DNA from: Tritrichomonas musculus
Taxonomy: Eukaryota; Parabasalia; Tritrichomonadida; Tritrichomonadidae
NCBI GenBank assembly: GCA_039105265.1
Contig: JAPFFF010000011.1
Coordinates: 5,084,001-5,148,000 of the forward strand
Length of the DNA: 64,000 bases
Direction of reading: 5' to 3'
Under the pieces are notes generated by a model. It made no database searches. It worked only from the letters and a program-made list of their open reading frames with translations, and was not told the DNA's origin. This document shows, in pieces, positions 1-64,000 of the stretch (the stretch's first letter is position 1; every line of letters begins with the position of its first letter). The position numbers and the translations under genes were made by a program.

Positions 1-1595
1 CTTTTATTGAACCATCAAAGGAACACAATAAAAATAATTTTTCAACTAATAAAATGGCAGACGACAACAACAATAATAACGGACCTCTTCAATCATTATA
101 TGATGATGAATTAGATGATTGGCAAGATGATAATGAAGCAGCAACCGAAGCATACAGATATGCAAGAACACCTGCAAAACAACCATACAGATATGAAGAT
201 AATGAAGAAGAAGCACAAGAAATTAAATCACCTTTTGCAAGGAAATACAAAGGATATGCAGAAGATAACAAAGCAGATGATGAAATACTTGATGAATTAA
301 TAAGAAATGCAAAGCAACCCTCAAAGAATACTCGCGGACGTCGTGATAAAAAAGATATGCCTCTTGTTAACTCAACATTAAAGGATTCATTTGACAAGCT
401 TGAAATACCTCGGGTTGGTGGTAATATATCCTATTACAGAGATAAATTTATTGATATGATTATTAACGGAAACTTCAGAATCAAATACATTCCGAATGCA
501 GCTTGTCGTGATACAGCTATTGAATACTGTAAGAATTCAGTTGATAAAGACGGTAAACCAAGATATCGTTTATTACCAGAAAATGCCAAAGACCCGTTAG
601 GAAACTCAATAACAGACTTGAACGGTGATAAAGTTGATGATGTTGTTTTAATTGATAGGAACGGTAATCCTTCAATCATTAACGGATACAAGCTTGTATT
701 TGCTTCTCCTTACAAGAAAGTTTGGAAATCTGTTATTAAAACAAAACAAGAAAGAAAAGAAATGCCGTTCAATAAATGGATTCAATCATTATTTGATAAA
801 GATATCAAGAAAATTGATTGGGATGCTGGTCAATACAAATTAACAAAGGGAAAAGAAATGCAAGAGCTAGAAAATTATTACGGTCCTATGGGTCTGGGAA
901 AAGCAAGAGTCAGCAAACGTATTACACCAAGTTCTTATTGGTCATCAATCTTTTCTAAAGTCTGGAAAGTGTATTGGAATGACGAACAATTCTTTGTATT
1001 ATCTCCTTTGAAGAAACTCATCAATTACCTTGCTGTATCAAATATGTTATTTGCTTATCTCTTTGATGCTCCTTTCAAAGAAATCATTCAAGACAATAAG
1101 TTCAATGGAAAGATATTAACATATGAACAATGGACATATTGGAAACAACAGAACAATAAAGAATATGTTTCAGTATTAGGAAAGAATGTTCAATCATATG
1201 TTGAGAAGATTATTGATAAAGCTATTGATATCACATCAGGAGAATTAAAGACTGAACCAAGTCAATGGGGTAAACAATTTACTGAATTAATGCATTACAT
1301 TGATTATGTTGTCTTTGGTGTTGGTTTCAATGTTGATGTAAGTAAGCAAGAAGGATATAACAGGTTGAAACGAAATGCAGAAGGAATTAAAGAAGCAGCA
1401 CCAGAAGATATTAAGAACGTTAAAGATAATTTCATTAAACGAATCACCGCAGCAATAGAAAGAGATATATATCCAAATTGTGGATACACAGCATTCAAAG
1501 CACAACTCAAAGAAAGTAAATTGCAGAACAAAAATAAATATGCTGATTTTGCTGTTAATCTTAAACCATTACATCAAAGAATGAATAATGAATAA
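1..1595 (+). CDS. DLNGD-loop protein, 5' end outside window (Mav-Z)
   Basis: The reading frame is open from base 3 and matches the Mav-C copy (51379-53670), so the gene continues left of the window; the ATG at 54 is internal. Visible are an Asn-run and acidic low-complexity segment, then a conserved C-terminal half. That half contains DLNGDKVDD, which looks like a Ca2+-binding DxNxDxxD loop, followed by INGYKLVFASPY and a Trp/Tyr-rich region (SYWSSIFSKVWKVYW). I do not recognise the family. Conservation in every element suggests a core role, perhaps a minor virion or DNA-associated protein. Its stop codon directly abuts that of the next gene on the opposite strand. Confidence 0.75.
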   Translation, partial: FIEPSKEHNKNNFSTNKMADDNNNNNGPLQSLYDDELDDWQDDNEAATEAYRYARTPAKQPYRYEDNEEEAQEIKSPFARKYKGYAEDNKADDEILDELIRNAKQPSKNTRGRRDKKDMPLVNSTLKDSFDKLEIPRVGGNISYYRDKFIDMIINGNFRIKYIPNAACRDTAIEYCKNSVDKDGKPRYRLLPENAKDPLGNSITDLNGDKVDDVVLIDRNGNPSIINGYKLVFASPYKKVWKSVIKTKQERKEMPFNKWIQSLFDKDIKKIDWDAGQYKLTKGKEMQELENYYGPMGLGKARVSKRITPSSYWSSIFSKVWKVYWNDEQFFVLSPLKKLINYLAVSNMLFAYLFDAPFKEIIQDNKFNGKILTYEQWTYWKQQNNKEYVSVLGKNVQSYVEKIIDKAIDITSGELKTEPSQWGKQFTELMHYIDYVVFGVGFNVDVSKQEGYNRLKRNAEGIKEAAPEDIKNVKDNFIKRITAAIERDIYPNCGYTAFKAQLKESKLQNKNKYADFAVNLKPLHQRMNNE

Positions 1596-2786
1596 TTAAT
1601 TTAAATCAAAACCTCCATTATTGTTATTATTATTATTTTTGTCATTTGGGTCTGAAACGATTCTAAAACTATAACGTTTTGTTGATTGTGGTTGCTGATT
1701 ATATTCTTCTTCACTTGACAAGTCTTCAAAAGAATTATTATTATTATTTATGTTTTGTTGTCGTTCATAATAATTTGATGTCTTATTAGGATTTGGTGTT
1801 TCAAAATCAAAGCCTTGTGATTGATTTTGGTTTTCTTCGTGCCAATCTTCTTCAATTTCCATAGGTTCATAATTCGGTAAAGAATTATTTTGTTGAACTA
1901 TTTTTTGATATGTTTCCGAGCTATTAGGAATAGTTCGTTTTGCTGATGCTGAAAAGTGAACTTTGTTATCTTTTGGCAAGTGCTTATATATTGGTTCTGA
2001 TTGTTGCATTTGCAGCTGATTGGAAATCTTTTCTAACATTTTTATTAGTTTTGCATCAAATCTCTTTGGAGTCGATATTGATTCTTTTGTATTAAAACCT
2101 GAATCCTGTGTTATTTTTCTCGGTTTGAATACAGGATATTCATCGGCTATTGTATCATTTCGAAAACTAAAAGCCGATTTTTCAATTGATTTTGTACCTG
2201 TATTATGATTTAAATCTGCTGTTATCGATTTTGCAATTTCCTCGTTGTCAGATTCAGGAGTTGTATTAACATAACAATCAATTATCGGAATTTTTTCAGG
2301 GTTATCGTAAATATAAAAAGATAAATATGTTTGTGCTGCATTAGGGTCATAGTTTATATCAGCTGCAGTTATAATATTATCAAATGCCTTTATGAATGAT
2401 TCAGAAGTGAAAGCAAAGTAAGTTTTATGAAAATAAGATTCACCGTTATAATTTTTATAATATTTTGTTAATGCTTTTGGTGTATTATCAACTATTAATA
2501 TAAATATAGGTTCCTGATATCCTGTAAGAATCTTTTTTGTAAACACGTATGAAGGTTTTTCAGGTGTATCACCATCAAGATATATTATCCATGTAGGTCT
2601 ACTTGTTAACATATCACCTTTAGTTGTACTTTTAGCTTGCTTTGGAAATATGAAAATTGAAGGGAAAAAATATCTATTTTTTTCTACTGTAATCAATGCA
2701 AATGTAATCGGTGCAACATCATCAATTTTATAACGGCTCATATCAGCCAATTGATTCGGATTTAAATAAATTACCTTAGAATCCAT
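1596..2786 (-). CDS. Slot-2 protein, 396 aa (Mav-Z)
   Basis: The protein starts MDSKVIYLNPNQLADM and has a roughly 180-residue N-terminal domain rich in hydrophobic beta-like stretches. Then comes a long low-complexity tail rich in Asn, Gln, Ser and charged residues, ending in a run of Asn and GGFDLN. The Asn run is encoded by an AAT/AAC repeat near 1618-1640. The family is unknown to me. It fills the same locus as a non-homologous 334-aa gene in Mav-A, so it is probably dispensable or interchangeable. It differs from the Mav-C copy by about one residue. Confidence 0.7.
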   Translation of the reverse strand: MDSKVIYLNPNQLADMSRYKIDDVAPITFALITVEKNRYFFPSIFIFPKQAKSTTKGDMLTSRPTWIIYLDGDTPEKPSYVFTKKILTGYQEPIFILIVDNTPKALTKYYKNYNGESYFHKTYFAFTSESFIKAFDNIITAADINYDPNAAQTYLSFYIYDNPEKIPIIDCYVNTTPESDNEEIAKSITADLNHNTGTKSIEKSAFSFRNDTIADEYPVFKPRKITQDSGFNTKESISTPKRFDAKLIKMLEKISNQLQMQQSEPIYKHLPKDNKVHFSASAKRTIPNSSETYQKIVQQNNSLPNYEPMEIEEDWHEENQNQSQGFDFETPNPNKTSNYYERQQNINNNNNSFEDLSSEEEYNQQPQSTKRYSFRIVSDPNDKNNNNNNNGGFDLN

Positions 2787-2798
2787 TTTGAATAGTCA

Positions 2799-3149
2799 TT
2801 AATAAATCAAAAGACAACTGAATATAAATGATTCAGGTTCAATAACGTTTCCTTTCATATCTGTAAACCATAAATGATACTCTTTTTTTGTATTGTTCAG
2901 ACACTCATATTTTCGATATTTCGTTTGTCGTCTGTTAGCAAGCATAATGAAATGGTCGCAGAAAGGCATGAATTCAACTATATCTGAATGAACCATCAAA
3001 TCACCGACAATATGTTGATTGACAACAGCACCACAATACTGAACAACAATGTACTTCTTGTTGCGACTATAAACGAAATCATCAGGAAGATTAAAATCTT
3101 TTGATTGTGTGTGATAGTATCGTTTTGTGATTGGTTGTTTAGCTTTCAT
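2799..3149 (-). CDS. Conserved 116-aa protein overlapping integrase (Mav-Z)
   Basis: A small basic protein (MKAKQPITKRYYH...) whose start codon lies inside the last codons of the integrase, with an 11-nt overlap at 3139-3149. The constant overlap in every copy suggests coupled expression by reinitiation or frameshifting. It may be a detached C-terminal partner of the integrase, but I see no chromodomain signature. It has several Cys and His residues (YCGAVVNQH, CDHF) and a hydrophobic C-terminus (FIFSCLLIY). Confidence 0.7.
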   Translation of the reverse strand: MKAKQPITKRYYHTQSKDFNLPDDFVYSRNKKYIVVQYCGAVVNQHIVGDLMVHSDIVEFMPFCDHFIMLANRRQTKYRKYECLNNTKKEYHLWFTDMKGNVIEPESFIFSCLLIY

Positions 3150-3885
3150 TTTGCGTTTTATAAGTCAAAAAGAATACTTTATAATCATCATTCAAAGCAT
3201 CTATTGATGAACAAACATATTTTGTGTACATGATTGGGACAGTTATTATTGTTTTGTTCTTCAGTGTTTTGTTAGTTTGACGCAAAGGATTTAATAGTTT
3301 ACATTTAACGTTTCCGGACTCATAACAAATGAATTCAGCAAGTTCATTGAATACTCTTCTTCGCTTTTCATGTTTCTTTTCTGTTTTTCCGTAATCGGTG
3401 TGAATGAGTATTATATTTTTGGGTTTATATGACAGAAGACCTTTAAATCGTTGTTTTTGTTGAATCTCTTTCAATTGCATTGATTTGGCTCTAATGTATT
3501 GCCATTCAAGGTCGCGGTCATCTTGCATCTGTTGAGGTGTTAGATAAATGTATTTTGATTGTCGTTTGTCAAGGTATTCATCAGTTTCTTCGTCAAATGA
3601 TGTGTATAAAGGATTCAATAAACGAAGAGATGCATGAGGCGTGTTATTGTACCATTCAACCGTTTGTTGTATCAATACATTGTTTGTCATTCGTTGTTGT
3701 GATTGACCGAAAGCATTTCGTAATGTTCTGATTACTGCATCAACACATTTATGTGCATTCGTGAAAGGTGAATCATCAATGATTAACTTTATTTTGTTTG
3801 GTGCTTTGAATTTAATTGTGTGTTTGTCTAATTGATATCTTTGCTCTTCACCGTTGCAATAACTTTTGAATGCATTTGATATAAA
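3139..3885 (-). pseudogene. INT: Integrase, N-terminally truncated (Mav-Z)
   Basis: The sequence matches the Mav-C integrase from about residue 113 (FISNAFKSYCNGEE) to the C-terminus. The first catalytic Asp and the KCDGE Asp are lost, so it cannot be an active integrase. The open frame extends to 3915 only because it runs into the complement of a DLNGD gene start, giving a foreign N-terminus (MNYFYLV). The retained part includes the KCVDAVIRTLRNAF segment, in which Asp replaces the usual catalytic Glu. Confidence 0.85.
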
Positions 3886-3966
3886 CAATGTCAAAACAAG
3901 ATAAAAATAATTCATCTGAAAGAACTAAACAATGTCAAAACAAGATAAAAATAATTCATCTGAAAG
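3881..3966. repeat. Tandem duplication of a DLNGD gene start
   Basis: A roughly 43-bp unit containing aactaaacaatgtcaaaa and the following codons appears twice in direct succession. The first copy joins the broken integrase at a TAAA microhomology. The second leads in frame into polymerase sequence near 3976-3980, where both partners share gattt. The arrangement is typical of microhomology-mediated or template-switch joining; misassembly of repeats is an alternative. Confidence 0.75.
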
Positions 3967-4449
3967 CTTTGAATTAGATTTTGGCGGTATATCTAACAGT
4001 TCGAAAGGTGTATTTCCTTATGAAGCAATCAACAGCGAGAATTATAATGAAGTGTTATCAAAGAATGAACCATTCAAATATGAAGACTTCTACAGTTATC
4101 TCAATCAAAAGAATCCATTAACAAAAGCTGATTATGAAGAGTATTTGATTGATTCAAAGAGGTTTGCAACACGTTGGGATTACTTGTTATCATACAATGA
4201 CAATGATGTTGAAATGATGATTAATCCTATTGACAACCTTATTCAAATGAATGCTGAATATAAAGTTGATTTGATTAACAATCTTTCATTGTCAAAGAAC
4301 GCATCATGTATCAAATATGCTCTTGCTTACAAAGATTTCAACCCGAAGAACGACTATGAAACCATAAACAAGATGAATACATTCAAACCATCAATGAAAT
4401 GGTGGTTAAATAAATGTGATAACTATCGAAAGCAAGACATGAAACATAA

Positions 4450-4478
4450 TTTTTGCTCGCAAAAAGGCGATTCATCGC
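4450..4478. repeat. Double-hairpin mini-insertion (chimeric pol fragment)
   Basis: Two perfect inverted repeats lie side by side: TTTTTGC-tc-GCAAAAA (4450-4465) and GCGAT-tc-ATCGC (4467-4478). In Mav-C the corresponding polymerase segment reads MKHNQSNQNQRD. Here it is ten residues longer (MKHNFCSQKGDSSLQTNQNQRD), an in-frame gain of 30 bp centred on the hairpins. Confidence 0.8.
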
Positions 4479-4844
4479 TTCAAACGAACCAAAATCAACG
4501 AGATATTTCAAAATGTGTTAGTGAAAAGGATTTCGAAGCATTCATGAAATTGTATGAATCAAATGAAACAGGTAAATGTCATTTATGTGGTGAACACTTT
4601 ACTTACAACAACAAACCGACACTTGACAGAATAGATAACAACAAAGGACATCAGATTGATAACTGTTTACTTGCTTGTGCTGAATGTAATCGTTTGAGAC
4701 AACGTGATGATGACAAGATAACAAGAACCAAAATACAATTGAAGAAATTCTGCAAGCTCCATCACCTGCCAACACTCATAACTGATGAAAAAGAATACTA
4801 CAATTTGAGAGAGAACATAACGGGAGGATTATCAAATGTACTTC

Positions 4845-4850
4845 ATCGAG
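4845..4850. other. Target-site half ATCGAG next to a TIR
   Basis: Polymerase sequence reads ...cttcATCGAG and the TIR begins at 4851 with AGTAGTATATGGG. The other half of the same target, ATCGAG followed by tgaacatt, is at 39534-39539 on the minus strand beside the second identical TIR. Together they make a 6-bp duplication as expected for Mavericks. Confidence 0.85.
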
Positions 4851-5135
4851 AGTAGTATATGGGTGGGCATTTGGGAGGTCAGATAAAAATGACCCCCTTG
4901 TCATAGGGTTTACAGGACCCAAACCTCAGCTACATGACTCAAAAAATCGATTAAATTTCAAAAATAGCACTTAAAATTAGCCTGTTTCGTGAGGTGTAAT
5001 GATTCTAAAAATAGAACTTTCAAAAATTTTTTATTTTTTTATCAGCAATTTATAATGTCAAACCAAGCCGAAACATTAAGCATCCTCATTAATAGAATCA
5101 ACAAAAAGCTAAAAGGATGGAGACCTGCATTAAAA
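4851..5135. repeat. Terminal inverted repeat of Mav-B, outer part
   Basis: It begins AGTAGTATATGGGTGGGC and matches the Mav-C TIR at 39540 almost base for base. It contains a block shared with the Mav-A TIR (tgggaggtcagat ... catgactcaaaaaatcg), including an inverted repeat GGTCA-N8-TGACC (4877-4894) and a GGTTT/AAACC pair. It continues into the 68-aa gene, where Mav-A interrupts it; the remainder resumes at 26957 and ends about 27075. Apart from these signals 4856-5054 holds no gene. Confidence 0.85.
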
Positions 5136-5141
5136 TACGTC
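5055..5141 (+). pseudogene. TIR-borne 68-aa gene of Mav-B, 5' part, split by Mav-A
   Basis: The first 29 codons (MSNQAETLSILINRINKKLKG...) run up to the TACGTC target site. The 3' part is 26957-27076. Removing Mav-A and one TSD copy restores 207 nt, the exact length of the intact gene, so the insertion is the only lesion. Confidence 0.85.
5136..5141. repeat. TSD TACGTC, left copy (Mav-A)
   Basis: TACGTC directly precedes the Mav-A TIR (AGAGAGTAAGG). An identical TACGTC follows the element at 26951-26956. Polintons are known to make 6-bp TSDs. Confidence 0.92.
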
Positions 5142-5584
5142 AGAGAGTAAGGGGGACCGTCTGGGAGGTCAGATAAAATGACCCCCCTCGTCATAGGGTT
5201 TACAGACCCCAAACCTCAGCTACATGACTCAAAAAATCGCCACTTTTTCAAAATTAGCCCTCGAAACTTTCACAAAATGGCATAGACAAATTTTGAATAA
5301 ATTGACAAACTCCCAAAAATAACAACAACGAAAAATAGAACTTTCAAAAATTTTTTATTTTTTTATCAGCAATTTATAATGTCAAACCAAGCCGAAACAT
5401 TAAGCATCCTCATTAATAGAATCAACAAAAAGCTAAAAGGATGGAGACCAGCATTAAAATACCTCTACGATAATGATGATATCATAGATGAAGTACTAAA
5501 AGAGATAAATCACTTTATTAATCAGCTAAAGAAATTCAACGGACCTGAACAATTAATAGCTGAACTTGAAGAACTCATTTATTA
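5142..5584. repeat. Left TIR of Mav-A (443 bp)
   Basis: It is the reverse complement of 26508-26950 with few differences and ends at the ctcatttatta shared by both copies. The outer 200 bp are non-coding: GGTCA-gataaaa-TGACC at 5167-5183, then a GGTTT/AAACC pair, then an A/T-rich tract before the 68-aa gene. The inner half encodes that gene. The protein-primed polymerase implies that origins lie at these ends. Confidence 0.9.
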
Positions 5585-5585
5585 A
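5379..5585 (+). CDS. TIR-encoded 68-aa helical protein, left copy (Mav-A)
   Basis: A short charged, probably all-helical protein (MSNQAETLSILINRINKKLKG...LEELIY). It lies inside the TIR, so a complete element carries two copies facing inward from each end, and homogenisation of the TIRs would keep them alike. An initiator-like TCAG lies 16 nt before the ATG, after a long T tract. No family is recognised. Being at the replication end, it might act on the ends, but that is only position-based inference. Confidence 0.7.
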   Translation: MSNQAETLSILINRINKKLKGWRPALKYLYDNDDIIDEVLKEINHFINQLKKFNGPEQLIAELEELIY

Positions 5586-5655
5586 AAAGATATCTGAAGT
5601 GTCTTCAATGACGTTTTTATTTTTGTTTTTTGTTTTTTAATTTCACTCTAAAGAT

Positions 5656-6114
5656 ATGTCAACACCAAAAGTTTATGATTACATCAATTCACTTATTGAT
5701 ATGTTGGATGAATCAGAGAAGTTCAAACAATGTGATTTCTCAATTCTGTGTGATAGATATCCAATACCTTGTGGAAAGGCTGCATATAAATCTAAAGTGA
5801 TATACATATCATTGAAGAACAAAGATAATGCATTTAAACGATTATATTATGATAAGATTGTTGAACTCGGGCTCGAATATATAACATTAACATCAAATGT
5901 TAGAAGAAGAATATCAACAACATCTATTGAGTTCTTCGTTGAAGGTTCAAATGAAGAGCAATCATTTAAAGAATACAAGTATTATAATTACAGCATAAGG
6001 AAAGCAACAGATAAGAAAACAAAAGAACTCATCGAACAGATGAGACAAAAATATAATATCAATACACCACAACTGTTTGTTGGTGTTCAACAACAAATTG
6101 TATTAGATGAATGA
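5656..6114 (+). CDS. Conserved 152-aa protein (Mav-A)
   Basis: It begins MSTPKVYDYINSLIDML and has a compact alpha/beta look, with four Cys in the first 40 residues and a basic segment (SNVRRRISTTSIEFF). It is present also in Mav-C. The start follows TCACTCTAAAGAT, which resembles the trichomonad initiator TCAYTYT. Its 3' end overlaps the convergent ATPase gene by 12 nt. I see no adenain-type His/Cys protease motif, so it is not the missing protease. Function unknown. Confidence 0.7.
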   Translation: MSTPKVYDYINSLIDMLDESEKFKQCDFSILCDRYPIPCGKAAYKSKVIYISLKNKDNAFKRLYYDKIVELGLEYITLTSNVRRRISTTSIEFFVEGSNEEQSFKEYKYYNYSIRKATDKKTKELIEQMRQKYNINTPQLFVGVQQQIVLDE

Positions 6115-7047
6115 AAGGTTATTAGTTCGAACATTGATTAAAACGAATTGATGTGCTTTCATTGTTCTGTATCGATTCCATAACTCTTCGAACTCTATTG
6201 GGAATGGAACTTGTTGATATATGTAGCCGAGTTTCTGTCGTGAATAACCACTGAAGATGAAGAATGATGTTGCATTATTTTTCCATTCTGTTGTTAAAGC
6301 TTTGAAGAACTGGATGTTAACGAATATGATTAGATTCTTATGTCGAAGCTGACTGATGGTATTGATAAAATAGGATGATTTAATTAGTTTCGATTTCAAG
6401 AAGTCTTCACAAAGAATGATAGTATTTAGTGGTTTATTTGGTTGACCTAGTTTATTGATATGAAGAAACTCAAACATATCGTTTAACTTCTTTTCATTTT
6501 GCTTCGCAAAAGGGGACTCCGTCCCTTCGATTACTATTTTTGGTGTTGATGAATATTTGTTATACAATTCTTTATATAAATCAAGTTGTTTAAGATATTC
6601 TTCAGCATTGCTGTCAGCAACAGTTTTTATTGGTAGCTGTATCAATTCGCGTTGGCTTTCGAATGTTGCATCATTGATTGTTCCGTTTCGTGATACATAA
6701 ACAATTAAATGAAAGCCAGCGTTCTTCATTCGAGACATTTGAATAACATCTCGTAGCATTATATGACTCTTTCCTTTACCTTGCTGACCAACGAGTATGT
6801 TCAATGAATTGTAATATGAATAAATACCGTTTGCGATCGGTCTGATTGATTCATTCTTTATTTTTGATTCATTGCGTTGATAAGCTTTGTTCATCTCATC
6901 ATCAATATTAAATGTCTTTTCATTAACAGTTGGTTTGAATGATTCATATTCAAATGCAAAGCTCATTTGGTCATCATCATAATCAGAGCTATTAGAAAAT
7001 AAAACCTCTTTATAATTAAACTGAGTGGGTTTCATGAAACGTTTCAT
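6103..7047 (-). CDS. ATP: A32/FtsK-like DNA-packaging ATPase (Mav-A)
   Basis: At 314 aa it has the size of Polinton packaging ATPases. Walker A is GQQGKGKS at residues 87-94. A Walker B-like strand NTIILCED is at about 208-215, and a later SFFIFSGYSRQK segment fits the sensor region. It is expected to drive genome packaging into capsids. The N-terminal 60 residues are acidic and probably disordered. It is ten residues longer than the Mav-C copy because of a double-hairpin insertion just before Walker B. It is transcribed towards the TIR and follows the 43-aa membrane protein gene. Confidence 0.88.
   Translation of the reverse strand: MKRFMKPTQFNYKEVLFSNSSDYDDDQMSFAFEYESFKPTVNEKTFNIDDEMNKAYQRNESKIKNESIRPIANGIYSYYNSLNILVGQQGKGKSHIMLRDVIQMSRMKNAGFHLIVYVSRNGTINDATFESQRELIQLPIKTVADSNAEEYLKQLDLYKELYNKYSSTPKIVIEGTESPFAKQNEKKLNDMFEFLHINKLGQPNKPLNTIILCEDFLKSKLIKSSYFINTISQLRHKNLIIFVNIQFFKALTTEWKNNATSFFIFSGYSRQKLGYIYQQVPFPIEFEELWNRYRTMKAHQFVLINVRTNNLSFI
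6497..6525. repeat. Double-hairpin mini-insertion in ATPase (Mav-A)
   Basis: Perfect inverted repeats TTTTGC-ttc-GCAAAA (6497-6511) and GGGAC-tcc-GTCCC (6513-6525) are adjacent. The Mav-C ATPase reads IVINEKKLN here and Mav-A reads IVIEGTESPFAKQNEKKLN: exactly ten extra codons. Confidence 0.88.
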
Positions 7048-7071
7048 TTCTTTAGTTTTCGTTAAAGCTCT

Positions 7072-7203
7072 TCATGAATACATTTTTGTTCTTATCTCTT
7101 CACTGAGTTCTGGTTCTTTGTCAGGCATCATTAAAGATACTTCAACAATCTTCACTAAAAATAAACCTGTTAATAATGAAACAACTAATATTTCATATAT
7201 CAT
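7072..7203 (-). CDS. 43-aa single-pass membrane protein (Mav-A)
   Basis: A short ORF with a hydrophobic helix at about residues 4-26 (ILVVSLLTGLFLVKIVEV) and an acidic tail (DKEPELSEE) ending KMYS. Homologues of exactly 43 aa sit between the ATPase and the 189-aa gene in Mav-C (41411-41542) and in divergent Mav-D (63442-63573), where the hydrophobic helix, PELxEE and the Tyr-Ser end are kept. That conservation across elements supports a real gene. A role in the virion membrane or at release is speculation. Confidence 0.8.
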   Translation of the reverse strand: MIYEILVVSLLTGLFLVKIVEVSLMMPDKEPELSEEIRTKMYS

Positions 7204-7213
7204 TTATTAGTTT

Positions 7214-7783
7214 TTAAATACATGTTTTTAATGAAATGTTGTGTCTAATGAGTTCGGTATAAATGCTATTATATTTGTATTTCAAGTCATTTGATTCATT
7301 ATTTTTGTACACCAATATCCTATCAATTAAAAGATATTTGGAACGAGAAACACAACCATTACACGCACAATCATCATTGACAATCAATTCAACTTTATCA
7401 GCTTGTGTTAGTAATTTGATGAGTTCCATTAATGTATTTGAATGACAAATCAATAAATCATTGACTTTTATCGGATTTGTTTCATAGATTGATAACAATA
7501 TCTCAAGGAATTTGTTTTTGGTTTCAAGTTCTGTTATATCAGCTCCTATATCACTGATACCTCTTTCTAGGGAAACGTTGTTTGTTGGTTGCGGTGATTG
7601 ATATACTCCACTCATCTGAGGTATAGTAAAATTTGTGGCTTGAGATGATTGTGGTAATGGTTGAACTGATGGATATTCAACTGGTTGTGGTTGCTTTGGT
7701 TTGATGTTTATATTAATACTGGTTGATTGTTCCTGCTTAACTGATGCATCGTTTTCTGACGATAATATACGAGCTTTATTCAT
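7214..7783 (-). CDS. Conserved 189-aa protein with CxC-x2-C motif (Mav-A)
   Basis: I place the start at the ATG at 7783 (MNKARILSSENDASVKQ). The longer frame to 7819 would need TTG, and the Mav-D homologue begins at the equivalent place (MSNVLRKAKILSSEND). The N-terminal half is Gln/Pro-rich and probably disordered. The C-terminal 100 residues are conserved, with LLICHSNTLMELIKLL, a Cys cluster (CACNGCVSR) and a YxxIYxxLIRxxISLK end. A T-rich TTTTATTTTTAC precedes the start. Family unknown; a structural or regulatory role is open. Confidence 0.75.
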   Translation of the reverse strand: MNKARILSSENDASVKQEQSTSININIKPKQPQPVEYPSVQPLPQSSQATNFTIPQMSGVYQSPQPTNNVSLERGISDIGADITELETKNKFLEILLSIYETNPIKVNDLLICHSNTLMELIKLLTQADKVELIVNDDCACNGCVSRSKYLLIDRILVYKNNESNDLKYKYNSIYTELIRHNISLKTCI

Positions 7784-7846
7784 ATTAAAGTTATTCGTTT
7801 TAGGTAAAAATAAAACCAATCAATGATGAGTCATTCATTGAATCAT

Positions 7847-8092
7847 TTACAAAGTCAACTGTTCAGCTGATTTGATTCTTTCACCGATTTGCTTTAATTG
7901 TATTTCAATTGATTTGATATCATTAAATAGTTGTTTATAAATTGACAATATATGAATCATTTTATCAAACTTCTCGCTTAATGCATCATCTTCAGAGTTC
8001 ATGCATTTTTCAAATATTTTGTCTTTGACCTTTCTAAACTGAGCATAAAGAGCTGATAAATCATTATTCAGTCCGTTAAGAGTACTATTCAT
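7847..8092 (-). CDS. 81-aa coiled-coil protein (Mav-A)
   Basis: A charged helical protein with heptad-like hydrophobic spacing (FDKMIHILSIYKQLFNDIKSIEIQL) ending ERIKSAEQLTL. It is present in Mav-C with the same length and neighbours but is not seen in the Mav-D segment. TTTATTTTTG and TTTAA precede its ATG. Confidence 0.65.
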   Translation of the reverse strand: MNSTLNGLNNDLSALYAQFRKVKDKIFEKCMNSEDDALSEKFDKMIHILSIYKQLFNDIKSIEIQLKQIGERIKSAEQLTL

Positions 8093-8129
8093 TTAAATCA
8101 AAAATAAATAAATTAATTAAATGATATTT

Positions 8130-8480
8130 TTATTCTTTGTTGTTCTTAAATGCCAACAATCTGTTAATCATATATGATGATACATTTAACTTCAATTTGT
8201 CTTTCAATAAGTTTTGTGTATATGAACACCTTTTATGTCCTGGCAACTTATTTATATCATTCATTACTTTATCATCCAAAAATTCTAAAACTTTTTCACG
8301 TTCATCCTTGTTCAAGAACTTTGATGAATTGAATATTGAACGCGTTCTTTTATGGTTTGCTTCTGTATTTGCTTCTTCATTTGTTTCTTCTTCTTCACTT
8401 ACTTCTTGTTTTGATTCTAATATCAAAAGTAATTTATGTATTTCTTCAATGTGTTTTATTATTTCTCTTAACTCAGACAT
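8130..8480 (-). CDS. 116-aa coiled-coil / possible HTH protein (Mav-A)
   Basis: The N-terminal 30 residues form an amphipathic helix (IIKHIEEIHKLLLILE), followed by an acidic linker of Glu and Thr. The C-terminal half (about 55-116) is basic and helical (LNKDEREKVLEFL ... LNVSSYMINRLL), compatible with a small DNA-binding fold. TCATTGAA directly precedes the ATG. It is divergent from polymerase with about 90 bp of very AT-rich sequence between, likely a two-way promoter. The opposite strand is open almost throughout, but the conserved context favours this strand. Confidence 0.65.
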   Translation of the reverse strand: MSELREIIKHIEEIHKLLLILESKQEVSEEEETNEEANTEANHKRTRSIFNSSKFLNKDEREKVLEFLDDKVMNDINKLPGHKRCSYTQNLLKDKLKLNVSSYMINRLLAFKNNKE

Positions 8481-8565
8481 TTCAATGAAATAAAAAACTC
8501 AAAAAAAATTTATTTTTTGATTTAACATTTTTTCAAAATTCAAATAATTTGATTTTTTAATAATA

Positions 8566-8571
8566 TCATAA
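8566..8571 (+). promoter_or_regulatory. Initiator-like TCATAA abutting the polymerase ATG (Mav-A)
   Basis: TCATAA is followed immediately by ATG. The same arrangement precedes Mav-C polymerase and all three MCP genes with an intact 5' side in A, B and C. It resembles the trichomonad initiator (TCA+1Y...), which lies within some 20 nt of start codons. Confidence 0.5.
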
Positions 8572-11500
8572 ATGAGTTCGCGTTATTACTATCAAAAAGA
8601 TACCAAATCATTTGTTATTGAACAAATCAGGTATATCAATAATGAACTTCAATTAAAACCTCGCTTATCAACATCTAAACCTAGTGATTATGATGTTAAA
8701 CACTTCAAATCAATCTTAGAAAACTATCTAACTTCATTCGGTTTTAGAGAACATGAAGGTGATAGAATCAATGACATATCAATATTAGCTTTCGTCAATA
8801 GAATGAAAAGAGAAGCAGAAGAACAAGAAGAAGAGGAGGAAGAGGAACAATTTGAAGAAGAAGAACAAGATGATGAACAAAAACTAAAACAAAAACAAAT
8901 CGAGGACAATATTAAAATAGCTCATGATGCACTCAACAAAGCCCTTCAATTAATTAAATCTGAAAATATATTATTGAGACCATTACCGCCAAAGACAAAC
9001 AAACAACCTCAACGATATGAAGACATTCGATTCAACAATGAAAATGCTGAATTAATTGAATATCTCAAAAAGTTTAGCTATAAAGGTGTTCATTCAAAAC
9101 ATGATTCATATTTCATAATCAACGAACCTGAGAACTTTGATGAAGCAGTTGAAGCATGTAGTCATTTCATTGACCAATTCCCAAATGATAGTGAAAAGGT
9201 TGAACGATTAGATGAAGACAGTAAAGAACCGATTAAAATATATTACAAAAACGGAGTTTCATCAATTGAAGACATCAATGAATATTTAACTGAAACAGTA
9301 TTTAAACAAGAAGTGAAACCGTTCAAAATATATTTTCAATTGACTGGTATATTTGAGATACCACCAAAGAATGAAAGTGAAAGATATACATATGAGGCAA
9401 GTGATATTAATTGGAAGAATTATAAATCATCAATTCCGATAATTGTTAGAGAGAATAAAGATATTGATAAAATTAAACTGTATATTGAATCAAAGATTCA
9501 TGAATATGAAACCACTGCTTCAAACATCAAATTGTGTATCGTTTGGTCTGTTTCATTTACAATCTCTCGTGTCGTTAAGATAACAGGAAAGATTGATGAA
9601 GTTTCAGAATTGTTTGGCAAAAATAAATATATCATTATTGATAACGTTGATGATTGTTTATGTTGGTATCGATTTCTTGCTTGTTGTTTGTTTCCTGAAC
9701 TAACAAATCAAAACAAAGATGAAAAGAAAACAAAATATAATACAGCTAACAGAACCAAAGCAGCAAAGAAAATATTATGTGATGAACACGGAATAACTTA
9801 TTCAACTAAACCTACAAAAGAAGCAAATCAAATCATCAACTCGTTCAAAGGTATCACGATTGAAGAAATGAAAGAATCAGCCAAGAATCATAACATCAAT
9901 GTCAACATCTATGAATACAACCAAACTGAAACAGATAAAAAAGGCTTTTTCGATTTACAAGATCAATGGCATAACGTCGATGATGAAACAAAAACGTTTT
10001 CAGCTCTCTTGTATTCAAAGGATAAGATACTTCACATAATGTACATCATCAACGCTGAAGCATTAACAAATATTCATATTTGTCCTCATTGTGGTTCATA
10101 CATTCACAAAGGACATGAACATATGGATAGATTCAATAACCATGTCAAGAAATGTGAGAAGCTAGGAGGTAAATTCAAAAAGGATTTCATTCCTTCACGA
10201 GAAGCTTTGCCATATTGTCCACACATTTTAAACAATCCTGTTTATTTGTATTGTCTTTCATATGAACTTGAATGGAAGCCAACAATTCATTATATCACTT
10301 ATGATTTTGAAACAATGGAGCAAAAGATTGAAAAGAAAGTTAGTGATAAATCAGTTATCAATTCTCGATTGATTCCTTTGAGTGTTTCATCATGTGTGAA
10401 GCTTGATAAAGGTTTGATAACAAAGAACTTTGATATACGAACAAATGAATTCATTGCCAAATGGATTGACTGGTTATTTGTTGTTGGCTGTGATGTGTAT
10501 GTTGATAAATTGAATCATTTGAAGAGCTTTATTAAAGATAAATCGGAAGAAGAACTCAATAAAATAGATACATCATTGAAAACAATAACAGTGTTCGGTT
10601 TTAACTCATCACGATTTGATTCAAACTTATTCAAAGAGCAATTGATTAAAAATCATTGGTCTATCGATAGTGGAATGATTGGAACAGCTACATCATTGAA
10701 ACAATTTATATTGAAATCATCAAAGTATCCCATTCGATTACGATTCATTGATGCACAAGCATTTGTTGCTGGAGGAACACTCAAACAGTTTGGAATCGAT
10801 TTTGGCGGTATATCTAACAGTTCGAAAGGTGTATTTCCTTATGAAGCAATCAACAGTGATAATTATAATGAAGTGTTGTCAAAGAGTGAACCATTTGAAT
10901 ATGAAGACTTTTACAGTTATCTCAATCAAAAGAATCCATTAACGAAAGCTGATTATGAGGAGTATTTGATAGATTCAAAGAGGTTTGCAACACGTTGGGA
11001 TTATTTGTTATCATACAATGACAATGATGTTGAAATGATGATTAAACCGATTGATAATCTTATTCAAATGAATGCTGAATATAAAGTTGATTTGATTAGC
11101 AATCTTTCATTGTCAAAGAACGCATCATGTATCAAATATGCTCTTGCTTATAAAGATTTCAATCCGAAGAACGATTATGAAATCATAAACAATTCAAACA
11201 CATTTAAACCAACAATGAAATGGTGGATTAATAAATGTGATAACTATCGAAAGCAAGATGAAAAACATAACCAGACGAAAGAAAATAAAAGGGATTTAAC
11301 AAAATGTGTTAGTGAAAAGGATTTTGATGCATTCATGAAATTGTATGAATCAAATGAAACAGGTAAATGTCATTTATGTGGTGAACACTTCACATATGAA
11401 AACAAACCAACTCTTGACTGAATAGATAACAACAAAGGACATCAAATTGATAACTGTTTGTTGGCTTGCGCTGAATGTAATCGTTTACGACAACGTGATG

Positions 11501-13143
11501 ATGACAAGATAACAAGAACCAAAATACAATTGAAGAAATTCTGCAAGCTCCATCACCTGCCAACATTCATAACTGATGAAAAAGAATACTACAATTTGAG
11601 AGAGAACATAACGGGAGGATTATCAAATGTACTTCATCGAGTGAACATCAGAGGTCAAACATTAATCAATAAACTCAAATATGATGCCGTTAATGACAGA
11701 ATCATTAGCTATGACACTTCAAACATAGTTTCACACGTTGCTGGTATTGATTTCAATTCATTGTATCCTTCATCATTCAGTTCAGTAAAACATTCATTCA
11801 ATCCCTATCACGGAGGAATCATGTACATGCCTGGTTCATTTATAAAACGATTTGATGTTTATGATGAAGATGGAAACAAGAATGAAAAGGTATTTAATGC
11901 AGCAATGAATATCATTCAATCAAAGAAACGATTTGATGCAAACCCTGAGTTTATATTCAAAGCTGAAGTCAAATTAAGATGTCCGAAAAATAAAATAAAC
12001 GATTTGATTAACTTTCCCCCTGTGTTTAGAAATATCAATATAATGAATGATGAGCAAACGATTGGAAGCTATATGTACAAATATATGAAAGACAATAAAC
12101 TGAATTCAGCCGATAAAGAAACAAGAAAGCTGACAATGTTGCTTGATACATGCGGAACATTTATGACGTTCTCGAATTACCTTTTATGGTTTTTAATCGA
12201 CCACGGACTTATTGTTGATGACATTAAGAGCTTAAGTTTATATGAAGCTCATGACGGATTCAATCAATTTGTTTGTGAGTTTATGAAGAAGCGTCAAGAT
12301 ATATTGTCAGGAAAGGCACACGGGAACGAAAAGTTTTACAAGATTAGTATGAACGGATCTTACGGATATGACGGTATGAATTCAGAGAACTTTAATAAAG
12401 TCAGAATTGTTGATAAAAATAAAGCCTTTCAATTGATTGCATCCGATACTTATCGCAATGGTTGTAAATTGTCAAATGATTGTTATTTGATACAATCACA
12501 ACCTCATTCATTCAAATGTAATACATGTCTTCAGGAATCATTTTGGACATTAGATAACGCGAAATACTGGTATTTGACTTTTCTTTATGACTTTCTATAC
12601 AAATGCATTGACATGAATAAGATTCATTTTAACTCGGTCGATACAGATAGTCTGTACATGTCTATCGCTGGTGATATGAATAAACCGATTGACCAGTTGT
12701 TTGATTACGTCATCAAAGACAAATCATTTTATGATAAACACATTTATAGCTTCATGCCAAACCCTGCAATCAATGATGTATATGATGAGAAAAAGATTCT
12801 CGGTTGTTGTGTTGAGAAGTTTGGAGCAAATCAAGTTTCTTTATGCGCTAAATGTTATACCATTTGGTCAGATGACAAAACAATTTCATTAAAGCTCAAA
12901 GGTGTTTCATTGAAGAAGAACAACATCAAATCAAGTGATTACAAAAATGTCATTGAAAAGCAATCAGTAATGAAAGGAAAGAATATAAACCTTCAAATGA
13001 ATTCACAACTGATGAGTAAAATAACTGTTATCAAAAATGCTTTAACAGCAGCACATTCAAAAATGTTGGTATTATCAAATCATTGTTGTTGTCCTTATGT
13101 CAATGGTTTCACTGCAAAGGATTATTTCATTGAGAATCATTAA
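8572..13143 (+). pseudogene. PolB: Protein-primed family B DNA polymerase with one nonsense codon (Mav-A)
   Basis: The frame is open except for TGA at 11419-11421, where the intact Mav-C gene has CGA (Arg) in the HNH loop LDRIDNN: a single C-to-T change. Both halves remain in the same frame. The order is an acidic low-complexity segment, a Cys/His cluster (CPHCGSYIH ... HVKKC), ExoI YDFETME, ExoII FGFNSSRFD, ExoIII YNDNDVEMM, HNH domain, motif A DFNSLYPS, motif B KISMNGSYG, motif C VDTDS. Without readthrough the product would lack the palm. The lesion makes Mav-A dependent on another copy, unless the stop is suppressed or is a sequencing error. Confidence 0.9.
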
Positions 13144-13235
13144 ATGAAATGCTAGAAGCAGAAAAATGCCTCTTGAAAATCAATTTATTTTTGTTGTTTT
13201 ATTTTTAAATCAATTTTTTATCATCAATTCAAACA

Positions 13236-14009
13236 ATGAGCAGCAACACAACAAACGCAGCCACAAACACAAACGCCACAACTCAACCAATCAATAATGA
13301 TTATGAATACATTCAATACAATGAACATTTAAGAATCATTCATTCAAAACAGGATGATATGTATCAAGTACAATCAATTATTACAGCTTGTCATTCAAAG
13401 AAAAGAGTAAATGATTGGTTTGAAAGCAAAACAACAAAGGAAATCATTGATGAAATGGGTAAAAGTTCTACTGCGGAAAATTCCGCACTAGACAAAATAT
13501 ATGAAAAACGCGATAATTTACCTATTAATCTTCGTGGATTTTATATTCATCGTCTTCTTGTAAATAATGTTGCAATGTATGCATCACCTCGCTATTCAAT
13601 TTACATCATGAAGCTTCTTGATTCACATTTTGAACATGAACGACAACAATTGGTTGAAGAAATACAACAAAAGAAACCACGGCTCGTACCATCTAACAAA
13701 GAACACAATTACAAGTATTTGATTTGGAAAGAAACCAATGATGCTGAAAACACAATTCTTCATCTTGTGAGAAGAAACAAACGAACATTCAGAGCTGTAT
13801 CAACTCATAATAATGAGAATGAAAGATTTATATTCAAAGATAATTTGCCGATAGCGATGAGTCCGAACGAAGACATTAAAGAACTTGTCAAGAACAACTT
13901 CCCTCGTAATGATTACACCATCAATGGTTGCAACATTATAATAAAGAATGAACGACTGGAACAATTACACACACTCATTGATGAATACTTCAATCAATTT
14001 CAATCATAA
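13236..14009 (+). CDS. KilA-N domain protein, cargo slot 1 (Mav-A)
   Basis: At about residues 45-130 the sequence has the KilA-N signature: a region around VNDWF, then GFYIHRLLVNNVAMYASPRYSIYIMKLLD, equivalent to the usual 'hxxlxxxxAxWxSPxFxxxV' core. KilA-N proteins are DNA-binding regulators common in phages and large DNA viruses. The C-terminal 100 residues are a separate unrecognised domain. In Mav-B and Mav-C this place holds an unrelated HNH nuclease, so the gene is exchangeable cargo. A hairpin cluster at 13464-13487 encodes residues about 77-84, between the two halves of the KilA-N core. Confidence 0.82.
   Translation: MSSNTTNAATNTNATTQPINNDYEYIQYNEHLRIIHSKQDDMYQVQSIITACHSKKRVNDWFESKTTKEIIDEMGKSSTAENSALDKIYEKRDNLPINLRGFYIHRLLVNNVAMYASPRYSIYIMKLLDSHFEHERQQLVEEIQQKKPRLVPSNKEHNYKYLIWKETNDAENTILHLVRRNKRTFRAVSTHNNENERFIFKDNLPIAMSPNEDIKELVKNNFPRNDYTINGCNIIIKNERLEQLHTLIDEYFNQFQS
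13464..13487. repeat. Hairpin pair inside the KilA-N gene
   Basis: AGT-tct-ACT (13464-13472) runs directly into the strong TGCGGAA-aa-TTCCGCA (13472-13487). No second copy of this gene is available, so an added length cannot be shown. The structure matches the other double-hairpin insertions. Confidence 0.6.
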
Positions 14010-14044
14010 ATGAATAAAAATAAAATGAAAATCAATCAATTGAT

Positions 14045-17000
14045 TTACTCTTTGAATACGGCTAATGTTCTTTCATCAATAATACTTGTAATGATTCCAA
14101 CAGTCATACGTTTTATTTTTGATGTTATTGCTGTCTCTCCTGAAAGAACTTTCAGCTTATTGTCTTCATTATCTATAAACACTTCATCCCCGATACCATA
14201 ACATGATGAATCATTAACTTTCACAAGATAATCACCATGACTTGCGAATGTGATACATTTATTTTGTTCATCAATTCTCACACATATACCGACATATTCT
14301 TTCCATGTTCCTGATGTCTTGACACTACAAATACAATCAATTGTATCATCTGCTGTTGATGGTTTCCATTCATCACCAACATGTTTGTAAACCTTACCTG
14401 TCATATACACTGGAGAACCTATAACGAAATCATTAACAGAGTTCATTGATGATTCAATCGGTGAGTAATGTGTGATTGTATTTGAACCGTTTGATGTAAT
14501 TGTACCTTTTACAACTAAATCTTTTTCAATAATTGTTTTATAAATTAAAGTAATATTTCTATCAACATTATTAAGATCATTATTTAAATGTTTACAAGTT
14601 ATATAATTATAACCGCCTATTGCTAATGTAACAAATTTATCACCATTATCAGTTCTACTATATCGTAATAATCCATAATTATCACTATTTAATACACCAA
14701 ACCTAATAACACATTTATTATCATATGATGAGAAAACAGATAAAGTATTACTTGAAGTTGTACAATTAGCTGTCAACGCTCCATTAATAGTTGAATCACC
14801 TTCTTTGGGAACATATTTATTATCACATTCACTCTTCAGTGCATACTTCTCATCAACATATTTCACCGAAGTAATCATATCATCGCTCACAGGTTGGTTG
14901 CTGATTAATGTGATAGACGCATCATATATATTGGTCAGTGTATCGTCCGCGGCTCTCAATGAGACGACACGTGTACCTACACGAATATCTATCAATTCAC
15001 TTGACTCTCCGCTGGTTGATTTGTATATGAGATTTGCACCCTTTCGACCAGAATACTCGTATTCAGCTTCTTCAAATGATGCATCATCAGCATTTCGTTT
15101 GAACTTTACAATAATATTTTTGGTTGTTAATACCCTTCGTATATATTCATCTGGGATTACACAACCACTATCATTCTGCGCACATTGAATTGTGAATCGT
15201 TCTGGACTTTCATCAGCAACATTTGCGGTTTTAATGAATGGTGATTCGATTTGAGCTCTAATGAAATTATATGCTATTGGATTATTATTTCTATGTGCTG
15301 CAATATACGATACATATACAATTTGTCCATCATCATGACGCCATATTATTCTATCAATGCGTTTGCCATTGCTATCATACCCGTCCATGCTATCAAAAGT
15401 GTTAGTAGAACCATTTGGTTTAAATATTACATCAATATGCATAATATCATCATCTTGATTATCTCCCCAATTAACATCAAATACCAAATGAACTCCAGCA
15501 TTTGGTAGCTTAGGGGTAATATATGCACCCTCAGATAATTTTGCTGGATATTCAATATTCAATTCAGTTCCGTATAATGCAGTATTCAATGCAGATTCAT
15601 TAACCAAATCTGTTGGAATTGTTGGGATTTCTGTTTTCAATGCATACTTATCTAATTCATAAGTCAATTCATCCTCATCAACAAACTTCTCATCAGCTTG
15701 TGCACTAGTAAAATAAGCTGTCAGGTCAACATCTTTAATATCACTCTTCAATGCGTATTTATCTTCGAGAAATGCAAGATTAACAACACAGTTTTTGTTT
15801 GTTTCATCATAATCTTCATTTGCAATATAACAACTTATTACATTGATTCTGTGTTGGTTATCAAAATCATAAACAACTCCGCAACTTGAACTCATTTCTA
15901 ATGTTAATGCTATATTTTGAACGCCATTATTTAAAACATAATCATTATTATTAATACTTGATATAGTGAATATTCCTTTATATTTAATGTTTTCATCAGT
16001 TTTATCATATCCATCAAATAACATTCCGTATTGTTCCCATTTTTCTAAATATTGGCTTGCATTAGTATAAAGAGCCGAAAGAGTATTAATACTATTACCT
16101 TCATCATAATATAATTCTAATTCTTGATTGAAAGTAATTGTTTTATCAATAATCTCTGGAATCTCACTTTTCAAAGCATATTTACCTTCAGCGACTGTTT
16201 TCGTTTCATACTTATCTAATTCATAAGCCAATTCATCCTCATCAACAAACTTCTCATCAGCTTGTGCGCTTGTATAATACGGTGTCAAATCAACAGGTTC
16301 AGGAATTTCACTCTTCAAAGCTAATTCATCATTTGTTTCTATTGTAGCTGATGTTATTGAAACTAAAAACAGAGAATTTGCAATGTTATCATCTCGTCCA
16401 TATATAGCACCTGAATACTCTTCCCAAACAAAATAACTATGAAGTTCATCATGATAAAACATTTGAAATCTGTAATCAGGTTCATATTTATCAATGATTT
16501 GAACAGGTTCAAATATAATATCAAGCTTATTATTGGTAGAAAGTATATTATTAAAATCAATTACATCATATGTCCCTATTAAATGAGCTCCTGCATGAAA
16601 TGGTACATGAGCAGTATCATAATTGTATAAATCTTTATCAAACACAAAACGTTTTACTGTTATAGGTAAATCTTTTGTGATAACATTGTTAGTACTAAAA
16701 TCATTCATTTTACGATACTCGTTTAAGTTTGTAAGCTTTGCATATTCATCAATATTAATCAAATCTATTACTTTAGTTACTGCCATAGATGATAATATAT
16801 ATGATGCTTGAGCTGATAGCGGTTTATCATCATTCATCAATTTCTGTTGAACTTCTTCTGTTGGTTCTTCATTCGGATTCAATTGTAGTTCATTATTTTT
16901 GAGTACTTCCGGAATATCTGTCTTCAATGCATAATTATTTGTTACGTAATTCATATTCGGTATACAATATTCATCATAAACTTCAAGCTTGTATGAATAA

Positions 17001-18124
17001 CATACTGATTCTAGATCGACAACAAAGCTTTCATTATATCTGAATGCTCCGTCGTAATAGCAAAAGTATATAGAAAAAGTATTTTCACCTTTCTTGTAAT
17101 GATAATATTCCGAGTCTTCACTATCATACAGATACTCTCCTGAAATATCTTCATTATTACAAGAACCTTTTACTATCAATGATGATTTCTTTAATATGTT
17201 GCATAAATCGCCGTCCAAATTTGTGATATAAGTTCGTTTATCCTCATCATTGGTTGTTCCGTTTACGAATTTTGTAGCGATTGATAATTCTTGAGTCAAA
17301 TATTCGTTTGATAATATATCATCTCTTGAAACAAATTCTTTGAGAGTTTTTGTTGTTGCAATAGATACATCAGGAGTGTTGAGCCTGACAACAGAGACAT
17401 TTTTCGGAGGTTCGTAAGAACCGCTCGGAACAACTCTATAATCATTATAGTCTATTATGAGATAAATTATTGATGATTTATTTGTTTCATGTACGAATCT
17501 GTAATAGGTTCCGTCGTATCTATCAAAGACATAATTTCCGGTATCATAATTTTCGCAATCAATATAAAATCCATAGCGAATGAGGTCTGATAATAGTTTA
17601 TCACAATTTTGATTGAGAAATTGAGACAAATATGGACCATTGCTTTTAAAATCAATATTCTCTCCTCCGGCTTGTAACGGAATATCATTTATGATATTGT
17701 CTTTTGAAATATACTTACCTTCAGCAACTGTTTTCGTTTCATACTTATCTAATTCATAAGCCAATTCATCTTCATCAACAAACTTCTCATCAGCTTGTGA
17801 ACTAGTATAATACGGTGTTAAGTCAACAGGTTCAGGAATATCTGTCTTCAATGCATATCCTTTTAATGCTTCATTTATTTTTGTCGTCAACGATTCTTCA
17901 TTAATCAAGTCATCAGGTATATCAGTTGATAAAGCGTAATTGTTGATGACATAATCACGCAATCCGTTAACAGCTTCATTCAATTGTTCCTCTGTGATTC
18001 CGTGACCGTTCGATGAATCACCTTTGATAACATAATTATCGACATATCTTTTGATGTATTCGTTAATTAATCCGTCAATAGTATTTGTTTTTGTTACGTG
18101 ACCGCTCTGCTCGATCGTAAACAT
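14045..18124 (-). CDS. Phage-tail-fibre-like modular protein, 1359 aa (Mav-A)
   Basis: The ATG at 18124 is chosen because it matches the B and C starts. The N-terminus (FTIEQSGHVTKTNTIDGLINEYI) and the last 150 residues (HYSPIESSMNSV ... ERTLAVFKE) are nearly invariant between elements. The middle alternates roughly 100-residue variable beta-rich modules with a recurring linker YALK(S/T)(D/E)IPE ... PYYTS(S/A)QADEKFVDEDEL. Such 'YALKSDIP' linkers are typical of bacteriophage tail and receptor-binding fibres. The C-terminal domain resembles small phage beta-domains (IGDEVFIDNEDNKL). It is probably a trimeric spike for cell attachment. It is divergent from the DLNGD gene with about 20 bp between starts. 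Confidence 0.7.
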   Translation of the reverse strand: MFTIEQSGHVTKTNTIDGLINEYIKRYVDNYVIKGDSSNGHGITEEQLNEAVNGLRDYVINNYALSTDIPDDLINEESLTTKINEALKGYALKTDIPEPVDLTPYYTSSQADEKFVDEDELAYELDKYETKTVAEGKYISKDNIINDIPLQAGGENIDFKSNGPYLSQFLNQNCDKLLSDLIRYGFYIDCENYDTGNYVFDRYDGTYYRFVHETNKSSIIYLIIDYNDYRVVPSGSYEPPKNVSVVRLNTPDVSIATTKTLKEFVSRDDILSNEYLTQELSIATKFVNGTTNDEDKRTYITNLDGDLCNILKKSSLIVKGSCNNEDISGEYLYDSEDSEYYHYKKGENTFSIYFCYYDGAFRYNESFVVDLESVCYSYKLEVYDEYCIPNMNYVTNNYALKTDIPEVLKNNELQLNPNEEPTEEVQQKLMNDDKPLSAQASYILSSMAVTKVIDLINIDEYAKLTNLNEYRKMNDFSTNNVITKDLPITVKRFVFDKDLYNYDTAHVPFHAGAHLIGTYDVIDFNNILSTNNKLDIIFEPVQIIDKYEPDYRFQMFYHDELHSYFVWEEYSGAIYGRDDNIANSLFLVSITSATIETNDELALKSEIPEPVDLTPYYTSAQADEKFVDEDELAYELDKYETKTVAEGKYALKSEIPEIIDKTITFNQELELYYDEGNSINTLSALYTNASQYLEKWEQYGMLFDGYDKTDENIKYKGIFTISSINNNDYVLNNGVQNIALTLEMSSSCGVVYDFDNQHRINVISCYIANEDYDETNKNCVVNLAFLEDKYALKSDIKDVDLTAYFTSAQADEKFVDEDELTYELDKYALKTEIPTIPTDLVNESALNTALYGTELNIEYPAKLSEGAYITPKLPNAGVHLVFDVNWGDNQDDDIMHIDVIFKPNGSTNTFDSMDGYDSNGKRIDRIIWRHDDGQIVYVSYIAAHRNNNPIAYNFIRAQIESPFIKTANVADESPERFTIQCAQNDSGCVIPDEYIRRVLTTKNIIVKFKRNADDASFEEAEYEYSGRKGANLIYKSTSGESSELIDIRVGTRVVSLRAADDTLTNIYDASITLISNQPVSDDMITSVKYVDEKYALKSECDNKYVPKEGDSTINGALTANCTTSSNTLSVFSSYDNKCVIRFGVLNSDNYGLLRYSRTDNGDKFVTLAIGGYNYITCKHLNNDLNNVDRNITLIYKTIIEKDLVVKGTITSNGSNTITHYSPIESSMNSVNDFVIGSPVYMTGKVYKHVGDEWKPSTADDTIDCICSVKTSGTWKEYVGICVRIDEQNKCITFASHGDYLVKVNDSSCYGIGDEVFIDNEDNKLKVLSGETAITSKIKRMTVGIITSIIDERTLAVFKE
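15620..17860 (-). repeat. Recurring linker cassettes within the Mav-A fibre gene
   Basis: Near-identical segments of about 110-150 bp encoding the DEKFVDEDELxYELDKY linker occur at about 15640-15750, 16170-16320 and 17711-17860. Homologous copies occur in Mav-C (about 49836-49965 and 50338-50500) and in Mav-B (about 35612-35765). These repeats give homology for recombination that can swap, add or delete modules, fitting lengths of 672, 1064 and 1359 aa. Confidence 0.8.
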
Positions 18125-18145
18125 CAATTTATTAGAAACTAAACA

Positions 18146-20653
18146 ATGTCAAAACAAGATAAAAATAATTCATCTGATAGCTTTGAATTAGATTTAAGTG
18201 GTAATATTGATGATGATTCTGTATTTGACAGTGAGGTATCTAAACCTGATGATGATGAAGATGAACTAGAGGACCCGATAGATTATTTTAAGAAAACGTT
18301 TCTCAGTACATACAAACTAGAACACCCCGATGAATTAATTAATTTGTTGTATTTGATACAAAACAATGAATATACAGGAAGAAGTGTCGGAAAGATTCGT
18401 GAAATGAAAGTTAAGTTTCGACGATTTGTTTCATTGATGAACAAAATCAATGCAGGTATTAAAAGTAAAGGTAATCAATTCCTTAGTTTAAGAGAGTACA
18501 CAACAGATAAAAAAAGTCTTGATACAATCATCAATTACTTTAATATTGTTGTCAACGATGATTTAAATTATAGCTCTGACGGTTTTCGTTCATCACCCAT
18601 CAAACCACCGCGAAAGATTCAAACACCACAAACCACCAAAGGAAGAAGAAAGAGAACAAGCATTCATGAACCAACACCTGACAGCAATAAACGAAGAACT
18701 CCGAGAAGAAAACGTATAACTCCGAGTGATTCTGATGAATTACTGAATACAAGTTTTTTAGAGCAAGAAGATTCCCTTCCGTCAATATCATTCAACTTCC
18801 CGGAACTAGAAGAAGAAGAAGAAGATAACCTATCATCCTTGTTGCTGTCTCCTTACGATCAGGTAGATGATGATATAGAATTGCTTGAGCAATTAGGCTA
18901 TAACCAGCCCTGGATCAAAGTACTACCAAGATGTTATGAAGCAGCAAAGAAACCACAAAACAAACTTGATGAACAAGCGAAAGAAAACGTTGATGCATTA
19001 CATCAAACACTAGAAACTATTAGAGATAATATGAAGAGAAACATTGATATCGCCAGTGAACAAAAATCAATTACAGGCTTATCATCATTCTTCAGAGTGT
19101 TTGACACAATCATTAATAGAAAACCTATCAAAGGCTCTGATGTCATACAACCAATCAAACCACCATCAATCAAACCAATAACAAACAATAATAATAATAA
19201 TTTTTCGAGTAATAAAATGAATGATGATACAACATTTATTGCTAACGAGGATGATGAAACAGAACTTAATGAAACGTTTCAACAGTACAATGAACGTGTA
19301 AAGAGACCTGCCAAAAAAGTTAAGTTCGGTAAGCTTAATTCTTTCGATGAATCACGTTTTAAGAAAGGAGCAGAATTTGAGTCACCAACATCTGAAGAAG
19401 AAATTCAACGATTATTGCAACAATACAAACAAGAAATCAAAACAACAGGTAAACGTGAAAACAGAGATGCTCCGACAGTTCTTAGCAATATCGGTAAATT
19501 CGGGAACTTAGATATTCAATCACACACACAAAACAGCTCATTTTACAAACAAAACTTCCTTGATATAATCATTAACGGAAATTACAGAGTTAAATACATT
19601 CCTTCAGCCGCTACACGAGACCAGGCAAAAGTTTATTGTCACACACATCTTGACCCGGACGGAAAACCAAAATACAGATTACTTCCTACTAACGCTAAAG
19701 ACCCGTCAGGAGAGATTGAAATAACAGACCTGAACGGTGATAAAGTTGATGATATTATATTAGTTGATAAACGAGGTGTTCCACAAATCATTAACGGATA
19801 CAAGCTTGTATTTGCTTCTCCTTACAAGAAGGTTTGGAAAACAATGGTTACTACACCAGAAGAACGAAAGAAATTACCATTTAATGTCTGGCTTGATGAA
19901 ATGTTTGAGAAAAGCAAAGAAAAAATTGATTGGAATACAGGTAAATATATTCTTCAAGACTCAAGCAAAACACGACTCGCTCCGTACATTCAATACTATT
20001 CTGATTTGAGATTAGGAAAACCAAGAGTCAGCACCAGAGCATCACCAAATTCATTCTGGAGTAGTCTCTTTTCTAAGATATGGAAGGTTTATTGGGAGAT
20101 ATTCAGTGAAATACATCCGTTATCAAAAGTTGTTAATTATCTTACTATATCAAATGCATTATTTGTATATCACTTTGATAATCCCGTTAAGAAAGCAATT
20201 GAAACAGAACATAATTTGAAGCCGATGAATTACGTTGAATGGATGAATTACAGGAAAACACAAAAATCTGATTATAACAAGAAATGTATTGCTCTCATAC
20301 AAGATTTCATAAACAAATCTAAAAAGACAATCGTCTTCGAAACCGGTAAATGGTCTAGAGATATTAATAACTGGAATCCTGAGTTTAAGACCATTATCGA
20401 AAACATTAATTACTTAATTCAGAAAGTTGCACCCGCAGGTACTGATGTTAATGAAACAATAGCTTACATCAATGTTGCTAGCCCGACAGATATTCAAACG
20501 TTAAAGGAGGTTTCAAATAATAATATCGCCGTCTGGATTGATACAGTTTACGGTAAGGGTTGCGGATATATTGAATATAAGATTCAAATGTCTAAACAAA
20601 AGATTGAGAGACTATCAGCAGCAGAAGGATATGATATCAAAGTACCTGAATAA
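18146..20653 (+). CDS. DLNGD-loop protein, 835 aa (Mav-A)
   Basis: Its first 190 residues are conserved with the B and C copies: an acidic start, a helical segment, then a strongly basic stretch (GRRKRTSIHEP ... RRTPRRKRITPS) that looks like a nuclear-localisation or nucleic-acid-binding tail. The central 200 residues are unlike B and C. The C-terminal 350 residues return to the conserved pattern, with DLNGDKVDDIILVD, INGYKLVFASPYKKVW and a Trp-rich region. The layout suggests a multi-domain protein joining DNA and a folded partner, but I do not recognise the family. TTGTTTAGTTTCTAATAAATT forms a tiny shared promoter with the fibre gene. Confidence 0.75.
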   Translation: MSKQDKNNSSDSFELDLSGNIDDDSVFDSEVSKPDDDEDELEDPIDYFKKTFLSTYKLEHPDELINLLYLIQNNEYTGRSVGKIREMKVKFRRFVSLMNKINAGIKSKGNQFLSLREYTTDKKSLDTIINYFNIVVNDDLNYSSDGFRSSPIKPPRKIQTPQTTKGRRKRTSIHEPTPDSNKRRTPRRKRITPSDSDELLNTSFLEQEDSLPSISFNFPELEEEEEDNLSSLLLSPYDQVDDDIELLEQLGYNQPWIKVLPRCYEAAKKPQNKLDEQAKENVDALHQTLETIRDNMKRNIDIASEQKSITGLSSFFRVFDTIINRKPIKGSDVIQPIKPPSIKPITNNNNNNFSSNKMNDDTTFIANEDDETELNETFQQYNERVKRPAKKVKFGKLNSFDESRFKKGAEFESPTSEEEIQRLLQQYKQEIKTTGKRENRDAPTVLSNIGKFGNLDIQSHTQNSSFYKQNFLDIIINGNYRVKYIPSAATRDQAKVYCHTHLDPDGKPKYRLLPTNAKDPSGEIEITDLNGDKVDDIILVDKRGVPQIINGYKLVFASPYKKVWKTMVTTPEERKKLPFNVWLDEMFEKSKEKIDWNTGKYILQDSSKTRLAPYIQYYSDLRLGKPRVSTRASPNSFWSSLFSKIWKVYWEIFSEIHPLSKVVNYLTISNALFVYHFDNPVKKAIETEHNLKPMNYVEWMNYRKTQKSDYNKKCIALIQDFINKSKKTIVFETGKWSRDINNWNPEFKTIIENINYLIQKVAPAGTDVNETIAYINVASPTDIQTLKEVSNNNIAVWIDTVYGKGCGYIEYKIQMSKQKIERLSAAEGYDIKVPE

Positions 20654-20722
20654 ACAAAAATAAATTAATGATTATTTGATGAAGCTACCTTGAACCTCTT
20701 TTGCAAAATGATGATTTTATTT

Positions 20723-21727
20723 TTATGACGGTCTTCTTCTTCTCCTCCTTCTCGTTGAGTCACTGCCCGCAGTATTTAAAGAATCATTATGTATTGGAAA
20801 CGGTTGTGAATTCGTTTGTTTTTTACTGTGTTTACCCTTGGAATCACTTTGTTTTTTATTTTTTGGTGATCCGTTAGGGAATGTATCGGAAGATGAATCA
20901 GAAGGTAATGAATCAGATGAAGATGAAAATGTTTTTCTTATTGAATACGGTTGAGGTGATTCATCATCACTGAAAGCAATCCATCCGTACTTTATTGGCG
21001 GGTTATCATTATCGTCGTCAGATGAAGAAGATACATGATAAACTTTCGCATTTGCAAATGATACTTCTTCATTTTGTGGTGATTTGAAAGGAGATGTTGC
21101 AGCATTAGCAAACTTATTTGTTTGTGGGGGTGATTTGTAGGGAGATGTCCCGAAATCCTTCAGATACGGTGATGTAGTCGCGTCAGCAAATTGAATATGT
21201 TTATTTATTTTTGGTGTTTGTGGAGGTGAATTGATAACAGGTATTGAGTATGTTGATGTCTGTGGCGGTTGATTAAATTGATTCATTTGTGGTGGCGGTG
21301 GTGGTGTTTGATTAAATTGATTCATTTGTGGCGGTGGTTGATTTCCGAAACACGTTTGTTTCGTCTTCTGGTATTCCTCTTGAACATCATCAATATGTTG
21401 ATTTCGATTAATGTATTGATAATCTTGCAGCTTTCTTTTCAAACGAAAATCATTATGTTCCTGTTGTTCATTTAATACCAAATTATTTGTTTGTCTTTGG
21501 TAATCCAGTAAATTAGTTCTCGGCGGTAATTGAGTCCTCAATACATTAGCTTGTGTTTGATATAATTGTGCATTTGCATTTCCAATATGTTGTACTTCAT
21601 ATGCTTTATTTCTTATATCACGTGCCCGTTCACGGACTTTCTGTCTTTGTATACGTATCGCTTTCTCTCGTTCTTCTCTCTCGATTTGTTCCTTTGTTTT
21701 AAACAAATTACCGAGATTATTAAACAT
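20723..21727 (-). CDS. Slot-2 protein with coiled coil and poly-Arg tail, 334 aa (Mav-A)
   Basis: The N-terminal 130 residues are charged and helical (EQIEREEREKAIRIQRQKV). Next comes a Pro/Gln-rich repeat (PPPQMNQFNQ), then short repeats of the form F-A-(D/N)-A-T-T-S-P-(Y/F)-K-S-P. A Ser/Asp-rich segment follows and the protein ends in eight Arg (RRRRRRRRPS). This composition suggests a disordered scaffold or nucleic-acid condensing protein. It replaces the unrelated 372/396-aa gene of B, C and Z. No known family recognised. Confidence 0.7.
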   Translation of the reverse strand: MFNNLGNLFKTKEQIEREEREKAIRIQRQKVRERARDIRNKAYEVQHIGNANAQLYQTQANVLRTQLPPRTNLLDYQRQTNNLVLNEQQEHNDFRLKRKLQDYQYINRNQHIDDVQEEYQKTKQTCFGNQPPPQMNQFNQTPPPPPQMNQFNQPPQTSTYSIPVINSPPQTPKINKHIQFADATTSPYLKDFGTSPYKSPPQTNKFANAATSPFKSPQNEEVSFANAKVYHVSSSSDDDNDNPPIKYGWIAFSDDESPQPYSIRKTFSSSSDSLPSDSSSDTFPNGSPKNKKQSDSKGKHSKKQTNSQPFPIHNDSLNTAGSDSTRRRRRRRPS

Positions 21728-21740
21728 ATTCTTTGATACT

Positions 21741-22121
21741 TCAATAAATTAATAAACAACTGAATATAAATGATTCAGGTTCAATAACGTTTCCTTTCAT
21801 ATCTGTAAACCATAAATGATATTCTTTTTTTGTGTTGTTCAGACACTCATATTTACGATATTTGGTTTGTCTTCTGTTAGCAAGCATTATGAAATGGTCA
21901 CAGAAAGGCATGAATTCAACTATATCTGAATGAACCATCAAATCACCGACAATATGTTGATTGACAACAGCCCCGCAATACTGGGCAACAATATACTTCT
22001 TGTTGCGACTATAAATGAAATCATCAGGAAGATTAAAATCTTTTGTTTGTGTGTGATAGTATCGTTTTGTGATTGCCAACTTCGTTGACCCAAGCTTTGC
22101 TTGTGATTGTTTAGCTTTCAT
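21741..22121 (-). CDS. Conserved 126-aa protein overlapping integrase (Mav-A)
   Basis: This is the same protein as the 116-aa genes elsewhere, but after MKAKQ it has ten extra residues (about SQAKLGSTKL), encoded by a double-hairpin insertion at 22077-22103. The start overlaps the integrase end by 11 nt (22111-22121). The rest is closely conserved (FNLPDDFIYSRNKKYIVAQYCGAVVNQH). Function unknown; the linkage suggests an integrase accessory. Confidence 0.75.
   Translation of the reverse strand: MKAKQSQAKLGSTKLAITKRYYHTQTKDFNLPDDFIYSRNKKYIVAQYCGAVVNQHIVGDLMVHSDIVEFMPFCDHFIMLANRRQTKYRKYECLNNTKKEYHLWFTDMKGNVIEPESFIFSCLLIY
22077..22103. repeat. Double-hairpin mini-insertion in the 126-aa gene (Mav-A)
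   Basis: CAAC-ttc-GTTG (22077-22087) and CAAGC-ttt-GCTTG (22091-22103) lie three bases apart. The surrounding GTGATTG is present on both sides of the inserted stretch and once in Mav-C, compatible with a short direct repeat at the insertion point. The protein grows from 116 to 126 aa, exactly 30 bp. Confidence 0.88.
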
Positions 22122-23226
22122 TTTGCGTTTTATAAGTCAAAAAGAATATTTTATAATCATCATTCAAAGCATCTATTGATGAACAAACATATTTTGTGTA
22201 CATGATTGGAACTGTTATTATTGTTTTGTTCTTCAGTGTTTTGTTAGTTTGACGCAAAGGATTTAATAGTTTACATTTAACGTTTCCGGACTCATAACAA
22301 ATGAATTCAGCGAGTTCATTAAATACTCTTCTTCGCTTTTCATGTTTCTTTTCTGTTTTCGCGTAATCGGTGTGAATGAGTATTATATTTTTGGGTTTAT
22401 ATGACAGAAGACCTTTAAATCGTTGTTTTTGTTGAATCTCTTTCAATTGCATTGATTTGGCTCTTATGTACTGCCATTCAAAGTCGCGGTCGTCTTGCAT
22501 CTGTTGAGGTGTTAGATAAATGTATTTTGATTGCCGTTTGTCAAGGTATTCATCAGTTTCTTCATCAAATGATGTGTATAAAGGATTCAATAAACGAAGA
22601 GATGAATGAGGTGTGTTATTGTACCATTTAACCGTTTGTTGTATCAATACATTATTTGTCATTCGTTGTTGTGATTGACCGAAGGCGTTTCGTAAAGTTC
22701 TGATTACTGCATCAACACATTTATGTGCATTCGTGAAAGGTGAATCATCAATGATTAACTTTATTTTGTTTGGGGCTTTGAATTTAATTGACGGTTTGTT
22801 TGATTGGTATCTTTCGTCTCCGTTGCAATAACTTTTGAATGCATTTGATATAAAAGCCTGTTCACCATCACATTTAATTGTTTCGATTCTGATATTCCTT
22901 TTATTGACTAGTTTATCAATTATTTTGATTATAGTTAACTCAGTTCTGTCCGCAATCGGTTCAACAATTAAGTATTTCGTGTTTACATTGATTAGGACGA
23001 GATAAGCTTTGTTTAATGCAAACATTATATCCATTTCCCAACAATGAGGCTCAAATGAGAAGTCAGGTTTTGATAGTTTCTTTACTGTTTTCAATCGGAA
23101 ATCCTTAATATAGGGCTCAGTTTTAATGTTTGTGTCTTTGATGTACTTGTATTTAGATTTGAAAGGATAATTAATTGATTCTTTGTAGCTGCGTGCACTC
23201 GCTATGTCTTCGATGTATTCATTCAT
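22111..23226 (-). CDS. INT: Retroviral-type integrase (Mav-A)
   Basis: The ATG at 23226 (MNEYIEDI) matches the B and C starts; the longer frame to 23331 would need TTG. The rve core shows WEMDIMFA (first Asp), IKCDGEQAF (second Asp) and KCVDAVIRTLRNAF followed by EWYNNTPH-like KWYNNTPHSSL. At the third catalytic place all copies have Asp instead of Glu. It would insert the linear element, giving 6-bp TSDs. It has 13 extra residues after MNE compared with B and C. CTTTATTTTTGCGATC lies upstream, as in all copies. Confidence 0.87.
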   Translation of the reverse strand: MNEYIEDIASARSYKESINYPFKSKYKYIKDTNIKTEPYIKDFRLKTVKKLSKPDFSFEPHCWEMDIMFALNKAYLVLINVNTKYLIVEPIADRTELTIIKIIDKLVNKRNIRIETIKCDGEQAFISNAFKSYCNGDERYQSNKPSIKFKAPNKIKLIIDDSPFTNAHKCVDAVIRTLRNAFGQSQQRMTNNVLIQQTVKWYNNTPHSSLRLLNPLYTSFDEETDEYLDKRQSKYIYLTPQQMQDDRDFEWQYIRAKSMQLKEIQQKQRFKGLLSYKPKNIILIHTDYAKTEKKHEKRRRVFNELAEFICYESGNVKCKLLNPLRQTNKTLKNKTIITVPIMYTKYVCSSIDALNDDYKIFFLTYKTQNES

Positions 23227-23346
23227 TTTGATCGCAAAAATAAAGCCTTCAAATGCCGCCCCGTGAACGGAAACAGTCAAAGAATCACAAAAATGAAAAG
23301 GAATATAAAAAGGGCTAATTTTAACCTTCAATTGAAATCAGTTTAT

Positions 23347-25215
23347 TTATTCATTAGCTTGCGAACCTTTTGGCGTTTCATCATCAACGTATTCTAAACC
23401 TTCGAGAGATAATTTAAAGTATGTATCACGGCACAAACATAACTGACAGGGGGGTGGATGAACTGTACCTTCTTCATTTACATTATAATATGTATCGTTC
23501 ACACCTGTGTGAATTGGTTGACCGTTGATTTGAATTTGAACATTACCAAAACCTCCGTCTAAACCATCATAACAATAACCTGCAGATGATCTTTCAGTTT
23601 GAATATTGAATACAAATGATGTTGCATCCGACAAAGTGTTTTTGTATCGATTACCTCGTGAGTCGTTCTTTGGCATAGTAAATGAATCTTCAAATTCCTT
23701 TGTACATTGAAGTGTAATTGCGTCTAAATCACCTGCAGTCAATTGATTTTCAAAGAATCTTGCACCGATGGTATCTACGTTCTCGTCAGGGAAGTTCTTA
23801 CCGCCTATGTTCAAATAACAGTTTTGATAAACAGGGTTTTCAAATACAGTCAAATCATTATGATGCTTTGGAAACAGAACCGACATTGTTGTAACGTTAA
23901 TCAAAGGTATGTTCAATGTTGATTTGATTCCGTTTGCGGCGGCAGCAATCGGAAATGCATGATAATCAACCTTCTGTGAAGGAATGATTAAACCTTCACG
24001 TAAAATGTTTTCAATTCCTTGACGTGTTGCTTCACAAACACCGTAGCCCTGCATGTTTGATTTGCAAAGAGTGATTGTCATTTGATTGCAGGTCAATGTT
24101 GCAACACCGTTTGAATATTCAATGTCTTTATGTTTTGTTTCTAAGATTTTAACAACATCGCCAGGAGCTAACGGAGCATCGGGATTTGCCGATGCAATCA
24201 TTTCTGCAAACGATCCTTTATTAACATCAGACTCTTTCACATGAAACTTCTCATAATCATCAGTTGTGTAATGAAATACAACTTCTTTTGGTGTTTCATC
24301 TTCCTCAACAGGATTACCTGCATGTATTCTTTGATATTTGATTGTAAGTGTTTGATCAAACACGGAAGGAATGGTTGCTTCATTACCGATTTGTGTGAAT
24401 TGACGTTTAAGTTTACCGCGAACCTTTAAATCACGAAGTTTATCTAATGATTCAGCAGAAACAGATTCATCATCTTCGAGAAATGCTTTTGTTTCAGCAA
24501 CTACATAAGGATCAATAACAGCCCAAACAAGACCTGCGGGGCTGACTTGAAAACGAATTGATAAATCACCGATGATTCCGTTAGGGAACAGATCAAATGC
24601 CTGTAATGCTAGTAAGTCATCAAACGGAAGGTTTAAATCAAATTCAACTTGTGCTCTTCCGTTCTCTTTGAAATTCATCAGATTTACATACGTTCCTGCC
24701 ATTGTTTGTGAATATTGACTTACATTTTCCCATAAAGAATGAACGAATCTACGTCTTTTCTTTTCTGTTTCTGGTTTAAGTGCAGAATATAAGAAACCTT
24801 CACGAACACATTCATTCTGTTGATATCCGACATTGACATTATTATGTAGAATCTCTAAACGATCGAACAACTGATTTGATGATTTGAAGCCGACAAACAG
24901 TTTGTAGAAGTGTTGAGGGTCTTCAATGGTTCGCAATTTATCAAGATCGGTATTCAACTGTAAATCTAGTTTGACATGAAATGTTAGAAATCCTTTGTCA
25001 ACATCACTTATGAAATGATCAGGATGAGTTAAACTGATTTGTGAGTATTGACCGGCTGTAAACGGTGCGGGCTGATCATGACAGTCAACAGTTCTGAATG
25101 AAAATGAACGTGTTCCGTCATTAACGTTAATCATATGACGCATCTCTTCAAATGCATGCAATACATTTCCTGTTTCGATTTGATGGTTATGTGATCTCTC
25201 ATTACGATACAACAT
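23347..25215 (-). CDS. MCP: Major capsid protein, double jelly-roll type (Mav-A)
   Basis: At 622 aa it is in the range of Polinton MCPs. Conserved blocks include TRSFSFRTVDCHDQPAPF, FDRLEILHNNVNVGYQQNECVREGFLYS, EFDLNLPFDDLLALQAFDLFPNGIIGDLSIRF and MTITLCKSNMQGYGVCEATR, then a second jelly-roll-like half to DETPKGSQANE. Between the halves (about residues 285-370) it has a loop unlike the Pro-rich domain of B, C and D. It is the building block of the presumed icosahedral shell. TCATAA abuts the start, and a two-way promoter of about 50 bp separates it from the 83-aa gene. Confidence 0.82.
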   Translation of the reverse strand: MLYRNERSHNHQIETGNVLHAFEEMRHMINVNDGTRSFSFRTVDCHDQPAPFTAGQYSQISLTHPDHFISDVDKGFLTFHVKLDLQLNTDLDKLRTIEDPQHFYKLFVGFKSSNQLFDRLEILHNNVNVGYQQNECVREGFLYSALKPETEKKRRRFVHSLWENVSQYSQTMAGTYVNLMNFKENGRAQVEFDLNLPFDDLLALQAFDLFPNGIIGDLSIRFQVSPAGLVWAVIDPYVVAETKAFLEDDESVSAESLDKLRDLKVRGKLKRQFTQIGNEATIPSVFDQTLTIKYQRIHAGNPVEEDETPKEVVFHYTTDDYEKFHVKESDVNKGSFAEMIASANPDAPLAPGDVVKILETKHKDIEYSNGVATLTCNQMTITLCKSNMQGYGVCEATRQGIENILREGLIIPSQKVDYHAFPIAAAANGIKSTLNIPLINVTTMSVLFPKHHNDLTVFENPVYQNCYLNIGGKNFPDENVDTIGARFFENQLTAGDLDAITLQCTKEFEDSFTMPKNDSRGNRYKNTLSDATSFVFNIQTERSSAGYCYDGLDGGFGNVQIQINGQPIHTGVNDTYYNVNEEGTVHPPPCQLCLCRDTYFKLSLEGLEYVDDETPKGSQANE

Positions 25216-25221
25216 TTATGA
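25216..25221 (-). promoter_or_regulatory. Initiator-like TCATAA before MCP (Mav-A)
   Basis: On the minus strand TCATAA is immediately followed by the MCP ATG, identical to the polymerase start and to the MCP starts in B and C. Confidence 0.5.
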
Positions 25222-25268
25222 TTTAATAAAAAGAATCAATATATTATCTCTTTTATTTACTCTTTAAA

Positions 25269-25520
25269 ATGGGTATAGGCATATTCAATAAGATAAAGAA
25301 CGGTTTCAAGAAGTTCGGAAACAAAATCAAAGACGTAGCAACAAAGATTGTTGATAACATCCCTAAAGTCGTTGATGTCGGAAAACAGATTATCGATAAA
25401 GTTAAACCGATAACGAAATTCATTCCAGGCGTCGGTCAAGTTATTGACACTATTGATACAGGTTTAAGTACGGTAGGTCGAGTTGGAACGGTCGGAAAGT
25501 CAATATTAGATAAAGTTTAA
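25269..25520 (+). CDS. Amphipathic 83-aa virion-type peptide (Mav-A)
   Basis: MGIGIFNKIKNGFKKFGNKI begins a Lys-rich amphipathic helix. A Gly/Pro hinge with hydrophobic residues follows (ITKFIPGVGQVIDTIDTGL), then a second short helix. It lies next to MCP in all four elements that retain this region. Such small amphipathic proteins beside capsid genes often act in membrane disruption during entry (for example adenovirus protein VI); that function is inferred from composition and position only. Confidence 0.7.
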   Translation: MGIGIFNKIKNGFKKFGNKIKDVATKIVDNIPKVVDVGKQIIDKVKPITKFIPGVGQVIDTIDTGLSTVGRVGTVGKSILDKV

Positions 25521-25552
25521 TGATATCTATAAACGTTTTATCATAAACTCAA

Positions 25553-26083
25553 ATGAATGAAAACATTAATGAACTTAAAGTAATAAACGAAAACATAAAT
25601 GAATCAAAAGTGTTTAAATCAGTTGAAGAGTTCAATTTGTTCTATCAAAAGAATATTGATCAAATGAAATCACAAACGACAAACTATTTGAACAAGATTT
25701 ATAAAATCATCACTAATGACGGAAATGAATACAAAATAACTAAACGTAATTGCAAAGACGGAAAACGATGTTCAGGAGACATTTATTTGAAGAAAGTCGG
25801 GAATACAATCACTAAAACACTTGAGAATGACAATATCACCGCTGATATTATTATTCTGAGAGAAACAGTTGATGCGATATCTTCCAAAACTGATGAACTT
25901 CGCGATTTGTTTGACAGTAAGTTGATTCACGTTGATATCATCATTAAACAGCTCATCGATAAAAATAAAATACTTGAAGAACATATAAATAAGCTTTCAA
26001 ATGTTGTTGATCAGCAATCAAAAGTCATTAATGAATACTTTTTAAATGTTGTTGCTCCTGACAACCACCGAATGATTAAGTGA
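25553..26083 (+). CDS. 176-aa protein with coiled-coil tail (Mav-A)
   Basis: The conserved N-terminal 85 residues (FKSVEEFNLFYQKNIDQMKSQTTNYLNKIYKI ... NEYKITKRNC ... DIYLKKVG) form a compact domain found in all elements. The C-terminal half is a coiled coil (ILEEHINKLSNVVDQQSKVI). It is 18 residues longer than the B and C copies in the coiled-coil region. TCATAAACTCAA precedes the ATG. The 3' end overlaps the convergent 77-aa gene by 42 nt. Possibly a trimeric or dimeric structural protein; family not recognised. Confidence 0.72.
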   Translation: MNENINELKVINENINESKVFKSVEEFNLFYQKNIDQMKSQTTNYLNKIYKIITNDGNEYKITKRNCKDGKRCSGDIYLKKVGNTITKTLENDNITADIIILRETVDAISSKTDELRDLFDSKLIHVDIIIKQLIDKNKILEEHINKLSNVVDQQSKVINEYFLNVVAPDNHRMIK

Positions 26084-26275
26084 ATCATGATGATTTAATG
26101 ATTTAGTCGTTTTTGGCTGTGGTTCATGAAATACATTACCTTTTTCATTATAACATTTCACTGTAGGAGCTGAGTTTATTTTTGTTCTATTCTTTTGCAT
26201 CGTTAACTGTAATCTATCAAAATAGTTTTTGTGTTTATCATCATGAACGGTTCTCATTTGATTAATAACAGACAT
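26042..26275 (-). CDS. 77-aa basic protein (Mav-A)
   Basis: A small basic protein (MRTVHDDKHKNYFDRLQLTMQKNRTKINSAPTVKCY...) kept in A, B, C and D. The second half is low in structure, with a His/Asn-rich end (LNHHDSLNHSVVVRSN). It starts 14 bp from the divergent 75-aa gene and ends inside the convergent 176-aa gene. Function unknown. Confidence 0.68.
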   Translation of the reverse strand: MSVINQMRTVHDDKHKNYFDRLQLTMQKNRTKINSAPTVKCYNEKGNVFHEPQPKTTKSLNHHDSLNHSVVVRSNNI

Positions 26276-26289
26276 TTAATTGTTATTAA

Positions 26290-26517
26290 ATGAGTGAACT
26301 AACAGAATACAAGAAAGAAATACCAGAATTAAAACGTATCAAACGAGGATTGAAAGAAAAGTGTTATGATTACAAACAATGTCTCAACAATATCAAATCG
26401 GGAATGTTAGGCTCTGACGGTCTCGCCGTTCGTGAATCTCTTATTGAAGACATCAACAGCCTCAAAAATAAAGTTCATCAGCTTGAGAATGAATTAAATG
26501 AATTGTCTAATAAATGA
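26290..26517 (+). CDS. 75-aa coiled-coil protein (Mav-A)
   Basis: A strongly charged helix throughout (MSELTEYKKEIPELKRIKRGLKEKCYDYKQ ... SLKNKVHQLENELNELSNK) with leucine heptads at the C-terminus. A short Gly break (GMLGSDGLAVRESL) divides two helices. The last codons overlap the TIR gene on the other strand by 11 nt. Conserved in all elements. Confidence 0.7.
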   Translation: MSELTEYKKEIPELKRIKRGLKEKCYDYKQCLNNIKSGMLGSDGLAVRESLIEDINSLKNKVHQLENELNELSNK

Positions 26518-26713
26518 GTTCTTCAAGTTCAGCTATTAATTGTTCAGGTCCGTTGAATTTCTTTAGCTGTTCAATAAAGTGATTTATCTCTTTTAGTACT
26601 TCATCTATGATATCATCATTATCGTAAAGGTATTTTAATGCTGGTCTCCATCCTTTTAGCTTTTTGTTGATTCTATTAATGAGGATGCTTAATGTTTCGG
26701 CTTGGTTTGACAT
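26507..26713 (-). CDS. TIR-encoded 68-aa helical protein, right copy (Mav-A)
   Basis: The inverted copy of the gene at 5379-5585, differing by a substitution in HFIEQLKKF (HFINQLKKF at the left end). Non-identity of the two copies shows the TIRs have diverged slightly since they were last homogenised. Confidence 0.7.
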   Translation of the reverse strand: MSNQAETLSILINRINKKLKGWRPALKYLYDNDDIIDEVLKEINHFIEQLKKFNGPEQLIAELEELIY

Positions 26714-26950
26714 TATAAATTGCTGATAAAAAAATAAAAAATTTTTGAAAGTTCTATTTTTCGTTGTTGTTATTTTTGGGAGTTTGTCAATTTATTCAAA
26801 ATTTGTCTATGCCATTTTGTGAAAGTTTCGAGGGCTAATTTTGAAAAAGTGGCGATTTTTTGAGTCATGTAGCTGAGGTTTGGGGTCTGTAAACCCTATG
26901 ACGAGGGGGGTCATTTTATCTGACCTCCCAGACGGTCCCCCTTACTCTCT
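26508..26950. repeat. Right TIR of Mav-A (443 bp)
   Basis: The reverse complement of the left TIR, ending ...cggtcccccttactctct at 26950. The stretch from 26714 to 26950 is non-coding and carries the same GGTCA/TGACC and GGTTT/AAACC inverted repeats as the left end. Confidence 0.9.
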
Positions 26951-26956
26951 TACGTC
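26951..26956. repeat. TSD TACGTC, right copy (Mav-A)
   Basis: Identical to 5136-5141; the Mav-B 68-aa gene resumes immediately after it with tacgataatg. Confidence 0.92.
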
Positions 26957-27076
26957 TACGATAATGATGATGTTGTTGACGGAGTACTAAAAGAGATAAA
27001 TCACTTTATTGAACAACTAAAGAAATTCAACGGTCCTGCTGAATTAATTGCTGAACTTGAAGAGCTCATTTATTAG
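26957..27076 (+). pseudogene. TIR-borne 68-aa gene of Mav-B, 3' part
   Basis: The continuation of 5055-5141 after Mav-A. It encodes the end ...KEINHFIEQLKKFNGPAELIAELEELIY with a TAG stop. Its 3' end overlaps the 75-aa gene of the opposite strand, as in Mav-A. Confidence 0.82.
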
Positions 27077-27293
27077 ACAATTCATTTAATTCTTTCTCAA
27101 GTTGATGAACTTTATTTTTGAGGCTGTTGATGTCTTCAATAAGAGACTCACGAACGGCAAGACCATCAGAGCCCAACATTCCTGATTTGATATTGTTGAG
27201 ACATTGTTTGTAATCATAACACTTTTCTTTCAATCCTCGTTTGATACGTTTTAATTCTGGTATTTCTTTCTTGTATTCTGTTAGTTCACTCAT
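27066..27293 (-). CDS. 75-aa coiled-coil protein (Mav-B)
   Basis: Almost identical to the Mav-A copy (one Asn/Lys change in the final heptads). The near-identity, against the divergent MCP loop a few kilobases away, shows that conservation differs sharply between genes of these elements. Confidence 0.7.
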   Translation of the reverse strand: MSELTEYKKEIPELKRIKRGLKEKCYDYKQCLNNIKSGMLGSDGLAVRESLIEDINSLKNKVHQLEKELNELSNK

Positions 27294-27307
27294 TTAATAA
27301 CAATTAA

Positions 27308-27541
27308 ATGTCTGCTATTAATCAAATGAGAACCGTTCATGATGATAAACACAAAAACTATTTTGATAGATTACAATTAACGATGCAAAAGAAGAGAACA
27401 AAAATAAACTCAGCACCGACAGTGAAATGTTATAATGAAAAAGGTAATGTATTTCATGAACCACCACCAAAAACGACTAAATCATTAAATCATCATGATT
27501 CACTTAATCATTCGGTGGTTGTCAGGAGCAACAACATTTAA
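27308..27541 (+). CDS. 77-aa basic protein (Mav-B)
   Basis: The same protein as in Mav-A with a few substitutions (MSAINQMRTVHDDK, EPPPKTTK). It is divergent from the 75-aa gene with 14 bp between starts and overlaps the convergent 158-aa gene by 42 nt. Confidence 0.68.
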   Translation: MSAINQMRTVHDDKHKNYFDRLQLTMQKKRTKINSAPTVKCYNEKGNVFHEPPPKTTKSLNHHDSLNHSVVVRSNNI

Positions 27542-27976
27542 TACATATTCATTAATGACTTTTGATTGTTGGTCAACAACATTTGAAAGCTTATTGATAT
27601 GTTCTTCAAGTATTTTATTTTTGTTGTTTAATTGATTGATTTGTTCAGTGAATTCATTTAATGATTCTCTCATTAGTGATATATCAGCTTTGATGTTGTC
27701 GTTTTCAAGTGTTTTAGTGATTGTGTTCCCAACTTTCTTCAAATAAATGTCGCCACCACATCGTTTACCGTCTGTACAATTACGTTTAGTGATTTTGTAT
27801 TCATTACCGTCATTAGTGATGATTTTATAAATCTTGTTCAAATAGTTAGTCGTTTGTGATTTCATTTGCTCGATATTCTTTTGATAGAACAAATTGAACT
27901 CTTCAACTGATTTAAACACTTTTGATTCATTAATGGTTTCGTTTATTACTTTAAGTTCATTAATGTTTTCATTCAT
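27500..27976 (-). CDS. 158-aa protein with coiled-coil tail (Mav-B)
   Basis: The N-terminal EEFNLFYQKN ... ITKRNCTDGKRCGGDIYLKK domain is as in Mav-A. The coiled coil is 18 residues shorter (FTEQINQLNNKNKILEEHINKLS). Function unknown; its position between MCP-associated genes suggests a virion role. Confidence 0.7.
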   Translation of the reverse strand: MNENINELKVINETINESKVFKSVEEFNLFYQKNIEQMKSQTTNYLNKIYKIITNDGNEYKITKRNCTDGKRCGGDIYLKKVGNTITKTLENDNIKADISLMRESLNEFTEQINQLNNKNKILEEHINKLSNVVDQQSKVINEYVLNVVAPDNHRMIK

Positions 27977-28012
27977 TTATAATTATATTAAATCATTATA
28001 ATTCATTGTTTT

Positions 28013-28267
28013 TCATTTAACTTCATTCAATATTGATTTACCAAATCTCCCAACTCTGTCAGCAACATTTAAACCTGTATCAATTGCGTCAACAACCTGA
28101 CCAACACCAGGAATGAATTGTGTAATCGGTTTAACTCTGTCCATGATTTGCTTTCCAACATCAACAACTTTTGGAATTGCTTTAACTGCTTTCTGAGCAA
28201 ATGATTTAACTTTACCGCCAATTGATTTAAATGCGTTCTTGATTTTGTTGAATATACCTACGCCCAT
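28013..28267 (-). CDS. Amphipathic 84-aa virion-type peptide (Mav-B)
   Basis: MGVGIFNKIKNAFKSIGGKVKSF, then a conserved hinge (ITQFIPGVGQVVDAIDTGL). The N-terminal helix differs from Mav-A mainly in conservative changes that keep the amphipathic pattern. It is divergent from MCP. Confidence 0.7.
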   Translation of the reverse strand: MGVGIFNKIKNAFKSIGGKVKSFAQKAVKAIPKVVDVGKQIMDRVKPITQFIPGVGQVVDAIDTGLNVADRVGRFGKSILNEVK

Positions 28268-28310
28268 AATTTAATTAATGATAAAAGTGATTTATTTCCT
28301 TTTTATTCAA

Positions 28311-28316
28311 TCATAA
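28311..28316 (+). promoter_or_regulatory. Initiator-like TCATAA before MCP (Mav-B)
   Basis: TCATAA directly abuts the ATG at 28317, as in the Mav-A and Mav-C MCP genes. Confidence 0.5.
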
Positions 28317-30395
28317 ATGTTATACCGAAACGAAAGAGCTCATAACCTTCGCACTGAAACAGGAAACGTTCTTCATGCATTTGAAGAGATGAGAAACATG
28401 ATTAATGTCAATGACGGTACACGTTCATTTTCATTCAGAACAGTTGACTGTCATGACCAACCAGCTCCGTTTACAGCTGGTCAATATTCGCAAATCAGTT
28501 TAACACATCCTGACCATTTCGTAAGTGATATTGATAAAGGTTTCTTAACATTTCACGTTAAATTAGATTTATCATTGAACACAGATATGAGTAAATTAAA
28601 CGCCATTGATGACCCCAACAACTTGTACAAGCTGTTTGTTGGTTTCAAATCTTCAAATCAGTTGTTTGACAGGTTAGAGATTCTTCATAATAATGTCAAT
28701 GTCGGATACCAACAGAATGAATGCATTCGTGAAGGCTTCTTGTATTCATCAGTTAAACCAGAAGCCGAGAAGAAACGCCGTAGATTCGTTCATTCATTGT
28801 GGGAAAACATTAGCAACTATTCACAGACACATGCAGGAGCTTATGTTAATTTGAATTCATTTAAGAACACAGGAAGAAGCGAAGTCGAATTTGATTTGAA
28901 TGTTCCTTTTGATGATTTGCTTGCTTTACAGGCATTTGATTTATTCCCTAACGGAATCATTGGTGATTTATCAATTCGTTTTCAAGTTAGTCCAGCTGGT
29001 CTTGTTTGGGCAGTATTAGACCCTTTCACAGTTGCAGAAGCGAAAGTATTTCTTGAAGATAATGATTCAATATCGATGGATGAACTCGATAGATTAAAGG
29101 AAATCAAAGCCCGTGGTCATCTTCGTCATCAATTCACACAAATCGGTAATCAAGCAGTGATTCCAGGTCCAGGAACTCCGTCACCAGACCCATCACCAAC
29201 ACCAACACCTGTACCACCATCACCATCACCAACACCTGACCCATCACCAGAAGAAGAAGATAAACCAGAACCATCACCATCACCTGAACCAACACCTGCA
29301 CCAATCAAATATAAACTCACTTATAGAATTGGTGAGCAATATAACTTTGGAAGCGATGGTTCATATACTTATGATGATATTGCAACAGACCTTTCAATGT
29401 ATTTCAGTTATACAGCAGAAGAGTTCGCAAAATTAGACCTCAAACCAACAGCAACTGATGAAGAAATTTGTTTAGCAAATCCAGATTACACAAAACCACC
29501 ATTGACACACAACGATGGAAAGTATTATGTTTGGCAAATTGAGAAAACAGTTGCTAAATCAGCTCTCAGAGTTGTTAATGAATATCATGATGCAAGAGCT
29601 CAATTATTGAAAGAAACTTATTCTGCTCAAACAGCAACATTAACAGTTAATCGAATGACCATCACAGCTTGTAAATCTAATATGCAAGGCTTTGGAGTTT
29701 GTGAAGCTACAAGACAAGGAATTGAAGACATTTTAAGACAAGGTTTAATCATTCCTTCACAGAAAGTTGATTATCATGCTTTCCCAATAGCTCCAGCAGC
29801 TAACGGAATCAAGTCAACATTGAATATTCCATTAATCAATGCAACTAATTTATCAATCATGTTTCCAAAGCATCATAATGATTTAACAGTCTTTGAAAAT
29901 CCAGTTTATCAAAATTGTTTCTTAAATATCGGTGGCAAGAACTTTCCAGACGAAAACGTTTCAACTATTGGTGCACGATTCTTTGAAAATCAATTAACGG
30001 CTGGTGATTTAGACGCAATCACTCTTTCATGCACAAAGGAATTTGAAGACTCAATGACAATGCCAAAGAATGACGCGAACGGAAAGAGATACAAGAATAC
30101 AATTAGTGATGCAACATCATTTGTATTCAACATTCAAACAGAACGAGCAAGTGCAGGATATTGTTATGACGGACTTGATGGAGGTTTTGGAAACGTTCAG
30201 ATACAAGTCAATGGAATGCCTATCTATACAGGAGCTGATGATACATATTACAATGTTGTTGAGCCAGATGGAACCATCACCAGACCACCACCAACTCAAT
30301 TATGGATAACTAGGGATACATATTTCAAACTTTCTTTGGAAGGATTGGAATATGTTGATGATGAAACACCAAAAGGAAGCCAAGCAAATGAATAA
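28317..30395 (+). CDS. MCP: Major capsid protein with Pro-rich-linked extra domain, 692 aa (Mav-B)
   Basis: The capsid framework is conserved (residues 1-282 and about 440-692). Between them lie a Pro/Ser/Thr/Glu linker at about 284-329 (PSPDPSPTPTPVPPSPSP...) and a roughly 100-residue domain beginning YKLTYRIGEQYNF. The domain has a repeated small-beta look (TYDDIATDLSMYFSYTAEEF) and is different in each element. The linker resembles those of secreted or surface adhesins, so the domain may project from the capsid. Expected self-assembly into the shell follows from the family; the decoration role is inference. Confidence 0.83.
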   Translation: MLYRNERAHNLRTETGNVLHAFEEMRNMINVNDGTRSFSFRTVDCHDQPAPFTAGQYSQISLTHPDHFVSDIDKGFLTFHVKLDLSLNTDMSKLNAIDDPNNLYKLFVGFKSSNQLFDRLEILHNNVNVGYQQNECIREGFLYSSVKPEAEKKRRRFVHSLWENISNYSQTHAGAYVNLNSFKNTGRSEVEFDLNVPFDDLLALQAFDLFPNGIIGDLSIRFQVSPAGLVWAVLDPFTVAEAKVFLEDNDSISMDELDRLKEIKARGHLRHQFTQIGNQAVIPGPGTPSPDPSPTPTPVPPSPSPTPDPSPEEEDKPEPSPSPEPTPAPIKYKLTYRIGEQYNFGSDGSYTYDDIATDLSMYFSYTAEEFAKLDLKPTATDEEICLANPDYTKPPLTHNDGKYYVWQIEKTVAKSALRVVNEYHDARAQLLKETYSAQTATLTVNRMTITACKSNMQGFGVCEATRQGIEDILRQGLIIPSQKVDYHAFPIAPAANGIKSTLNIPLINATNLSIMFPKHHNDLTVFENPVYQNCFLNIGGKNFPDENVSTIGARFFENQLTAGDLDAITLSCTKEFEDSMTMPKNDANGKRYKNTISDATSFVFNIQTERASAGYCYDGLDGGFGNVQIQVNGMPIYTGADDTYYNVVEPDGTITRPPPTQLWITRDTYFKLSLEGLEYVDDETPKGSQANE

Positions 30396-30453
30396 ATGAA
30401 TTGATTTCATTAAATAATCGTCAATAAATAATATCTTTATTTTTGCGATTCAA

Positions 30454-31530
30454 ATGAATGAATCAATCAACTATCCTTTCAAATCTAAATACAAGTACAT
30501 CAAAGACACAAACATTAAAACTGAGCCCTATATTAAGGATTACCAATTGAAAACAGTAAAGAAACTATCAAAACCTGACTTCTCATTTGAGCCTCATTGT
30601 TGGGAAATGGATATAATGTTTGCGTTAAACAAAGCTTATCTTGTTCTTATCAATGTAAACACCAAATACTTAATTGTTGAACCAATTGATTACAAATCTG
30701 TGTTTTATGTAATCAAAGTAATTGATAAACTAGTCAATAAAAGGAATATCAGAATTGAAACAATTAAATGTGATGGTGAAAAGGCTTTTATATCAAATAC
30801 ATTCAAAGACTATTGCAACGGTGAAGAGCTATATCAAACAAACAAACCGTCAATTAAAGTCAAAGCACCAAACAAAATAAAGTTAATCATTGATGATTCA
30901 CCTTTCACGAATGCACATAAATGTGTTGATGCCGTAATCAGAACTTTACGAAATGCTTTCGGTGAATCACAACAACGAATGACAAACAATGTATTGATAC
31001 AACAAACGGTTGAATGGTACAATAACACTCCTCATTCATCTCTTCGCTTATTGAATCCTTTATACACGTCATTTGACGAAGAAACTGATGAATACCTTGA
31101 CAAACGACAATCAAAATACATTTATCTAACACCTCAACAGATGCAAGATGACCGCGACCTTGAATGGCAATACATTAGAGCCAAATCAATGCAATTGAAA
31201 GAGATTCAACAAAAACAACGATTTAAAGGTCTTCTGTCATATAAACCCAAAAATATAATACTCATTCACACCGATTACGGAAAAACAGAAAAGAAACATG
31301 AAAAGCGAAGAAGAGTATTCAATGAACTTGCTGAATTCATTTGCTATGAATCAGGAAACGTTAAATGTAAACTATTAAATCCTTTACGTCAAACTAACAA
31401 AACACTGAAGAATAAAACAATAATAACAGTTCCAATCATGTACACAAAATATGTTTGTTCATCAATAGATGCTTTGAATGATGATTATAAAGTATTCTTT
31501 TTGACTTATAAAACGCAAAATGAAAGCTAA
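30454..31530 (+). CDS. INT: Retroviral-type integrase, 358 aa (Mav-B)
   Basis: A full-length rve-type core: D53 in WEMDIMFA, D107 in IKCDGEKAF and D159 in KCVDAVIRTLRN, where Glu is expected, followed by VEWYNNTPHSSLRLLNP. No His/Cys zinc finger is visible at the N-terminus. Its last codons overlap the 116-aa gene. CTTTATTTTTGCGATTCAA precedes the ATG. Confidence 0.87.
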   Translation: MNESINYPFKSKYKYIKDTNIKTEPYIKDYQLKTVKKLSKPDFSFEPHCWEMDIMFALNKAYLVLINVNTKYLIVEPIDYKSVFYVIKVIDKLVNKRNIRIETIKCDGEKAFISNTFKDYCNGEELYQTNKPSIKVKAPNKIKLIIDDSPFTNAHKCVDAVIRTLRNAFGESQQRMTNNVLIQQTVEWYNNTPHSSLRLLNPLYTSFDEETDEYLDKRQSKYIYLTPQQMQDDRDLEWQYIRAKSMQLKEIQQKQRFKGLLSYKPKNIILIHTDYGKTEKKHEKRRRVFNELAEFICYESGNVKCKLLNPLRQTNKTLKNKTIITVPIMYTKYVCSSIDALNDDYKVFFLTYKTQNES

Positions 31531-31869
31531 ACAAAACACACTAAACGATACTATCACACACAATCAAAAGATTTTAATCTTCCTGATGATTTCGTTTATA
31601 GTCGCAACAAGAAGTACATTGTTGTTCAGTATTGTGGTGCTGTTGTCAATCAACATATTGTCGGTGATTTGATGGTTCATTCAGATATAGTTGAATTCAT
31701 GCCTTTCTGCGACCATTTCATTATGCTTGCTAACAGACGACAAACCAAATACAGAAAATATGAGTGTCTGAACAACACAAAAAAAGAATATCATTTATGG
31801 TTCACAGACATGAAAGGAAACGTTATTGAACCTGAATCATTTATATTCAGTTGTCTTTTGATTTATTAA
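31520..31869 (+). pseudogene. 116-aa gene with early frameshift (Mav-B)
   Basis: After ATGAAAGCTAAACAA the copy has eight bases where Mav-C has nine, shifting the frame within the first ten codons. The rest is conserved in the other frame. An internal ATG at 31672 could give only a shortened protein. The 11-nt overlap with the integrase is kept. Confidence 0.8.
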
Positions 31870-31881
31870 TGACTATTCAAA

Positions 31882-33000
31882 ATGGATTCTCATGTATTTT
31901 ATTTAAATCCGAATCAATTGGCTGATATGAGCAATTATAAAATTAATGGTGTAGCACCGATTGCATTTGCTATGATTACGACTACTGAATCAAGGTCAAT
32001 TTATATTTTTCCATCAACTTTTACATTTCCGAGGCAAGTTCAAAGTATTTATAAAGGTACAACATTAACGACTAGACCTGCATGGATGTTATATTTAATT
32101 GGTGATGGAATTTATAGTCCGTCATACATATTTATACGAAAGATACTACCAGGATTTCAAGAACCTGTATTTGTATTATTAAATGATAACACACCTAAAG
32201 ATATAACAAATTATTATGTAGAATATGATGGTGAAGCTTATTTTAATAGAGTAAATTTCGCTTTTACTTATGAGGTATTCATGAATGCATTTAATAATAT
32301 AATAACTGCAGCTGATACAGGTTATAATCCTAATGCAAATAAAACATATATATCATTCACCGTTTATGATAATCCAAACTTAATACCGATAATTGATTTC
32401 TATGATAACACAGAACCAGGTTCTGACACCAATGATATTAGAATACAAACAATGAACGATTTAAATCAAAATACGAATTATAAACCGAAGAAACCTGCAC
32501 ATTTAGGTTTTCGAAATGATACTATATTCACTGAATATCCTATATTCAAACCAAATATAAAACCCGATAACGAAACAACAGCAAATGAAACAACAGAAAA
32601 TATTAAATCATTAACTCCCAATCCACCAAGAAAGCATAAATCAAAAGAAAATGATAACAAAGTTCATTTTTCAGCATCAGCCATAAGTACAAAACCAAAT
32701 TATCCAACAAGCTATGAACCTATGGAAATTGAAGACGATTGGCATGTAAGAAATCAAAATCAATCACAAGGCTTTTATTTTGAAACACCAAATCCTAATA
32801 AGACATCAAATTATTCTGAACGACAACAAAACATAAATAATGATACTTTTGAAGACTTGTCAACTTCACTTGATAATCAGCAAGACCAGAAGCAACAACC
32901 ACAATCAACAAAACGTTATAGTTTTAGAATCGTTTCAGACCCAAATGACAAAAATAATAATAATAATAATAACAATAATGGAGGTTTTGATTTAAATTAA
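31882..33000 (+). CDS. Slot-2 protein, 372 aa (Mav-B)
   Basis: A divergent homologue of the 396-aa protein of C and Z. The N-terminal 180 residues align (YLNPNQLADMSNYKI ... FAMITTTESRSIYIFPSTFTFP), as does the last 100 with its Asn run and GGFDLN end; the middle differs and is shorter. The stop codon touches that of the convergent DLNGD gene with no spacer. Confidence 0.7.
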   Translation: MDSHVFYLNPNQLADMSNYKINGVAPIAFAMITTTESRSIYIFPSTFTFPRQVQSIYKGTTLTTRPAWMLYLIGDGIYSPSYIFIRKILPGFQEPVFVLLNDNTPKDITNYYVEYDGEAYFNRVNFAFTYEVFMNAFNNIITAADTGYNPNANKTYISFTVYDNPNLIPIIDFYDNTEPGSDTNDIRIQTMNDLNQNTNYKPKKPAHLGFRNDTIFTEYPIFKPNIKPDNETTANETTENIKSLTPNPPRKHKSKENDNKVHFSASAISTKPNYPTSYEPMEIEDDWHVRNQNQSQGFYFETPNPNKTSNYSERQQNINNDTFEDLSTSLDNQQDQKQQPQSTKRYSFRIVSDPNDKNNNNNNNNNGGFDLN

Positions 33001-35295
33001 TTATTCATTATTCATTCTTTGATGTAATGGTTTAAGATTAACAGCAAAATTATCATATTTATTTTTGTTCTGCAATTTGCTTTCTTTAAGTTGGGCTTTG
33101 AATGCTGTGTATCCACAATTTGGATATATATCTCTTTCTATTACTGCAGTGATTCGTTTAATGAAATTATCTTTAACGTTCTTAATATCTTCTGGCGTTG
33201 CTTCTTTAATTCCTTCTGCATTTCGTTTCAACCTGTTATATCCTTCTTGCTTACTTACATCAACATTGAAACCAACACCAAAGACAACATAATCAATGTA
33301 ATGCATTAATTCAGTAAATTGTTTACCCCATTGACTTGGTTCAGCCTTTAATTCTCCTGATGTGATATCAATAGCTTTATCAATAATCTTCTCAACATAT
33401 GATTGAACATTCTTTCCTAATACTGAAACATATTCTTTATTGTTCTGTTGTTTCCAATATATCCATTGTTCATATGTTAATATCTTTCCATTGAACTTAT
33501 TGTCTTGAATTAGTTCTTTGAAAGGAGCATCAAAGAGATAAGCAAATAACATATTTGATACAGCAAGGTAATTGATGAGTTTCTTCAAAGGAGATAATAC
33601 AAAGAATTGTTCGTCATTCCAATACACTTTCCAGACTTTAGAAAAGATTGATGACCAATAAGAATTTGGTGTAATACGTTTGCTGACTCTTGCTTTTCCC
33701 AGACCCATAGGACCGTAATAATTTTCTAACTCTTGCATTTCTTTTCCCTTTGTTAATTTGTATTGACCAGCATCCCAATCAATTTTCTTGATATCTTTAT
33801 CAAATAATGATTGAATCCATTTATTGAACGGCATTTCTTTTCTTTCTTGTTTTGTTTTAATAACAGATTTCCAAACTTTCTTGTAAGGAGAAGCAAATAC
33901 AAGCTTGTATCCGTTAATGATTGAAGGATTACCGTTCCTATCAATTAAAACAACATCATCAACTTTATCACCGTTCAAGTCTGTTATTGAGTTTCCTAAC
34001 GGGTCTTTGGCATTTTCTGGTAATAAACGATATCTTGGTTTACCGTCTTTATCAACTGAATTCTTACAGTATTCAATAGCTGTATCACGACAAGCTGCAT
34101 TCGGAATGTATTTGATTCTGAAGTTTCCGTTAATAATCATATCAATAAATTTATCTCTGTAATAGGATATATTACCACCAACCCGAGGTATTTCAAGCTT
34201 GTCAAATGAATCCTTTAATGTTGAGTTAACAAGTGGCATATCTTTTTTATCACGACGTCCGCGAGTATTCTTTGTAGGTTGCTTTGCATTTCTTATTAAT
34301 TCATCAAGTTGTTCATCATCTGCTTTGTTATCTTCTGCATATCCTTTGTATTTCCTTGCAAAAGGTGATTTAATTTCTTGTGCTTCTTCTTCATTATCAT
34401 CATATCTGTATGGTTGTTTTGCAGGTGTTCTTGTATATCTGTATGCTTCGGTTGCTGCTTCATCATCATCATGCCAATCATCTAATTCATCATCATATAA
34501 TGATTGAAGAGGTCCGTTATTATTGTTGTTGTCGTCTGCCATTTTATTAGTTGAAAAATTATTTTTATTGTGTTCCTTTGATGGTTCAATAAAAGAATCA
34601 GATAAATCATCGTTTTTCAATATTAATGACTCAGAATCTGATTCGCTTAATGTTATATTAAGTAATGAATCTTCACTGTCTTTAGGCAATTGTATTGTCG
34701 AGTCATTTTCATCAGAATCACTCGGAGTTATGCGTTTTCTTCTTGGTGTTCTTCGTTTATTAGTATCAAGTGTTGGTTCATGTATGCTTGTTCTCTTTCT
34801 TCTTCCTTTGTTGGTTTGTGGTGTTTGACTCTTTCTCGGTGGTTTGATGGGTGATGAACGAAAACCGTCAGAGCTATAATTTAAATCATCATTGACAACA
34901 ATATTGAAGTAATTGATAATGATATCAAGACTTTTTTTATCTGTTGTGTACTCTTTTAAACTAAGGAATTGATTGCCTTTACTTTTAATACCGGCATTGA
35001 TTTTGTTCATCAATGAAACAAATCGACGAAACTTGACTTTCATTTCACGAATCTTTCCCACACTTCTTCCTGTATATTCATTGTTTTGTATTTGATACAA
35101 CAAATTAATTAAATCATCGGGGTGTTCTAGTTTGTATGTACTGAGAAACGTGTTCTTAAAATAATCTATCGGGTCCTCTAGTTCTTCATCATCATCAGGT
35201 TTAGATACCTCACTATCAAATATAGTTTCATCATCAATATTACTCAAATCTAATTCAAAGCTATCAGATGAATTATTTTTATCTTGTTTTGACAT
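33001..35295 (-). CDS. DLNGD-loop protein, 764 aa (Mav-B)
   Basis: It has the same start as in Mav-A, a basic stretch (GRRKRTSIHEPTLDTNKRRTPRRKR), then a central part of the B/C/Z type with MADDNNNNNGPLQ and FARKYKGYAEDNKADDE. The C-terminal part carries DLNGDKVDDVVLID and the Trp-rich region. It shows that the N- and C-terminal thirds are fixed and the centre varies between element lineages. Confidence 0.75.
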   Translation of the reverse strand: MSKQDKNNSSDSFELDLSNIDDETIFDSEVSKPDDDEELEDPIDYFKNTFLSTYKLEHPDDLINLLYQIQNNEYTGRSVGKIREMKVKFRRFVSLMNKINAGIKSKGNQFLSLKEYTTDKKSLDIIINYFNIVVNDDLNYSSDGFRSSPIKPPRKSQTPQTNKGRRKRTSIHEPTLDTNKRRTPRRKRITPSDSDENDSTIQLPKDSEDSLLNITLSESDSESLILKNDDLSDSFIEPSKEHNKNNFSTNKMADDNNNNNGPLQSLYDDELDDWHDDDEAATEAYRYTRTPAKQPYRYDDNEEEAQEIKSPFARKYKGYAEDNKADDEQLDELIRNAKQPTKNTRGRRDKKDMPLVNSTLKDSFDKLEIPRVGGNISYYRDKFIDMIINGNFRIKYIPNAACRDTAIEYCKNSVDKDGKPRYRLLPENAKDPLGNSITDLNGDKVDDVVLIDRNGNPSIINGYKLVFASPYKKVWKSVIKTKQERKEMPFNKWIQSLFDKDIKKIDWDAGQYKLTKGKEMQELENYYGPMGLGKARVSKRITPNSYWSSIFSKVWKVYWNDEQFFVLSPLKKLINYLAVSNMLFAYLFDAPFKELIQDNKFNGKILTYEQWIYWKQQNNKEYVSVLGKNVQSYVEKIIDKAIDITSGELKAEPSQWGKQFTELMHYIDYVVFGVGFNVDVSKQEGYNRLKRNAEGIKEATPEDIKNVKDNFIKRITAVIERDIYPNCGYTAFKAQLKESKLQNKNKYDNFAVNLKPLHQRMNNE

Positions 35296-35317
35296 TGTTT
35301 AGTTTCTAATAAATTGA

Positions 35318-37336
35318 ATGTTTACGATTGAGCAGAGCGGACACATAACAAAAACAAATACTATTGACGGATTGATTAACGAATACATTAAAAGATATGT
35401 CGATAATTATGTTATCAAAGGTGATACATCGAACGGAAACGTAGGGATTTCAAACGGAAATGGAATCACTAAGGAACAATTGAATGAAGCTGTTAACGGA
35501 TTGCGTGATTATGTCATCAACAATTACGCTTTATCAACTGATATACCTGATGACTTGATTAATGAAGAATCGTTGACGACAAAAATAAATGAAGCATTAA
35601 AAGGATATGCACTGAAGAGTGATATACCTGAACCTGTTGATTTGACACCGTATTATACTAGTTCACAAGCTGATGAGAAGTTTGTTGATGAGGATGAATT
35701 GGCTTATGAATTAGATAAGTATGAAACGAAAACAGTCGCTGAAGGTAAATATGCTTTGAAAAGTGAATGTGATAATAATCTTGGTGAATATCGAAAGAAA
35801 AACGATTTGACATATTCTGCAAAATATATTCCATTAACAGTTGAATATAAAGATGAAATCATTGATTCCGGTGATATAGAAGCTAAACAAACCGCTCATA
35901 TTGAATTCTGTGAAGGTAGTAAATTGGTTGGTAAGATGCTTTCACAAGCTAATTTACCTGAAGTAATTCAAGATATTGATATCATATTCAAAACCGATGA
36001 AATCAATAAGAGCATTGATTCCGTTGATTATCCAGGTAATTATAATTGGCACATAATGTATCTCAGTAGAGAACCAGATGTCGTGATTGCTTGGGATGAT
36101 ATCAATGGAATTCTTTACGGTGTGCATTCAGGAATTCCCGCTATTGGTTCTGTAATCATTGACTCTGCATTTAAAGTTATTCCTGAAGATAAACTATTAC
36201 TTCATAAAGATTTAAATGAATATATTCTCAAAAATAGTGAGTTGCAATTGAACCCAAAGGAACAATTACCAGAAGAAGTCATACAGAAAATGATGGATAA
36301 TGATGATAAACCATTATCAGCTAAAGCATCAATGTGTTTAACAAATATTATGGCTAATGAAGCTCTTCAGGTATCTTTGGATTCTTGTGATGAACGATGT
36401 GTTTTAAAAGAAGGTGATTCAACTATTACAGGTACATTGTCAATATTAAATGCGAATACTACAGATTCAACATTTACAAATTCATTAATATTTGGTAGAA
36501 GTTCAACTGAAAATGAAGCTGCAACATTAAGCTTTTTCGATAATTCAGGAGCTTTAGGAGTTGTTGGTAATGAAAATCTTATAAACTGGAATACAACAAA
36601 TACAACTTTTTATAATAATATTGTATTATTTTATAGTAAATTAGAAATAGGAAGTAAAGAACCTAATGGATTACTTGTTTATCAAGAAAATCCAAATTTA
36701 TGTGAATCAAATATAGTTATTGGTCTTAATTCAGCAAAATGTGCAAAAATACAATATTATAATCAAGGTAATTCAGCTTATTATAGAATATTATTTGATA
36801 ATTCAAATATATTTTCTTATGAAGTTTCTACAACAGGAAGAAGTACAATAATTGGTTCTAATTTACATGTTAACGGTACGATTACATCAAACGGTTCAAA
36901 TACAATCACTCATTACTCACCGATTGAATCATCAATGAACTCTGTTAGTGATTTCGTTATAGGTTCTCCAGTGTATATGACAGGTAAGGTTTACAAACAT
37001 GTTGGTGATGAATGGAAACCATCAACAGCAGATGATACAATTGATTGTATTTGTAGTGTCAAGACATCAGGAACATGGAAAGAATATGTCGGTATATGTG
37101 TGAGAATTGATGAACAAAATAAATGTATCACATTCGCAAGTCATGGTGATTATCTTGTGAAAGTTAATGATTCATCATGTTATTCAATCGGTGATGAGGT
37201 GTTTATCGATAATGAAGACAATAAGCTGAAAGTTCTTTCAGGAGAGACAGCAATAACATCAAAAATAAAACGTATGACTGTTGGAATCATTACAAGTATC
37301 ATTGATGAAAGAACATTAGCTGTATTCAAAGAGTAA
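35318..37336 (+). CDS. Phage-tail-fibre-like protein, 672 aa (Mav-B)
   Basis: The shortest fibre: conserved N-terminus, one full PYYTSSQADEKFVDEDELAYELDKYETKTVAEGKY-type linker at about residues 110-150, two variable modules, and the constant C-terminal domain (HYSPIESSMNSVSDFVIGSPVYMTG...). A short SNGNVGISNGNG insertion follows the first 40 residues. It lacks the module shared by A and C. It starts about 20 bp from the divergent DLNGD gene. Confidence 0.7.
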   Translation: MFTIEQSGHITKTNTIDGLINEYIKRYVDNYVIKGDTSNGNVGISNGNGITKEQLNEAVNGLRDYVINNYALSTDIPDDLINEESLTTKINEALKGYALKSDIPEPVDLTPYYTSSQADEKFVDEDELAYELDKYETKTVAEGKYALKSECDNNLGEYRKKNDLTYSAKYIPLTVEYKDEIIDSGDIEAKQTAHIEFCEGSKLVGKMLSQANLPEVIQDIDIIFKTDEINKSIDSVDYPGNYNWHIMYLSREPDVVIAWDDINGILYGVHSGIPAIGSVIIDSAFKVIPEDKLLLHKDLNEYILKNSELQLNPKEQLPEEVIQKMMDNDDKPLSAKASMCLTNIMANEALQVSLDSCDERCVLKEGDSTITGTLSILNANTTDSTFTNSLIFGRSSTENEAATLSFFDNSGALGVVGNENLINWNTTNTTFYNNIVLFYSKLEIGSKEPNGLLVYQENPNLCESNIVIGLNSAKCAKIQYYNQGNSAYYRILFDNSNIFSYEVSTTGRSTIIGSNLHVNGTITSNGSNTITHYSPIESSMNSVSDFVIGSPVYMTGKVYKHVGDEWKPSTADDTIDCICSVKTSGTWKEYVGICVRIDEQNKCITFASHGDYLVKVNDSSCYSIGDEVFIDNEDNKLKVLSGETAITSKIKRMTVGIITSIIDERTLAVFKE

Positions 37337-37337
37337 A

Positions 37338-37976
37338 TCAAATCAAATCATGTTGATGTTTGAATCTATTAATATATACGCTAACTTTTTGATTATTTAT
37401 ATCGTTCATTGAAATAAATTCATTGCCTGATTTATTTGTATTGATATGAAGAATTTTATAAATATTATCAGTAATCTTTGCATAAAAAATGTCTTCATTA
37501 TTAGTATCATCATGGTAATAATAATACGTGTTTTCTTCAAATTCTTTCCTTTCTGTCTTTGTTTCATAGAAATCAATAACAATTGCATCATCAGGTATGT
37601 CATCAATGAATTCATATTGAATACCTTTATAATTTGATTTATTTTTATTATTCTCTGAACTTGATACAAATCGTAAATTATCAAGATGATAATCAGTTTT
37701 GATTCTATTCTTATGGTCGACTTGTGGCAGATTATTAGGGTTTTCAATAAATTGCTTTGCTACAAGAATATGTTTATAATATATTTTGTTATTTAGGTTT
37801 ACACACGGATAAACATTTTGTCTGTATTCACCTTCAGCTATTATTTTTCCTGTTTTCTTATTCTTGATGTTATAAGGGAAAGTTGTTTGAATTTCATAAT
37901 CACTTTCAAAACCTTTCAAAGGTTCAAATTCAGCTTCAGCATTTTCAATTTGTGTTTGTTCAGTTGGTTGACTCAT
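37338..37976 (-). CDS. NUMOD4/HNH homing-type endonuclease, 212 aa, cargo slot 1 (Mav-B)
   Basis: Residues 18-60 look like a NUMOD4 motif (LKGFESDYEIQTTF). An HNH_3-type domain follows with H69 in YYKHILVAKQF, DH at 87-88 in QVDHKNRIKTDY and N100 in HLDNLRFVSSSEN. Such free-standing HNH enzymes nick DNA and often home into phage genes. The coding sequence is nearly identical to that of Mav-C although the neighbouring fibre genes differ. It ends one base from the convergent fibre gene. Confidence 0.83.
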   Translation of the reverse strand: MSQPTEQTQIENAEAEFEPLKGFESDYEIQTTFPYNIKNKKTGKIIAEGEYRQNVYPCVNLNNKIYYKHILVAKQFIENPNNLPQVDHKNRIKTDYHLDNLRFVSSSENNKNKSNYKGIQYEFIDDIPDDAIVIDFYETKTERKEFEENTYYYYHDDTNNEDIFYAKITDNIYKILHINTNKSGNEFISMNDINNQKVSVYINRFKHQHDLI

Positions 37977-38031
37977 TTATAACAAAAATAAAAAAATTGA
38001 TTTTTTAAAATAAAATCATTAAATTAATTGT

Positions 38032-39539
38032 TTAATGATTCTCAATGAAATAATCCTTTGCAGTGAAACCATTGACATAAGGACAACAACAATGATTTGA
38101 TAATACCAACATTTTTGAATGTGCTGCTGTTAAAGCATTTTTGATAACAGTTATTTTACTCATCAGTTGTGAATTTAATTGAAGGTTTATATTCTTTCCT
38201 TTCATTACTGATTGCTTTTCAATGACATTTTTGTAATCACTTGATTTGATGTTGTTCTTCTTCAATGAAACACCTTTGAGCTTTAATGAAATTGTTTTGT
38301 CATCTGACCAAATCGTATAACATTTAGCACACAAAGCAACTTGATTTGCTCCGAACTTTTCTACACAGCATCCGAGTATCTTTTTCTCATCATATACATC
38401 ATTGATTGCAGGGTTTGGCATAAAGCTATAAATGTGTTTGTCATAAAATGATTTGTCTTTGATGACGTAATCAAACAACTGGTCAATCGGTTTATTCATA
38501 TCACCAGCTATAGACATGTACAGACTATCTGTATCGACCGAGTTGAAATGAATTTTATTCATGTCAATGCATTTGTATAGAAAGTCATAAAGGAAAGTCA
38601 AATACCAGTATTTCGCATTGTCTAATGTCCAAAATGATTCCTGAAGACATGTAGTGCATTTGAATGAATGTGGTTGTGATTGTATCAAATAACAATCATT
38701 TGACAATTTACATCCATTGCGATAAGTATCGGATGCAATCAATTGAAAGGCTTTATTTTTATCAACAATTCTGACTTTGTTGAAGTTCTCTGAATTCATA
38801 CCGTCATATCCGTAAGATCCGTTCATACTAATCTTGTAAAACTTTTCGTTCCCGTGTGCCTTTCCTGACAATATATCTTGACGCTTCTTCATAAACTCAC
38901 AAACAAATTGATTGAATCCGTCATGAGCTTCATATAAACTTAAGCTCTTAATGTCATCAACAATAAGTCCGTGGTCGATTAAAAACCATAAAAGGTAATT
39001 CGAGAACGTCATAAATGTTCCGCATGTATCAAGCAACATTGTCAGCTTTCTTGTTTCTTTATCTGCTGAATTCAGTTTATTGTCTTTCATATATTTGTAC
39101 ATATAGCTTCCAATCGTTTGCTCATCATTCATTATATTGATATTTCTAAACACAGGAGGGAAATTAATCAAATCGTTGATTTTATTCTTTGGACATCTCA
39201 ATTTGACTTCAGCTTTGAATATAAACTCAGGGTTTGCATCAAATCGTTTCTTTGATTGAATGATATTCATTGCAGTATTAAGAACCTTTTCATTCTTGTT
39301 TCCTTGTTCATCATAAACATCAAATCGTTTTATAAATGAACCAGGCATGTACATGATTCCTCCGTGATAAGGATTGAATGAATGTTTTACTGAACTGAAT
39401 GATGAAGGATACAATGAATTGAAATCAATACCAGCAACGTGTGAAACTATGTTTGAAGTGTCATAGCTAATGATTCTGTCATTAACGGCATCATATTTGA
39501 GTTTATTGATTAATGTTTGACCTCTAATGTTCACTCGAT
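38032..39539 (-). pseudogene. PolB: Polymerase C-terminal part cut by the Mav-C TIR (Mav-B)
   Basis: It matches PolB from about residue 1016 to the end and keeps motif A DFNSLYPS, motif B KISMNGSYG and motif C VDTDS, but has lost exonuclease and HNH regions. It begins exactly at the ATCGAG target site. No own start codon with a promoter is evident. The matching N-side half-site is at 4845-4850. Confidence 0.9.
39534..39539. other. Target-site half CTCGAT (ATCGAG on minus strand)
   Basis: The last six bases before the Mav-C TIR; with 4845-4850 they form the duplicated target of one insertion into a polymerase gene. Confidence 0.85.
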
Positions 39540-39948
39540 AGTAGTATATGGGTGGGCATTTGGGAGGTCAGATAAAAATGACCCCCTTGTCATAGGGTTT
39601 ACAGGACCCAAACCTCAGCTACATGACTCAAAAAATCGATTAAATTTCAAAAATAGCACTTAAAATTAGCCTGTTTCGTGAGGTGTAATGATTCTAAAAA
39701 TAGAACTTTCAAAAATTTTTTATTTTTTTATCAGCAATTTATAATGTCAAACCAAGCCGAACAATTAAGCACCCTCATTAATAGAATCAATAAAAAGCTA
39801 AAAGGATGGAGACCCGCTTTAAAATACCTCTACGATAATGATGATATCATAGATGAAGTACTAAAAGAGATAAATCACTTTATTGAACAACTAAAGAAAT
39901 TCAACGGTCCTGCTAATTAATTGCTGAACTTGAAGAACTCATTTATTA
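39540..39948. repeat. Left TIR of Mav-C
   Basis: Nearly identical to the Mav-B TIR at 4851, including the GGTCA/TGACC inverted repeat and the T-rich leader before the 68-aa gene. The first 200 bases hold no gene. Confidence 0.88.
39744..39920 (+). pseudogene. TIR-encoded 68-aa gene with frameshift (Mav-C)
   Basis: Loss of one G (tgctaattaattg versus tgctgaattaattg) ends the frame at residue 58 (FNGPAN). The lost C-terminus is the conserved LIAELEELIY. The element might depend on the copy in its other TIR, which is missing here. Confidence 0.8.
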
Positions 39949-40018
39949 AAAAGATATCTGAAGTGTCTTCAATGACGTTTTTATTTTTTTTTTTGTTTTT
40001 TAATTTCACTCTAAAGAT

Positions 40019-40474
40019 ATGTCAACACCAAAGGTTTATGATTACATTAATTCACTTATTGAAATGTTGGATGAATCAGAGAAGTTCAAACAATGTGATT
40101 TCTCAATTCTGTGTGATAGATATCCAATACCTTGTGGAAAGGCTGCATATAAATCTAAAGTGATATACATATCATTGAAGAACAAAGATAATGAATTCAA
40201 ACGATTATATTATGATAAGATTGTTGAACTCGGGCTCGAATATATAACATTAACATCAAATGTTAGAAGAAGAATATCAACAACATCTATTGAGTTCTTC
40301 GTTGAAGGTTCAAATGAAGAGCAATCATTTAAAGAATACAAGTATTATAATTACAGTATCAGGAAAGTTAATGATAAGAAAACAAAAGAACTCATTGAAC
40401 AAATGAGACAAAAATATAATATCAATACACCTCAACTATTTGTAGGTGTTCAACAACAGCTCATATTAGATTAA
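40019..40474 (+). CDS. Conserved 151-aa protein (Mav-C)
   Basis: A close homologue of the Mav-A 152-aa protein, with the same Cys positions near the N-terminus and SNVRRRISTTSIEFF; the end differs (QLILD). Its 3' end overlaps the ATPase gene by 4 nt. Confidence 0.7.
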   Translation: MSTPKVYDYINSLIEMLDESEKFKQCDFSILCDRYPIPCGKAAYKSKVIYISLKNKDNEFKRLYYDKIVELGLEYITLTSNVRRRISTTSIEFFVEGSNEEQSFKEYKYYNYSIRKVNDKKTKELIEQMRQKYNINTPQLFVGVQQQLILD

Positions 40475-41385
40475 TGAATTTCAATTGTATTTGTTCTCGT
40501 ATTGATTAACACGAATTGATGACCTGATAAGTCTTTATATTTTTGCCATAAATGTTCAAACTCAATTGGCATTGGAACTTGATGATATACATAACTTAGC
40601 TTTTGCCTTGAATAACCACTGAAGATAAAGAATGATGTCGCGTTATTCTTGTAATCAGTTTTGATTGCTTTGAAGAACTGAATATTAATGTAAACGATTG
40701 AATGCTTATGTCTGAGCTGTGAAACATAATTTGTAAAGTAATCAGTCTTTAAAATTAATGAACGGCTCGCATCTTCACAAAGAATGATAGTGTTTAGCGG
40801 TTTATTCGGTTGACCTAGCTTATCGATATGAAGAAACTCAAACATATCATTTAACTTCTTTTCATTTATTACTATTTTTGGAGTCGAACAATATTTATCA
40901 TACAATTCTTTATATAAATCAAGTTGTTTAAGATATTCTTCAGCGTTTGAATCACTAATGACTTTGATCGGAAGTTGAATCAATTCACGTTGAGCAATAA
41001 ATGTTGCATCATTGATTGTACCGCTCTTAGATATATAAACGATTAAATGAAAGTCGGAGTTCTTTAATCTTGACATTTGAATGATATCTCTTAAAACGAC
41101 ATGGCTCTTTCCTCTTCCTTGATTTCCGACAAGTATGTTCAATGAATTGTATTGTGCATAGATTCCGTTCGCGATCGGTCTGATTGATTCATTCTTTATT
41201 TTTGATTCATTGCGTTGATAAGCTTTGTTCATCTCATCATCAATATTAAATGTTTTTTCATTAACAGTTGGTTTGAATGATTCATATTCAAATGCAAAGC
41301 TCATTTGGTCATCATCATAATCAGAGCTATTAGAAAATAAAACCTCTTTATAATTAAAGTGCGTCGGTTTCATGAAACGTTTCAT
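40471..41385 (-). CDS. ATP: A32/FtsK-like packaging ATPase, 304 aa (Mav-C)
   Basis: Walker A GNQGRGKS and Walker B NTIILCED are intact. It lacks the ten-residue hairpin insertion of Mav-A. Divergence from Mav-A is concentrated after the first 80 residues, which are nearly identical, suggesting past recombination within the gene. Expected to translocate DNA into the capsid. Confidence 0.87.
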   Translation of the reverse strand: MKRFMKPTHFNYKEVLFSNSSDYDDDQMSFAFEYESFKPTVNEKTFNIDDEMNKAYQRNESKIKNESIRPIANGIYAQYNSLNILVGNQGRGKSHVVLRDIIQMSRLKNSDFHLIVYISKSGTINDATFIAQRELIQLPIKVISDSNAEEYLKQLDLYKELYDKYCSTPKIVINEKKLNDMFEFLHIDKLGQPNKPLNTIILCEDASRSLILKTDYFTNYVSQLRHKHSIVYINIQFFKAIKTDYKNNATSFFIFSGYSRQKLSYVYHQVPMPIEFEHLWQKYKDLSGHQFVLINTRTNTIEIH

Positions 41386-41410
41386 TTCTTTTAGTTTTCG
41401 TTAAAGCTCT

Positions 41411-41542
41411 TCATGAATACATTTTTGTTCTTATCTCTTCACTGAGTTCTGGTTCTTTGTCAGGAATCATTAATGATACTTCAACAATCTTCACTAAAAA
41501 TAAACCTGTTAATAATGAAACAACTAATATTTCATATATCAT
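41411..41542 (-). CDS. 43-aa single-pass membrane protein (Mav-C)
   Basis: Same length and position as in Mav-A, with one Met/Ile change after the membrane helix. It starts ten bases after the end of the 189-aa gene and ends 25 bases before the ATPase start, suggesting one transcription unit. Confidence 0.78.
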   Translation of the reverse strand: MIYEILVVSLLTGLFLVKIVEVSLMIPDKEPELSEEIRTKMYS

Positions 41543-41552
41543 TTATTAGTCT

Positions 41553-42122
41553 TTAAATACATGTTTTCAATGAAATGTTGTGTCTAATGAGTTCAGTATA
41601 AATGCTATTATATTTGTATTTCAAGTCATTTGATTCATTATTTTTGTACACCAATATCCTATCAATTAAAAGATATTTGGAACGAGAAACACAACCATTG
41701 CACGAACAATCATCATTGACAATCAATTCAACTTTATCAGCTTGTGTTAGTAATTTGATGAGTTCCATTAATGTATTTGAATGACAAATCAATAAATCAT
41801 TGACTTTTATCGGATTTGTTTCATAGATTGATAACAATATCTCAAGGAATTTGTTTTTGGTTTCAAGTTCTGTTATATCAGCTCCTATATCACTGATACC
41901 TCTTTCTAGGGAAACGTTGTTTGTTGGTTGCGGTGATTGATATACTCCACTCATCTGAGGTATAGTAAAATTTGTGGCTTGAGATGATTGTGGTAATGGT
42001 TGAACTGATGGATATTCAACTGGTTGTGGTTGCTTTGGTTTGATGTTTATATTAATACTGGTTGATTGTTCCTGCTTAACTGATGCATCGTTTTCTGACG
42101 ATAATATACGAGCTTTATTCAT
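41553..42122 (-). CDS. Conserved 189-aa protein (Mav-C)
   Basis: Nearly identical to Mav-A (CSCNGC replaces CACNGC). The ATG at 42122 is preferred over the upstream TTG. The near-identity contrasts with the diverged ATPase next to it. Confidence 0.74.
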   Translation of the reverse strand: MNKARILSSENDASVKQEQSTSININIKPKQPQPVEYPSVQPLPQSSQATNFTIPQMSGVYQSPQPTNNVSLERGISDIGADITELETKNKFLEILLSIYETNPIKVNDLLICHSNTLMELIKLLTQADKVELIVNDDCSCNGCVSRSKYLLIDRILVYKNNESNDLKYKYNSIYTELIRHNISLKTCI

Positions 42123-42185
42123 ATTAAAGTTATTCGTTTTAGGTAAAAATAAAACCAATCAATGATGAGTCATTCAATGATTCAT

Positions 42186-42431
42186 TTACAAAGTCAACTG
42201 TTCAGCTGATTTGATACGTTCATCAATAGCTCTCAATTGTATCTTAATCGATTCAATATCATTAAATAGTTGTTTATATATTGACAATATGTGAATCATC
42301 TTATCAAACTTTCCGTTTAATGCATCATCTTCAGAATTCATACATTCATTGAATATCTTGTCTTTAACTATTCGAAACTGAGCGTGTAAAGATGATGTAT
42401 CACAACTCAAACCATTAATTGCACTATTCAT
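42186..42431 (-). CDS. 81-aa coiled-coil protein (Mav-C)
   Basis: The homologue of 7847-8092, with more substitutions than its neighbours but a preserved helical pattern and the same ERIKSAEQLTL end. Confidence 0.64.
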   Translation of the reverse strand: MNSAINGLSCDTSSLHAQFRIVKDKIFNECMNSEDDALNGKFDKMIHILSIYKQLFNDIESIKIQLRAIDERIKSAEQLTL

Positions 42432-42469
42432 TTTAAACCAAAAATAAACAAATTAATTAAATGATATTT

Positions 42470-42820
42470 TTATTCTTTGTTGTTCTTAAATGCCAACAAT
42501 CTGTTAATCATATATGATGATACATTTAACTTCAATTTTTCCTTCAATAAGTTTTGTGTATATGAACACCTTTTATGTCCTGGCAACTTATTTATATCAT
42601 TCATTACTTTATCATCCAAAAATTCTAAAACTTTTTCACGTTCATCCTTGTTCAAGAACTTTGATGAATTGAATATTGAACGCGTTCTTTTATGGTTTGC
42701 TTCTGTAGATGTTTCTTCATTTGTTTCTTCTTCTTCACTTACTTCTTGTTTTGATTCTAATATCAAAAGTAATTTATGTATTTCTTCAATGTGTTTTATT
42801 ATTTCTCTTAATTCTGTCAT
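42470..42820 (-). CDS. 116-aa coiled-coil / possible HTH protein (Mav-C)
   Basis: About 95 percent like the Mav-A copy; changes lie in the acidic linker. It is divergent from polymerase over about 95 bp of A/T-rich sequence. Confidence 0.64.
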   Translation of the reverse strand: MTELREIIKHIEEIHKLLLILESKQEVSEEEETNEETSTEANHKRTRSIFNSSKFLNKDEREKVLEFLDDKVMNDINKLPGHKRCSYTQNLLKEKLKLNVSSYMINRLLAFKNNKE

Positions 42821-42908
42821 TTCAATGAAATAAAAAAACTCTAATTATTTTTTTATTTTTTGATTTAACATTTTTTCAAAATTCAAATAATTTGATTTTT
42901 TAATTATA

Positions 42909-42914
42909 TCATAA
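42909..42914 (+). promoter_or_regulatory. Initiator-like TCATAA before polymerase (Mav-C)
   Basis: TCATAA directly precedes the ATG at 42915, as in Mav-A. Confidence 0.5.
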
Positions 42915-45900
42915 ATGAGTTCTCGTTATTACTATCAAAAAGATACCAAATCATTTGTTATTGAACAAATCAGGTATATCAATAATGAACTTCAATTAAA
43001 ACCTCGTTTGTCAACATCTAAACCTAGTGATTATGATGTTAAACACTTCAAATCAATCTTAGAAAACTATCTGAATTCATACGGTTTTAGAGAACATGAA
43101 GGTAATAGAATAGATGACATATCAATATTAGATTTCGTTAATAGAATGAAAAGAGAAGCAGAAGAACAAGAAGAAGAGGAGGAAGAGGAACAATTTGAAG
43201 AAGAAGAACAAGATGATGAACAACAACTAAAACAAAAACAAATCGAGGACAATATTAAAATAGCTCATGATGCACTCAACAAAGCCCTTCAATTAATTAA
43301 ATCTGATAATATATTATTAAGACCATTACCGCCAAAGACAAACAAACAACCTCAACGATATGAAGACATCAGATTTAACAATGAAAATGCTGAATTAATT
43401 GAATATCTCAAAAAGTTTGGCTATAAAGGTGTTCATTCAAAACATGATTCATATTTCATAATCAATGAACCTGAAAACTTTGATGAAGCCGTCAAAGCAT
43501 GCAGTCATTTCATTGACCAATTCCCAAATGATAGTGAAAAGGTTGAACGATTAGATGAAGACAGCAAAGAACCAATCAAAATATATTACAAAAACGGAGT
43601 TTCATCAATTGAAGACATCAATGAATATTTAACTGAGACAGTATTTAAACAAGAAGTGAAACCGTTCAAAATATATTTTCAATTGACAGGCATATTTGAG
43701 ATACCACCAAAGAATGAAAACGAAAGATATACATATGAAGCAAGTGAAATCAAATGGAAAAACTATAAATCATCGATTCCGATAATTGTTAGAGAGAATA
43801 AAGATATTGATAAAGTTAAACTGTATATTGAATCAAAGATTCATGAATATGAAACCACTGCTTCAAACATCAAATTGTGTATTGTTTGGTCTGTTTCGTT
43901 TACAATTTCACGAGTCGTTAAGATAACAGGAAAGATTGATGAGGTTTCAGAATTGTTTGGCAAAAATAAATACATCATTATTGATAATGTTGATGATTGT
44001 TTGTGTTGGTATCGATTTCTTGCTTGTTGTTTGTTTCCTGAACTAACAAATCAAAACAAAGATGAAAAGAAAACAAAATATAATACAGCTAACAGAACCA
44101 AAGCAGCAAAGAAAATATTATGTGAAGACCACGGAATAACTTATTCAACTAAACCTACAAAAGAAGCAAATCAAATCATCAACTCGTTCAAAGGTATCAC
44201 GATTGAAGAAATGAAAGAATCAGCGAAGAATCATAACATCAATGTCAACATCTATGAATATGACAAAGAGAAACATATTTATGATATTCAAGACCAATGG
44301 CATAACATAGACGAATCAAACAAAACGTTTTCAGCTCTCTTGTATTCAAAGGATAAGATACTTCACATCATGTACATCATCAATGCTGAAGCATTAACAA
44401 ATATTCATATTTGTCCTCATTGTGGTTCATACATTCACAAAGGAAATCACAATATTGACAGATTCAACAGACATGTAGATAAATGTGATGGTAAATTCAA
44501 AAAGGATTTCATACCTTCACGAGAAGCTTTACCATATTGTCCACACATTTTAAACAATCCTGTTTATTTGTATTGTCTTTCATATGAACTTGAATGGAAG
44601 CCAACAATTCATTATATCACTTATGATTTTGAAACAATGGAGCAAAAGATTGAAAAGAAAGTCAGTGATAAATCTGTTATCAATTCTCGATTGATTCCTT
44701 TGAGTGTTTCATCATGTGTGAAGCTTGATAAAGGTTTGATAACAAAGAACTTTGATATACGAACAAATGAATTCATTGCCAAATGGATTGACTGGTTATT
44801 TGTTGTTGGCTGTGATGTGTATGTTGATAAATTGAATCATTTAAAATCATTCATTAAAGATAAATCGGAAGAAGAACTCAATAAAATAGATACATCATTG
44901 AAAACAATAACAGTATTCGGTTTTAATTCATCACGATTTGATTCAAACTTATTCAAAGAGCAATTGATTAAAAATCATTGGTCAATCGATAGCGGAATGA
45001 TTGGAACAGCTACATCATTGAAACAATTCATATTGAAGTCATCAAAGTACCCTATTCGATTGAGGTTCATTGATGCACAAGCATTTGTTGCTGGAGGAAC
45101 ACTCAAACAGTTTGGAATCGATTTTGGTGGTATATCTAACAGTTCGAAAGGTGTCTTTCCTTATGAAGCAATCAACAGTGATAATTATAATGAAGTGTTG
45201 TCAAAGAGTGAACCATTCAAATATGAAGACTTTTACAGTTATCTCAATCAAAAGAATCCATTAACGAAAGCTGATTATGAAGAGTATTTGATTGATTCAA
45301 AGAGGTTTGCAACACGTTGGGATTATTTGTTATCATACAATGACAATGATGTTGAAATGATGATTAAACCGATTGACAACCTTATTCAAATGAATGCTGA
45401 ATATAAAGTTGATTTGATTAGCAATCTTTCATTGTCAAAGAACGCATCATGTATCAAATATGCTCTTGCTTACAAAGATTTCAACCCGAAGAATGACTAT
45501 GAAACCATAAACAAGATGAATACATTCAAACCATCAATGAAATGGTGGTTAAATAAATGTGATAACTATCGAAAACAAGACATGAAACATAACCAATCCA
45601 ATCAAAATCAACGTGATATATCAAAATGTGTTAGTGAAAAGGATTTTGATGCTTTCATGAAATTGTATGAATCAAATGAAACAGGTAAATGTCATTTGTG
45701 TGGTGAACACTTTACTCATACCAACAAACCAACACTTGACCGAATAGATAACAATAAAGGACATCAGATTGATAACTGTTTACTTGCTTGTGCTGAATGT
45801 AATCGTTTGAGACAACGTGATGATGACAAGATAACAAGAACCAAAATACAATTGAAGAAATTCTGCAAGCTCCATCACCTGCCAACACTCATAACTGATG

Positions 45901-47465
45901 AAAAAGAATACTACAATTTGAGAGAGAACATAACGGGAGGATTATCAAATGTACTTCATCGAGTGAACATTAGAGGTCAAACATTAATCAATAAACTCAA
46001 ATATGATGCCGTTAATGACAGAATCATTAGCTATGACACTTCAAACATAGTTTCACACGTTGCTGGTATTGATTTCAATTCATTGTATCCTTCATCATTC
46101 AGTTCAGTAAAACATTCATTCAATCCTTATCACGGAGGAATCATGTACATGCCTGGTTCATTTATAAAACGATTTGATGTTTATGATGAACAAGGAAACA
46201 AGAATGAAAAGGTTCTTAATACTGCAATGAATATCATTCAATCAAAGAAACGATTTGATGCAAACCCTGAGTTTATATTCAAAGCTGAAGTCAAATTGAG
46301 ATGTCCAAAGAATAAAATCAACGATTTGATTAATTTCCCTCCTGTGTTTAGAAATATCAATATAATGAATGATGAGCAAACGATTGGAAGCTATATGTAC
46401 AAATATATGAAAGACAATAAACTGAATTCAGCAGATAAAGAAACAAGAAAGCTGACAATGTTGCTTGATACATGCGGAACATTTATGACGTTCTCGAATT
46501 ACCTTTTATGGTTTTTAATCGACCACGGACTTATTGTTGATGACATTAAGAGCTTAAGTTTATATGAAGCTCATGACGGATTCAATCAATTTGTTTGTGA
46601 GTTTATGAAGAAGCGTCAAGATATATTGTCAGGAAAGGCACACGGGAACGAAAAGTTTTACAAGATTAGTATGAACGGATCTTACGGATATGACGGTATG
46701 AATTCAGAGAACTTCAACAAAGTCAGAATTGTTGATAAAAATAAAGCCTTTCAATTGATTGCATCCGATACTTATCGCAATGGATGTAAATTGTCAAATG
46801 ATTGTTATTTGATACAATCACAACCACATTCATTCAAATGCACTACATGTCTTCAGGAATCATTTTGGACATTAGACAATGCGAAATACTGGTATTTGAC
46901 TTTCCTTTATGACTTTCTATACAAATGCATTGACATGAATAAAATTCATTTCAACTCGGTCGATACAGATAGTCTGTACATGTCTATAGCTGGTGATATG
47001 AATAAACCGATTGACCAGTTGTTTGATTACGTCATCAAAGACAAATCATTTTATGACAAACACATTTATAGCTTTATGCCAAACCCTGCAATCAATGATG
47101 TATATGATGAGAAAAAGATACTCGGATGCTGTGTAGAAAAGTTCGGAGCAAATCAAGTTGCTTTGTGTGCTAAATGTTATACGATTTGGTCAGATGACAA
47201 AACAATTTCATTAAAGCTCAAAGGTGTTTCATTGAAGAAGAACAACATCAAATCAAGTGATTACAAAAATGTCATTGAAAAGCAATCAGTAATGAAAGGA
47301 AAGAATATAAACCTTCAATTAAATTCACAACTGATGAGTAAAATAACTGTTATCAAAAATGCTTTAACAGCAGCACATTCAAAAATGTTGGTATTATCAA
47401 ATCATTGTTGTTGTCCTTATGTCAATGGTTTCACTGCAAAGGATTATTTCATTGAGAATCATTAA
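42915..47465 (+). CDS. PolB: Intact protein-primed DNA polymerase B with embedded HNH domain, 1516 aa
   Basis: Regions in order: a Glu-rich segment near residue 80-110; a region with CLCWYRFLACCLF; a Cys/His cluster CPHCGSYIH ... RHVDKC at about 500-530; ExoI D571/E573; ExoII N671 and D676; ExoIII Y808 and D812; HNH treble clef with C926, C929, C959, C962 and LDRIDNN between; motif A D1053-SLYPS; motif B K1250-x3-NGSYG; motif C D1350-T-D1352-S. The catalytic residues are all present. It should replicate the element ends using a protein primer. The HNH insert between exonuclease and palm is not a standard Polinton PolB part. Confidence 0.93.
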   Translation: MSSRYYYQKDTKSFVIEQIRYINNELQLKPRLSTSKPSDYDVKHFKSILENYLNSYGFREHEGNRIDDISILDFVNRMKREAEEQEEEEEEEQFEEEEQDDEQQLKQKQIEDNIKIAHDALNKALQLIKSDNILLRPLPPKTNKQPQRYEDIRFNNENAELIEYLKKFGYKGVHSKHDSYFIINEPENFDEAVKACSHFIDQFPNDSEKVERLDEDSKEPIKIYYKNGVSSIEDINEYLTETVFKQEVKPFKIYFQLTGIFEIPPKNENERYTYEASEIKWKNYKSSIPIIVRENKDIDKVKLYIESKIHEYETTASNIKLCIVWSVSFTISRVVKITGKIDEVSELFGKNKYIIIDNVDDCLCWYRFLACCLFPELTNQNKDEKKTKYNTANRTKAAKKILCEDHGITYSTKPTKEANQIINSFKGITIEEMKESAKNHNINVNIYEYDKEKHIYDIQDQWHNIDESNKTFSALLYSKDKILHIMYIINAEALTNIHICPHCGSYIHKGNHNIDRFNRHVDKCDGKFKKDFIPSREALPYCPHILNNPVYLYCLSYELEWKPTIHYITYDFETMEQKIEKKVSDKSVINSRLIPLSVSSCVKLDKGLITKNFDIRTNEFIAKWIDWLFVVGCDVYVDKLNHLKSFIKDKSEEELNKIDTSLKTITVFGFNSSRFDSNLFKEQLIKNHWSIDSGMIGTATSLKQFILKSSKYPIRLRFIDAQAFVAGGTLKQFGIDFGGISNSSKGVFPYEAINSDNYNEVLSKSEPFKYEDFYSYLNQKNPLTKADYEEYLIDSKRFATRWDYLLSYNDNDVEMMIKPIDNLIQMNAEYKVDLISNLSLSKNASCIKYALAYKDFNPKNDYETINKMNTFKPSMKWWLNKCDNYRKQDMKHNQSNQNQRDISKCVSEKDFDAFMKLYESNETGKCHLCGEHFTHTNKPTLDRIDNNKGHQIDNCLLACAECNRLRQRDDDKITRTKIQLKKFCKLHHLPTLITDEKEYYNLRENITGGLSNVLHRVNIRGQTLINKLKYDAVNDRIISYDTSNIVSHVAGIDFNSLYPSSFSSVKHSFNPYHGGIMYMPGSFIKRFDVYDEQGNKNEKVLNTAMNIIQSKKRFDANPEFIFKAEVKLRCPKNKINDLINFPPVFRNINIMNDEQTIGSYMYKYMKDNKLNSADKETRKLTMLLDTCGTFMTFSNYLLWFLIDHGLIVDDIKSLSLYEAHDGFNQFVCEFMKKRQDILSGKAHGNEKFYKISMNGSYGYDGMNSENFNKVRIVDKNKAFQLIASDTYRNGCKLSNDCYLIQSQPHSFKCTTCLQESFWTLDNAKYWYLTFLYDFLYKCIDMNKIHFNSVDTDSLYMSIAGDMNKPIDQLFDYVIKDKSFYDKHIYSFMPNPAINDVYDEKKILGCCVEKFGANQVALCAKCYTIWSDDKTISLKLKGVSLKKNNIKSSDYKNVIEKQSVMKGKNINLQLNSQLMSKITVIKNALTAAHSKMLVLSNHCCCPYVNGFTAKDYFIENH

Positions 47466-47521
47466 ACAATTAATTTAATGATTTTATTTTAAAAAATCAA
47501 TTTTTTTTATTTTTGTTATAA

Positions 47522-48160
47522 ATGAGTCAACCAACTGAACAAACACAAATTGAAAATGCTGAAGCTGAATTTGAACCTTTGAAAGGTTTTGAAAGTGATT
47601 ATGAAATTCAAACAACTTTCCCTTATAACATCAAGAATAAGAAAACAGGAAAAATAATAGCTGAAGGTGAATACAGACAAAATGTTTATCCGTGTGTAAA
47701 CCTAAATAACAAAATATATTATAAACATATTCTTGTAGCAAAGCAATTTATTGAAAACCCTAATAATCTACCACAAGTCGACCATAAGAATAGAATCAAA
47801 ACTGATTATCATCTTGATAATTTACGATTTGTATCAAGTTCAGAGAATAATAAAAATAAATCAAATTATAAAGGTATTCAATATGAATTCATTGATGACA
47901 TACCTGATGATGCAATTGTTATTGATTTCTATGAAACAAAGACAGAAAGGAAAGAATTTGAAGAAAACACGTATTATTATTACCATGATGATACTAATAA
48001 TGAAGACATTTTTTATGCAAAGATTACTGATAATATTTATAAAATTCTTCATATCAATACAAATAAATCAGGCAATGAATTTATTTCAATGAACGATATA
48101 AATAATCAAAAAGTTAGCGTATATATTAATAGATTCAAACATCAACATGATTTGATTTGA
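47522..48160 (+). CDS. NUMOD4/HNH homing-type endonuclease, 212 aa, cargo slot 1 (Mav-C)
   Basis: The protein appears identical to the Mav-B copy (37338-37976), with H69, DH 87-88 and N100. It follows polymerase by 56 bp of AT-rich sequence with TTTATTTTTGTTATAA before the ATG. It ends one base from the convergent fibre gene. Confidence 0.83.
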   Translation: MSQPTEQTQIENAEAEFEPLKGFESDYEIQTTFPYNIKNKKTGKIIAEGEYRQNVYPCVNLNNKIYYKHILVAKQFIENPNNLPQVDHKNRIKTDYHLDNLRFVSSSENNKNKSNYKGIQYEFIDDIPDDAIVIDFYETKTERKEFEENTYYYYHDDTNNEDIFYAKITDNIYKILHINTNKSGNEFISMNDINNQKVSVYINRFKHQHDLI

Positions 48161-48161
48161 T

Positions 48162-51100
48162 TTACTCTTTGAATACAGCTAATGTTCTTTCATCAATGAT
48201 ACTTGTAATGATTCCAACAGTCATACGTTTTATTTTTGATGTTATTGCTGTCTCTCCTGAAAGAACTTTCAGCTTATTGTCTTCATTATCGATAAACACC
48301 TCATCACCGATTGAATAACATGATGAATCATTAACGCGAACCATATAATCACCATGTGAACTAAATGTGATACATTTATTTTTGTCATCGATTCTCACAC
48401 ATATACCGACATACTCCTTCCATGTTCCTGATGTTTTGACACTACAAATACAATCAGTTGTATCATCTGCTGTTGATGGTTTCCATTCATCACCAACATG
48501 TTTGTAAACCTTACCTGTCATATACACAGGAGAACCAACAACGAAATCACTAACAGAGTTCATTGATGATTCAATCGGCGAGTAATGTGTGATTGTTGTG
48601 TTTGATTGCGTTCCGTAAATAGCAGCCTTATATTTTGCTAAATAACCTCGGGACATGATGCATCTTGAATATATTTGTTTAGCATCTAATAATTCCTGAG
48701 TAGTTGTCCAAGAATATCCGCCTATTGGGAAATTATATGTCAGGGGTCTTCCTGATGTTATATCAACAGTGTCTTCATAATAGAATGGGAATTTGAAATT
48801 GTCGAAATACACAGTTCTTTGATGTAATACAAGAACAATGTTATGAGGATTTCCAGTTGTATCATAGAATAATATTCTTATTTCCAAACATAGCGCATAA
48901 TCACCTACTATGTATTCCAGTTTAATTACCTTATCTTCAAGTTTTAGATAATGAATTGATATTTCACCGCCCTCTGTAATCGGTCCGCAATCAATAGCAC
49001 ATTTTTTTATTAGTTGTTCTTCTGTTATGACGTTTGACTTCAGTGCAAAGTTATCATTCACATATTTCACCGAAGTAATCATATCATCGTTCACAGGTCG
49101 GATGCTGATTAATGTGATAGATGCATCATAAATATTGGTCAGTGTATCATCCTCAGCTCTCAATGAAACAATACGTGTAGCTACACGAATATCTATCAAT
49201 TCACTTGACTCTCCGCTGGTTGATTTGTATATGAGATTTGCACTCTTTCGTCCAGAATATTCGTATTCAGCTTCTTCATATGATGCATCATCAGCATTTC
49301 GTTTGAACTTTACAATAATATTTTTGGTTGTTAATACCCTTCGTATATATTCATCTGGGATTACACAACCACTATCATTCTGTGTACATTGAATTGTGAT
49401 TTGTTCTGGACTTTCATCAGCAACATTTGCGGTTTTAATGAATGGCGATTCGATTTGAGCTCTAATGAAATTGTATGCTATTGGATTATTATTTCTATGT
49501 GCTGCAATATATGATACATATACAATTTGTCCATCATCATAACGCCATATTATTCTATCAATGCGTTTGCCATTGCTATCATACCTGTCCATGCTGTCAT
49601 AAGTGCTAGTAGAACCATTTGGTTTAAATATTACATCAATATGCATTATATCATCATCTTGATTATCTCCCCAATTAACATCAAATACCAAATGAACTCT
49701 GGCATTTGGTAGCTGAGGGGTAATATATGCACCGTCATATAATTTTGATGGATATTCAATATTCAATTCAGTTCCGTATAATGCAGTATTCAATGCAGAT
49801 TCATTAACCAAATCAGTTGGAATTGTTGGTATATCTGTTTTCAATGCATACTTATCTAATTCATAAGCTAATTCATCTTCATCAACAAACTTCTCATCAG
49901 CTTGTGCACTAGTATAATACGGTGTCAAGTCAACTGGTTCTGGTATATCCGTCTTCAATGCATAAGTGTTCGACACATATCTTGCCGAATAAGCGTTTCT
50001 GTCTGTTGGTTCGATAGTTTTGGTAATTGAACACGATAAAACTTCTGGTGTATCGCCAGTTCCTGGATTGATTAATTCATGGCTGTCATACAAAAACCAA
50101 ATACTTGAATCACTTCCTTCGATACGCATTATCTGAGAGGGTTGTTCGTCATCATCGTCATTGTACGAATAGTCTACATGAACATAATGACCCGTATAAA
50201 AACTGTTTGATGAAACAATATCCAACCCGTATTGCTCAATCAGTTCATGATATGTGTTGTAATCCAAATCAGGAATTGTATTATTGACGATTTCGAATTG
50301 AATTGTTGTTTGACCCTCAATAATTTCTGGGATTTCACTCTTCATTGCATATTTTCCTTCTGCAACTGTTTTCGTTTCATACTTATCCAATTCATAAGCC
50401 AATTCATCCTCATCGACGAACTTCTCATCAGCTTGTGCACTAGTATAATACGGTGTCAAATCAATTGGTTCAGGTATATCACTCTTCAATGCTAATCTTT
50501 CTTCTGTTTCTGCTAATGTTATTGTTATTGGAAGGTATTGATATCTATCATAAATTGCTCCACTAACTTCATCCCACACTAATTCAAAATACTCCCCTTC
50601 ACTTTCAAATCCTTCAGCTTCATGTTGTTTAACGTTATATTCATCATCAGCATATAATTCATTTGTCTTGAATCTGATATCAAAATGGAATATATTACCA
50701 CTATTGTCAAATTTATAACCAACCAAATGTGTTCCTTCTTTGAACGGTAAAACGTGAGATGTATCCATTCCGTTTTCTTCATATTCTTCTGGTATTGGTC
50801 CTGTATTAGGAAACATATATGTCTTAGTTTCAATTGTGTATTCAGTTGATACATTCAAATTATCTCTCGTGATGTAATTCTTCAAATCATCTTTTGGAAC
50901 ATATTGTCCGGCACAAACATCCAAAGCCTCCTGAAGAGCTTCATTAGCTGCCATACTTGTTAAACACGTTGATGCTTTAGCTGATAATGGTTTAACATCA
51001 TCAGCCATCAATTTCTGAAACATTTCGTCTGATAATTGTTCCTTTGGGTTCAATTGCAACTCACTATTTTTGAGTACTTCTGGTATATCCGTCTTCAATG

Positions 51101-51356
51101 CATAATTCGTTAAATCAATTGGTTCGGGTATATCAGTTGATAAAGCATAATTGTTGATAACATAATCACGCAATCCGTTAACAGCTTCATTCAATTGTTC
51201 CTCAGTGATTCCATTACCGTTTGAACCTAATACGTTCCCGTTCGATGAATCACCTTTGATAACATAATTATCGACATATCTTTTAATGTATTCGTTAATC
51301 AATCCGTCAATGGTATTTGTTTTTGTTATGTGTCCGCTCTGCTCAATCGTAAACAT
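48162..51356 (-). CDS. Phage-tail-fibre-like protein, 1064 aa (Mav-C)
   Basis: A constant N-terminus and C-terminal domain enclose at least four variable modules joined by YALKxDIPE/DEKFVDEDEL linkers. One module of about 230 residues (NALYGTELNIEYP ... DDMITSVKYV) is closely shared with Mav-A, while modules on both sides are unrelated. This mosaic pattern is the hallmark of recombining receptor-binding proteins. Confidence 0.7.
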   Translation of the reverse strand: MFTIEQSGHITKTNTIDGLINEYIKRYVDNYVIKGDSSNGNVLGSNGNGITEEQLNEAVNGLRDYVINNYALSTDIPEPIDLTNYALKTDIPEVLKNSELQLNPKEQLSDEMFQKLMADDVKPLSAKASTCLTSMAANEALQEALDVCAGQYVPKDDLKNYITRDNLNVSTEYTIETKTYMFPNTGPIPEEYEENGMDTSHVLPFKEGTHLVGYKFDNSGNIFHFDIRFKTNELYADDEYNVKQHEAEGFESEGEYFELVWDEVSGAIYDRYQYLPITITLAETEERLALKSDIPEPIDLTPYYTSAQADEKFVDEDELAYELDKYETKTVAEGKYAMKSEIPEIIEGQTTIQFEIVNNTIPDLDYNTYHELIEQYGLDIVSSNSFYTGHYVHVDYSYNDDDDEQPSQIMRIEGSDSSIWFLYDSHELINPGTGDTPEVLSCSITKTIEPTDRNAYSARYVSNTYALKTDIPEPVDLTPYYTSAQADEKFVDEDELAYELDKYALKTDIPTIPTDLVNESALNTALYGTELNIEYPSKLYDGAYITPQLPNARVHLVFDVNWGDNQDDDIMHIDVIFKPNGSTSTYDSMDRYDSNGKRIDRIIWRYDDGQIVYVSYIAAHRNNNPIAYNFIRAQIESPFIKTANVADESPEQITIQCTQNDSGCVIPDEYIRRVLTTKNIIVKFKRNADDASYEEAEYEYSGRKSANLIYKSTSGESSELIDIRVATRIVSLRAEDDTLTNIYDASITLISIRPVNDDMITSVKYVNDNFALKSNVITEEQLIKKCAIDCGPITEGGEISIHYLKLEDKVIKLEYIVGDYALCLEIRILFYDTTGNPHNIVLVLHQRTVYFDNFKFPFYYEDTVDITSGRPLTYNFPIGGYSWTTTQELLDAKQIYSRCIMSRGYLAKYKAAIYGTQSNTTITHYSPIESSMNSVSDFVVGSPVYMTGKVYKHVGDEWKPSTADDTTDCICSVKTSGTWKEYVGICVRIDDKNKCITFSSHGDYMVRVNDSSCYSIGDEVFIDNEDNKLKVLSGETAITSKIKRMTVGIITSIIDERTLAVFKE

Positions 51357-51378
51357 TCAATTTATTAGAAACTAAACA

Positions 51379-53670
51379 ATGTCAAAACAAGATAAAAATA
51401 ATTCATCTGATAGCTTTGATTTAGATTTGAGCAATATTGATGATGAAACAATATTTGACAGTGAGGTATCTAAACCTGATGATGATGAAGAACTAGAGGA
51501 CCCGATAGATTATTTTAAGAACACGTTTCTCAGTACATACAAACTAGAACACCCCAATGATTTAATTAATTTGTTGTATCAAATACAAAACAATGAATAT
51601 ACAGGAAGAAGTGTGGGAAAGATTCGTGAAATGAAAGTCAAGTTTCGTCGATTTGTTTCATTGATGAACAAAATCAATGCTGGTATTAAAAGTAAAGGCA
51701 ATCAATTCCTTAGTTTAAAAGAGTACACAACAGATAAAAAAAGTCTTGATATCATTATCAATTACTTCAATATTGTTGTCAATGATGATTTAAATTATAG
51801 CTCTGACGGTTTTCGTTCATCACCCATCAAACCACCGAGAAAGAGTCAAACACCACAAACCACCAAAGGAAGAAGAAAGAGAACAAGCATTCATGAACCA
51901 ACACTTGATACTAATAAACGAAGAACACCAAGAAGAAAACGCATAACTCCGAGTGATGATGAAAATGACTCGACAATACAATTGCCTAAAGACAGTGAAG
52001 ATTCATTACTTAATATAACATTAAGCGAATCAGATTCTGAGTCATTAATATTGAAAAACGATGATTTATCTGATTCTTTTATTGAACCATCAAAGGAACA
52101 CAATAAAAATAATTTTTCAACTAATAAAATGGCAGACGACAACAACAATAATAACGGACCTCTTCAATCATTATATGATGATGAATTAGATGATTGGCAA
52201 GATGATAATGAAGCAGCAACCGAAGCATACAGATATGCAAGAACACCTGCAAAACAACCATACAGATATGAAGATAATGAAGAAGAAGCACAAGAAATTA
52301 AATCACCTTTTGCAAGGAAATACAAAGGATATGCAGAAGATAACAAAGCAGATGATGAAATACTTGATGAATTAATAAGAAATGCAAAGCAACCCTCAAA
52401 GAATACTCGCGGACGTCGTGATAAAAAAGATATGCCTCTTGTTAACTCAACATTAAAGGATTCATTTGACAAGCTTGAAATACCTCGGGTTGGTGGTAAT
52501 ATATCCTATTACAGAGATAAATTTATTGATATGATTATTAACGGAAACTTCAGAATCAAATACATTCCGAATGCAGCTTGTCGTGATACAGCTATTGAAT
52601 ACTGTAAGAATTCAGTTGATAAAGACGGTAAACCAAGATATCGTTTATTACCAGAAAATGCCAAAGACCCGTTAGGAAACTCAATAACAGACTTGAACGG
52701 TGATAAAGTTGATGATGTTGTTTTAATTGATAGGAACGGTAATCCTTCAATCATTAACGGATACAAGCTTGTATTTGCTTCTCCTTACAAGAAAGTTTGG
52801 AAATCTGTTATTAAAACAAAACAAGAAAGAAAAGAAATGCCGTTCAATAAATGGATTCAATCATTATTTGATAAAGATATCAAGAAAATTGATTGGGATG
52901 CTGGTCAATACAAATTAACAAAGGGAAAAGAAATGCAAGAGCTAGAAAATTATTACGGTCCTATGGGTCTGGGAAAAGCAAGAGTCAGCAAACGTATTAC
53001 ACCAAGTTCTTATTGGTCATCAATCTTTTCTAAAGTCTGGAAAGTGTATTGGAATGACGAACAATTCTTTGTATTATCTCCTTTGAAGAAACTCATCAAT
53101 TACCTTGCTGTATCAAATATGTTATTTGCTTATCTCTTTGATGCTCCTTTCAAAGAAATCATTCAAGACAATAAGTTCAATGGAAAGATATTAACATATG
53201 AACAATGGACATATTGGAAACAACAGAACAATAAAGAATATGTTTCAGTATTAGGAAAGAATGTTCAATCATATGTTGAGAAGATTATTGATAAAGCTAT
53301 TGATATCACATCAGGAGAATTAAAGACTGAACCAAGTCAATGGGGTAAACAATTTACTGAATTAATGCATTACATTGATTATGTTGTCTTTGGTGTTGGT
53401 TTCAATGTTGATGTAAGTAAGCAAGAAGGATATAACAGGTTGAAACGAAATGCAGAAGGAATTAAAGAAGCAACGCCAGAAGATATTAAGAATGTTAAAG
53501 ATAATTTCATTAAACGAATCACCGCAGCAATAGAAAGAGATATATATCCAAATTGTGGATACACAGCATTCAAAGCACAACTCAAAGAAAGTAAATTGCA
53601 GAACAAAAATAAATATGCTGATTTTGCTGTTAATCTTAAACCATTACATCAAAGAATGAATAATGAATAA
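51379..53670 (+). CDS. DLNGD-loop protein, 763 aa (Mav-C)
   Basis: Very close to Mav-B and Mav-Z. Acidic N-terminus, basic RRTPRRKR stretch, Asn run, conserved FARKYKGYAED segment, then the DLNGDKVDDVVLID loop and Trp-rich C-terminus. It is the complete reference for the partial copy at 1-1595. Confidence 0.76.
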   Translation: MSKQDKNNSSDSFDLDLSNIDDETIFDSEVSKPDDDEELEDPIDYFKNTFLSTYKLEHPNDLINLLYQIQNNEYTGRSVGKIREMKVKFRRFVSLMNKINAGIKSKGNQFLSLKEYTTDKKSLDIIINYFNIVVNDDLNYSSDGFRSSPIKPPRKSQTPQTTKGRRKRTSIHEPTLDTNKRRTPRRKRITPSDDENDSTIQLPKDSEDSLLNITLSESDSESLILKNDDLSDSFIEPSKEHNKNNFSTNKMADDNNNNNGPLQSLYDDELDDWQDDNEAATEAYRYARTPAKQPYRYEDNEEEAQEIKSPFARKYKGYAEDNKADDEILDELIRNAKQPSKNTRGRRDKKDMPLVNSTLKDSFDKLEIPRVGGNISYYRDKFIDMIINGNFRIKYIPNAACRDTAIEYCKNSVDKDGKPRYRLLPENAKDPLGNSITDLNGDKVDDVVLIDRNGNPSIINGYKLVFASPYKKVWKSVIKTKQERKEMPFNKWIQSLFDKDIKKIDWDAGQYKLTKGKEMQELENYYGPMGLGKARVSKRITPSSYWSSIFSKVWKVYWNDEQFFVLSPLKKLINYLAVSNMLFAYLFDAPFKEIIQDNKFNGKILTYEQWTYWKQQNNKEYVSVLGKNVQSYVEKIIDKAIDITSGELKTEPSQWGKQFTELMHYIDYVVFGVGFNVDVSKQEGYNRLKRNAEGIKEATPEDIKNVKDNFIKRITAAIERDIYPNCGYTAFKAQLKESKLQNKNKYADFAVNLKPLHQRMNNE

Positions 53671-54861
53671 TTAATTTAAATCAAAACCTCCATTATTGTT
53701 ATTATTATTATTTTTGTCATTTGGGTCTGAAACGATTCTAAAACTATAACGTTTTGTTGATTGTGGTTGCTGATTATATTCTTCTTCACTTGACAAGTCT
53801 TCAAAAGTATTATTATTATTATTTATGTTTTGTTGTCGTTCATAATAATTTGATGTCTTATTAGGATTTGGTGTTTCAAAATCAAAGCCTTGTGATTGAT
53901 TTTGGTTTTCTTCGTGCCAATCTTCTTCAATTTCCATAGGTTCATAATTCGGTAAAGAATTATTTTGTTGAACTATTTTTTGATATGTTTCCGAGCTATT
54001 AGGAATAGTTCGTTTTGCTGATGCTGAAAAGTGAACTTTGTTATCTTTTGGCAAGTGCTTATATATTGGTTCTGATTGTTGCATTTGCAGCTGATTGGAA
54101 ATCTTTTCTAACATTTTTATTAGTTTTGCATCAAATCTCTTTGGAGTCGATATTGATTCTTTTGTATTAAAACCTGAATCCTGTGTTATTTTTCTCGGTT
54201 TGAATACAGGATATTCATCGGCTATTGTATCATTTCGAAAACTAAAAGCCGATTTTTCAATTGATTTTGTACCTGTATTATGATTTAAATCTGCTGTTAT
54301 CGATTTTGCAATTTCCTCGTTGTCAGATTCAGGAGTTGTATTAACATAACAATCAATTATCGGAATTTTTTCAGGGTTATCGTAAATATAAAAAGATAAA
54401 TATGTTTGTGCTGCATTAGGGTCATAGTTTATATCAGCTGCAGTTATAATATTATCAAATGCCTTTATGAATGATTCAGAAGTGAAAGCAAAGTAAGTTT
54501 TATGAAAATAAGATTCACCGTTATAATTTTTATAATATTTTGTTAATGCTTTTGGTGTATTATCAACTATTAATATAAATATAGGTTCCTGATATCCTGT
54601 AAGAATCTTTTTTGTAAACACGTATGAAGGTTTTTCAGGTGTATCACCATCAAGATATATTATCCATGTAGGTCTACTTGTTAACATATCACCTTTAGTT
54701 GTACTTTTAGCTTGCTTTGGAAATATGAAAATTGAAGGGAAAAAATATCTATTTTTTTCTACTGTAATCAATGCAAATGTAATCGGTGCAACATCATCAA
54801 TTTTATAACGGCTCATATCAGCCAATTGATTCGGATTTAAATAAATTACCTTAGAATCCAT
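53671..54861 (-). CDS. Slot-2 protein, 396 aa (Mav-C)
   Basis: Differs from the Mav-Z copy in about one residue (NTFEDLSS versus NSFEDLSS). Folded-looking N-terminal 180 residues, disordered Asn/Gln-rich tail. The stop abuts the DLNGD gene stop. Confidence 0.7.
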   Translation of the reverse strand: MDSKVIYLNPNQLADMSRYKIDDVAPITFALITVEKNRYFFPSIFIFPKQAKSTTKGDMLTSRPTWIIYLDGDTPEKPSYVFTKKILTGYQEPIFILIVDNTPKALTKYYKNYNGESYFHKTYFAFTSESFIKAFDNIITAADINYDPNAAQTYLSFYIYDNPEKIPIIDCYVNTTPESDNEEIAKSITADLNHNTGTKSIEKSAFSFRNDTIADEYPVFKPRKITQDSGFNTKESISTPKRFDAKLIKMLEKISNQLQMQQSEPIYKHLPKDNKVHFSASAKRTIPNSSETYQKIVQQNNSLPNYEPMEIEEDWHEENQNQSQGFDFETPNPNKTSNYYERQQNINNNNNTFEDLSSEEEYNQQPQSTKRYSFRIVSDPNDKNNNNNNNGGFDLN

Positions 54862-54873
54862 TTTGAATAGTCA

Positions 54874-55224
54874 TTAATAAATCAAAAGACAACTGAATAT
54901 AAATGATTCAGGTTCAATAACGTTTCCTTTCATATCTGTAAACCATAAATGATACTCTTTTTTTGTATTGTTCAGACACTCATATTTTCGATATTTCGTT
55001 TGTCGTCTGTTAGCAAGCATAATGAAATGGTCGCAGAAAGGCATGAATTCAACTATATCTGAATGAACCATCAAATCACCGACAATATGTTGATTGACAA
55101 CAGCACCACAATACTGAACAACAATGTACTTCTTGTTGCGACTATAAACGAAATCATCAGGAAGATTAAAATCTTTTGATTGTGTGTGATAGTATCGTTT
55201 TGTGATTGGTTGTTTAGCTTTCAT
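54874..55224 (-). CDS. Conserved 116-aa protein overlapping integrase (Mav-C)
   Basis: The ten-residue insertion of Mav-A is absent (MKAKQPITKRYYH). It overlaps the integrase by 11 nt at 55214-55224. Same protein as in Mav-Z. Confidence 0.72.
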   Translation of the reverse strand: MKAKQPITKRYYHTQSKDFNLPDDFVYSRNKKYIVVQYCGAVVNQHIVGDLMVHSDIVEFMPFCDHFIMLANRRQTKYRKYECLNNTKKEYHLWFTDMKGNVIEPESFIFSCLLIY

Positions 55225-56293
55225 TTTGCGTTTTATAAGTCAAAAAGAATACTTTATAATCATCATTCAAAGCATCTATTGATGAACAAACATATTTTGT
55301 GTACATGATTGGGACAGTTATTATTGTTTTGTTCTTCAGTGTTTTGTTAGTTTGACGCAAAGGATTTAATAGTTTACATTTAACGTTTCCAGATTCATAA
55401 CAAATGAATTCAGCAAGTTCATTGAACACTCTTCTTCGCTTTTCATGTTTCTTTTCTGTTTTTCCGTAATCGGTGTGAATGAGTATTATATTTTTGGGTT
55501 TATATGACAGAAGACCTTTAAATCGTTGTTTTTGTTGAATCTCTTTCAATTGCATTGATTTGGCTCTAATGTATTGCCATTCAAGGTCGCGGTCATCTTG
55601 CATCTGTTGAGGTGTTAGATAAATGTATTTTGATTGTCGTTTGTCAAGGTATTCATCAGTTTCTTCGTCAAATGATGTGTATAAAGGATTCAATAAACGA
55701 AGAGATGCATGAGGCGTGTTATTGTACCATTCAACCGTTTGTTGTATCAATACATTGTTTGTCATTCGTTGTTGTGATTGACCGAAAGCATTTCGTAATG
55801 TTCTGATTACTGCATCAACACATTTATGTGCATTCGTGAAAGGTGAATCATCAATGATTAACTTTATTTTGTTTGGTGCTTTGAATTTAATTGTGTGTTT
55901 GTCTAATTGATATCTTTGCTCTTCACCGTTGCAATAACTTTTGAATGCATTTGATATAAAAGCCTTTTCACCATCACATTTAATTGTTTCAATTCTGATA
56001 TTTCTTTTATTGACTAGTTTATCAATTACTTTGATTACATAATACTCAGACTTGTAATCAATTGGTTCAACAATTAGGTATTTGGTGTTTACATTGATTA
56101 TTACTAAATAAGCTTTATTTAATGCAAACATTATATCAATTTCGTACGCATACGGTTCAAATGAGAAGTCAGGTTTTGATAGTTTCTTTACTGTCTTCAA
56201 TTGGTAATCCTTAATATAGGGCTCGGTTTTAATGCCCGTGTCTTTGATGTACTTGTATTTAGATTTAAAAGGATAGTTGATTGATTCATTCAT
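55214..56293 (-). CDS. INT: Retroviral-type integrase, 359 aa (Mav-C)
   Basis: The complete copy corresponding to the truncated Mav-Z gene. It has YEIDIMFA in place of WEMDIMFA, but the first Asp is kept, as are IKCDGEKAF and the Asp in KCVDAVIRTLRN. The second half is nearly identical to Mav-Z. Confidence 0.87.
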   Translation of the reverse strand: MNESINYPFKSKYKYIKDTGIKTEPYIKDYQLKTVKKLSKPDFSFEPYAYEIDIMFALNKAYLVIINVNTKYLIVEPIDYKSEYYVIKVIDKLVNKRNIRIETIKCDGEKAFISNAFKSYCNGEEQRYQLDKHTIKFKAPNKIKLIIDDSPFTNAHKCVDAVIRTLRNAFGQSQQRMTNNVLIQQTVEWYNNTPHASLRLLNPLYTSFDEETDEYLDKRQSKYIYLTPQQMQDDRDLEWQYIRAKSMQLKEIQQKQRFKGLLSYKPKNIILIHTDYGKTEKKHEKRRRVFNELAEFICYESGNVKCKLLNPLRQTNKTLKNKTIITVPIMYTKYVCSSIDALNDDYKVFFLTYKTQNES

Positions 56294-56326
56294 TTGAATC
56301 GCAAAAATAAAGCATTAATTTATGAA

Positions 56327-56355
56327 GGAACTCTGTTCCCTTTTGCAAAGCAAAA
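56327..56355. repeat. Double-hairpin mini-insertion between integrase and MCP (Mav-C)
   Basis: GGAAC-tct-GTTCC (56327-56339) and TTTTGC-aaa-GCAAAA (56341-56355). The same interval in Mav-B is about 29 bp shorter and lacks both hairpins. The second arm sequence TTTTGC/GCAAAA recurs in the ATPase insertion of Mav-A. This one is intergenic. Confidence 0.85.
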
Positions 56356-56380
56356 TGATTATTTAATGAAATCAATTTAT

Positions 56381-58324
56381 TTATTCATTTGCTTGTGAAC
56401 CTTCTGGTGTTGAATCATCATGATATTCTAAACCGTCAAGTGATAGTTTAAAGTAAGTATCACGAGTGATGAATAATTGTGTTGGGGGTGGTCTGGTGAT
56501 GGTTCCATCTGGCTCAACAACATTGTAATATGTATCATCAGCTCCTGTATATATTGGTTGCCCATTGACTTGTATCTGAACGTTTCCAAAACCTCCATCA
56601 AGTCCGTCATAACAATATCCTGCACTTGCTCGTTCTGTTTGAATGTTGAATACAAATGATGTCGCATCACTAATTGTATTCTTGTATCTCTTACCGTTAG
56701 CGTCATTCTTTGGCATTGTCATCGAATCCTCAAATTCCTTTGTGCATGAAAGAGTGATTGCGTCTAAATCACCAGCCGTTAATTGATTTTCAAAGAATCG
56801 TGCACCAATAGTTGAAACGTTTTCGTCTGGGAAGTTCTTTCCACCAATATTCAAGAAACAGTTTTGATAAACTGGATTTTCAAAGACTGTTAAATCATTA
56901 TGATGCTTTGGAAACATGATTGATAAATTAGTTGCATTGATTAATGGAATATTCAATGTTGACTTGATTCCGTTTGCTGCTGGAGCGATTGGGAAAGCAT
57001 GATAATCAACTTTTTGTGAAGGAATGATTAAACCTTGTCTTAAAATGTCTTCAATTCCTTGTCTTGTAGCTTCACAAACTCCAAAGCCTTGCATATTAGA
57101 TTTACAAGCTGTGATGGTCATTCGATTAACAGTTAATGTCGCTGTTTGTTTTGAATAATGAGCGCTCATCAACTTGTTGGCTTCAGTTTTAGATACAAAG
57201 TTAACGTAAACATGACCTGCATGTGATGGTTGAGGTAATTTACCATGTTCTTTGGTATAATGGGCTTGACAAATTGCTTTATTATCATCAGTCTTTTCAA
57301 TTCCAAGTTCAGTAAATTCATCATCAGTAAAGCTAAATATTAATGAACAATTTTCAATCAGTTCATCGAAATCACCTCCAGATGCAGATACGTATTGTTC
57401 TCTAACTTCATACTTCAATTGATATTTCGTTGGTGTTGGTTCAGGTGATGGTGGGTCTGGATTGTCTCCAGGTCCTGGAATCACAGCTTGATTACCGATT
57501 TGTGTGAATTGATGACGAAGATGACCACGGGCTTTGATTTCCTTTAATCTATCGAGTTCATCCATCGATATTGAATCATTATCTTCAAGAAATACTTTCG
57601 CTTCTGCAACTGTGTAAGGGTCTAATACTGCCCAAACAAGACCAGCGGGACTAACTTGAAAACGAATTGATAAATCACCAATGATTCCGTTAGGGAATAA
57701 ATCGAATGCCTGTAATGCAAGCAAATCATCAAAAGGAACATTCAAATCAAATTCGACTTCACTTCTTCCTGTGTTCTTAAATGAATTCAAGTTAACATAA
57801 GCTCCTGCATGTGTTTGTGAATAGTTGCTAATGTTTTCCCACAATGAATGAACGAATCTGCGACGTTTCTTCTCGGCTTCTGGTTTAACTGAAGAATATA
57901 AGAAGCCCTCACGAATGCATTCATTCTGTTGGTATCCGACATTGACATTATTATGAAGAATCTCTAACCTGTCAAACAACTGGTTTGATGATTTGAAACC
58001 GACAAACAGTTTGTACAAGTTGTTGGGGTCATTGATTTCATTTAATTTACTCATATCTGTATTCAATGACAAATCTAATTTAACGTGAAATGTTAAGAAA
58101 CCTTTATCAATATCACTTATGAAGTGGTCAGGATGTGTTAAACTTATTTGCGAATATTGTCCTTGATGAAATGGAGCTGGTTGGTCATGACAGTCAACAG
58201 TTCTAAATGAAAATGAACGCGTACCGTCATTGACATTAATCATGTTTCTCATCTCTTCAAATGCATGAAGAACGTTTCCTGTTTCAGTGCGAAGATTATG
58301 GGCTCTCTCGTTTCTGTATAACAT
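56381..58324 (-). CDS. MCP: Major capsid protein with variable extra domain, 647 aa (Mav-C)
   Basis: The capsid halves are very close to Mav-B. The linker between them is short (DNPDPPSPEPTPT), and the following domain (YQLKYEVREQYVSASGG ... SHAGHVYVNFVSK) is only remotely like that of Mav-B. The final residues also differ (YHDDSTPEGSQANE). TCATAA abuts the ATG. Confidence 0.83.
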   Translation of the reverse strand: MLYRNERAHNLRTETGNVLHAFEEMRNMINVNDGTRSFSFRTVDCHDQPAPFHQGQYSQISLTHPDHFISDIDKGFLTFHVKLDLSLNTDMSKLNEINDPNNLYKLFVGFKSSNQLFDRLEILHNNVNVGYQQNECIREGFLYSSVKPEAEKKRRRFVHSLWENISNYSQTHAGAYVNLNSFKNTGRSEVEFDLNVPFDDLLALQAFDLFPNGIIGDLSIRFQVSPAGLVWAVLDPYTVAEAKVFLEDNDSISMDELDRLKEIKARGHLRHQFTQIGNQAVIPGPGDNPDPPSPEPTPTKYQLKYEVREQYVSASGGDFDELIENCSLIFSFTDDEFTELGIEKTDDNKAICQAHYTKEHGKLPQPSHAGHVYVNFVSKTEANKLMSAHYSKQTATLTVNRMTITACKSNMQGFGVCEATRQGIEDILRQGLIIPSQKVDYHAFPIAPAANGIKSTLNIPLINATNLSIMFPKHHNDLTVFENPVYQNCFLNIGGKNFPDENVSTIGARFFENQLTAGDLDAITLSCTKEFEDSMTMPKNDANGKRYKNTISDATSFVFNIQTERASAGYCYDGLDGGFGNVQIQVNGQPIYTGADDTYYNVVEPDGTITRPPPTQLFITRDTYFKLSLDGLEYHDDSTPEGSQANE

Positions 58325-58330
58325 TTATGA
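58325..58330 (-). promoter_or_regulatory. Initiator-like TCATAA before MCP (Mav-C)
   Basis: On the minus strand TCATAA directly precedes the MCP start, matching A and B. Confidence 0.5.
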
Positions 58331-58373
58331 TTGAATAAAAAGGAAATAAAACACTTTTATCATTAATTAAATT

Positions 58374-58628
58374 ATGGGTGTCGGTATATTCAACAAAATC
58401 AAGAACGCATTTAAATCAATTGGCGGCAAAGTAAAATCATTTGCTCAGAAAGCAGTTAAAGCATTACCAAAAGTTGTTGATGTTGGAAAGCAAATCGTTG
58501 ACAGAGTTAAACCGATTACACAATTCATTCCTGGTGTCGGTCAGGTTGTTGACGCAATTGATACAGGTTTAAATGTTGCTGACAGAGTTGGGAGATTTGG
58601 AAAATCAATATTGAATGAAGTTAAATGA
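58374..58628 (+). CDS. Amphipathic 84-aa virion-type peptide (Mav-C)
   Basis: Almost identical to Mav-B (KALPKVVDVGKQIVDRVKP). It is divergent from MCP across about 50 bp. Confidence 0.7.
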   Translation: MGVGIFNKIKNAFKSIGGKVKSFAQKAVKALPKVVDVGKQIVDRVKPITQFIPGVGQVVDAIDTGLNVADRVGRFGKSILNEVK

Positions 58629-58664
58629 AAAACAATGAATTATAATGATTTAATATAATTATAA

Positions 58665-59141
58665 ATGAATGAAAACATTAACGAACTTAAAGTTATAAAT
58701 GATAATGTAAATGAATCAAAAGTATTTAAATCAATTGAAGAGTTCAATTTGTTCTATCAAAAGAATATCGAGCAAATGAAATCACAAACGACTAACTATT
58801 TGAACAAGATTTATAAAATCATCATTAATGACGGCAACGAATACAAAATCACTAAGCGCAATTGTACAGACGGTAAAAGACTTAACGGCGACATTTATTT
58901 GAAGAAAGTTGGGAACACAATCACTAAAACACTTGAAAATGACAACATCAAAGCTGATATATCATTAATGAAAGAATCGATTAACGAACTCAATGAATTA
59001 ATAAATCAATTGAACAACAAAAATAAAAAACTTGAAGAACATATTAATAAGCTTTCAAACGTTGTCGACCAACAATCAAAAGTTATTAATGAATATGTAT
59101 TAAATGTTGTTGCTCCTGACAACCACAGAATGATTAAGTGA
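58665..59141 (+). CDS. 158-aa protein with coiled-coil tail (Mav-C)
   Basis: Close to Mav-B; CTDGKRLNGD replaces CTDGKRCGGD, removing one Cys. The coiled coil ends LEEHINKLSNVVDQQSKVI. It overlaps the convergent 77-aa gene by 42 nt. Confidence 0.7.
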   Translation: MNENINELKVINDNVNESKVFKSIEEFNLFYQKNIEQMKSQTTNYLNKIYKIIINDGNEYKITKRNCTDGKRLNGDIYLKKVGNTITKTLENDNIKADISLMKESINELNELINQLNNKNKKLEEHINKLSNVVDQQSKVINEYVLNVVAPDNHRMIK

Positions 59142-59333
59142 ATCATGATGATTTAATGATTTAGTCGTTTTTGGAGGTGGTTCATGAAATATATTTCCTT
59201 TTTCATTATAACATTTCACTGTTGGTGCTGAATTTATTTTTGTTCTATTCTTTTGCATCGTTAATTGTAATCTATCAAAATGGTTTTTATGCTTATCGTC
59301 ATGAACGGTTCTTAATTGATTGATAACAGACAT
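59100..59333 (-). CDS. 77-aa basic protein (Mav-C)
   Basis: Homologue of the Mav-A and Mav-B genes with a few changes (MSVINQLRTVHDDKHKNHFDRL). Unknown function. Confidence 0.68.
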   Translation of the reverse strand: MSVINQLRTVHDDKHKNHFDRLQLTMQKNRTKINSAPTVKCYNEKGNIFHEPPPKTTKSLNHHDSLNHSVVVRSNNI

Positions 59334-59347
59334 TTAATTATTATTAA

Positions 59348-59536
59348 ATGAGTGAACTAACTGAATACAAGAAAGAAATACCCGAATTAAAACGAATCAA
59401 ACGAGGATTAAAAGAAAAGTGTTATGATTATAAACAATGTCTAAACAATATCAAATCAGGAATGTTAGGTTCTGACGGTCTTGCTGTTCGTGAATCTCTT
59501 ATTGAAGACATCAACAAAGCTAGAAGCATCACTTAA
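59348..59536 (+). pseudogene. 75-aa coiled-coil gene, 3' truncated at the Mav-C/Mav-D junction
   Basis: The sequence follows the Mav-A and Mav-B genes to ...SLIEDIN and then changes at about 59512-59517 into MCP sequence of Mav-D on the other strand. The open frame runs six foreign codons further (KARSIT). The leucine heptads of the C-terminal helix are lost. Confidence 0.85.
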
Positions 59537-61273
59537 AGTATTCTTGTAGCGAACTCCGTTTGCATCATTCTTTGGCATAGTCATTGAATCCTCAAATTCC
59601 TTTGTGCATTGTAATGATATTGCATCAAGGTCTCCAGCGGTTAATTGATTTTCAAAGAACCTTGCACCAATTGTGCTAACATTTTCATCTGGGAAGTTCT
59701 TGCCACCAATATTGAGATAACAATTTTGATATACTGGATTTTCGAAAACAGTGAGGTCATTATGATGCTTTGGAAACATAATTGACATTGTTGTAACATT
59801 AATTAATGGAATATTCAATGTTGACTTAATTCCATTTGCGGCAGGAGCAATTGGGAATGAATGGTAATCAACTTTCTGAGATGGGATTATAATTCCTTCA
59901 CGGAGAATATTTTCAATACCTCTGCGAGTAGATTCACAGACACCATAACCTTGCATATTTGATTTACATAATGTGATTGTCATTCTGTTTACAGTTAATG
60001 TAGCTTTCTGTGATGAATATGTTTCGTTGTGAAGTTGTAATTTAGCATCATGAATTGATTGAAGAGTCTGCTTAGCAGAAACAACTGGTGTTTTAACAAT
60101 TTGCCAAGCATAATATCTTCCATTCTTGTCAGAATGATTTAATGGAGGTAATGTTACAGCAGGATTATGAACACAAATTTCTTCATCAGTTGCACCTGGT
60201 TGGAGTCCAAATTCTTCAAATTCTTCCTTTGTGTAACTGAAATTGAATTCCAAATCAGTAAGAATATCAGTGTAACCAGTACTTCCATCATCATTATCCC
60301 ATTGTTCACCAATTCGATATTGAATCTTGTATTTAACAGGTGTTGGAGTTGGTTCAGGAGATGGGTCTGGAGTTGGTTCAGGAGATGGTTCGGGAGATGG
60401 GTCTGGAGATGGAGTTCCAGGTCCTGGTATAATAGCTTCATTACCAATTTGTGTAAATTGATGTTTCAAATGACCACGAGCTTTAATTTCTTTCAATCGT
60501 TCTAATTCAGCAGATGTAACAGAATCATTATCTTCAAGATAAGCCTTTGTTTCAGCAACAGTATAAGGGTCAATTGCTGCCCAAACTAATCCTGCAGGAG
60601 TTACTTGGAAACGAATTGATAAATCACCTATGATTCCATTTGGGAATAAATCGAAAGCTTGAAGGGCAAGTAAATCATCAAATGGAACGTTCAAATCAAA
60701 TTCAACTTGTGATTTACCATTAGATTTGAATGAATTTAGATTAACATAAGTACCTGCAACAGTTTGTGAATAATTTGAAACGTTTTCCCAAAGTGAATGA
60801 ACAAATCGTCTTCGCTTTTTTTCAGTTTCTGGTTTCACAGCAGAGTATAAAAATCCTTCTCGAACACATTCGTTTTGCTGATATCCAACATTTACATTAT
60901 TATGAAGAATTTCCAATCTGTCGAATAATTGATTTGAAGATTTAAGTCCGACGAATAATTTGTAGAAGTTATTTGGGTCATCAATTTGTTGTAATTTAGC
61001 TAAATCAGTATTCAATTGTAAATCCAATTTGACATGAAATGTTAAGAATCCTTTATCAACATCAGAAATGAAATGGTCTGGATGCGTTAATGAGATTTGA
61101 GAATATTGTCCTTGATGAAATGGTGCAGGTTGGTCATGACAGTCAACAGTTCTGAATGAAAATGAGCGTGTACCATCATTAGTATTAATCATTTCACGCA
61201 TCTTATTAAATGTATCAAGAACGTTTCCTGCTTCAATTTTGTAATTATGTGCTCTTTCGTTGCGATACAACAT
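59516..61273 (-). pseudogene. MCP: Major capsid protein, C-terminally truncated (Mav-D)
   Basis: It matches the other MCPs to ...YKNTLSDASSFV and then breaks into Mav-C sequence, losing about 75 C-terminal residues. The linker is repetitive (PSPDPSPEPSPEPTPDPSPEPTPTP), followed by a domain (YKIQYRIGEQWDN ... YYAWQIVKT) related to that of Mav-B. The N-terminal capsid half is well conserved. The loss of the second jelly-roll end should prevent capsid assembly. Confidence 0.83.
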
Positions 61274-61299
61274 TTGACTTTTTATGGAATAAAAAGACT

Positions 61300-61316
61300 T
61301 TCAAACGAAGTTTGAA
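61300..61316. repeat. Single hairpin before the 84-aa gene (Mav-D)
   Basis: TTCAAAC-gaa-GTTTGAA, 7-bp stem with a 3-nt loop, in the short MCP/84-aa gene interval. Confidence 0.6.
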
Positions 61317-61365
61317 TGAATAACAAAAAAAGTACTATTATGGGTCTTTTTTCGTAATGAAAACA

Positions 61366-61620
61366 ATGGGTATCGGAATCTTCAAAAAAATGAAAAACGC
61401 TTTTAAATCTGTAGGTAATACAATAAAGAATGTTGCAACTAAGGTTGGTAAAGCACTTCCCAAAGTTGTTGAAGTTGGTAAAAGAGTAACTAATGCTGTA
61501 AAACCTGTTTTGGGTGGAATACCTCTTATTGGTGATGCTGTTAGAGCAATTGATACAGGATTAAATTTTGCTGACAAAGGTCTTAAAATTGGTAAAAGTT
61601 TAATTGATGAAGTCGCGTAA
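61366..61620 (+). CDS. Amphipathic 84-aa virion-type peptide (Mav-D)
   Basis: I prefer the ATG at 61366 (MGIGIFKKMKNAFKSVG), which matches the A-C start, over the ATG at 61357. The hinge reads VLGGIPLIGDAVRAIDTGL, so the Gly/Pro pattern is preserved while the residues changed. Confidence 0.7.
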   Translation: MGIGIFKKMKNAFKSVGNTIKNVATKVGKALPKVVEVGKRVTNAVKPVLGGIPLIGDAVRAIDTGLNFADKGLKIGKSLIDEVA

Positions 61621-61628
61621 GCGCCTGA

Positions 61629-61643
61629 GAACACTTTGTGTTC
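61629..61643. repeat. Hairpin after the 84-aa gene (Mav-D)
   Basis: GAACAC-ttt-GTGTTC, preceded by the weaker CGC-gtaa-GCG (61614-61623) that spans the stop codon. Together they have the spacing of a double-hairpin unit. Confidence 0.6.
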
Positions 61644-61685
61644 GAAGTCGCATGAAAATGATTAAATTGTATTTTTTTATTTTAA

Positions 61686-62219
61686 ATGGATTTGAAAGTA
61701 ATTAATGAAATAACTACTGAAATAAAGAATTTTAAATCAATTGAGGAGTTCAATCTGTACTATCAGAAACACAAAGATGACATGAACAACCAGACGACTC
61801 AATATCTAAATCGGGTTTACAAAATTGTTACACCAGATGGTGTTGAATACAGAATCACAAAAAAGAATTGTCAAAAAGAAGGTACAAAACGAGTTGGGGG
61901 AGATATATTTTTAAAGAAAGTTGTCAAAACTAATGAATTGAAAGAACTTGAACAAGATGTTATTAAAGCAGAACAACAATTGTTAAACAATCGTTGCTCA
62001 GAGCTTCGACTGAAAGTCTCAGGACTCGAAGAGTCCGTAGCGCATGATATTGAGAATCTCAAAAGTATGTTCTCACAAAATTTGTCAACTTTTGATAACG
62101 AGATTAAAGATTTGAAACAAAGCTATGAACTCAAATTCACAACATTAGATAAAAAAATTGCTGAATTAACCAATACTGTAAATCAGATTGCCAAATATAT
62201 TAACCAACAAATGTTTTAG
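61686..62219 (+). CDS. 177-aa protein with coiled-coil tail (Mav-D)
   Basis: The N-terminal domain is recognisable (FKSIEEFNLYYQKHKDDMNNQTTQYLNRVYKI ... DIFLKK). The C-terminal coiled coil is unrelated in detail and contains a hairpin cluster at 61996-62036 encoding about NRCSELRLKVSGLEES. It overlaps the convergent 88-aa gene by 4 nt. Confidence 0.7.
   Translation: MDLKVINEITTEIKNFKSIEEFNLYYQKHKDDMNNQTTQYLNRVYKIVTPDGVEYRITKKNCQKEGTKRVGGDIFLKKVVKTNELKELEQDVIKAEQQLLNNRCSELRLKVSGLEESVAHDIENLKSMFSQNLSTFDNEIKDLKQSYELKFTTLDKKIAELTNTVNQIAKYINQQMF
61996..62036. repeat. Triple hairpin in the 177-aa gene (Mav-D)
   Basis: GCTC-a-GAGC (61996-62004), GACT-gaa-AGTC (62008-62018) and GGACTC-gaa-GAGTCC (62022-62036) in a row. 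The coding frame stays open through all three. Confidence 0.75.
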
Positions 62220-62482
62220 ATTTTATCGCATCGAGGGACAACTGAATGATTTAATGAATAAGTGTGAAAATTCAATTTTTTTGTTGTTGATACTTGAGGT
62301 TCATGTTGAATACTTCCTTTATCTTCATATTTCTTAACAGTTGGTGCAGAATTAATTCTGGTACGTTCTTTTTGCATTTTAAGTTGTAATCTATCGTAGT
62401 GATTCATTCTTTTATCATCATGAATGGTTCGTTTTTGTTCATAACTCGTAGAGTTTGAACTCACTTGTGAGTGAAAGGACAT
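62216..62482 (-). CDS. 88-aa basic protein (Mav-D)
   Basis: Homologue of the 77-aa genes. Ten extra residues lie between the first residues and (R/K)T(V/I)HDDK, encoded by the double hairpin at 62443-62472. The rest aligns (DRLQLKMQKERTRINSAPTVKKY). Confidence 0.72.
   Translation of the reverse strand: MSFHSQVSSNSTSYEQKRTIHDDKRMNHYDRLQLKMQKERTRINSAPTVKKYEDKGSIQHEPQVSTTKKLNFHTYSLNHSVVPRCDKI
62443..62472. repeat. Double-hairpin mini-insertion in the 88-aa gene (Mav-D)
   Basis: AACTC-gta-GAGTT (62443-62455), three bases, then ACTCAC-tt-GTGAGT (62459-62472): exactly 30 bp from end to end. The protein is longer by ten residues at this place than in A, B and C. Confidence 0.9.
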
Positions 62483-62497
62483 TTTTGCTTCGATTAA

Positions 62498-62728
62498 ATG
62501 TCTGAATTAAACGAATATAAGAAGGAGATTCCTGAACTTAAACGTATCAAACGAACCCTCAAAGAAAAATGTTATGATTACAAGCAACATCTAAATAATG
62601 TCAAATCTGGAATGCTTGGTTCCAGTGGGCTTGCTGTTCGTGAATCATTAATTGAAGATATTAATTCATTAAAGGAAAAAGTAAAAAAATTGGAAAACGA
62701 ATTGAATGAATTAGCTAACAAGGATTGA
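62498..62728 (+). CDS. 76-aa coiled-coil protein (Mav-D)
   Basis: A close homologue of the 75-aa genes (MSELNEYKKEIPELKRIKRTLKEK ... LKEKVKKLENELNELANKD). In Mav-D it is followed by the 222-aa gene instead of a TIR. Confidence 0.72.
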   Translation: MSELNEYKKEIPELKRIKRTLKEKCYDYKQHLNNVKSGMLGSSGLAVRESLIEDINSLKEKVKKLENELNELANKD

Positions 62729-62765
62729 GTAATCTACGAATAAAGGTTTTTTTAGATTGAAATCA

Positions 62766-63431
62766 ATGTCGAATGTATTACGGAAAGCAAAAATATTAAG
62801 TTCTGAAAATGATGCTTCGGTAAAACAGAGCCAAGAAACTAATGTTGAAATCAAAATCAAACCATCGAATTCACAACCGGTTGGTCAACCAATTAGTCAA
62901 CCTGTTTATTACCCAAATGTTCCCCAAATGAATTCACAATCTAGGGACGTAAATTTTACTATACCGGAGGAGAATTCTCAATATCAATTTCAACCTCCAA
63001 CAAGCAAAGCGCCAGCCGGAGCTGGCTTGCCTGCGACTATTGTCCGAGACAAGGGTATCATCGATTTGGGAAACCACATAGTGGCTGAGGGTGAAGCCCG
63101 AAATGAGATTGAAGACTTAACTGTTAAGAACAAATTTTTAGAAACACTTCTTTCAATTTATGAATTAAATCCACTTCGTGTAAATAATTATTTGGTTTGT
63201 CACTCAAATTCATTGATGGAATTAATTAAAATACTAACACATGCTGATAAAGTTGAACTTATTATTGATGAAGATTCTGGTTGTACGGGATGTGTATCGA
63301 AGAATAAATATTTAGAAATCCAACGAATTCTTGTCACAAAAGATGGTAAATCAAATGATTTGAAATATGGTTACAATGATGTTTATGCACAACTTGTTCG
63401 ATATGGTATTTCACTTAAATTATGTGTTTAA
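62766..63431 (+). CDS. 222-aa homologue of the 189-aa protein (Mav-D)
   Basis: The start at ATG 62766 (MSNVLRKAKILSSENDASVKQ) is chosen over an upstream TTG. The conserved C-terminus has LVCHSNSLMELIKIL, the Cys pair in SGCTGCVSK and YAQLVRYGISLKLCV. Between the Pro/Gln-rich part and the C-terminal domain it has 20 extra residues, encoded by two hairpin clusters (63011-63052 and 63074-63099). Confidence 0.75.
   Translation: MSNVLRKAKILSSENDASVKQSQETNVEIKIKPSNSQPVGQPISQPVYYPNVPQMNSQSRDVNFTIPEENSQYQFQPPTSKAPAGAGLPATIVRDKGIIDLGNHIVAEGEARNEIEDLTVKNKFLETLLSIYELNPLRVNNYLVCHSNSLMELIKILTHADKVELIIDEDSGCTGCVSKNKYLEIQRILVTKDGKSNDLKYGYNDVYAQLVRYGISLKLCV
63011..63052. repeat. Hairpin cluster in the 222-aa gene, first (Mav-D)
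   Basis: GCCAGC-cgga-GCTGGC (63011-63026) and TTGTC-cga-GACAA (63040-63052). It encodes APAGAGLPATIVRDK, absent from A and C. Confidence 0.72.
63074..63099. repeat. Hairpin cluster in the 222-aa gene, second (Mav-D)
   Basis: CCAC-ata-GTGG (63074-63084) and GGGT-gaa-GCCC with one G-T pair (63089-63099). With the first cluster it accounts for the 20-residue excess over A and C, that is two units of ten codons. Confidence 0.72.
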
Positions 63432-63441
63432 ATTTATTCAA

Positions 63442-63573
63442 ATGTTAACTGAAATTCTTTTGGGAACTATTTTGGTTGTTCATGTTATTGAATTGTGTGT
63501 AATAATTGCTGTTTTCAAAGAAGATGAACCCCCTGAACTCACAGAGGAGTTGTGCTCGAAGCTTTACTCATAA
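63442..63573 (+). CDS. 43-aa single-pass membrane protein (Mav-D)
   Basis: Hydrophobic helix (ILLGTILVVHVIELCVIIAVF), then an acidic tail with PPELTEEL and a Tyr-Ser end. Same length and same neighbours (189-aa homologue and ATPase) as in A and C, although the sequence has diverged; this is the best evidence that the 43-aa gene is real. Confidence 0.8.
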   Translation: MLTEILLGTILVVHVIELCVIIAVFKEDEPPELTEELCSKLYS

Positions 63574-63576
63574 TAA

Positions 63577-64000
63577 ATGTTAAAACCCAGCAAATTTGAT
63601 TACAAAACAATATTTTTTTCAGATACTTCTGACTATGATGATGACTTTGAGTCATTCGAAGAACACAAGATGATTATGAAGCCTGTTATGATTGAAAAGT
63701 CCTCTCGCTCTGCGAGCTCGAGCTCTGCGAGATTTGATATTGATTTTGAAATGAATCGAGCGTACAAAAAAAATGAATCAAAAATAATGTCAGAATCAAT
63801 TCGTCCAATTGGTCCTGGAATCTATGCTAATTATAATTCGTTAAACATTATTGTTGGAGCACAGGGTAAAGGTAAATCACACATTGTATTAAGAGATATA
63901 ATTCAAATATCTCGATTGAAGGAGTCAAATGTACATCAAATTGTGTATATTAGCAAGAATGGAGTTATAAATGATTCTACATTTGAAGCTCAACGCGAAT
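63577..64000 (+). CDS. ATP: A32/FtsK-like packaging ATPase, cut by window end (Mav-D)
   Basis: It starts MLKPSKFDYKTIFFSDTSDYDDD. Walker A GAQGKGKS is present, followed by HIVLRDIIQISRLK. Ten extra residues (about SSRSASSSSA) before FDIDFEMNRAY coincide with a hairpin cluster at 63704-63725. The Walker B region lies beyond the window. Confidence 0.85.
   Translation, partial: MLKPSKFDYKTIFFSDTSDYDDDFESFEEHKMIMKPVMIEKSSRSASSSSARFDIDFEMNRAYKKNESKIMSESIRPIGPGIYANYNSLNIIVGAQGKGKSHIVLRDIIQISRLKESNVHQIVYISKNGVINDSTFEAQRE
63704..63725. repeat. Double-hairpin mini-insertion in ATPase (Mav-D)
   Basis: CTCGC-tct-GCGAG (63704-63716) overlaps the perfect palindrome GAGCTCGAGCTC (63714-63725). Counting from DYDDD to the Glu-Met-Asn of EMN(R/K)AY, the protein has 37 residues against 27 in Mav-A, exactly ten more. 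Confidence 0.85.

Follow-up and report, generated by a model that had tools for sequence, protein, structure and literature searches.

Two-hairpin insertions of mostly 30 bp in Tritrichomonas musculus Mavericks as probable minimal mobile elements

Closely related Maverick copies in the genome of Tritrichomonas musculus, a protist of the mouse gut, differ by clean insertions, mostly of exactly 30 bp, which fold as two adjacent hairpins, and this raises the question of what these insertions are and how they came to their sites. The window analyzed here is a stretch of 64,000 nt (GCA_039105265.1, contig JAPFFF010000011.1, positions 5,084,001-5,148,000 of the forward strand) of a genome that is described as repeat-rich and assembled from long reads (PMC11978803). 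An earlier note on this sequence had listed double hairpins at a series of positions, and the sequences found there were as described. The double-hairpin insertions of Mavericks are confirmed as an observation, and the interpretation offered in the note, an undescribed mobile double-hairpin element of Mavericks, is supported. The Maverick label itself is based on that note, an ATPase-like ORF and, from a Pfam search with 18 window proteins, a KilA-N domain and a sub-threshold integrase (rve) match; three pol-type ORFs gave no Pfam match above cut-off.

Gains of ten residues had been proposed for five genes, and in four of them DNA comparisons of filled and empty copies gave exactly 30 bp. Site A (4450..4479, minus strand; stems of 7 and 5 bp, 2-nt loops) is located in a 307-aa chimeric pol piece and corresponds to a 30-bp gap in the window copies at 11271 and 45593. 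It matches codon ~893 of a 1516-aa ORF, within an HNH/endonuclease VII-like region; being missing from the flank-identity-filtered event list, it was counted from direct comparisons of the window copies. Site B (6496..6525, minus strand), a double hairpin of the family designated F1, adds ten codons to an ATPase ORF (6103-7047, minus strand). It was filled in 30, empty in 29 and unscored in one of 60 ATPase loci, a ratio that is not a frequency since a filled and an empty sequence each served as a query to collect the loci; in protein alignment A1 the insert is missing from 32 of the 34 rows. The double hairpin of site C (22077..22106, minus strand), near the start of a 126-aa ORF, is absent at window positions 3135 and 55210 and in locus L001. 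Site G (63703..63732, plus strand), a unit TCTCGC...GCGAGA of family G, belongs to the right-hand Maverick, in its ATPase ORF, and is filled in the window, L089 and L091 but empty in the remaining six of the nine copies.

A reported gain of twenty residues at 63011-63099 resolved into two separate 30-bp insertions in a 224-aa ORF, both missing in L092: the hairpin unit H1 (63008..63037, plus strand) and the double hairpin H2 (63071..63100, plus strand; CCAC ATA GTGG - CTGA - GGGT GAA GCCC), which is absent from L091 as well. The G-T pair of H2 is G-C in other copies, and L086 and L089 contain an extra 18 bp within it. At site D (56326..56355, plus strand), an F1 double hairpin outside any long ORF and filled also in L001 and L084, the intergenic insertion was real, but its length was 30 bp rather than about 29 bp, as measured against a copy near 30422 with diverged flanks.

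Two hairpins that had been listed without a comparison copy also turned out to coincide with length differences. Those at 61996-62036 contain a 33-bp double-hairpin insertion with linker TCA in a 177-aa ORF (site F, 62006..62038, plus strand), present in three of nine copies (window, L085, L087) and absent in L086 and L088, while L089-L092 lack the surrounding 75 bp. The hairpin at 61629-61643 (GAACAC TTT GTGTTC; hairpin score p 0.0455) lies within a 31-bp length difference (61621..61651), and a related unit is present in tandem in L086. Site E (62443..62472, minus strand), a double hairpin with linker TGA in an 88-aa ORF, was present in the window and in all eight fetched relatives, among which no empty DNA copy was found; the sole empty-like comparison is with homologues (61-70% identical at the protein level) that start after the insert. 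Inside site E, L085, L087 and L091 (45 bp each) and L090 (35 bp) carry a further hairpin unit.

Three families were found to recur by sequence: (i) F1 (30 bp), with 240 matches in the genome and 9 distinct sites read, (ii) G (30 bp), with 39 matches and 10 distinct sites, in both orientations and with point changes between copies, and (iii) F2 (36 bp), with 141 matches and 5 sites read; none had a match in the control. Together these are two dozen distinct sites with set ends (A..A in F1, T..A in G and AGCT..A in F2), for a minority of which empty counterparts are known. At the L034 site, removal of the 30 bp from the filled copy gave the empty copy, exact at the junction; at the L065 and G sites it did so except for substitutions. 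No clear target-site duplication was detected at these sites, within an alignment ambiguity of 1-2 bp, and all four hairpin arms are missing at empty sites. The two adjacent hairpins form one repeated unit, placed with the same ends at unrelated sites. It had been claimed that structure and not sequence is conserved; this fits the one-off structures, but at least three families (F1, G, F2) are conserved in sequence. As to the proposal of a mobile or polymerase-generated element, mobility is well supported by the recurrence of units at many sites, while generation by a polymerase is something that we only infer.

We consider it probable (roughly 60%) that the units are minimal mobile elements, mostly of 30 or 36 bp, consisting of two adjacent hairpins and spreading as a folded single strand. 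Replication of Mavericks by a protein-primed polymerase would leave long single strands exposed. On such strands a unit would fold into very stable mini-hairpins, and the folded strand could be copied or released and then inserted, by joining or copying, at another site, probably with low target specificity (TGA^T in the case of F1). Within genes, units that keep the frame would survive. Later template switching within each hairpin may homogenize the arms and flip the loops, with the result that stem sequences would drift and the structure persist. What is observed is that units with set ends recur at many sites, that several of them have precise empty counterparts, that G occurs in both orientations, that close copies differ by insertions, that units lie within other units, that frames are mostly preserved, and that stems and loops show paired or inverted change. 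A loop flip was seen at one site, with AAG in L068 and L069 and CTT in L070 and L071 (both strands compared). In F1, 3 of 11 pairs had changed on both sides, giving five such cells, a count reached in 0 of 500 shuffles, although a control slid by -1 scored higher (0.156 vs 0.137) and further pair types were fewer than in shuffles. Paralogous copies recombine, and some of the sharing between them could be gene conversion.

The strongest rival, possible but considerably less likely, is that a dedicated enzyme (a single-strand transposase, an integrase or an HNH nuclease) moves the units in trans by reading the folded hairpins; only the moving step distinguishes it from the best explanation. RAYT transposases have been proposed to move REP/BIME units in this manner. 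Set ends, the two orientations of G and the lack of a clear target duplication are all in keeping with such an enzyme, as is the TGA that precedes F1 in 8 of 9 sites. A Maverick pol-type ORF also contains the HNH/endonuclease VII-like region (phrog_1035, E 2.6e-10), which by its sequence is a candidate mover only; in the 1516-aa pol-type ORF, profile searches and a PDB search (the latter empty) yielded no DNA polymerase match. However, the Y1 transposase profile PF01797 had 0 matches in the genome, compared to positive results in 5 of 14 control genomes, no strong target motif was visible by eye at G and F2 sites, and a single enzyme would need to recognize the structure alone, given how far the stems diverge from unit to unit.

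It is also conceivable, but improbable, that there is no mobile unit and that each double hairpin arises in situ by polymerase fold-back or template switching. Template switching at short inverted repeats yields loop inversion and arm homogenization (PMC8604942), and would explain such changes after insertion. Moreover, the two hairpins of the G unit are near-copies of each other, and several units lie within ~100 bp of another. Switching alone, however, does not place a like 30-mer at unrelated sites, whereas near-identical 30-mers were found at 10 G sites and at 7 of 9 F1 sites, and the empty sites have none of the four arms from which a double hairpin could be built.

Many of the insertions lie in protein-coding genes. 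Ten codons is the commonest size, as had been stated, but not the exclusive one, since units of 31, 33, 36 and 45 bp were found as well; among homologous proteins, 22 distinct indels of 10 aa were counted, whereas lengths 8, 9, 11 and 12 averaged 8.75. The suggestion that frameshifts and stops are avoided applies in part: insertions are mostly in frame, and six-frame openness holds for 13 of the 22 listed inserts (1.9 expected) but not for the other nine, and the 35-bp unit in L090 breaks the frame. The open inserts include G, F2 and 8 of the 10 F1 variants; because ten of the 22 rows are F1 variants, such openness as a design feature is only suggestive by family.

An RNA route, in which a structured RNA or unit transcript is copied back to DNA or the unit acts at the mRNA level (as a bypass element or ultra-short intron), is unlikely, slightly more so than origin in situ. 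It would fit the purine-rich loops, which by eye fall on the sense strand in 13 of the 16 coding units tallied, four of these 13 being F1; two units have them on the opposite strand and one is mixed, and a 17th unit, the one inside site E, is left out of the tally. Nevertheless, most units within genes have no stop in the frame that runs through them, which makes removal or bypass needless, no family has GT..AG ends, and no Rfam match was obtained in the window at curated cut-offs.

As predicted, 30 bp was the commonest indel size, and hairpins were concentrated in indels relative to shuffles: of 20 non-tandem indels in loci not fetched by hairpin pattern, 14 were hairpin-rich at p<0.05 (1 expected) and 8 at p<0.01. 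When the previously listed sites were excluded, this was the case for 8 of 14 events at p<0.05, one of which (L008) resembles a tandem repeat, and for 5 of 14 at p<0.01. Six of the 20 were not hairpin-rich, including one of exactly 30 bp (W 9654), and hairpin-bearing events of 18, 31, 33, 36, 42, 45 and 75 bp were also present. An unfiltered scan for any two adjacent hairpins in the window showed no excess (61 vs ~67 per shuffle). With G/C pairs required in both stems, 6 were found, all of them already listed, compared to a mean of 0.7 and a maximum of 3 in 40 shuffles. Tested against their own shuffles, G (p 0.35, 0.66), H1 and several other inserts were not significant, and the case for G is therefore its repeated sites and not its folding.

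Units outside the families share only their design, triloops closed by C-G; the general anatomy is stems of 4-7 bp, loops typically of 3 nt, a C-G closing pair and a linker that is often C or CTGA/TCA. In genome pattern searches, C-G-closed hairpins outnumbered mirrored stems closed by G-C by 286:14 (largely F1 itself), 84:1 and 34:2, the last two for stem sequences chosen by the analyst; five of the eight places fetched with chosen-stem patterns were double hairpins. That viral proteins which evolve fast have simply acquired in-frame indels or slipped repeats of the usual kind, the hairpins being there by chance, is very unlikely: tandem-repeat indels in the same loci and the unfiltered scan agree with it, but the G/C-filtered scan, the indel test and the 84:1 and 34:2 ratios do not, and F1, G and F2, each recurring at 5-10 sites while the controls gave 0 matches, refute it for these families. 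Equally implausible is an artefact of assembly or polishing, for which the use of long reads on a genome rich in repeats (PMC11978803) gives occasion, since the insertions are also present in protein clusters of other sources (P0001, lgn; P0025, P0070 and P0089, ena).

In those clusters, from sources beyond the record of this assembly, P0001 has the F1 peptide, P0025 and P0070 have G-type peptides, and P0089 has the H1 and H2 peptides; P0088 has a G peptide, but with no source shown it may be this genome's own and was excluded as independent evidence. A search of 88 ATPase homologues with insert peptides gave 20 matches, compared to 10 in a shuffled control. As a single weak match, that of the unit inside site E, accounts for 12 of the 20, and the serine-rich G peptides score in shuffles as well (0.1 to 1.2), only P0025 and P0070 were used from this search. 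The F1 pattern had no match in viral contigs and no exact match in a prokaryote genome collection, and no ATPase relatives were found in viral contigs, so that the distribution beyond this assembly is visible only through protein clusters. All F1 sites that were read are in Mavericks, as are all sites with known surroundings; the units are thus known so far from Mavericks, with host DNA thinly sampled (by pattern search only), so that their absence there cannot be claimed.

Beyond the mobile units proposed above, a broader and more tentative view, to which we give slightly less than even odds, is that of a shape-defined superfamily of smallest mobile elements: a pair of mini-hairpins, their triloops closed by C-G and a short linker between them, with stems that drift by paired change and with spread as a folded single strand through a Maverick-encoded activity. 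Such elements might number thousands of copies and would continually supply viral proteins with new in-frame peptides of ~10 residues.

The nearest known kinds are mitochondrial double-hairpin elements and Rickettsia palindromic elements. The former, in fungi, sponges and others, are described (PMC2800124) as short, potentially mobile and occasionally located in coding genes, and share with our units the short double hairpins that are sometimes inside genes. In contrast, the units described here are in integrated virus-like Mavericks on multi-megabase parabasalid contigs (most matches fall on contigs that measure from hundreds of kilobases up to megabases, not the location expected of organelle DNA), are commonly of 30 or 36 bp, are often in frame, and include three set-end families at many sites. 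Rickettsia elements are palindromic repeats (PMC10969869) of several families inserted in frame in unrelated protein genes; this insertion is the likeness, but they are ~150 bp long and bacterial, whereas our units are mostly double hairpins of 30-45 bp in mobile or viral genes.

REP/BIME are likewise short, often paired hairpin units without coding capacity, moved by RAYT; here there is no Y1 transposase match, many units are inside genes, and no foot sequence is common to all. MITEs are also non-coding repeats with inverted repeats, but our units have no clear target-site duplication, no terminal inverted repeats across families, and are far shorter. In a literature search on Mavericks/Polintons, hairpins and palindromic or double-hairpin elements, with subscription journals thinly covered, the units were not described in titles and abstract openings among the matches listed.

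A 30-bp unit is too small to encode an enzyme, yet such units were read at two dozen sites, which bears on the minimum needs of a mobile element. With so many copies, the movement of mitochondrial double-hairpin and Rickettsia palindromic elements becomes statistically testable. Virus-like proteins also gain new peptide insertions from the units, which would be overlooked by software that dismisses 30-bp indels of viral genes as noise. Finally, F1 copies with a GAA loop contain the heptamer GCGAAGC, a known, very stable DNA mini-hairpin (PMC4686876).

Comparison of the window with itself revealed repeats, in several cases with 90-99% similarity, and 30-bp gaps at 4450, 6500 and 22077, each holding a hairpin pair, as the earlier note had proposed for these positions. 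At 22077-22115 a 9-bp stretch, CAATCACAA, flanks the insertion on both sides; it may be due to chance or may be a trace of the joining of the unit. The insertion in the ATPase gene (6496-6525) was followed in 60 loci of the same genome, half of them from the hits to a filled query and half from those to an empty query (30 of the 40 listed in each case). Presence and absence were clean, with 30 filled loci (one haplotype), 29 empty (13 haplotypes) and one unscored. When two window proteins were aligned with 32 of the 88 homologues, the ten residues were present only in the filled protein of the window and in protein cluster P0001, and the insertion is therefore derived.

Alignment of the window with eight other copies of its right-hand Maverick, out of 40 scored matches, likewise confirmed insertions at 63703, 63008, 63071 and 62006. 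The units differ between close copies, and new insertions came to light. A further unit is nested inside the one at 62443-62472 in four copies, measuring 45 bp in three and 35 bp, out of frame, in locus L090; L086 and L089 carry an extra 18 bp inside the unit at 63071-63100; and L086 has an inverted unit of family G (see below) ∼90 bp away from the one at 63703-63732. The start of L086, in the orientation of the alignment, and window positions 61600-61651 hold two related hairpin units in tandem, with a paired change (CAC ATAA GTG vs. CGC GTAA GCG) and different second stems (GACC TTT GGTC vs. GAACAC TTT GTGTTC). In L002, a distant relative, three double hairpins with unrelated stems lie within 1.3 kb (1625-1657, 1821-1849 and 2894-2923); the homologue of the 224-aa gene of the window holds two of these. 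Double hairpins were also seen beyond the part common to the ATPase loci, in L016 (298-327), L039 (389-415) and L054 (11-37), possibly in host DNA or another element.

The units are discrete, with set ends, and occupy many sites in the assembly, which comprises 193.4 Mb in 746 contigs (contig 1, 11,419,247 bases); the published genome of T. musculus, a commensal of the mouse gut, measures 193.49 Mb (PMC11978803). Three sequence families were distinguished, and the control search gave no match for any of them. Family F1 (A - GGRAC nnn GTYCC - C - TTTTGC nnn GCAAAA) has 240 genome matches at up to two mismatches. Nine distinct sites were read, all within or next to relatives of the Maverick sequences in the window; L083, initially unplaced, belongs here too, with a KilA-N-like ORF and an ORF of DUF5906 helicase type nearby. 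In two of the nine another first hairpin is present (GAAGC..GCTTC in L083, GCGAT..ATCGC at 4450-4479), with the total length still 30 bp. TGA precedes the unit in eight of the nine sites and T follows it in all; at 4450-4479 the TGA is missing from empty copies. Removal of 30 bp from the L034 site gives the empty copy exactly at the junction, and L065 nearly so, without target duplication. Family G (TCTCGC nnn GCGAG CTCGAGC nnn GCGAGA; 39 matches) was read in 18 sequences representing 10 distinct sites, with point changes in a few and empty copies at two sites. It occurs in both orientations, as in contig C143, where four copies are spread across 7 kb; in L100, judged by eye, it lies inside the arm of another hairpin. 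The 36-bp family F2 (AGCT GCGA nnnn TCGC TG CCTCCG nnnnn CGGAGG A; 141 matches) was found at five distinct sites, counting L110/L111 and L112, which have a common right flank, once; two have empty copies. In the best rows of a comparison with the other fetched sequences, L110/L111 match each other and L112, and the rest only at the unit itself; from their ORFs, inspected by eye, we take them for another Maverick type.

Hairpins of this kind extend beyond the families. Of two stems that we chose ourselves, rather than drew at random, GGCAC nnn GTGCC has 84 genome matches and CAGGC nnn GCCTG 34, compared to one and two for the mirrored stems closed by G-C (CCGTG nnn CACGG in the former case). 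TTTTGC nnn GCAAAA has 286 against 14, much of the former number being F1. A non-hairpin pattern of the same composition gave 33 matches (mirror, 17), of which 24 share one identical loop, suggesting copies of one repeat. Eight of the 84 GGCAC places were fetched, and in five of them another perfect hairpin lies no more than 5 nt away, compared to 0.25 per random place (p 0.026). The linkers are TCA, TTA, CTGA, CTGA and ACTAA; those with CTGA share the second hairpin and are not independent. In a hand-compiled list, 23 of 25 distinct triloop hairpins are closed by C-G. DNA mini-hairpins in which a GNA loop is combined with two or more G-C pairs have been described as extraordinarily stable, GCGAAGC melting at 78 degrees (PMC4686876); this heptamer is found inside the second hairpin of F1 where the loop is GAA.

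A scan of the window for any two adjacent hairpins showed no excess, while adjacent hairpins with G/C pairs in both stems numbered six, compared to a mean of 0.7 and a maximum of three in 40 shuffles. A catalogue of all indels between well-matched flanks (18-120 bp) in 93 sequences (338,704 bases) was grouped into 25 events, two of them tandem repeats. Among the 23 others, 30 bp was the commonest size (eight events, one of them, L065, in a locus fetched by pattern), followed by 36 bp (three), in agreement with the predicted excess at 30 bp. The predicted enrichment in inverted repeats was also found: of the 20 events whose loci had been fetched without a pattern, though picked around the genes of the earlier note, 14 were hairpin-rich at p<0.05 and eight at p<0.01, judged against 2000 random segments of the same length. 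Without the sites of that note the numbers were eight and five of 14, one of the eight (L008) being repeat-like. Six events were missed by this test (window 9654, 51222 and 23178, L034 995, L064 and L009), that at 9654 being a 30-bp indel without a hairpin. The 39-bp indel at 23178-23216, one half of which is F2-like and which folds imperfectly, is possibly a decayed unit. Under a harsher test, shuffling of each insert itself, the 30-bp events of L005, L034, L065 and window 22077 were significant (p 0.010-0.015), and those of L086, L087, L089 and window 9654 were not.

Reading frames are mostly kept. Two protein sets were compared in pairs of 78% identity or more: the 88 ATPase homologues yielded 50 different internal indels of at least 3 aa, and the 120 listed homologues of the 224-aa gene, out of 175, yielded 76. 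A small number of T. musculus records are among these proteins, making the set only partly independent of the assembly. The single commonest length was 10 aa in both (eight and, among the homologues listed, 14), the pooled 22 exceeding the mean of lengths 8, 9, 11 and 12 with a Poisson p of ∼1e-4 (0.05 for the ATPase alone). The supposed gain of exactly ten codons in frame is the commonest size; other sizes occur, and the 35-bp unit in L090 is out of frame. G-type peptides are present in P0088, P0025 and P0070, in three frames. Sixteen coding units were judged by eye, related ones among them not being independent and a 17th left out: 13 have purine-rich loops on the sense strand, two on the opposite strand, and one is mixed. 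Codon use, transcription or an RNA step could account for this.

In ten distinct, related F1 rows from the nine sites, 94.5% of stem pair cells are standard. Three of 11 pairs are changed on both sides (matched in 8 of 500 shuffles), as are five cells (0 of 500). The shuffles contain more additional pair types than the real rows, and the covariation score of 0.137 rises to 0.156 when slid by -1; given also the relatedness of the rows, covariation is support rather than proof. One F1 site has loop AAG in some copies and the inverse, CTT, in others. Template switching between the arms of short inverted repeats is reported to make the arms alike and to invert the spacer between them (PMC8604942), and paired change here need not therefore mean selection on RNA.

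The moving form would be a folded single strand, and the spread of the units may be tied to Maverick replication. A profile search of the genome found no Y1 transposase. Mitochondrial double-hairpin elements share the build of these units, and Rickettsia elements share their keeping of the frame, but neither covers 30-36-bp units in Mavericks, of which the literature searches listed no description.

The assignment to Mavericks, made in the earlier note, is favoured by an ATPase-like ORF with many homologues, by a KilA-N domain and by an integrase match below its cut-off, whereas profile and structure-database searches gave no polymerase match for the 1516-aa pol-type ORF (42915-47465). Within this ORF, residues 862-977 form an HNH/endonuclease VII-like region (phrog_1035, E 2.6e-10; ∼45501-45846 in the window), which phrog_3118 matches too. 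Endonuclease VII-like nucleases act on branched DNA, and the sole tie of the region to the units is the insertion at 4450-4479, located inside the matching region. A second copy of the pol-type region (8572-13143) has two ORFs in place of one. Related ORFs of 602-692 aa (56381-58324, 59465-61273, 23347-25215 and 28317-30395), the third without a Pfam match, could encode candidate capsid proteins.
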